Positions 1-27,318 of a stretch of DNA of 27,318 nucleotides are shown here, one piece after another. A model generated the notes under the pieces. It was not told where the DNA came from. It searched no databases and was given only the letters and a program-made list of their open reading frames with translations. The stretch is taken from positions 1-27,318 of the IMG/VR virus record IMGVR_UViG_3300010885_076458. The stretch is one strand, 5' to 3'. Made by a program: the position numbers and the translations under genes. The stretch is from a virus. Position 1 is the stretch's first letter. Each line of letters starts with the position of its first letter.

Positions 1-810
1 AACTGTGCCAATTAAGTTGCCACCTGCAATGTTGGCAGTTGTGGTGATGTTGGCAGCCGAAACCAGAGCTGACACCACATTGCTGGATAAACTCAAGCCA
101 GCAGCATTCAAGTTACCACCAGTGATGTTGCCAGTTACACTAACAGTAGTACCTGTGTGTGTAGTGGCATTGACGTTGGCGCCACCCAGCACATTGCCAC
201 CTGTGATATTACCGGTCACTGACAAGCTACCCAAAGTGCCAACACTTGTAATATTGGTTTGTGCGGCTGTAGTTAACGTACCCACAATATTGGTGCCACT
301 TAGATTACCACCAGTGATGTTGCCAGTGGCCGAAATCACGCCACCAGTTAGATAATTGGCAGCAGTACTATTACCGGTACTAGAAATCAATCCGTTATTT
401 AAGACATTGCCGCCAGTGATGTTGCCTGACACTGACACAGTAGCGCCTGTGTGTGTTGTGGCATTAACGTTGGCTCCGCCCAGGATATTACCGCCAGTGA
501 TGTTGCCTGACACTGACACAGTTCCAGAAATTACTGCGCCGGTTGAGCTTATGGTCAACACATTGGCAGTACCGGCAGCACTGACTGTGACGTTGGCACT
601 GCTGGCCACCACCACATTGCTGGTACCGTTGGTCAGTCCTGTTGCAACCACTGTATTGGCGTTGGCCAATACAGTGACCACGTTACTGCTGTTTTTAAAA
701 TACAGTATGCCGTCAGCATAATTTAAAGACAATTCTCCCAGAGTTAGAGCACCGGCCGTAGGAACTGCCGAAGCCGTGCCACTGCGCTTGATTAGAATTG
801 TGTTAGCCAT
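1..810 (-). CDS. Partial repeat-rich tail fibre, N-terminal 270 residues; continues beyond the left edge
   Basis: The frame starts at ATG 808-810 and stays open to base 1, so the C-terminus lies outside the window. The first 40 residues (ILIKRSGTASAVP...GELSLNYADGILYFK) resemble the short head domain seen at the start of many phage fibres, including the N-terminal domain of major tropism determinant (Mtd). It pairs closely with the start of the 813-2828 protein (ILLKR...GELAINTADGNLF.K). After it come a TNGTSNVVV segment and then repeats such as GNITGGNVL, with ANVNATTHTGTTVSV inserts also found in the 1224-aa protein. The start lies 2 bases after the upstream stop and has no convincing Shine-Dalgarno, so translational coupling is likely. 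Probable role: a structural adhesin. The fibre assignment is inferred from composition and modules. The receptor-binding end is not visible. Confidence 0.85.
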   Translation of the reverse strand, partial: MANTILIKRSGTASAVPTAGALTLGELSLNYADGILYFKNSSNVVTVLANANTVVATGLTNGTSNVVVASSANVTVSAAGTANVLTISSTGAVISGTVSVSGNITGGNILGGANVNATTHTGATVSVSGNITGGNVLNNGLISSTGNSTAANYLTGGVISATGNITGGNLSGTNIVGTLTTAAQTNITSVGTLGSLSVTGNITGGNVLGGANVNATTHTGTTVSVTGNITGGNLNAAGLSLSSNVVSALVSAANITTTANIAGGNLIGTV

Positions 811-812
811 TG

Positions 813-2828
813 TTAGTATGTACCGCCGTCAATGGTATCGTTGGCATTTAACACGCTGACTCCACCTTTGTATACCCCTGTTGTTCCAAGTATGTTACCG
901 CCAGTGATGTTGCCAGTTGCTGACGCAGTACCACCAGTGGCCAAATTACCGCCAGTTATGGTGGCTGTAGCAGATATCAGGCCACCAGTCAACACGTTGC
1001 CACCTGTAACATTACCGGTGGCACTTGATACTCCTTGTACATACAATCCGTTGCTTGCTACCCAAACGTTAGATGTGCTGTTGTAGGTCAATGAAATGTA
1101 CTCGCTGCCAGCTGGACCTACTCCTAATCCACCTCCATTGGCTTGAGCGGCCGATGACGCATTATTGGCCACGTTAATGGTCAAGTCATTGGTGGTAACG
1201 TTGTTAGAATTAATGTAAGTCACATTACCTGTGACACTCAAGTTACCAGCAATAATAACGTTGCCATCCACTCCGCCTGCACCATTTGGATCAATGATTA
1301 TTGTTGCTCCAGCAGCAACAATGTTGGCACCAGTGATTGTGATGTTGCCGTTGGTAAGTGCAGTGGTGGCCACTATGTTGCCGCCAGTGACATTGGCTGT
1401 GGCTGAAATCAATCCGCCAGTTACTAAGTTGCCACCTGTGACGTTGCCAGTGACACTGGCACTTGATCCTGTAATAACCCCACCCACAGTTGAGGCTGCT
1501 GTTACTGTGCCAGTCACACTTGCACTGCTGCCAGTTATTACTCCACCTACTGTACTTGCCGCTGTCACAGTGCCGCTTGCACTAACGCTGGCGGCACTAA
1601 CGGCTGCTGATGTGATCAAGTTGCCACCGGTGATGTTACCAGAGACACTGGATAATCCAGTTACATATTGTCCTGTGGTTGCCCAAACTACCACATTGCT
1701 GGTGCCGCTGATTGTAATATTAGCATTGCCATTTAGTGTTGTAGTAAGGTTTGTAGTTCCATTAGTGAGTGCTGTTGCTGTGGTTGCCGCCACACCAGTA
1801 AGTTGACTACCATTACCAAAGAAGTAGCTGCCAGTGATGTTGCCTGTGGCCGAAATATTGGCAGCAGTGTTGATGTTGCCACCTGTGATGTTGCCAGTTG
1901 CACTCACAGTACCACCTGTGGCCAAGTTGCCACCAGTTACTGAGCCAGATACTGACGCACTTGATCCTGTGATCACGCCACCCACGGTGCTTGCGGCTGT
2001 TTGTGTACCAGTTACGCTGGTACTTGATCCAGTGATTGCCCCGCCGACCACCGAAGCCGCCGTTACAATTCCAGTCACACTAGCACTGCTACCAGTTATT
2101 ACTCCACCCACAGTACTTGCGGCTGTTATGGTACCGCTTGCACTGACACTGGCAGCACTGACAGCTGCCGATGTGATCAAGTTGCCACCAGTGATGTTGC
2201 CACTTGCTGATACCACAGTGCCCAATAAACTTGAACCAGTTATGGTGCTGGTTGCTGATATCAATCCACCTGTTAATACATTACCGCCAGTGATGTTGCC
2301 AGCGGCACTTGCAGTTCCACCTGTGGCTACGTTACCACCAGTGATTGTGTCGCTGGCTGCAACTGTGCCTGCTACACTGACACCAGTGGTGGCAAATACT
2401 GCAACGTTTGCGGTTCCACCAACTCCAACTGTTACATTACCGCCTGAACTGACCACATTGACATTTGATGTGCCGTTGACAATACTACTGCTACTAGTTG
2501 TAATGGCATTGTTGCTGATGCTGGTAATACGTCCTTTGCTGTCAACTGTCACAGTGGGTATACTTGTAGCGTTACCGTATGCGCCAGCAACTACTCCAGT
2601 GCTAGATAATGCGGTGGTGATTGCTGTTTGTCCCGATCCGGTTACATCACCACTCAGTGTGATGGTTTGATTTTGTGTGAGATTAACAATGGCGTCACTG
2701 CCATTGTTAATCTTGGTAAACAAGTTACCATCGGCGGTGTTGATGGCCAACTCGCCCAGTGCCAAGCTGCCAGTTGTTGGAACAGTGGCGGCTGTTGCGT
2801 TGCGTTTTAATAAAATTTGATTGCTCAT
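813..2828 (-). CDS. Repeat-rich tail fibre protein with Mtd-like N-terminus (671 aa)
   Basis: Residues 1-50 form the KR...P..G.LALGELAINTADG head domain. A TNVAVFATTG segment follows, then long stretches of two repeat types: the 17-residue GNVTGGNL.TGG..SAT unit and the 21-residue TAASTVGGVITGSSASVTG unit. A FFGNGSQLTGV motif, common in phage fibres, sits mid-protein. Around residues 520-600 there is a NVTYINSNNVTTNDLTINVANN...GLGVGPAGSEY segment that recurs in the 1544-aa protein. The C-terminus ends TIDGGTY, close to VIDAGSY at the end of the 359-aa neighbour. AAGGAC lies about 7 bases before the ATG. The gene follows the 359-aa gene by 9 bases and precedes the partial fibre by 2, so the three are probably co-transcribed. 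The repeats suggest an extended beta-structured shaft. Function as a fibre is inferred. Confidence 0.88.
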   Translation of the reverse strand: MSNQILLKRNATAATVPTTGSLALGELAINTADGNLFTKINNGSDAIVNLTQNQTITLSGDVTGSGQTAITTALSSTGVVAGAYGNATSIPTVTVDSKGRITSISNNAITTSSSSIVNGTSNVNVVSSGGNVTVGVGGTANVAVFATTGVSVAGTVAASDTITGGNVATGGTASAAGNITGGNVLTGGLISATSTITGSSLLGTVVSASGNITGGNLITSAAVSAASVSASGTITAASTVGGVITGSSASVTGIVTAASVVGGAITGSSTSVTGTQTAASTVGGVITGSSASVSGSVTGGNLATGGTVSATGNITGGNINTAANISATGNITGSYFFGNGSQLTGVAATTATALTNGTTNLTTTLNGNANITISGTSNVVVWATTGQYVTGLSSVSGNITGGNLITSAAVSAASVSASGTVTAASTVGGVITGSSASVTGTVTAASTVGGVITGSSASVTGNVTGGNLVTGGLISATANVTGGNIVATTALTNGNITITGANIVAAGATIIIDPNGAGGVDGNVIIAGNLSVTGNVTYINSNNVTTNDLTINVANNASSAAQANGGGLGVGPAGSEYISLTYNSTSNVWVASNGLYVQGVSSATGNVTGGNVLTGGLISATATITGGNLATGGTASATGNITGGNILGTTGVYKGGVSVLNANDTIDGGTY

Positions 2829-2837
2829 GATTTGTCC

Positions 2838-3917
2838 TTAATAAGATCCTGCATCTATCACTTGATAATCGTTGACTATTTTAAACCACGACGTCCAAGT
2901 CCCACTATAAAGTGTTCTGTCCCACTGAATTTTTACATTGCCTGCTGTGACTGTGCCAGGATAAAATGTCTGGGTTGTTGTAGTTCCGCTGGTGAGAACC
3001 GACAATAATCCCACGTACACTATGCTGTCAACTGGCGCACCTGTGACTCCGCTCCACGAGCTGCGACTTACATTATATGTTCCCATATTTATTAGTGTGT
3101 CCCAATTATCTGGAGCAGTACCGCGATCTATCGCTGCATTTATCGCCGAAATGTTGCCGCCGGTGATATTACCACTGGTGCTGATTATGCCGGTAGAAAA
3201 TACGTTACCACCAGTTATGTTGCCTGTGATTGATATATCGTTTCCACTGGCAGTGACCACACTATTTCCATCAACTGTCAGGGCATTGCCTGTGGTTGAC
3301 ATTACAACATTGCCCATATAAATGGTGCTGTTGGCTATCCAAAGATCTTTCCAGCGATTTGTGCTATTGCCCAGGCTGTATGTTACATTGGCTGTGGGTA
3401 TCAAATTGGCAGTGGCAGAGATGTTGTTTGAACTGACCACCAACACATTGGCTGTGCCTGCTGAACTTATGGCCACCGTGGCATTTGAGTACACTGTGAC
3501 ATTACTGGTGCCGCCTGCAATTGAGTTGGCCATGTAATTTTGTGTGAATGTGAGTGCAGTGTTGCCAATGACAATGGGATTGTCGGTTATTAACTTCCAT
3601 TGTGTGTCAGCATACACTACACCTTCGGTCACCATCACAATCATGCCCGCATCTATTTCGCCGGTTTGATTACCGTCGGTGGTTCTGGTCCAGGTGCCGG
3701 TGGATCCAGACCCCAAAACGCTAACAAGGTATAGCCCGTTTTCGGTGCCGGTGGATTGAGCAGTTACCAAAATACGGTCGTTGGTACTGAGCGTGACTCC
3801 ATCGACCAGTGCCGGTGCTCCGCCCGTCAAGGTGATGTTGGTGGTTGTGACTACTCTGGTGGCTTGTTTGTAGTCTAAATTAAATATCTGTGCAGCACGA
3901 GGTCTGGTTAAGGCCAT
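2838..3917 (-). CDS. Phage tail fibre/structural protein with NGLY and WKDLW modules (359 aa)
   Basis: Residues about 19-130 carry a module widespread in phage fibres: DRILVTAQSTGTENGLY, a TWTRTTDGNQTGEIDAG segment and QWKLITDNP..IGNTALTF. A second module near residues 165-215 (YSLGNSTNRWKDLWIANSTIYMG) recurs in the 2159-aa protein. Two short copies of the GNITGGN repeat follow. The last 90 residues (DNWDTLINMGTYNV...GTWTSWFKIVNDYQVIDAGSY) have no repeats and look like a compact end domain, perhaps a tip. No strong Shine-Dalgarno is visible before the ATG at 3917, only a weak GGATG. The gene follows a strong terminator and is first of a three-gene run that leaves the window on the left. The structural role is well supported by module content. 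The exact position in the virion is not known. Confidence 0.88.
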   Translation of the reverse strand: MALTRPRAAQIFNLDYKQATRVVTTTNITLTGGAPALVDGVTLSTNDRILVTAQSTGTENGLYLVSVLGSGSTGTWTRTTDGNQTGEIDAGMIVMVTEGVVYADTQWKLITDNPIVIGNTALTFTQNYMANSIAGGTSNVTVYSNATVAISSAGTANVLVVSSNNISATANLIPTANVTYSLGNSTNRWKDLWIANSTIYMGNVVMSTTGNALTVDGNSVVTASGNDISITGNITGGNVFSTGIISTSGNITGGNISAINAAIDRGTAPDNWDTLINMGTYNVSRSSWSGVTGAPVDSIVYVGLLSVLTSGTTTTQTFYPGTVTAGNVKIQWDRTLYSGTWTSWFKIVNDYQVIDAGSY

Positions 3918-3938
3918 GGTTCATCCATTAATATCTAG

Positions 3939-3946
3939 TATTTAGC
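3939..3946 (-). promoter_or_regulatory. Possible degenerate late promoter (GCTAAATA)
   Basis: On the minus strand the octamer GCTAAATA matches the last six bases of the T4 late box TATAAATA. It sits between the terminator at 3951-3978 and the 359-aa start at 3917. T4 spacing would place the start of transcription near 3933, leaving a leader of about 15 bases. Two of eight bases differ from consensus, so this is suggestive only. Confidence 0.3.
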
Positions 3947-3950
3947 CAAA

Positions 3951-3978
3951 AAAATAGGACTGCTCAGAGTCCTATTTT
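3951..3978 (-). terminator. Intrinsic terminator after the 247-aa gene
   Basis: An 11-bp perfect inverted repeat (AAAATAGGACT / AGTCCTATTTT) encloses a 6-base loop at 3962-3967. On the minus strand the stem runs into a continuous T tract (3957 down to about 3948 reads TTTTTTT), just after the stop at 3996. It closes the 3996-4739 transcription unit and separates it from the 359-aa gene. Confidence 0.85.
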
Positions 3979-3995
3979 ACAATAAAAATTATAGT

Positions 3996-4739
3996 TTAAT
4001 ATCCAAATCTTGTTCGATAAGCACTCCATTGCGTCTGTATTTCTGATAGAGTCAGCACACCGTCCCATACTTTGACCAGGCCTACATCAGCAGTGGGTAC
4101 TTCTGTACTGGTAGTAGCGTTGGAATATCTACCAAACAATCGTAATCCTTGAAATCCACCGTTTGTGGGCTCGGTACCAAAAGTGGTTGTTGGCACGGTT
4201 GAGTTAGCAACGTAATTTTGCGAGAATGGTGCGCCTGCATTGCCGTTGTATGTGGCCCAGATAAATTGCCAAGCATTATCTTGTGGGGTAGTACCGCCCA
4301 CAAAGTTACCGTTGTAGAAAACGTCCTGAACACCACCACTGTTGCCCCATAGTCCCGCTAACCAATCTGGAGCGGCACTGTTGGCGTTTAACAATCTGCC
4401 CAGTGCTCCGGGTTGTGATCTGTACACCATCATTACTGTATAGTCTTCTGATGTGGCTGAATAATCTGGGCCAAATGTCAAGAAGTCTGTGGGGTCAGGG
4501 GCAGTTTTGCGGAATATTCCGCCGTTGGCAGGATCCCATGACATACTACCGCCAGGGTTCAGTGTTGTTATGGTGTAACCGCCGGTGCCTGCTATGGTGG
4601 TTCCGTCCGCAGGCATAGCTGTATATCTAGCTGCGTCAAGATCAAGAATCAAAGCAGGTGGCACAGGCTCATATCCAATGTGCCAACCTGGGCCTATTGA
4701 CCATCCTGGTCCAATTTGTATACCTTGTGGTAATGACAT
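3996..4739 (-). CDS. Lectin-like (LamG/concanavalin-fold) phage structural protein (247 aa)
   Basis: The protein opens with a short imperfect repeat (IQIGPGWSIGPGWHIG). Residue 28 onward reads like a concanavalin A-like jelly-roll: LILDLDAARY at the start, DYTVMMVYRS and WQFIWATYNG strands in the middle, and GLVKVWDGVLTLSEIQTQW near the end. The last segment corresponds to the final strand and helix typical of LamG-type domains in phage and bacterial surface proteins. No signal peptide or membrane segment is seen. It has no 17-residue repeats, unlike its neighbours. It stands alone between two terminators (3951-3978 and 4764-4785). No late box or clear Shine-Dalgarno precedes the ATG, so it may depend on readthrough from the 1224-aa gene. 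Possible role: carbohydrate binding at the fibre or baseplate. Fold assignment is from sequence pattern only. Confidence 0.85.
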   Translation of the reverse strand: MSLPQGIQIGPGWSIGPGWHIGYEPVPPALILDLDAARYTAMPADGTTIAGTGGYTITTLNPGGSMSWDPANGGIFRKTAPDPTDFLTFGPDYSATSEDYTVMMVYRSQPGALGRLLNANSAAPDWLAGLWGNSGGVQDVFYNGNFVGGTTPQDNAWQFIWATYNGNAGAPFSQNYVANSTVPTTTFGTEPTNGGFQGLRLFGRYSNATTSTEVPTADVGLVKVWDGVLTLSEIQTQWSAYRTRFGY

Positions 4740-4763
4740 AATATTCTACTTATCCAATAAAAA

Positions 4764-4785
4764 GATAGGGCCCGTAGACCCTATC
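4764..4785 (-). terminator. Intrinsic terminator after the 1224-aa fibre gene
   Basis: GATAGGG (4764-4770) pairs with CCCTATC (4779-4785) around an 8-base loop. On the minus strand it is followed by TTTTTATT. It lies 20 bases past the stop codon at 4805 and so closes the long fibre unit that begins at 14987. Confidence 0.8.
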
Positions 4786-4804
4786 CGTTACAGTGTTACC
4801 TGTG

Positions 4805-7800
4805 TTAGAAGCGGCCTACAACAACTTCAATTGTGCCTTCTGCACCATCAAAATCTTCCAGCGCTTTACCAATCACAGTGCCCACTGCTGGCTCCGCTTC
4901 GGCCCTGGCCTGCCCTGATCCGGCTGCCACCATCATGTCACCTTTGCGCACAGTGCCAACAACTGATGTTGGTACCCGTCCGGTCAACGCAATTGCCACT
5001 GCAAACTTGCTGTCCAATCCTTCATTCATTAACAATCCAGGGTTGGTAGATACTACACCAGCAACACGACGATCAGCGTCCGCAGCATCCGCTGTGACTT
5101 CTGCTGTGCCGCCAAACACCAAAACTGTTCCGGGAGCATATGCCGCATCAGCTGTGTATTTCTCTGCCAAGTCAGCATATTGTGCCGTTGTGGCTTTGGC
5201 AAACACTGTGTTGAAGCCAACTGTGCTAGATCCAATATTGCCAACACCGTTTGTGGCACCATTGACAATGGCTGTGACGTTAGCACCTGAATTCACAGTG
5301 AGTTGACCAGCTGTTGTAATATTGCCGCCGGTTACTGTGCCAGTTACTGAAGTAGAACTTCCAGTAATTACGCCACCCACTACTGATGCGGCTGTTACAG
5401 TGCCAGTTACTGAAGTAGAACTTCCAGTAATTACGCCACCCACTACTGATGCGGCTGTAACAGTGCCAGTTACACTAACTGTGGTACCTGTATGTGTGGT
5501 GGCATTGACGTTGGCTCCGCCCAGCACGTTGCCACCTGTGATGTTGCCAGTGACACTGACACTTGATCCAGTGATCACGCCACCAACTACTGAAGCACCT
5601 GTTACTGTACCAGTGACACTTGCACTTGATCCAGTTATAACTCCACCAACTACTGAAGCAGCAGTCACAGTACCTGTAATGCTTACTGTGGTACCTGTGT
5701 GGTTTGTGGCGTTTACGTTGCCAACGTTAATGTTGCCTGTGACCGTTGCTGTGGTTCCTGACAATATGTTGCCGGTGATGTTGCCACCAGTGACGTTGCC
5801 TGTGGCTGAGATCAGACCACCAGTTAATACATTACCACCTGTGACATTGCCAGTGGCTGATGCAGTTCCACCAGTGGCCAAATTGCCACCTGTTACAGTG
5901 GCAGTGGCCGATATCAATCCACCTGTGAGTACGTTGCCACCTGTGACATTGCCAGTGGCACTTGCAGTACCACCTGTGGCCAAATTGCCACCTGTTACAG
6001 TGGCAGTGGCCGATATCAATCCACCTGTGAGTACGTTGCCACCTGTGACATTGCCAGTGGCACTTGCAGTACCACCAGTGGCCAAATTGCCACCTGTGAC
6101 CGTGCCAGTTGTACTCAAAGTGGTACCTGTGGCAGCACCAATGTTGGGAGTGGTCAATACAGCCGACGCTTTGACTGAGATGTTGCCTGAACCGTCAAAT
6201 GCAGTTGTGGTGCCATCAACTTTGGCGCTGATAACTGTGCCAGTTAGGCTGATACCTGCTGAGGTATTGGCTGAGTAAACTTGGCTGGTACTAAAAGTAG
6301 TAAATGTAATGCTGCTGGTACCAAATGTGATTGTGCCTGTGGGCGCATTGACCACAAACGCAGCACCAGCATTGACGTTACCAGCTGTGGTAAAGAAGTA
6401 GTCATTGATACTCAATGCAGTAGTACTGTCAGCACCGTATTCATCTGTGTCAGTTGAACGCACAATGTTGGTGGCGTTGGCCCAGGTATACACCCCGTTG
6501 GTGACTGCATTGGCTTCGTTCTTGACCAAGATACGTGTGCCAACAGTTTGTACATTGGATGTGTCAATCAAGTTGAATGATCCAGTTGTGGTCAACAGCG
6601 CACCCACGCCATTGGCTGCGCCATTGGGTTGAGTGTATGTGATTGTACCGCCAGTGGCCGCAGCCAAAGTGGTGTTGGTAGCGGCTTGAACCGGAGTATG
6701 AAATGCAATGCCAGTTGTGGCAAAATTATCAACATAGGCTTTAGTCGCTACATCTTGATTTTGTACAGGATCACTCACTCCATTGATGTACTTGCTGTTG
6801 ACCACAATGTTGCCAGTGGGTTGTAAATTTAAATTACCTGCGCTGGTGCTGATTGTGAGTGCAGCAGTGTTGCGAACTGTGGGAGCTACCACTGCGGTAG
6901 TTGCCACTGTGTTGCTGCCTGTTACGTTACCAGTTGCGGTAATACCGTAATTGCTGAGAGCAGTCAAGTCAAGGACGCTGGTTGAGAATGTGGCCACTGT
7001 GTCACCGCCTATGGTGACCACAACGTTGCTGCCGATAGCAGGAATGCTTACACTGCTGGTACCGTTTGCAATTTTGTAAGAAGTTGTGGCAGATATGCCA
7101 GTGAGAGCCAAGCCATTGCCAACAAAAAAGTTGCCGGTGACGTTGCCAGTGGCACTAATCAATCCACCAGTTAATACATTGCCGTGTACAGCATTACCAG
7201 TTGAACTCATTATGCCAGCGGTCAATACATTGCCGCTGGTGACGTTGCCTGCTACGCTGAGTCCAGCGGCACTGCTGAATGCAGCTATTGCACTGGGTTG
7301 TGTGGCTGCTGTTGCGGTGGTGTATACTACCACGTTGGTAGCACGGCTGGCATCTGTAAAGTTTTCTGCAGCCACAATGTCTATTCGACCAGTTGAAGAA
7401 TTGCCAAACTGCAATGTTCCGTTGCTGAATCCACGACCTGTAAACTGAGAAACAGTATCGCCCAACAAAGTTTGTGTTGGACTAGCCGCTGTACCTCTAG
7501 CAGTGCGTCCAGTGAATGCTGAATACACAGTTGCACCAAATGCGTCTTGTGTGATGCGAGTTTGCAAACCGTCTTGACTGGTTATGTGCAGGTCTGTTCC
7601 TGTAGTGGTACTGTTACCTGTTACAGGATAGCTCACAGTCTGTGTATTTCCTAAAATAGCAAGTTTGGAATCAGGAGTGGCTGTGCCCACACCAATATAA
7701 CCATTGGTGCCAGTGATGATGTTGCCTGTGGCACTTACAATACCACCTGTTAGATAGTTTGCTGCTGTGCTGTTGCCGGTGGCACTAATCAATCCACCTG

Positions 7801-8479
7801 TTAATACATTACCACCTGTGATGTTGCCACTGGTAATTGTACCAGTGGTACTGATTGTGTTGGAGCCAAATGCTGCCAAGAAGCTGGCAGCGTTGGTATT
7901 ACTATACCCCGCCGGTAATCCAGTGATTTGACTGCCATTACCAAGCAAGTAACTACCAGTGATGTTGCCGGTGGCACTGATCAATCCACCTGTTAATACA
8001 TTACCACCTGTGATGTTGCCACTGGCAATTGTACCAGTGGTACTGATTGTGTTGGAGCCAAATGCTGCCAAAAAACTAGCAGCGTTGGTATTGCTATAGC
8101 CTGCTGGTAATCCAGTGATCTGACTACCATTGCCCAGCAAGTAGCTGCCTGAGATGTTGCCTGTGGCACTTACAATACCGCCTGTTAACACATTGCCACC
8201 AGTAACGTTGCCAGTGGCTGACGCAGTTCCGCCTGTGGCCAAATTGCCACCTGTTACAGTGGCAGTGGCCGATATCAATCCACCTGTGAGTACGTTGCCA
8301 CCGGTGACATTGCCAGTGGTACTAATTATACTTGATCCAGCGTTGATACCGGATGCGGTAACTGCTCCGACTACGCTGACATTACCGGCTGTGATATTAC
8401 CAGTTGCAGATATTGTTGAGGTTGTTGTGATTGCTTGTGAATCACTGATAACGGTATTACCATTAATTTTAATTGCCAT
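4805..8479 (-). CDS. Long repeat-rich tail fibre with ADLAEKY C-terminal domain (1224 aa)
   Basis: The start MAIKINGNTVISDS is a common phage fibre opening, and AAAGGAGA stands about 8 bases before ATG 8479. In order: 17-residue repeats; two tandem 64-residue units with LLGNGSQITGLPAGYSN; a YIGVGTATPDSKL motif followed by a DLHITSQDG...AFTGRTARGTAASP...AAENFTDA module (residues about 255-400); the ~215-residue YVD/NGVY module (about 568-788) shared with two other fibres; more 17- and 21-residue repeats; and a C-terminal domain (about 1097-1224) with QYADLAEKYTAD, VLVFGGTAEVT, GVVSTNPGLLMN, LTGRVP and KGDMMVA. That domain recurs at the ends of phage and bacterial surface proteins and resembles the Peptidase_G2-type autoproteolytic domain, though I cannot confirm cleavage. 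It follows the 2159-aa gene by 28 bases. Confidence 0.92.
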   Translation of the reverse strand: MAIKINGNTVISDSQAITTTSTISATGNITAGNVSVVGAVTASGINAGSSIISTTGNVTGGNVLTGGLISATATVTGGNLATGGTASATGNVTGGNVLTGGIVSATGNISGSYLLGNGSQITGLPAGYSNTNAASFLAAFGSNTISTTGTIASGNITGGNVLTGGLISATGNITGSYLLGNGSQITGLPAGYSNTNAASFLAAFGSNTISTTGTITSGNITGGNVLTGGLISATGNSTAANYLTGGIVSATGNIITGTNGYIGVGTATPDSKLAILGNTQTVSYPVTGNSTTTGTDLHITSQDGLQTRITQDAFGATVYSAFTGRTARGTAASPTQTLLGDTVSQFTGRGFSNGTLQFGNSSTGRIDIVAAENFTDASRATNVVVYTTATAATQPSAIAAFSSAAGLSVAGNVTSGNVLTAGIMSSTGNAVHGNVLTGGLISATGNVTGNFFVGNGLALTGISATTSYKIANGTSSVSIPAIGSNVVVTIGGDTVATFSTSVLDLTALSNYGITATGNVTGSNTVATTAVVAPTVRNTAALTISTSAGNLNLQPTGNIVVNSKYINGVSDPVQNQDVATKAYVDNFATTGIAFHTPVQAATNTTLAAATGGTITYTQPNGAANGVGALLTTTGSFNLIDTSNVQTVGTRILVKNEANAVTNGVYTWANATNIVRSTDTDEYGADSTTALSINDYFFTTAGNVNAGAAFVVNAPTGTITFGTSSITFTTFSTSQVYSANTSAGISLTGTVISAKVDGTTTAFDGSGNISVKASAVLTTPNIGAATGTTLSTTGTVTGGNLATGGTASATGNVTGGNVLTGGLISATATVTGGNLATGGTASATGNVTGGNVLTGGLISATATVTGGNLATGGTASATGNVTGGNVLTGGLISATGNVTGGNITGNILSGTTATVTGNINVGNVNATNHTGTTVSITGTVTAASVVGGVITGSSASVTGTVTGASVVGGVITGSSVSVTGNITGGNVLGGANVNATTHTGTTVSVTGTVTAASVVGGVITGSSTSVTGTVTAASVVGGVITGSSTSVTGTVTGGNITTAGQLTVNSGANVTAIVNGATNGVGNIGSSTVGFNTVFAKATTAQYADLAEKYTADAAYAPGTVLVFGGTAEVTADAADADRRVAGVVSTNPGLLMNEGLDSKFAVAIALTGRVPTSVVGTVRKGDMMVAAGSGQARAEAEPAVGTVIGKALEDFDGAEGTIEVVVGRF
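5341..5466. repeat. 63-bp tandem repeat (21-residue fibre repeat)
   Basis: The segment beginning cagttactgaagtagaact at 5341 recurs at 5404, a period of 63 bp, with only one visible base change across the pair. It encodes the 21-residue unit VTAASVVGGVITGSS.SVTG in the 1224-aa fibre. Related, more diverged copies occur at 5540-5690, at 1460-1590 and 1950-2140 in the 671-aa gene, and once near 11650-11700 in the 2159-aa gene. Confidence 0.85.
5881..6084. repeat. 102-bp tandem repeat (two 17-residue units per period)
   Basis: Two consecutive 102-bp copies (5881-5982 and 5983-6084) differ at one base that I can find. Each encodes 34 residues (an LATGG..SAT unit plus an LTGG.ISAT unit). The first 61 bases also recur identically at 8242-8302, about 2.3 kb away in the same gene. 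The upstream copy at about 5779-5880 is more diverged. Confidence 0.88.
7774..8157. repeat. 192-bp tandem duplication in the 1224-aa fibre gene
   Basis: Bases 7774-7965 and 7966-8157 are two copies of a 64-codon block carrying LLGNGSQITGLPAGYSN, AASFLAAFGSNTIS and one 17-residue repeat. The copies differ at well under one base in ten, mostly at third codon positions; one residue change is TIAS versus TITS. This indicates duplication followed by selection on the protein. Confidence 0.88.
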
Positions 8480-8507
8480 CTTCGTTCTCCTTTAATTTGA
8501 ACTCGGC

Positions 8508-11500
8508 TTAATTCTTCAACTGAGCTTTGATCTCAGCAATATCTTGTCTTAGCTCTTTAACTGTTTCGATCAAGAATGGTATTACCATACTGTAGTTAAC
8601 TGACTTGATACCATTTTCATCTGTTTTGACTGCTTCAGGAAGAACTTCTTCTACCTTTTGAGCAATCAAACCATATGCATGACCAGATCCATTGGTCCAA
8701 TCGTAACCAACACCATTTAATCCATCAACTACTGCACCGGCATTCTCAATTGGTGTGATATTTGTCTTGAGTGTTGCGTCAGACAAACTGTTGACGTTTT
8801 GAGCAATGACATCTCCTGTGGCACTGATATTGCCAGTGATGTACAACGCAGTTGGTGCAAATACTGCCACGTTGCTGGTGCCACCCACAGTGATGTTGGC
8901 ATTGCCACTGGCTGTTTGAATATCAATTGTGGTTGTACCGTTTTGTATTCTGTCGCCCAGGATGTTGCCGGACAATGTGGCATTGCCTGACACACTCAAG
9001 TCACCTGTGATTGCCAACAATCCTGAACTGAACACTGCCACATTGCTGGTGCCACCAATTGAAACGGCCAAGTTGCCGTTGGGTGTGCCAATGTTGGCTT
9101 CGCTGGTACCACTGGAAATCTTGTTGCTGGCCAGTCCAACAATGCCACCAGACACACTCAAAGTACCTGTGATAACAGTGTTACCATTGATGTCAACTTC
9201 GCCACCGGCCGGCACACTGTTGGCAACAACACTGGCGTTGCCGTTCTGAAGTGATGTCACAGTGGTGGTGGTAGTCATTGCGCGAACGTCAATTTGATCA
9301 CCAGCTGCTGGCGCTTCTGTAAAGGTCAGTGTACTGGCTGTGGAGTTTCCTGTCACAGCATAGGCTGTGGTTGGCAACTGCATGACACCGTTGATACTGA
9401 CCATACAACTGTTGGTGGTCAAGTTGCCAGTGGTCAATGTAAACACTGTATTTGCACCGTCACCGTTGAATTGATCGTCTGCAATCACTGTAAACACTGT
9501 GGCGCCAATTGATGCCCACTCATTGTTGTTGTACAGATCTAAAGAATTATTTGTGGTGTTGTAGCGCAACATACCCGAAACGCCAGTTGCTGGACGCTGT
9601 GCAGTGTTGCCCACTGGCAACAAAATACTGGTAGAACTGTTGAAAGCAACTAGAGCATTTGTGGTCTGTGTATTGCTACCAAAACTGGCTGTTTCTGTGC
9701 CAGCATCTACAACAAACACCGCCGCGTTACTCAGACCAAAGACTCTAAAGTTTACATTAGCCTGGCTGCCGTTGACGTTAATGGCGGATCCGGTGCTGTC
9801 AATCTTACCACTGACAAGAATCAAATTGTTACTGGTGACGTTGCCAGTGGCACTGATCAATCCACCAGTCAATACATTACCGCCAGTGACATTTCCCGAA
9901 GCACTGATTGGACCAGAAAAATCTACGCCTTGATCATAGAACGTGGCCACTGTGTTGCTGCTTGCACCAATTGCCACAACCAAATTGCCATTGCTTGTAG
10001 CAATATTGGCATAACTGTTACCATTGTTGATTTTGTTTGTGCTGATTGCCTCATTGAGACCAGTCATGTAGAAAGCATTACCAAACACATAACTAACAGC
10101 ATTGGCACCAGCGGTGATGTTACCAATTGTAGATACCACGCCGCCAGTTAAGACATTGCCACCTGTGACATTACCAATGGCACTGACTTGGCCCCCAGTC
10201 AACAAGTTACCACCAGTGATATTGCCTGAGCCACTGATACTGCCACCTGATCCTGAAGTATTTAAATTACCACCAGTTACGTTGCCTGTGGCACTAATCA
10301 ATCCACCGGTTAAGATGTTGCCACCGGTTATATTTGCATCTGAAGTAATAGTTGATGTGGCACTGACCAATCCAACTGTCAAGATGTTGCCACCTGTGAT
10401 GTTGCCAGTGGCACTTGCTGTTCCACCTGTGGCCAAATTACCACCAGTGATATCGCCAGTGGCTGAGACCAATCCAACTGTCAAGATGTTACCACCGGTC
10501 ACATTGCCGGTGGCACTTGCTGTTCCACCTGTGGCCAAATTACCACCAGTGATATCGCCGGTGGCTGAGACCAATCCAACTGTCAAGATGTTGCCACCAG
10601 TGACATTACCTGTACCAGATACAGTACCACTTGTTAGTATGTTACCACCGGTCACATTGCCAGTGGCACTTGCTGTTCCACCTGTGGCCAAATTACCACC
10701 TGTAACGGTAGCTGTGGCTGAAATCAATCCGCCAGTGTTGATGTTGCCACCAGTGATGTTGCCTGTGCTGGATACCGTTCCACCGGTTTCCAAATTACCA
10801 CCAGTTACAGTGGCAGCAGCCGAAATCAATCCAGCCGTTAAAACATTGCCACCAGTGATGTTGCCTGTACCGGACACAGTTCCACCGGTTTCTAAATTGC
10901 CACCTGTAATGGTAGCTGTGGCTGAAATCAATCCGCCTGTCAACACATTGCCACCGGTCACATTGCCAGTGGCACTTGCTGTTCCACCTGTGGCCAAATT
11001 ACCACCTGTAATGGTAGCTGTGGCTGAAATCAATCCGCCAGTGTTGATGTTGCCACCGGTCACATTGCCTGTGGCAGTGATCAACCCACCTGTTACTACA
11101 TTGCCGGCTACCACATTGGCCGAACTGTTAATTGTGCCTGTGGCACTGATCAAACCAGTGGTTGTTATGTTGCCAGCGCCTATATTGGCCGTTGATGTAA
11201 TGTTGCCGGTGGCACTGATCAACCCACCGGTTACTACATTGCCGCCAGTGATGTTGCCTGAAGCACTGACAGTGGTGGCCTCTACGTTACCAATAAAATA
11301 CGAGCCAGACACATTGCCGGTTGCAGATATCAGTCCAATTGTCAAAACATTGCCAGCTGTTACGTTGCCCACGGTGCTGGTAAATCCAGCAAAATATGTT
11401 CCGGTGTCGCCAAATATTACCACATTGGCCACATTGGCCACGCTGACCGAAATATTACCGCTGGAGATAGCACTGATATTGGATGTGCCACTGACGATTG

Positions 11501-14500
11501 GGAAACCGCCGCTGGAGGCAACAACTCCAGTCAACTGTGAGCCGTTGCCAAGGAAGTAACTGCCAGATCCGCTGGTGATGTTGCCGGCAGCTGAAATCAA
11601 GCCACCTGTTTCTATGTTGCCACCAGTTACATTGCCGGTTACACTGGAGCTGGAGCCGGTAATGACACCGCCTACGGTTGAAGCAGCAGTCACTGTGCCG
11701 GTTACGCTGAGGCTGTCACCTGTGGCAGCACCAATGTTGGGTGTGGTCAGTTGTGCGCTGGTCTTGACGCTGATGTTGCCAGTGACATCAAATGCTGTAG
11801 TAACATCATCAACTTTGGCATTGAACACAGTGCCAACCAGACTCAAGCCAGCTGCAGTATTGGCTGTGTATGTCTTTGAAGTACTGAACAAAGAGAATTC
11901 AATGTTGCTGGTACCAAAAGTGATTGTGCCAGTGGGTGCTGACACCACAAAAGAACTGCCTCCGTTGACATTGCCGTTGGTAGTAAAGAAATAGTCGTTT
12001 AGACTCAATTCTTCTACGCTGTTGGGTCCGTACTGGTCTGTATCTGTAGTGCGAACAATGGTTGTGGCATTGGCCCAACCGTAAACACCGTTCCAGGCCG
12101 CATTGCCTTCGTTCTTGACCAGGATACGAGTGTTGGCTGTTTGAACGTTGGCAGTGTCAATTAGATCAAATGAGCCAGTTGTTTGCAAGTATGCCCCAAT
12201 TCCGTTTGAAACGCCGTTGGGTTGTGTATAGGTCACTGTACCACCTGTGGTGGTGGTCATTGTGGTGGTCGATGCCACATAGACCGGTGGGTGGTAAGAA
12301 AGACCAGTGGCCACTAGGTTGTCAACATAAATTTTGCTGGCAGCATCATTGTCTTGTACTGGTTGATTCAATCCGTTGATATAGGTGGCGTTGACCACAA
12401 TGTTACCAGAAATTGGACTCAAATTAACGTTGCCTGTGCCGGTTGTGATGGTTAGTCCAGTGACACCACTCACTGTGGCAGTGTTTACTATTCCAGAAGT
12501 GTTGATGTTGCCGGTGGCACTAATCAAGCCAGCCGTTAATATATTGCCACCAGTTACGTTGGCTGCAGCACTAACTAGTCCAGCTGTGAGCACATTACCA
12601 CCTGTCACATTGCCGGTTGCCGAAGCAGTGCCGCCTGTGGCCAAATTACCGCCAGTGACATCACCTGTGGCCGAAACATAACCACCTGTCAGCACATTGC
12701 CGCCGATCACATTGCCGGTTGAGCTGGTCAATCCACCAGTCAATACATTGCCACCTGTGACGTTGCCACTGGCACTGATTAGTCCACTTGTTTCTATATT
12801 GCCACCAGCTACATTGGCTGTTGATCTGATGTTGCCAGTGGCAGTTATGAATCCACCAGTTAAGATGTTGCCGCCGGTGATGTTGCCGGTGGCCGTCATG
12901 AAACCGCCAGTTAAAATATTGGCACCGCTTATATTAGCCGCACTGGTGATTGTGCTGGTGGCCGAAATCAATCCAGCTGTTAAAATATTACCACCAGTGA
13001 TGTTGGCTGTGGCACTGACTGTGTTGGAAGAAACTTGATTGTTTGCAAAAAGATTGTTGGCTGCAAAATCTCCGGAACCAACAGACACCGACGAAGCATT
13101 GGCTGTGACTGTTTGTGGTCCTAGATAGATACTGTTGCCGGCTAGCCACAGGTCTTTCCAGACATTTGTAGAATTGCCCAGTGTGTATAAGGCATTGGCA
13201 ACCGGTATTAAGTTGCCGGTAATGGTGCCAGCAATGCTGAGATCGTTGGTAGCAAGCAATCCAACTGCTGTTATATTGCCTGCTGTAGCATTACCAGTGA
13301 TATTCAATGCACTGACCACGTTGCCACTCAAGCTCAATCCAACAGCGTTCAAATTGCCAGCATTTACGTTGGCCGCACTGGTGATTGTGCTTGTGGCCGA
13401 AATCAAACCACCGGTCAATACATTGCCACCTGTGACATTGCCGGTGGCACTTGCTGTTCCGCCTGTGGCCAAGTTGCCACCTGTAACGGTAGCTGTGGCT
13501 GAAATTAACCCACCGGTCAAGATGTTGCCACCTGTGATGTTGCCGGTGGCACTTGCTGTTCCACCTGTGGCCAAATTACCACCAGTGATGTCGCCGGTGG
13601 CTGAAATCAAACCACTGGTTAAAATATTGCCAGCAGTTACGTTACCAGAAACACTGGCTTCGCCAGTGGTGTAGGTTCCTGTGTCGGCCCATACCATTAC
13701 ATTAGATACTCCAGCAACAGTAGTATAGATGTTGCCATTGGCCGTAGCGCTAATGTTGGTAGTACCAGCTGTTATTGGAAAACCGGCGCTAGAAGCAGCA
13801 ACTCCTGTCAATTGTGAACCGTTACCAATAAAGTAACTGGCAGCATTGGCCACGATGTTGCCCGCGGCACTAATTAGGCCACCAGTCAGGATGTTACCAC
13901 CTGTGACATTGCCAGTGGCACTTGCTGTTCCGCCTGTGGCCAAGTTGCCACCTGTAACGGTAGCTGTGGCGCTGACCAATCCGCTTGTCAGTATATTGCC
14001 ACCGGTCACATTGCTGGTAGCTGAGATCAATCCAGCTGTAAGAACATTGCCACCTGTGACGTTGCCAGTGGCACTAGCTGTGCCACCTGTGGCCAAGTTG
14101 CCACCAGTGATGTCGCTGGTAGCCGAAATCAAACCACTAGTCAATACATTGCCACCGGTCACATTGCCTGTAGCACTTGCTGTGCCACCTGTGGCCAAGT
14201 TGCCACCTGTAACGGTAGCTGTGGCACTAATCAACCCACTAGTCAATACATTGCCGCCAGTGATGTTGCCTGTAGCACTTGCTGTTCCACCAGTGGCCAA
14301 ATTACCACCTGTAACGGTAGCTGTGGCACTAATCAAACCACTAGTCAATACATTGCCACCGGTCACATTGCCAGTGGCACTTGCTGTTCCACCTGTGGCC
14401 AAGTTGCCACCTGTGATATCGCTGGTGGCGCTGATCAATCCTGGAGTCAATAGGTTGCCACCGGTGATGTTGCCAGTAGCATTGACTGTGCCAACCAAGT

Positions 14501-14987
14501 TGCCAACAAAACTGGTGTTACCGTTGAAAATTGCATTGCCGCCAATGTTGGCGTTGCCCATGTGAATGTTAGCAAATCCTGTACCTGTGACTGTGGGGCT
14601 ACCATTGCCCACGTTGGCTGTGGAAACATACAATGATTGAAATTCTAAGTCACTTTCTTTCCAAACCCAGGCAATATTGGTTGCTGTACCGCGTTGTCCA
14701 AGGAAACCAATGTCGCTGACTGGATTGCCACTTTGTGTGGATGCCAGCGTAATTACCGGATCTTCAATGGTTGTATTGGTTGTATTGACCGCAGTAGTTG
14801 TGCCGCTAATGATAAGATTACCTGACACTGTCAGGTCTGATCCATAGGTCAAGTTATTGGCCAACAGTCCGCCAGTGATGGTATATTCTTGAATTTTGCT
14901 CTGTGCGTTAATACCTAAAATTGTATTACCACTGACCGCGGTCGAAACTTGATTGTTCCGAATTCTTGTTAAACTATTTACAGCCAT
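8508..14987 (-). CDS. Giant repeat-rich tail fibre with C-terminal S74 intramolecular chaperone (2159 aa)
   Basis: The start follows AAAGGA about 8 bases upstream. The N-terminus (SLTRIRNNQVSTAVSGNTIL, then DLTVSGNLIISGTTTAVNT) looks like an attachment region. Long arrays of 17-residue GN[VI]TGGN.LTGG..SAT repeats follow, broken by modules: IGNGSQLTGVAAS segments, a LYTLGNSTNVWKDLWLAGNSIYLG block near 590-640, the shared ~215-residue YVD/NGVY module (about 873-1091), and RPATGVSGMLRYNT plus NGDGANTVFTL modules (about 1789-1902). The last 91 residues, from Ser2069, match the Peptidase_S74/endosialidase chaperone family: SDATLKTNI, YGLIAQKVEEVLPEAV, VNYSMVIPFLIETVKEL. In that family the domain drives trimerisation and cleaves itself off before the SD serine. 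This is the longest gene here and probably a major fibre shaft. Confidence 0.95.
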   Translation of the reverse strand: MAVNSLTRIRNNQVSTAVSGNTILGINAQSKIQEYTITGGLLANNLTYGSDLTVSGNLIISGTTTAVNTTNTTIEDPVITLASTQSGNPVSDIGFLGQRGTATNIAWVWKESDLEFQSLYVSTANVGNGSPTVTGTGFANIHMGNANIGGNAIFNGNTSFVGNLVGTVNATGNITGGNLLTPGLISATSDITGGNLATGGTASATGNVTGGNVLTSGLISATATVTGGNLATGGTASATGNITGGNVLTSGLISATATVTGGNLATGGTASATGNVTGGNVLTSGLISATSDITGGNLATGGTASATGNVTGGNVLTAGLISATSNVTGGNILTSGLVSATATVTGGNLATGGTASATGNVTGGNILTGGLISAAGNIVANAASYFIGNGSQLTGVAASSAGFPITAGTTNISATANGNIYTTVAGVSNVMVWADTGTYTTGEASVSGNVTAGNILTSGLISATGDITGGNLATGGTASATGNITGGNILTGGLISATATVTGGNLATGGTASATGNVTGGNVLTGGLISATSTITSAANVNAGNLNAVGLSLSGNVVSALNITGNATAGNITAVGLLATNDLSIAGTITGNLIPVANALYTLGNSTNVWKDLWLAGNSIYLGPQTVTANASSVSVGSGDFAANNLFANNQVSSNTVSATANITGGNILTAGLISATSTITSAANISGANILTGGFMTATGNITGGNILTGGFITATGNIRSTANVAGGNIETSGLISASGNVTGGNVLTGGLTSSTGNVIGGNVLTGGYVSATGDVTGGNLATGGTASATGNVTGGNVLTAGLVSAAANVTGGNILTAGLISATGNINTSGIVNTATVSGVTGLTITTGTGNVNLSPISGNIVVNATYINGLNQPVQDNDAASKIYVDNLVATGLSYHPPVYVASTTTMTTTTGGTVTYTQPNGVSNGIGAYLQTTGSFDLIDTANVQTANTRILVKNEGNAAWNGVYGWANATTIVRTTDTDQYGPNSVEELSLNDYFFTTNGNVNGGSSFVVSAPTGTITFGTSNIEFSLFSTSKTYTANTAAGLSLVGTVFNAKVDDVTTAFDVTGNISVKTSAQLTTPNIGAATGDSLSVTGTVTAASTVGGVITGSSSSVTGNVTGGNIETGGLISAAGNITSGSGSYFLGNGSQLTGVVASSGGFPIVSGTSNISAISSGNISVSVANVANVVIFGDTGTYFAGFTSTVGNVTAGNVLTIGLISATGNVSGSYFIGNVEATTVSASGNITGGNVVTGGLISATGNITSTANIGAGNITTTGLISATGTINSSANVVAGNVVTGGLITATGNVTGGNINTGGLISATATITGGNLATGGTASATGNVTGGNVLTGGLISATATITGGNLETGGTVSGTGNITGGNVLTAGLISAAATVTGGNLETGGTVSSTGNITGGNINTGGLISATATVTGGNLATGGTASATGNVTGGNILTSGTVSGTGNVTGGNILTVGLVSATGDITGGNLATGGTASATGNVTGGNILTVGLVSATGDITGGNLATGGTASATGNITGGNILTVGLVSATSTITSDANITGGNILTGGLISATGNVTGGNLNTSGSGGSISGSGNITGGNLLTGGQVSAIGNVTGGNVLTGGVVSTIGNITAGANAVSYVFGNAFYMTGLNEAISTNKINNGNSYANIATSNGNLVVAIGASSNTVATFYDQGVDFSGPISASGNVTGGNVLTGGLISATGNVTSNNLILVSGKIDSTGSAINVNGSQANVNFRVFGLSNAAVFVVDAGTETASFGSNTQTTNALVAFNSSTSILLPVGNTAQRPATGVSGMLRYNTTNNSLDLYNNNEWASIGATVFTVIADDQFNGDGANTVFTLTTGNLTTNSCMVSINGVMQLPTTAYAVTGNSTASTLTFTEAPAAGDQIDVRAMTTTTTVTSLQNGNASVVANSVPAGGEVDINGNTVITGTLSVSGGIVGLASNKISSGTSEANIGTPNGNLAVSIGGTSNVAVFSSGLLAITGDLSVSGNATLSGNILGDRIQNGTTTIDIQTASGNANITVGGTSNVAVFAPTALYITGNISATGDVIAQNVNSLSDATLKTNITPIENAGAVVDGLNGVGYDWTNGSGHAYGLIAQKVEEVLPEAVKTDENGIKSVNYSMVIPFLIETVKELRQDIAEIKAQLKN
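8711..8783 (-). other. S74 chaperone start and predicted self-cleavage point
   Basis: Codon 8781-8783 encodes Ser2069 of the SDATLKTNI motif. In endosialidase-type chaperones cleavage occurs just before the serine of this motif, using a serine/lysine pair. The lysine of LK is present. Mature fibre would end at residue 2068. Cleavage here is inferred from the family. Confidence 0.65.
10380..11060. repeat. Array of 51/102-bp fibre repeats, block 1 of the 2159-aa gene
   Basis: Successive copies of the 51-bp unit, alternating as LATGG..SAT and LT.G(LV)[IV]SAT types, run through this stretch. A recurring exact segment is gttccacctgtggccaaatt. Copies differ mostly at third codon positions, with local near-identical pairs such as 10420-10480 and 10510-10580. 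Confidence 0.8.
13430..14460. repeat. Array of 51/102-bp fibre repeats, block 2 of the 2159-aa gene
   Basis: This is the N-proximal repeat array. The 102-bp period is clearest at about 13910-14410, where ccacctgtaacggtagctgt recurs. The array is interrupted at about 13650-13850 by an IGNGSQLTGVAAS / GTTNISATANGNI module. Confidence 0.8.
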
Positions 14988-15027
14988 TTTTTTTCCTTTG
15001 AGTATCTAGTCAGCCAGACTATAGACG

Positions 15028-15035
15028 TATTTATT
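15028..15035 (-). promoter_or_regulatory. Possible proximal late promoter (AATAAATA)
   Basis: One mismatch from the T4 late octamer. T4 spacing gives a transcription start near 15022 and a 35-base leader containing AAAGGA before ATG 14987. It could supplement or replace the perfect box at 15132-15139. Confidence 0.4.
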
Positions 15036-15131
15036 ACCGCTGCAGGAAACTGCCCGATTGAGCCTGTATTTAGGATCGGTGTGTTTTTACAAGGATGATA
15101 CTTTTAAGAAATTATATATTGTAGGATCAAA

Positions 15132-15139
15132 TATTTATA
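15132..15139 (-). promoter_or_regulatory. T4-type late promoter (TATAAATA) upstream of the 2159-aa fibre
   Basis: A perfect TATAAATA on the minus strand lies in the only gap of any size (14988-15174) in the fibre region. Predicted start of transcription is near 15126, with a leader of about 139 bases. In T4 this octamer is read by RNA polymerase carrying the late sigma factor gp55. No clear intrinsic terminator was found in the gap after the 344-aa stop, so readthrough from upstream is also likely. Confidence 0.7.
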
Positions 15140-15174
15140 AACCCAAGGTCAAAACAACAACTTATTGTATATTT

Positions 15175-16209
15175 TTATAAAAATCTGATATCAATTACAT
15201 CACCTGTACTTGGTGCTTCTGTAAAAACCAAGTTGGCGCTGGGACTTGGCGACATGCTGTAGGCCGTTCCGGGCAACTGAACCACACCGTTGATCATGAT
15301 CAATGCTGCGGCTGTGGTAGTTGAACGATTCAATGTAAATGTGGTATTTGCTCCGTCACCGTTGAGTACCTGATTGGTAACTGCGGTGCTGGTAGACGCC
15401 CAGGAATTGCCGTTGTAAACTTCTAAAAGCGAAGTTGTGGTATTAAATCTAACAGTTCCTGTGGTGCCCGAGCTGGGCCGTTGAGTAGTATTACCCACTG
15501 GAATAACCAGCCCTGTTGTGGTGTTGATACTAACTAATCCAGTTCCGGTGGGTTGTAATGTAATTGTTGCATTGGCCACGGTTGCAGTAATTGTGGTATT
15601 ACTGACGCTCAAATTGCCCAGCACAGCAGAACCACTTACACCAAATGTTCCTACATATCTATAACCCACAACAAAAACTGATTTGCCGGTGACTCCACCA
15701 GTGATCACTGACGGTATGTTGGTACCATTGAAATTTAATACACCGGCTTGATAATCAAAAAACCAAGTATCATCATTGCCCGATCCTGCTTGGAACAATC
15801 TTGTGCCAGTGGTTTGAGGAGTAGTAGATCCTGAGGTATCCACATAGACCTGTACCAAGTAGTTGTCTCCAAACTGTGTGGGTATCCAGTTGGCAAGATT
15901 TGTTTTCCAAGTTTGATTATCAGGGGCTGTTAAATCTTCAGTACATTCCACAGTGGGACTGTAGCCGCCACCGCCGCCATCTTTGTAAACTTGAACTTCT
16001 GAACTTGTGTTTGTTGGGGGAACCGCCGGGATGCTTCCGCTGTTGGTCCAAACCAAGTCTCCTCGATACAGCAACGGACTGGCTATGCTTTCATTAAAGG
16101 CTTCCTTGGAGCCAGACCCTGGAGGTGGTATAGAAGTTTTGGCCACACCGTAGCCAACTTTTTTCCAAAGATAGTCTAATTTTTGCGATTCGCTAAATGA
16201 GGCGGCCAT
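15175..16209 (-). CDS. Conserved T4-like phage structural protein, LWKKVGYG type (344 aa)
   Basis: The N-terminal two thirds (FSESQKLDYLWKKVGYGVAKT; ASPLLYRGDLVW; TWKTNLANWIPTQFGDNY; WFFDYQAGVLNF; VFVVGYRYVGTFG) form a block I recognise from virion-associated proteins of marine T4-like phages. Its function is not established. The C-terminal third carries two exchangeable modules: RPSSGTTGTVRFNTTTSLLEVYNG.SW (about 233-271) and NGDGANTTFTL...IMINGVVQLPGTAY...FTEAP.TGDVIDIR (about 278-343). Both also occur in the 141-aa and 2159-aa proteins. Its ATG shares one base with the stop of the 1544-aa gene (TAATG), so the two are translationally coupled. No 17-residue repeats are present. Likely a baseplate or fibre-base component. 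Confidence 0.9.
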   Translation of the reverse strand: MAASFSESQKLDYLWKKVGYGVAKTSIPPPGSGSKEAFNESIASPLLYRGDLVWTNSGSIPAVPPTNTSSEVQVYKDGGGGGYSPTVECTEDLTAPDNQTWKTNLANWIPTQFGDNYLVQVYVDTSGSTTPQTTGTRLFQAGSGNDDTWFFDYQAGVLNFNGTNIPSVITGGVTGKSVFVVGYRYVGTFGVSGSAVLGNLSVSNTTITATVANATITLQPTGTGLVSINTTTGLVIPVGNTTQRPSSGTTGTVRFNTTTSLLEVYNGNSWASTSTAVTNQVLNGDGANTTFTLNRSTTTAAALIMINGVVQLPGTAYSMSPSPSANLVFTEAPSTGDVIDIRFL

Positions 16210-19200
16210 TACACAGCAACTCCTATAGAAATTGCAGTGATCGTTTGACCACTACTGAGTGCAACACGAACCAAGATATTGTTGCCAGTGCTATTGCTTG
16301 AATTTTGCGAGCCCAGAGTCATGGTATAACTTACATTGGCAATGGCTGTGTTGAGCGGCACTACGTCAGCACCAGTCAATGCACAGCCGTTGCTGCCGTT
16401 GCCACCAGCTCCTGTGTTTGCTCCTGGCACACCAGAGCCGTTGTACTGTGCTGAACAAGTTATCCAGCCATCGAGACTGGAAGTTGGGCCTACTCCGCCC
16501 ACATTGGTGTCAATGGTAGTACCGGGTGCTGCCAACCACATGCCAGCAATGCCCGAGGCTGCTGTGAGTCTAATGTCAAAATTGGCCATGGTGGCTCGGC
16601 GGAAAGCAAAAGTAAAATACTGTAGTCCAGATCGACCTGTTACCAAATCTGGCCCTACTGGCAGGTAACCTGTGCTGAAATTGGCAGAATTAAAATGTTG
16701 TAGTGTGCCCCAACGCACCACGGATTCAGCGGTGCCGGTCATGGTCACGGCACCAGACCAAGCATTACCAGTGTAGTAGTTGGTACTGCCACTAAAAGCC
16801 GGGGTGTTGGCAGCGGAACCAAATCCGGTCACACGCAGTCCGTTGTCAGTGTATACTGAACCAAGACTTGCAGAAACTGCAATATTTGATTCATTGAACC
16901 CGGTCAGTGCTGTGCTGTATACTTGTATTTTGGTAGGTAGCTGTATGGTCGCGCTGGTTCCGTTGACGTTGATGATATTGGCCCCCACGGTGGCCACTGC
17001 TTGTGCAGATCCATCAACATTGATAGCCAGATTGCCCATGGTGTAAGCAGCACTGATGCCCACATTGGCATTGGGTATTCCACCAGTCAACATGCTCACA
17101 GAACCGTTGATTTGTGCATAAGTTTTAGTCTGTGTGCTGATGATTGACCCGGATGTGCTTTCGTAGTTGGTGCCTGACAACACAGTCACTGGAGTTGTGG
17201 TGCTACGATATGTTTGTCCAGTGAGATTGCTCACTGCCAGGCTGTTGATTGATATTACTGGACTACCGGTATTATAGTACGGCACACCAGAAATATAACG
17301 ATAAGTTCCTGCTGTGGTTTCTGTCATGGTCACACTGGCATTGCTGAGCGCAGGCACTGCTGACAAATTATCTTTGACAAACCCAGTGGCATTGGTGTTG
17401 CCAGTGGTAGAATGCACCAGTTTGTAGTCGCTGTAGCCGGTGCTCAAACTGGCCAGTGATTTGCTAACATATGCACTGAATACTTTGTAGAATCCGGTAG
17501 GATAAGTGGCACTGATCACTGAGTGTGCATCTGCATCCTGAGTCACCACCAGGCTGGTAAATGTGCCTGTGTTGCTGGTACCAACACTGAATGGTGTATT
17601 TCCTGCGGCTGCGTTGTTTATATAAGCTGTGAGTACACCTGTTGTTGAAGTATTGGCAGCACTGGCTGTGGTACTGATCACCGGCGTAGACGTCACATAA
17701 CGTGTAACCGATGAGCCTGCTGACGGAATATTGCCACCTGAATTGTCTGTGGCATTTGCGGCCAGCAATGGACTGGTGCCTTCGCTGGCTGTGCTCATGC
17801 TGATGGTCTTGGTACTCAAAGCACCCGGTGCGGCAGGATTAGCAGCAATAGTGATATAACTGGTGCGTGTTTGTGTGTTGCTTTGTGCAGTGGTACCCGG
17901 AGTGCCATTGGCAGTCAGTGCCACAGTATAACTGCCAGTAGCGGTATAAGTGTGATTTACATTGCTGAGATTGGCGACACCGTTGGAATATGTGCTGTCG
18001 CCAAAACTCCAGTTGTATAAATTGGCCAACTGACTGGTGTTTTGGAAACTGAATACGGCTCGATTGTTTCCGTTGTAGTCGGTGTAGATATAGCCAGTTT
18101 GTGCAGTGGCACCGGACGCATCGCTTTGTGTGTTGGCTGTGCCCAGAAAGTTGGCCCGCACTTCGGGTTCTACAGTGATTGTGACGTTGCTGGCTCGGAA
18201 TGGACTGGTGCTGTAGCCAGTGTACAGCCAGAGATTTGCTGTGTAATTCACTGTGGTTCCGGCAGACTGTTGTCCAGCGGTCAATGCAAAAGTATGAGTG
18301 ATGTTGGCTGCGCCTGGGTTGCCGGCCAGGCCAGACTGAATATTGACGTTGCTGTTGGCAGTGCCATCGCCCCATTGCCAGTTGTACAGTTGTTGCGCTC
18401 CATACACAGCAGTGGTACCTGGACTGCCTGGTGTGTCGTTTCTAAAACTGACCACACCACCACTGGTGGCTGCATAATTGATCACATTCAGTGTGTTGGC
18501 CGTGAACGCAGGACTTTGTGGAGAATAAACTTTTACAAAACTGGTGCTGGACACTGTGCTGACATTGGCCGGTCCAGCGGTGTTGCTGGTGGCAGTAAGC
18601 ACAATGCCATATCTACTGTCGGTATTGGCTGAATTGGTATAGGTATGTGATTGTGTGGTCCATCCTGAATTGAAGTTTGCGTTGGCTGATCCGTCGCCCC
18701 AATTCAATTCAAAGTAGTTGGCATATTGACTGGCATTGCTGATCTGAGCACTGTTGCCTGAGTTGATACTGCTGTTGGCCACTGTAAATGCACTCACAGG
18801 AGTTGGCGTATACAGTGTGATGTAATTTGTTCTAGTGGTGCTTGACACACTGCCTTTGGCGCCAAGGGCCGCATTGCCGCTGTAGGTTCCGTTGGTGTTA
18901 TAGGCAGTGTAAGTGACTGTAAATTGTCCACCCGCCACATTGCTGTAGGTATGAGATGGGTTGGCACTGGTGCTGGTCGTTCCATCACCAAAATCCCAAA
19001 GATAACTGTTGACATTGCCAATGTAGGTGCCTGTAAATGCCACTGTCACTGGACTAGAACCCGACAATGGTGTTCCTGTGAGATTGGCTTGTCCTACATA
19101 AGTGCCTTTGGCAATATTTAATGACACCTGATTGAGATCGTCAAGTCCGTCAGTTACATAAGTGGCAGTGGTCCAGCCAGGATAAGCCACGTTGACAGTC

Positions 19201-20843
19201 AAACTACCGTCTGCAGGAGTTCCCAACGGTATTAAATTGCCAATGACATTGCCGCTGACGTTGCCAGCTTGACTGTCAACATAGGCTTTGGTTGCTGCAT
19301 CTGAACTGACCACCGGATTGGCCAAATTATTAATATTGACATTACCAACACTGATATTGCCATTGCTGCGCAACAAGATATTGCCTGTTATGATATTGCC
19401 ACCTGTGACATTGCCAGTTACACTTAGGCTTGTTCCGGTAGCTGCACCAATGTTGGGAGTGGTCAAGTTGGCGCTGGCTTTGACAATGATATTGCCGCCG
19501 CCATCAAATGCTGTGGTGTTTTCATCTACTTTGGCACTGATCAATACGCCAGCAATAGCAACGCCGTTGCCGGCGTTGTAAATTTGACTCTGACTGAATT
19601 GACTGAACTCAATATTGCTAGAACCAAAAGTGATTACTCCGGGCGGTGCGCTGACAACCCAACTGGTACCTAGATTGATGTTGCCACTTGTTACAAAGAA
19701 ATAGTCGTTCAAACTCAACTGTTCTGTGCTGTTGGGACCATATTGGTCTGTGTCCGTCGTACGCACGACCGTGGTCGCATTGGCCCATCCGTAAACGCCA
19801 TTCCACACAGCATTGGCTTCATTTTTAATCAAAATGCGTGTGCCAACTGTTTGCACGTTGGCAGTGTCAATCAAGTTGAATGAACCGGTTGTTTGCAAGT
19901 ATGCGCCTACGCCGTTCGAAACTCCATTAGGCTGAGTGTAAGTCACAGTACCACCCGTGGCGGTAGTTGCAGTTGTGGTTGTGGCTGCTACAACTGCGGT
20001 ATGGAAGCTGAGCCCTGTGGATGCTTGAATGTCAACATAGTATTTGCTGGCAACATCTTGATCTTGTTGTGGCGTTAGTTGTAATCCATTGATGTAATTG
20101 TTGTTTAAAACAATATTGCCGCCTGGCGATATATTGATATTTCCGGATCCGGTACTGACTGTTAGGCCAGTGGCATTGTACAACTGTCCGGCGTTGATAT
20201 TGGCACCAATTATGTTGCCAGAGGCACTGACCAATCCTGAAATATATTGACCAGTGGTCGACACTGTCACAACGTTTGATGTGCCAGTTATAGAAGTTGC
20301 CACATTGCCGTTGGCATAGACTTTTACATTGCTGGTTCCATTTTGTATACTGGTAGCATCAATGCCGGTCAATTGTGATCCGTTGCCGATGAAATAATTG
20401 CCAGTGACATTGCCCACAGCACTCACGCCCACATTTGTGGTCCAACTGTTGGCCGAAGTATTGTAGGTCCAATTGGTCAAAGGTGTGCCAGCTGGACCAA
20501 CATTCAGGCCAGCACCGTTGATGTTGGCATAGGTGGATTGATTGTTGGCCAATTCAATGTACAAGTCATTGGTAATGATAACATCAGTGTCTCTAAATGT
20601 AACATTGCCCTGAACATCCAAATTTCCAAGTATGGTGACATTGTTGCTGATGTTTAAATTGTTACTAGAAACATTTCCAGTGGTGCTGAGATTGTTGGCA
20701 AGAATATTACCATTGACCTGCAATGCAACCGTGGGCGATGTAGTATTGATACCTACGTTGGCATTGGAAATAGACAGAGCAATTCCGTCTCTCTCGAGTA
20801 CATTTGCTAAAATCTGTCCTTTTATGTAATTGATCATTGACAT
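16209..20843 (-). CDS. PKD-domain-containing phage fibre/adhesin (1544 aa)
   Basis: Residues 1-255 resemble the other fibres: NVGINTTSPTVALQVNGN, DLYIELANNQ...GLNVGPAG, YFIGNGSQLTGID and QNGTSNVKVY. Residues about 255-473 are the shared YVD/NGVY module. From about 600 to 1000 there are four PKD-like Ig-fold repeats, marked by WDFGDG (near 614), NWGDG (715), WQWGDG (822) and WSFGDS (941), each followed by HTY or HTF. Residues 1000-1350 are Ser/Thr-rich without recognised domains. The end (FTFAFRRATMANFDIRLTA...GSNGCALTG...TMTLGSQNSSNSTGNNILVRVALSSG) looks like a compact tip domain. PKD domains usually mediate protein or glycan contacts on surfaces. The start lies 11 bases after the 141-aa gene. 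Probably a receptor-facing adhesin. Confidence 0.92.
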   Translation of the reverse strand: MSMINYIKGQILANVLERDGIALSISNANVGINTTSPTVALQVNGNILANNLSTTGNVSSNNLNISNNVTILGNLDVQGNVTFRDTDVIITNDLYIELANNQSTYANINGAGLNVGPAGTPLTNWTYNTSANSWTTNVGVSAVGNVTGNYFIGNGSQLTGIDATSIQNGTSNVKVYANGNVATSITGTSNVVTVSTTGQYISGLVSASGNIIGANINAGQLYNATGLTVSTGSGNINISPGGNIVLNNNYINGLQLTPQQDQDVASKYYVDIQASTGLSFHTAVVAATTTTATTATGGTVTYTQPNGVSNGVGAYLQTTGSFNLIDTANVQTVGTRILIKNEANAVWNGVYGWANATTVVRTTDTDQYGPNSTEQLSLNDYFFVTSGNINLGTSWVVSAPPGVITFGSSNIEFSQFSQSQIYNAGNGVAIAGVLISAKVDENTTAFDGGGNIIVKASANLTTPNIGAATGTSLSVTGNVTGGNIITGNILLRSNGNISVGNVNINNLANPVVSSDAATKAYVDSQAGNVSGNVIGNLIPLGTPADGSLTVNVAYPGWTTATYVTDGLDDLNQVSLNIAKGTYVGQANLTGTPLSGSSPVTVAFTGTYIGNVNSYLWDFGDGTTSTSANPSHTYSNVAGGQFTVTYTAYNTNGTYSGNAALGAKGSVSSTTRTNYITLYTPTPVSAFTVANSSINSGNSAQISNASQYANYFELNWGDGSANANFNSGWTTQSHTYTNSANTDSRYGIVLTATSNTAGPANVSTVSSTSFVKVYSPQSPAFTANTLNVINYAATSGGVVSFRNDTPGSPGTTAVYGAQQLYNWQWGDGTANSNVNIQSGLAGNPGAANITHTFALTAGQQSAGTTVNYTANLWLYTGYSTSPFRASNVTITVEPEVRANFLGTANTQSDASGATAQTGYIYTDYNGNNRAVFSFQNTSQLANLYNWSFGDSTYSNGVANLSNVNHTYTATGSYTVALTANGTPGTTAQSNTQTRTSYITIAANPAAPGALSTKTISMSTASEGTSPLLAANATDNSGGNIPSAGSSVTRYVTSTPVISTTASAANTSTTGVLTAYINNAAAGNTPFSVGTSNTGTFTSLVVTQDADAHSVISATYPTGFYKVFSAYVSKSLASLSTGYSDYKLVHSTTGNTNATGFVKDNLSAVPALSNASVTMTETTAGTYRYISGVPYYNTGSPVISINSLAVSNLTGQTYRSTTTPVTVLSGTNYESTSGSIISTQTKTYAQINGSVSMLTGGIPNANVGISAAYTMGNLAINVDGSAQAVATVGANIINVNGTSATIQLPTKIQVYSTALTGFNESNIAVSASLGSVYTDNGLRVTGFGSAANTPAFSGSTNYYTGNAWSGAVTMTGTAESVVRWGTLQHFNSANFSTGYLPVGPDLVTGRSGLQYFTFAFRRATMANFDIRLTAASGIAGMWLAAPGTTIDTNVGGVGPTSSLDGWITCSAQYNGSGVPGANTGAGGNGSNGCALTGADVVPLNTAIANVSYTMTLGSQNSSNSTGNNILVRVALSSGQTITAISIGVAV

Positions 20844-20854
20844 GGCATATTTTC

Positions 20855-21280
20855 TTAGGTAGAAGAATGTATCACGTTGATTGGAACGGTGTTAGGCGGT
20901 GGCGACGCAAATGTTAGGGTAGTACCACCGTTTACACTGTAGCTGGCAGCTGAATAATCGGGTGGAATTGGTATGGGATTCTGATAAATCGACCCCACAA
21001 ACACCATGATTTGTTGTGTTGATGCCACTGCCAATGACATTTCAAATGCGGTTGTTGATCCGTTGCCAATGAAGCTGTCAACAACGTATGTGATGCCTGC
21101 TCCGCCGGGTGCCAAAATGTTCCAAATGGTGCCATCAAAAAATTCTATCAGTCGTGAATCAGTGTTGTAACGCATCATGCCAAAATTTGGAGAATCTGGT
21201 CGATCAGCTGCTGACCCCGTAGGTAAAACCACCCCGCTGCTGGATGATTGAAGTCTGCGATTTTTTACTAGATATCCCAT
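20855..21280 (-). CDS. Small fibre-associated protein made of two shared modules (141 aa)
   Basis: Residues 16-54 (VLPTGSAADRPDSPNFGMMRYNT.....EFFDGTIW) and 66-138 (DSFIGNGSTTAFEMS...IMVFVGSIYQNPI...TLTFASPPP...INVIH) are diverged copies of the two modules found at the C-terminus of the 344-aa protein and inside the 2159-aa fibre. Apart from a 15-residue lead (MGYLVKNRRLQSSSS), the protein is nothing but these modules. Its ATG overlaps the upstream stop by one base (TGATG). It ends 11 bases before the 1544-aa gene. Likely a small virion protein that trimerises on, or docks with, a fibre. This is inferred from module sharing. Confidence 0.85.
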   Translation of the reverse strand: MGYLVKNRRLQSSSSGVVLPTGSAADRPDSPNFGMMRYNTDSRLIEFFDGTIWNILAPGGAGITYVVDSFIGNGSTTAFEMSLAVASTQQIMVFVGSIYQNPIPIPPDYSAASYSVNGGTTLTFASPPPNTVPINVIHSST

Positions 21281-21609
21281 CAGATAGACGTGTAGGAAAC
21301 TACAGCATTGAGTGTGTTTGACGAAGCATTGGCATAGATAAAATCACCGTTGCCCAATATCAATTTTTCATTGCCCACATACAGTTGGAAAGTGTCGCCA
21401 CCAGTGGTGTTGGCCGATGACAAAATGTCAATGCTGGCCACTACCATGTTCAAATTGCTGGCAGTTTGACCACTTGGCACTACCCAAAGATTGGCTGTCA
21501 CAGTGGCATTGCTGTAGTTGGTAGCACTTAACCAAGTGACCACAGTGTTGCCACTGCTGGTATAAACAGTGTTACCTGCTGAAGTTATGTACGAAGTTTT
21601 TATGGTCAT
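21280..21609 (-). CDS. Small phage structural protein, unknown function (109 aa)
   Basis: No family recognised with certainty. The protein is Ser/Thr/Asn-rich with predicted beta-strands (NTVVTWLSATNYSNATVTANLWVVP, split across two strands; MVVASIDIL; DTFQLYVGNEKLILGNGDFIYA), no signal peptide and no membrane segment. It looks like a single small beta-sandwich. It lies 9 bases after the 202-aa gene and overlaps the 141-aa gene by one base, inside the run of virion genes. A minor tail or fibre component is the simplest reading. Confidence 0.8.
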   Translation of the reverse strand: MTIKTSYITSAGNTVYTSSGNTVVTWLSATNYSNATVTANLWVVPSGQTASNLNMVVASIDILSSANTTGGDTFQLYVGNEKLILGNGDFIYANASSNTLNAVVSYTSI

Positions 21610-21618
21610 TGTAGTTCC

Positions 21619-22227
21619 TTAAAATATAATAGAATAAGTGATGGCTTTGGTTTTGCTGATCAGCTCATCTTGTGCCGAGCTGGAAGTAAAATACAGGCCA
21701 GTGCCGCCCACACCCACGGCATTGCTGTATAACACCACAGCATTGGCCACGTTGGCCGGAGTGCCGATGTTTACCAAAGCCTGTGATCCAGTCAGGGTCA
21801 ACCGATTGTTGGCATAATCAAATGTAAAGTTTGATGTGGCGCCAAATACTCCCAATTCGTTGAACTGTATTTGTGTGTTGCTGCCGGCAGCATTTACATT
21901 TCCTGCCGCCAGTGTCTGATATGGATCTATTGCCGAGCCGTCGCTGTTTACTCGAGAACTGATCTGCCAGGTGTTGGAAGTGGTGCTGAATCTAAATCCC
22001 GCATAAGACGTAGTATTGGCCTGTGCCAGCAGGCCCATGTTGTTGATACTTCCAGTATTGTTAGCAGCAACAGTAATAAAATCAGCCGTTGTGATACTGT
22101 TGGCAATTTGTGTAACATTGCCGTTGAACAAAATGTTGGCCGCGTTGACCTTAAATGTGCCAGTGCCGTCAGCACAGGTGATGGTATAATCACCACTGGT
22201 GTTGGAAATTTTGATTGGCGAACTCAT
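21619..22227 (-). CDS. Fibre-like phage structural protein (202 aa)
   Basis: The N-terminus (IKISNTSGDYTITCADGTGTFKV) and the following NILFNGNVTQIANSITTADFITVAANN strand-rich section resemble the DLTVSGN..VNT section of longer fibres. A NTQIQFNELGVFGATSNFTFDYANNRLTLTG stretch (given here as its recognisable parts TQIQFNELG and NFTFDYANN) is a frequent phage fibre module around residues 115-145. The C-terminus is SKTKAITYSIIF. AAAGGG stands about 9 bases before the ATG. It is the first gene of a compact five-gene run (22227 to 15175), preceded by a terminator and a near-consensus late box. Likely a short fibre or baseplate-associated protein. Confidence 0.85.
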   Translation of the reverse strand: MSSPIKISNTSGDYTITCADGTGTFKVNAANILFNGNVTQIANSITTADFITVAANNTGSINNMGLLAQANTTSYAGFRFSTTSNTWQISSRVNSDGSAIDPYQTLAAGNVNAAGSNTQIQFNELGVFGATSNFTFDYANNRLTLTGSQALVNIGTPANVANAVVLYSNAVGVGGTGLYFTSSSAQDELISKTKAITYSIIF

Positions 22228-22244
22228 TTGTAGACCCTTTTGAT

Positions 22245-22252
22245 TATTTATG
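22245..22252 (-). promoter_or_regulatory. Probable late promoter (CATAAATA) for the five-gene virion run
   Basis: One mismatch (first base) from TATAAATA. T4 spacing places the transcript start near 22239, giving an 11-12-base leader that begins with the AAAGGG Shine-Dalgarno of the 202-aa gene. Position directly after the 22282-22302 terminator supports it. Confidence 0.55.
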
Positions 22253-22281
22253 CAGTCCCAATGATGCTAAGATTATAAAAA

Positions 22282-22302
22282 AATCCCGCCAATGGCGGGA
22301 TT
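22282..22302 (-). terminator. Intrinsic terminator after the 317-aa gene
   Basis: AATCCCGCC (22282-22290) pairs perfectly with GGCGGGATT (22294-22302) around a 3-base loop. On the minus strand the stem is followed by TTTTTTATAATC. It lies 20 bases past the 22323 stop. A second small hairpin (TAGGTC/GACCTA, 22308-22322) sits between stop and terminator. Confidence 0.88.
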
Positions 22303-22322
22303 CATAGTAGGTCAAAGACCTA

Positions 22323-23276
22323 TTAGGAAGTAAAGTTCTGAGCTTGTGCCAGTGTCAATGTGCCAGTGCCGTTGGTCCAAGTGGCAATATCTGCACCAGA
22401 TTTGTCTGTGCTTGAAACTGATTCACTGAATGTGAGACCACGTGTGTTACCAGCCACAGTGACAATATTGGCAGCACCAACCGCAGTACTCAACTGGAAT
22501 GTGGTTGTACCGTTGGTAGCAATCACATAATAAGTTGTTGGATTAGCGTAACCGGTGATGGTGGCATTACCAGTAAAGGTTCCGCTGACATTGATAATTT
22601 GACCAGTTGTAAAAGTGCTGGCATTGGCAGTGAACCAGCCAGCAGTGTTGGCAACAGCAACACTGGCAAGTGTTACCGCAGTGGTTTCGCCGGCAACAAA
22701 GAAGTTGACTGCATAACGATTTGGCGGAATACTGTTGTCAAAAATGTACTTGTTGGTCAGTCGAGTTGCATAGTTGGCATTGCCATCAACGTTGAATACC
22801 ATGTTCATTTGGCCACTGCTGATCGTGCCACTGGCCACTAGTTGACATTGACCAGCATCGCTGGCAGTACCTGTGCCAGAACCAGCACCTGTGGCTGTAA
22901 ATACTGCGCCAACTGCTGGATTGACCCCGGCACCAATTGCGGTCCAGTTGGTATTGCCCAGGCTGATAATTTGATAACTGAAGCCAGGAGTAAATGATCC
23001 AGCATTGACTGAATTTTCGCCTGATACCAAGTACTTGGTGGTGCCTTTTTGTGTGATAATATGTGCAGTACCTTCCTGACCGTTCACATTGGCTGTGACT
23101 TTTACCACAGGATATGCACTGGTAGCAATGCTGGCATTGCTGCCGCCAACTACACCTAAAAATTGTGCAGTTGTCAGTCCGACCGGAACCACGGCTGTGT
23201 TAGGATCCAAATTGGCAAAGCTGTTGAAACCAATGTCAATGGTGGTTGATTGTTTAATTTTAAGAGGACGACCCAT
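22323..23276 (-). CDS. MGRPLK-type phage structural protein (317 aa)
   Basis: The protein begins MGRPLKIKQSTTIDIGFNSF, an opening similar to virion proteins I know from marine myoviruses. Around residues 90-145 is a FSYQIISLGNTNWTAIGAG..PAVGAVFTATGAGSGTGTA module (cited by parts FSYQIISLG and FTATGAGSG) that is widespread in phage structural proteins. Residues about 215-295 form a second common module: TGQIINVSGTF, YYVIATNGTTTFQLS and ANIVTVAGN. The end is TLTLAQAQNFTS. A strong AAGGAGA lies about 8 bases before ATG 23276. It has its own late promoter (23370-23377) and terminator (22282-22302), so it may be made at a level of its own, as head decoration or abundant tail proteins are. Exact role unknown. 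Confidence 0.87.
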   Translation of the reverse strand: MGRPLKIKQSTTIDIGFNSFANLDPNTAVVPVGLTTAQFLGVVGGSNASIATSAYPVVKVTANVNGQEGTAHIITQKGTTKYLVSGENSVNAGSFTPGFSYQIISLGNTNWTAIGAGVNPAVGAVFTATGAGSGTGTASDAGQCQLVASGTISSGQMNMVFNVDGNANYATRLTNKYIFDNSIPPNRYAVNFFVAGETTAVTLASVAVANTAGWFTANASTFTTGQIINVSGTFTGNATITGYANPTTYYVIATNGTTTFQLSTAVGAANIVTVAGNTRGLTFSESVSSTDKSGADIATWTNGTGTLTLAQAQNFTS

Positions 23277-23361
23277 TTTGTTTTCTCCTTAAAGAAGTCC
23301 GATGCGGGTTCTAACCGCTACGCTGTTGGGTGTTAATCCTCAGCATAAAACGCCTGATGCG

Positions 23362-23390
23362 TTGACCAGTATTTATAGAAAAGAAATATT
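23362..23390 (+). promoter_or_regulatory. Possible sigma70-type promoter for the glycosyltransferase
   Basis: TTGACC (23362-23367) is followed after 17 bases by AATATT (23385-23390), giving 5/6 and 4/6 matches to -35 and -10. It lies 32 bases before the chosen start at 23422 and overlaps the minus-strand late box at 23370-23377. Weak evidence, but it is the only plus-strand candidate seen. Confidence 0.35.
23370..23377 (-). promoter_or_regulatory. T4-type late promoter (TATAAATA) for the MGRPLK gene
   Basis: Perfect minus-strand TATAAATA in the divergent gap. Predicted transcript start is near 23364, leaving an 87-base leader that ends in the AAGGAGA site before ATG 23276. Confidence 0.72.
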
Positions 23391-23421
23391 TTGTGTTCTC
23401 AAGTGCTCAGTAAATATAGTC

Positions 23422-24570
23422 ATGGAAACAGAACTTTTAATCGCACACGGCAATCAGTGCCGAGAAGAAAACAACCCCGAAGGCGCATTGGCATTTTATG
23501 CACAGGTAATGACTCAGGATCGTCGGCATGCTGGTGCTTTCAACAACTACGGAAACGTATTGAGAGAAACAGGCGATGCTGAAGGTGCAATACCTTTTTT
23601 ACAACGAGCCATACAATTGGATCCCAGCAATGCCACAGCGCAATTTAATCTAGCTGTGGCCTATCTGTTGGCCGGCGATTATGAACGCGGTTGGCCACAA
23701 TACGAAAGTCGCTGGCGTTACGAGCATCTAAATGGACTATTGCCCAACTTTTCACAGCCCAGATGGACCGGCCAAGATCTTCAAGACAAAACCATCTTGG
23801 TTATGGCCGAACAAGGCCACGGCGATAATATACAATTTATACGCTACATGGGCGATTTGACTGCTCGGGGTGCTCGGGTAATTGTGCAGGTCAATGCCAG
23901 TTTGATTCCGTTGTTTCGCAGCGTTGCACAGATATCTGAATTGTACAGTTTTGATCAACCAGTGCCAGCGTTTGATTACTGGACTCCAATCATGAGTGTG
24001 CCCGGTCTAATTGGATCAACGTTGCAGAACATTGCACCGGTGCAGTATTATCTAACAGCCACCGCAGAATCTCAACGGCATTGGCAACAAGTTTTGGGCC
24101 CAAAAAATCGACTACGTGTGGGCTTCTGCTGGAGTGGTCGTCGAGACACCTGGATCAATCGCCACAAAGGTATGCCGTTTGAAACCATGTTAGATTTGAT
24201 CAACCGCAATCCTGGCTATGAATGGGTCAATCTGCAATGCGATTGTACCGGCGAAGAAGAAGCCCAACTGGTGGCTGCAGGAGTCCGGGCCTACCCTGGA
24301 GCCATACAGAGTTTTGCTGATTCGGCCGGATTAATCATGCATATGGATGTGGTGTTGAGTGTGGATACTGCGGTGGCTCACTTGAGTGGGGCATTGGGTC
24401 GACCGGTCTGGGTCATGTTGAGCCAGTTTGCATTGGACTGGCGTTGGTTGCTGGGCCGTGATTCGAGCCCGTGGTACAGCACAGCCAGATTGTTCCGCCA
24501 GCCAAAAATGGGCGACTGGGCATCAGTCACAGACAAAATACACAAATTTCTCAGCTGGTATAAAATTTAA
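23422..24570 (+). CDS. TPR-containing family 9-like (heptosyltransferase-type) glycosyltransferase (382 aa)
   Basis: I choose ATG 23422 (METELLIAHGNQC) over the upstream ATG 23302 because TPR homology begins there. The extra 40 residues look noncoding and overlap promoter sequence. No good Shine-Dalgarno is visible. Residues 4-35, 38-70 and 71-100 are TPR-like helical repeats (NNYGNVLRETGDAEGAIPFL; FNLAVAYLLAGDYERGW). Residues 122-378 match the GT9/heptosyltransferase-like domain of bacterial TPR-glycosyltransferases: TILVMAEQGHGDNIQF, LRVGFCWSGR, SVDTAVAHLSGALGRPVWVM and DWRWLLGRDSSPWY. It is the only plus-strand gene here, set between capsid and tail genes, which suggests acquisition from a bacterium. 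Possible targets are host surface glycans or the virion's own proteins. Neither is shown by sequence. Confidence 0.9.
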   Translation: METELLIAHGNQCREENNPEGALAFYAQVMTQDRRHAGAFNNYGNVLRETGDAEGAIPFLQRAIQLDPSNATAQFNLAVAYLLAGDYERGWPQYESRWRYEHLNGLLPNFSQPRWTGQDLQDKTILVMAEQGHGDNIQFIRYMGDLTARGARVIVQVNASLIPLFRSVAQISELYSFDQPVPAFDYWTPIMSVPGLIGSTLQNIAPVQYYLTATAESQRHWQQVLGPKNRLRVGFCWSGRRDTWINRHKGMPFETMLDLINRNPGYEWVNLQCDCTGEEEAQLVAAGVRAYPGAIQSFADSAGLIMHMDVVLSVDTAVAHLSGALGRPVWVMLSQFALDWRWLLGRDSSPWYSTARLFRQPKMGDWASVTDKIHKFLSWYKI

Positions 24571-24719
24571 CGAGCACGACGCAGTCTATTTTGGTGTTGT
24601 TGCTGTTGTTGACGTCGAGCCAATTCTTGTGCTGGTGTGAGATAGTAACCGTCAGCATTGCCAACTGGGCTAGGATGTTTGACCGGAATCAATCCAGAAA
24701 ATTTTATTCCTGATATCAT
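24567..24719 (-). CDS. Possible small protein, Gln/Arg-rich C-terminus (50 aa)
   Basis: From ATG 24717-24719 the frame reads MISGIKFSGLIPVKHPSPVG, then a YYLTPAQELARRQ stretch, a run of glutamines and NRLRRAR. A longer form from 24776 would start inside the capsid terminator hairpin and is rejected. The stop overlaps the end of the convergent glycosyltransferase by 4 bases. A perfect late box lies at 24725-24732, and T4 spacing puts the transcript start at or next to the A of this ATG. Translation would therefore be leaderless, or the start is wrong. No family recognised. The basic, Gln-rich tail could bind nucleic acid, but that is a guess. Confidence 0.4.
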   Translation of the reverse strand: MISGIKFSGLIPVKHPSPVGNADGYYLTPAQELARRQQQQQHQNRLRRAR

Positions 24720-24724
24720 ATCAA

Positions 24725-24732
24725 TATTTATA
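24725..24732 (-). promoter_or_regulatory. T4-type late promoter (TATAAATA) after the capsid terminator
   Basis: Perfect minus-strand octamer 8 bases beyond the 24741-24762 terminator. Its transcript would start near 24719 and run through the small ORF and then antisense to the glycosyltransferase towards the MGRPLK gene. Confidence 0.65.
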
Positions 24733-24740
24733 ATCAACAA

Positions 24741-24762
24741 AAAAGGGCCTTGCGGCCCTTTT
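24741..24762 (-). terminator. Intrinsic terminator after the major capsid gene
   Basis: AAAAGGGCC (24741-24749) pairs perfectly with GGCCCTTTT (24754-24762) around TTGC. On the minus strand the stem ends in TTTTTTGTTG. The symmetrical A/T ends mean it could also work for plus-strand transcripts of the glycosyltransferase, which end 171 bases earlier. Confidence 0.88.
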
Positions 24763-24805
24763 CTGCTTCTTCCCATCCCTGAGAAAAATAAACTGCGTTC
24801 TCTGA

Positions 24806-26002
24806 TTAGGAGAAAGATAAGTTTTGAACAGCAATTTCGCCAACATAGTCAGCGGCATTCCCGAACGAAGATGCAGTATTTGTCAATTCCACGAATCCGT
24901 ACCTGGTCATGAATGATACGACTGGTTCGAAAGTTGATGGATCTAAAACAACACCGCTGCTCATCAAAGGAATGTATGGGCAGTAGAATGCGGCGGCATC
25001 AGCTTCGCTGGTACCTTTGTAACCAACCAACACAGATGCTGTATCTTGTGCATAGCTGTTTACAAACACACGCATAGCGCCGTTCAAAGTACCAACAAAC
25101 TTGGTGTTTGTAGGAGCTTCAAAAGTGCCTTCTGTGGTGCGAGCAAAAGCTGAAGTTGTTGCACTTTGCAACACTGTCAAACTTGCTGGGCTAACCACAC
25201 ACCAGTTACCAGCACCACGACGTGTGCGTTGTGCGATCAAGTTAGCAACACGGTTGATCAAAACTGCCAATGCGGCATGTTCGTCACCAACAAATGTAGC
25301 TGTACCAGATACAGTAGCTTGGTTGTATGTGTACTCAGTAGCAGCCAATGTGCTCAGGCTCAAGAGAATCTCTTGGTCGATCTCAGCTGTGATCTCTTGT
25401 GCAAGAGCAGCCATGATTTCTGCTTCAACGTCAATGCCGTGCATGGCTTGTGCGTCTTGTGCAGATTCAAATGTCCAGCGAGCTTGCAACTTGCGTGTCT
25501 TAGCTTCAACAGCTTGTTTCAAGATCTGAACGCTGATCTGTTTACCGCCTGTGCCTTCCATTGTTGCTGTGTTGTTACCAGTGTAGCCAGTAGCTGTTGT
25601 GGTAGCTTGTGGCACTGTGGAGTAAGCAGTAGCAATGGTGAATGGACTCAAAGCTTCTTGACCAGCTGCAACGCTTGTGGCGGCTGCTGAGTTGTCCGTC
25701 AAGCTCTGTGCATAACGCACACGCAGAGTGTGGATTTGGCCAACTGGACCTGTCATGGGCTGAACGCCGACCAACTCGTTAGCGATAACGGTGGGCATAA
25801 CACGTCGAATCACTGGCAGAATCACACGGTTAAGTGTAGCGATGTTGCCGGATACAGTAGAACCAGAACTTGCGTTCTCACGCAAATACTTTTTGGTGTT
25901 TTCGAGGATAACGGACATAGATGTACGCTTAGAACCATGCAGGCCTTCTAAGAGTGCTTCTTTGGTCTCGCCCCAACGACTTTCTAACAATTCTTGTGAC
26001 AT
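24806..26002 (-). CDS. 23: T4 gp23-like major capsid protein (398 aa)
   Basis: The region LNRVILPVIRRVMPTVIANELVGVQPMTGPVGQIHTLRVRYA (residues 57-98, recognised by RRVMPTVIANELVGVQPMTG) is characteristic of gp23-family capsid proteins. Further family-like stretches are KLQARWTFESAQDAQAMHG with EAEIMAALAQEITAEIDQEIL in the middle, RRGAGNWCVVSP, and YKGTSEADAAAFYCPYIPL near the end. It is shorter than T4 gp23 (521 aa), as in several distant T4 relatives. In T4, the prohead protease trims gp23 after an (L/I)xE motif. Here ILE34 and LRE42 fit that rule, so mature protein may start near residue 35 or 43. A strong AAAGGAG lies before ATG 26002, 27 bases after the gp22-like stop. A terminator follows. 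Confidence 0.96.
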   Translation of the reverse strand: MSQELLESRWGETKEALLEGLHGSKRTSMSVILENTKKYLRENASSGSTVSGNIATLNRVILPVIRRVMPTVIANELVGVQPMTGPVGQIHTLRVRYAQSLTDNSAAATSVAAGQEALSPFTIATAYSTVPQATTTATGYTGNNTATMEGTGGKQISVQILKQAVEAKTRKLQARWTFESAQDAQAMHGIDVEAEIMAALAQEITAEIDQEILLSLSTLAATEYTYNQATVSGTATFVGDEHAALAVLINRVANLIAQRTRRGAGNWCVVSPASLTVLQSATTSAFARTTEGTFEAPTNTKFVGTLNGAMRVFVNSYAQDTASVLVGYKGTSEADAAAFYCPYIPLMSSGVVLDPSTFEPVVSFMTRYGFVELTNTASSFGNAADYVGEIAVQNLSFS

Positions 26003-26029
26003 TTAAGTCTCCTTTATTATGTCTTTGGT

Positions 26030-27127
26030 TTACAGCCCTGCCAAACGCTTTAGATCGATCACGTTGTTTTCTTGTTCAACTTGGTCTACATCTGGACTGC
26101 GGGCAGATTTATCACCGGTAGCAATGGATACGGATTCAGTAATCACTTTCTGGGCTTTTACTGAACGATCTTCCAATACTGCTGGTAGATACTTTTCAAA
26201 GGCGCTTTGCAGACGTTTGGTCTGTACGCTTTCGAGCAAATTGCGCATCACTTCTGCTTTTTCCCGGTTTAGAGGAGACAACAGTTCTTCTAATGCAGCG
26301 TCACGCTGGTTAGATTCTTTGATGATACGTATTTCGCGTTCCTTGGATTCAACGAGAACTTTTGCTTTCTCGGCGAATTTAATGGCTTCGGCCAGTTTAG
26401 AATCTTTGTAAGCAATGGTATCGTGCAATTTGCGAACTTCGGCTTTCTCATTGAGGTGAGTGGCTCCAAATTCGGTTGCGTATGCTTCAAAAATACGACG
26501 ACCAAAATTGTTCTCTCGAGCAATTTGGATGTCTTCTTTCAACTGACTGAGTTCAGCCTTAAGATGTGTGCTAACAGCAGCGGACATTTTGCTGGCAGAT
26601 TCTGTTACGAATCGGGCCTTGAGTGTTTCCAACTGGTTGCGAGCTTCGCGCACCAAACGAACTTTTGTGTTGACCACATCTTGTTTGTCTTGTGCAAATT
26701 CTCGAATCTCACGTGCCAGTGCATGTACCACAAAGTTTTCCAACTTTTCAATACCTTCACTGTGCGTTTTGCGGTCTCGGCGCAGTTCGCCAATTTCTTC
26801 AGCAAGTTTGGTCACCATAAAGTTGTTGAACTTGGTGGCTGACTCTTTCATTTTGCCTTGGAACTTGACACGATCTTCGGCCAATGATTGCTTCTCGGCT
26901 CTCACTTGCTGGATCTCTGTCTGCAGACCTTCTGTTATCATACGATCTAGGGCTTCTACCATCACTTGTTTGTCATGCTCATAGCGTTGTGCAAACTCTT
27001 CTCTGAGCTCTGCACGTACCTGTTCACGAGCTTCGTTCAACTTGGATTCCCATGCTTCGGAGATCTGTTGTTGAGCTTCTTCGTTGATAAGGTCGCTATC
27101 TAGTAACGGTTTAATAGCATCTAGCAT
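26030..27127 (-). CDS. 22: T4 gp22-like prohead core scaffold protein (365 aa)
   Basis: Start chosen at ATG 27125-27127 (MLDAIKPLLDSDLINEEAQQ). GAAGGGAAA precedes it, and the upstream stop TAA ends one base before (TAATATG); an upstream in-frame ATG at 27154 lies inside the previous gene. The N-terminal 'MLDAIKPLLDSDLI.EE' and the long charged, helical body (EQVRAELREEFAQRYEHD; FVVHALAREIREFAQDK; VRLVREARNQLETLKARF) are typical of gp22 scaffolds. So is the C-terminal section ALEELLSPLNREKAEVMRNLL...RLQSAFEKYLPAVL. In T4, gp22 forms the assembly core inside the prohead and is degraded by the gp21 protease. The gene order, directly before gp23, fits. No membrane segment is present. Confidence 0.93.
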   Translation of the reverse strand: MLDAIKPLLDSDLINEEAQQQISEAWESKLNEAREQVRAELREEFAQRYEHDKQVMVEALDRMITEGLQTEIQQVRAEKQSLAEDRVKFQGKMKESATKFNNFMVTKLAEEIGELRRDRKTHSEGIEKLENFVVHALAREIREFAQDKQDVVNTKVRLVREARNQLETLKARFVTESASKMSAAVSTHLKAELSQLKEDIQIARENNFGRRIFEAYATEFGATHLNEKAEVRKLHDTIAYKDSKLAEAIKFAEKAKVLVESKEREIRIIKESNQRDAALEELLSPLNREKAEVMRNLLESVQTKRLQSAFEKYLPAVLEDRSVKAQKVITESVSIATGDKSARSPDVDQVEQENNVIDLKRLAGL

Positions 27128-27128
27128 A

Positions 27129-27318
27129 TTATTTCCCTTCAATCTTGAGACCATGTATCAAGCGAATCACTTCGTCTTTTACATATCTCTGTGCTTTGCT
27201 GCTCTTAGCTGGATCTTTGAACATATTCAACAATTTTTGTCCACCTTTGTGATTCAAAAGGCCTTCATAAATTGCTGTGGGATATGCATTTGGAGCACTC
27301 GGCTGAGCAACCACATCT
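27129..27318 (-). CDS. 3' part of an unrecognised head-region gene (at least 61 codons)
   Basis: The frame is open to the right edge. A GTG at 27312-27314 could be a start, but no Shine-Dalgarno is visible and the codon before it (GAT) is also coding, so the gene probably extends outside the window. Visible residues: PNAYPTAIYEGLLNHKGGQK, then LLNMFKDPAKSSKAQRYVKD and EVIRLIHGLKIEGK. They are basic and mostly helical. Its stop is one base from the gp22-like start. In T4 the gene before 22 encodes the gp21 protease, but nothing here looks like a protease. A small core or head protein is possible; identity unknown. Confidence 0.65.
   Translation of the reverse strand, partial: DVVAQPSAPNAYPTAIYEGLLNHKGGQKLLNMFKDPAKSSKAQRYVKDEVIRLIHGLKIEGK

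Follow-up and report, generated by a model that had tools for sequence, protein, structure and literature searches.

Genes of the locus

The window spans the whole of a virus record of 27,318 bases, which is classed as a fragment. Its upstream anchor is the gene of a gp23-type major capsid protein (24806..26002, minus strand; Pfam Gp23 7.2e-97, PHROG 138 4e-98), whose product is about 65% identical to those of the jumbo phages PA5oct, Phosso and Vibrio 2.275. A sequence-only reading of this DNA had called the phage T4-like, and the gp23-type capsid protein bears this out. Some relatives with the same genes are contigs of 317-353 kb, and most of these carry the repeat motif described below at two or three separate sites. 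In a genome of probably 340 kb the fibre genes, about 23 kb, would take up roughly 7%, so that their striking share of the record (well over half of 27 kb, which the same reading had found unusual) is an effect of fragment size. The T4 long tail fibre proteins gp34-gp37 show no sequence relation to the shafts or heads of the locus, and the only match of the locus to a distal-subunit family and to 6f45 is that of the S74-containing C-terminus of the giant fibre protein g6. The aquatic jumbo "moraphages" were considered as relatives and set aside; they are described as having mostly Bacteroidota hosts and genomes of at most 307 kb, and no link to the locus was found.

Gene order was compared in about 280 related loci, with each gene written as a string of modules; these relatives were gathered by queries with the same modules, and all counts among them are therefore biased. 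A gene with TPR and glycosyltransferase-9-like domains (23302..24570, plus strand; Pfam TPR_11 5e-11, Glyco_transf_9 2.7e-4) runs antisense between the capsid gene and G12; its probable start is residue 41, and it has 62 homologous ORFs, with position and orientation alike among those listed. The genes that follow are on the minus strand. G12 (22323..23276) is a conserved structural gene whose homologues follow the capsid gene in 34 of 55 unique gene pairs, and G11 (21619..22227) and G10 (21280..21609) are conserved small structural genes, G11 leading to G10 in 63 of 65 unique pairs and G10 to G9 in 64 of 67. G9 (20855..21280) is a stand-alone E module (PVG...RYN....E.Y....W) and leads to the H8 head in 59 of 62 pairs. 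Next comes g8 (16209..20843), with an H8 head, F and D modules, two PKD domains, repeat units and a T8 end (16209..17396; PHROG 8578 3.6e-59) that has homologues in Caulobacter and Brevundimonas jumbo phages. The gene g7 (15175..16209; PHROG 9417 5e-34) is made of an H7 head (15625-16209) and an E module (15175-15522).

The giant fibre gene g6 (8508..14987, minus strand; 2159 aa) begins with an H6 head (14508..14987), and homologous heads open the giant gene after H7 in relatives. It contains D (11709..12455) and E modules, an array of 12 units of 17 residues (13872..14483) and its largest array, of 21 units (10134..11267), delimited by position matrix and masked comparison, and it closes with an S74 end (8508..8810), a predicted intramolecular chaperone. 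Its neighbour g5 (4805..8479, minus strand) starts with MAIKINGN, carries repeat units and a D module (6125..6859), and finishes in the T5 or ADLAEKY end (4805..5242). G4 (3996..4739, minus strand), a conserved gene with no Pfam match, separates the H6/T5 gene from the H3 gene and leads to H3 in 7 of 7 unique pairs. The last three genes, also on the minus strand, are g3 (2838..3917), with an H3 head (3534-3917), a C module, a T3 end and the C-terminus IDAGSY; g2 (813..2828), with an H2 head, an F module and the C-terminus IDGGTY; and g1 (1..810), with an H1 head and a body truncated by the record end. G4, g7 and G9 to G12 are free of repeats. The six repeat-bearing reading frames named in the sequence-only reading (g1, g2, g3, g5, g6 and g8) are all present on the minus strand, but its "Mtd-like" label is not supported, as the N-termini of g1 and g2 gave no Pfam Mtd_N match at E<1. 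The endings of g2 and g3 are a genuine common C-terminal hexapeptide, found in 9 distinct ORFs out of 4365, and all 9 carry fibre modules.

Repeat units and shared modules

A 17-column position matrix trained on the motif detected 95 units of 17 residues in the six genes, whereas residue shuffles of the same proteins gave on average 0.03 over the six combined; the unit consensus is SATGNVTGGNVLTGGLI. That six proteins share one repeat is thus upheld, but the sharing is very uneven, with 51 units in g6, 21 in g5, 12 in g2, 6 in g1, 3 in g8 and 2 in g3, which cover 29-40% of g1, g2, g5 and g6, 9% of g3 and 3% of g8. The spacing, previously described as strictly 17 residues, is only partly so: 61 of 89 distances between successive units are multiples of 17, but the remainder include 20, 23, 27, 33 and long gaps occupied by other shared modules, and a sister unit of about 21 residues, SVTGTVTAASTVGGVITGSSA, is mixed in in g2, g5 and g6. 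A search of the open-access literature for "17-residue repeat" with tail fiber found no paper, and the repeat family is apparently new and undescribed. The repeat array had no match among isolated phages, and because no isolate carries it, the virion location of the repeat proteins is one that we infer.

The 12-unit array of g6 was modelled with AlphaFold2 as a regular solenoid (mean pLDDT 95.5, pTM 0.89) to which each unit contributes a long and a short strand. The regular beta fold proposed earlier is therefore matched by an ordered prediction, but AlphaFold2 gives confident, unrealistic solenoids even for random perfect repeats (PMC11795689), and because of this over-prediction the model supports ordered beta structure only weakly. 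It is possible, though we lean against it, that the repeat forms a monomeric beta-solenoid with 17 residues per coil rather than a three-chain beta-helix. The model itself and the composition of the units, which are nearly without charged residues and have regularly spaced V/I/L positions, would fit such a coil, whereas S74 chaperones serve trimeric triple-beta-helix fibres, AlphaFold2 has the bias just mentioned, and a comparison of the repeat model with PDB folds gave no significant match, the best being tapirin at 2e-3.

Comparison of the proteins with repeats masked brought out further modules. The D module, of about 250 residues, occurs in g5, g6 and g8 in copies 58-71% identical (the g6 copy is 64-71% identical to the other two), and a B module of about 50 residues occurs in nearly all proteins of the locus; the C module is common to g3 and g6, the F module to g2 and g8, and the E module to g6, g7 and G9. 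Where residues are identical between D copies, the codon agrees in just half of the cases; the copies are therefore old, which also rules out recent gene conversion among the three.

C-terminal ends as putative chaperones

Residues 2069-2121 of g6 match Peptidase_S74 (PF13884) at 51.5 bits, against a curated cut-off of 22. Within the sequence SDATLK the candidate catalytic Ser2069 (8781-8783) and Lys2074 keep the known catalytic Ser-Lys spacing of five (S911/K916, S587/K592, S1264/K1269), which is also that of pb1, endoNF and MyRF, and the domain also matches baseplate and long-tail-fibre PHROGs. From this sequence evidence the S74 end is probably a trimer-folding chaperone that cleaves itself off. 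T5 pb1, endoNF and the GA-1 neck appendage likewise join an S74 C-terminal domain, with Ser and Lys five apart, to a beta-rich shaft; unlike in those proteins, the shaft here is built of 17- and 21-residue repeats, and most relatives of this locus have the other chaperone-like end at this place.

That other end is the ADLAEKY domain, whose relation to Peptidase_G2 of phi29 gp12 we had presumed beforehand and then tested. Among 36 diverse ADLAEKY ends, 14 match PF11962 at E up to 1 (best 7e-6), the g5 copy scoring 14.6 bits (E 0.022), under the curated cut-off of 25. A39, D40, A42 and E43 are invariant in the 36 sequences, which thus all keep the D-x-x-E pattern, and the ADLAE motif (5162-5176 in g5) was aligned by eye with SDFAE of phi29; at the position of phi29 Ser691, where the cut falls between Ser691 and Asp692, 36 of 36 have alanine in place of the serine. 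The structure model has pLDDT >90 over most of the domain, and Foldseek matches it to phi29 gp12 (3suc) at probability 1.00 and TM 0.57, ranked below capsid cement proteins. A search of the ADLAEKY profile against PDB sequences returned nothing useful, and hhalign gave only a weak local match to phi29 gp12, so that Pfam, fold and eye reading are what the DxAE correspondence is based on. The ADLAEKY end is probably related, distantly, to the chaperone of phi29 gp12, with which it has a DxAE motif and perhaps the predicted C-terminal fold in common, and it probably works like a chaperone; cleavage is doubtful, given the alanine before the cut, and the sequence match is weak and the host phages are unrelated.

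The main rival to a chaperone role is capsid binding, in which the ADLAEKY domain would be a cement-like foot and the locus would build fibres or decorations of the head surface. Capsid cement proteins do rank above 3suc in Foldseek, where the best matches are the HFTV1 capsid, the Pam3 cement protein and the base of the phi29 head-fibre gp8.5 (the cement-fold match is 6e-5); g3 matches a head-decoration PHROG, g7 and G9 match virion structural PHROGs, and the locus lies directly after the capsid gene. However, the 14 Peptidase_G2 matches compare with single weak cement matches among the 36 members (one to Phage_cement at 0.006, one to Phage_cement_2 at 0.05), the domain is C-terminal like the S74 chaperone in the sister gene, and 26 of 36 ends match a tail-fibre PHROG, just as the g6 S74 domain matches baseplate and long-tail-fibre families. 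The PA5oct homologue EST35_0124, a detected virion protein, is encoded next to a gp10-like baseplate gene, which favours tail over capsid. We therefore regard the capsid reading as unlikely.

In the earlier description, different heads are joined to different ends, tips included. Since the S74 and ADLAEKY ends match chaperone families they are probably not receptor tips, and that reading was dropped as first choice for both. The ADLAEKY end was found in at least 579 viral stretches and may be a widespread unannotated chaperone-like family.

Fixed heads and changing shafts among relatives

In most related loci the order after the capsid gene, G11-G10-G9-H8-H7-H6-H3, is collinear, with H8 leading to H7 in 42 of 60 unique pairs, H7 to H6 in 46 of 61 and H6 to H3 in 47 of 53. 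The ends are less constant. T5 closes 52 of the H6 genes and S74 closes two, one being this record; of the H3 genes, 27 finish in T5 and the rest in other known modules or in unassigned sequence; the H7 genes have E (17), T3 (6), T5 (4) or something else (40) at their end; and T8 is kept by the H8 gene in 48 of 65 complete relatives. With three short or odd ORFs set aside, H6 genes span 874 to 2680 aa and hold 0-57 units. Five heads (H6, H3, H7, H1 and H2) were seen with the ADLAEKY end; S74 was found after the H6 and H3 heads, T3 after H3 and H7, and in relatives the H7 head is attached to many other bodies. The idea of a toolkit for exchanging heads, shafts and tips is thus partly supported: the same ends occur on different heads, and modules are gained and lost in near-identical phages, but head order is fixed and H8 mostly keeps T8. 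Comparison of locus layout with related phages gives the same division, with shafts and ends that vary and heads that are not reshuffled.

The g6 and g5 genes may record one such change. Most relatives have a single gene that runs from the H6 head through the T5 end, whereas in this record the H6 head ends in S74 and T5 is on a second gene starting MAIKINGN. The MAIKINGN gene occurs in five records and follows an S74-ended gene in 4 of 4 that include the upstream part (this record, L213, L176 and L193). The D module of g5 is closest to that of L260 (89% identity) and that of the L096 H6 gene (85%), and the D module of g6 groups with L284, whose H6 gene likewise ends in S74. The simplest reading, which we infer, is that an S74-ended fibre arrived at the H6 place and the older body persists as g5. 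The incongruence was found between g6 and g5; incongruence of head and shaft inside g6 was also considered, but head, D and S74 all point to L284, and g6 therefore looks like one inherited unit.

Close relatives allow the junctions themselves to be examined. Over 13-15 kb the phages L129, L130 and L134 share about 98% identity, but their H3 genes, alike in head and C-terminus, encode 679, 483 and 933 aa, respectively. A segment of L134 missing from L129 has its DNA-level junction inside a TGNI.SGNI unit, a second difference is flanked by two direct repeats of about 36 residues, and at a third a B module in L130 takes the place of C and additional sequence in L129, the two rejoining within GNITTAGTVNAG. 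Inside a 21-residue array, the differences between L206 and L192 amount to exactly 21 and 63 residues. Repeat units act as recombination junctions in these relatives, although the events are few. Metagenome assembly across repeats can yield false indels, and the difference between L259 (577 aa) and L271 (651 aa), which comes from a 2-bp TA indel that is perhaps an assembly error, was left uncounted as an exchange.

Ordinary replication slippage, without any exchange role and with phage differences as neutral length drift and divergence, would account for indels of exactly one or three units and for adjacent units that are 96-100% identical in DNA. However, 94 of the 95 units are distinct in DNA, and units identical in protein mostly diverge in DNA (75-98% identity), from which it follows that most are old and held by selection. 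Judged by these values, the repeat family is old and maintained by selection, and some of its units were duplicated recently. Moreover, whole different modules are swapped at one position between L129 and L130, and ends move between heads, so slippage alone is an improbable explanation.

Taken as a whole, this is in our estimate, with a probability of roughly 70%, part of the locus that encodes the tail fibres (adhesins) of a jumbo phage whose capsid is of T4 type; in this locus conserved heads are combined with recombining shafts and chaperone-like ends. Each fibre would begin with an N-terminal head, which presumably fixes the protein to its place in the virion, continue in a shaft where a few shared modules interrupt the short beta-forming repeats, and close with a C-terminal end. 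Heads and their order would stay while shaft length and content shift by recombination, at least partly between repeat units; this is seen in a few close pairs and may hold in general, and the reading frame would be kept because the units are whole codons. The S74 end, and probably the ADLAEKY end too, would act as trimer-folding chaperones, the S74 end probably cutting itself off. Receptor binding may then fall to shaft modules or to the newly exposed end, and recombination would alter reach and specificity. More tentatively, the units may double as shaft coils and as DNA recombination handles for in-frame swaps of modules and ends, both between paralogous fibre genes in the two or three loci of a genome and between phage families, and the linked TPR-glycosyltransferase perhaps decorates the Ser/Thr-rich shafts; we consider this wider proposal possible rather than likely.

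Modular phage fibres are a known kind of thing, and the form found here is elaborate and apparently undescribed. Klebsiella jumbo myophages (phiKp24 and the RaK2/phiK64-1 group) likewise have many fibre genes with conserved N-terminal attachment and variable C-terminal parts (PMC9700779), but they have depolymerase beta-helices and T4 gp10-like docking domains, none of which were recognised in this locus. In receptor-binding proteins of phages, domain mosaicism has been described in which otherwise unlike fibre proteins share fragments through recombination (Smug et al. 2023, PMC10684548), whereas the swaps here take place between paralogues that lie in one locus and have a repeat in common. 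The phiCbK group of Caulobacter and Brevundimonas jumbo phages has homologues of the H7 head and the T8 end; in CcrBL9 these form one protein and in this record two genes, and module combinations therefore also differ across phage families.

Jumbo phages are abundant in metagenomes but hard to grow, and how they adjust their host range is poorly known. The locus offers a grammar, present in many uncultured genomes, of fixed heads, elastic repeat shafts and chaperone-like ends, and near-identical phage pairs let its junctions be read.

Ends of g2 and g3 and the conserved gene ahead of g3

The fibre genes g2 and g3, both on the minus strand, code for proteins ending in closely similar hexapeptides, IDGGTY in g2 (813-833) and IDAGSY in g3 (2838-2858), and within the collected set of related loci this hexapeptide is restricted to fibre ORFs. 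The gene G4 (3996-4739) precedes a gene with the H3 type of N-terminal head, such as g3, in every gene pair seen; its product, a conserved protein of 247 residues, carries no repeats and has no Pfam match. Two otherwise identical phages, L259 and L271, differ by a TA dinucleotide near 11610, which shifts the frame shortly before the H3 fibre gene ends; this difference could be either an assembly error or a phase-variation-like change.

The fibre gene g8

The product of g8 (16209-20843) contains two PKD domains, and its C-terminal end, T8, is common to Caulobacter and Brevundimonas jumbo phages. The first 400 residues, comprising the shared shaft modules F and D, are missing in relatives with a nearly identical capsid gene (L011). 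In Caulobacter phage CcrBL9 (L292), a single protein (4840-7026) joins an H7 head to a T8 end, and its gene is followed by a separate, stand-alone H7 gene.

An antisense gene and a homologue from an isolated phage

The capsid gene is separated from the fibre genes by an antisense gene (23302-24570, plus strand) for a TPR protein that weakly matches glycosyltransferase-9 and probably starts at residue 41. Homologous ORFs number 62 and, among the matches listed, keep the position and orientation observed in the window. The Ser/Thr-rich fibres or the capsid may be the target of modification by this protein.

The ADLAEKY-type end, found in g5 as a probable, distant Peptidase_G2-like domain, is also borne by a protein of an isolated phage, EST35_0124 of PA5oct (L294, 7044-8480), which has been found in virions and whose gene adjoins a gp10-like gene. 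EST35_0124 offers a tractable model.
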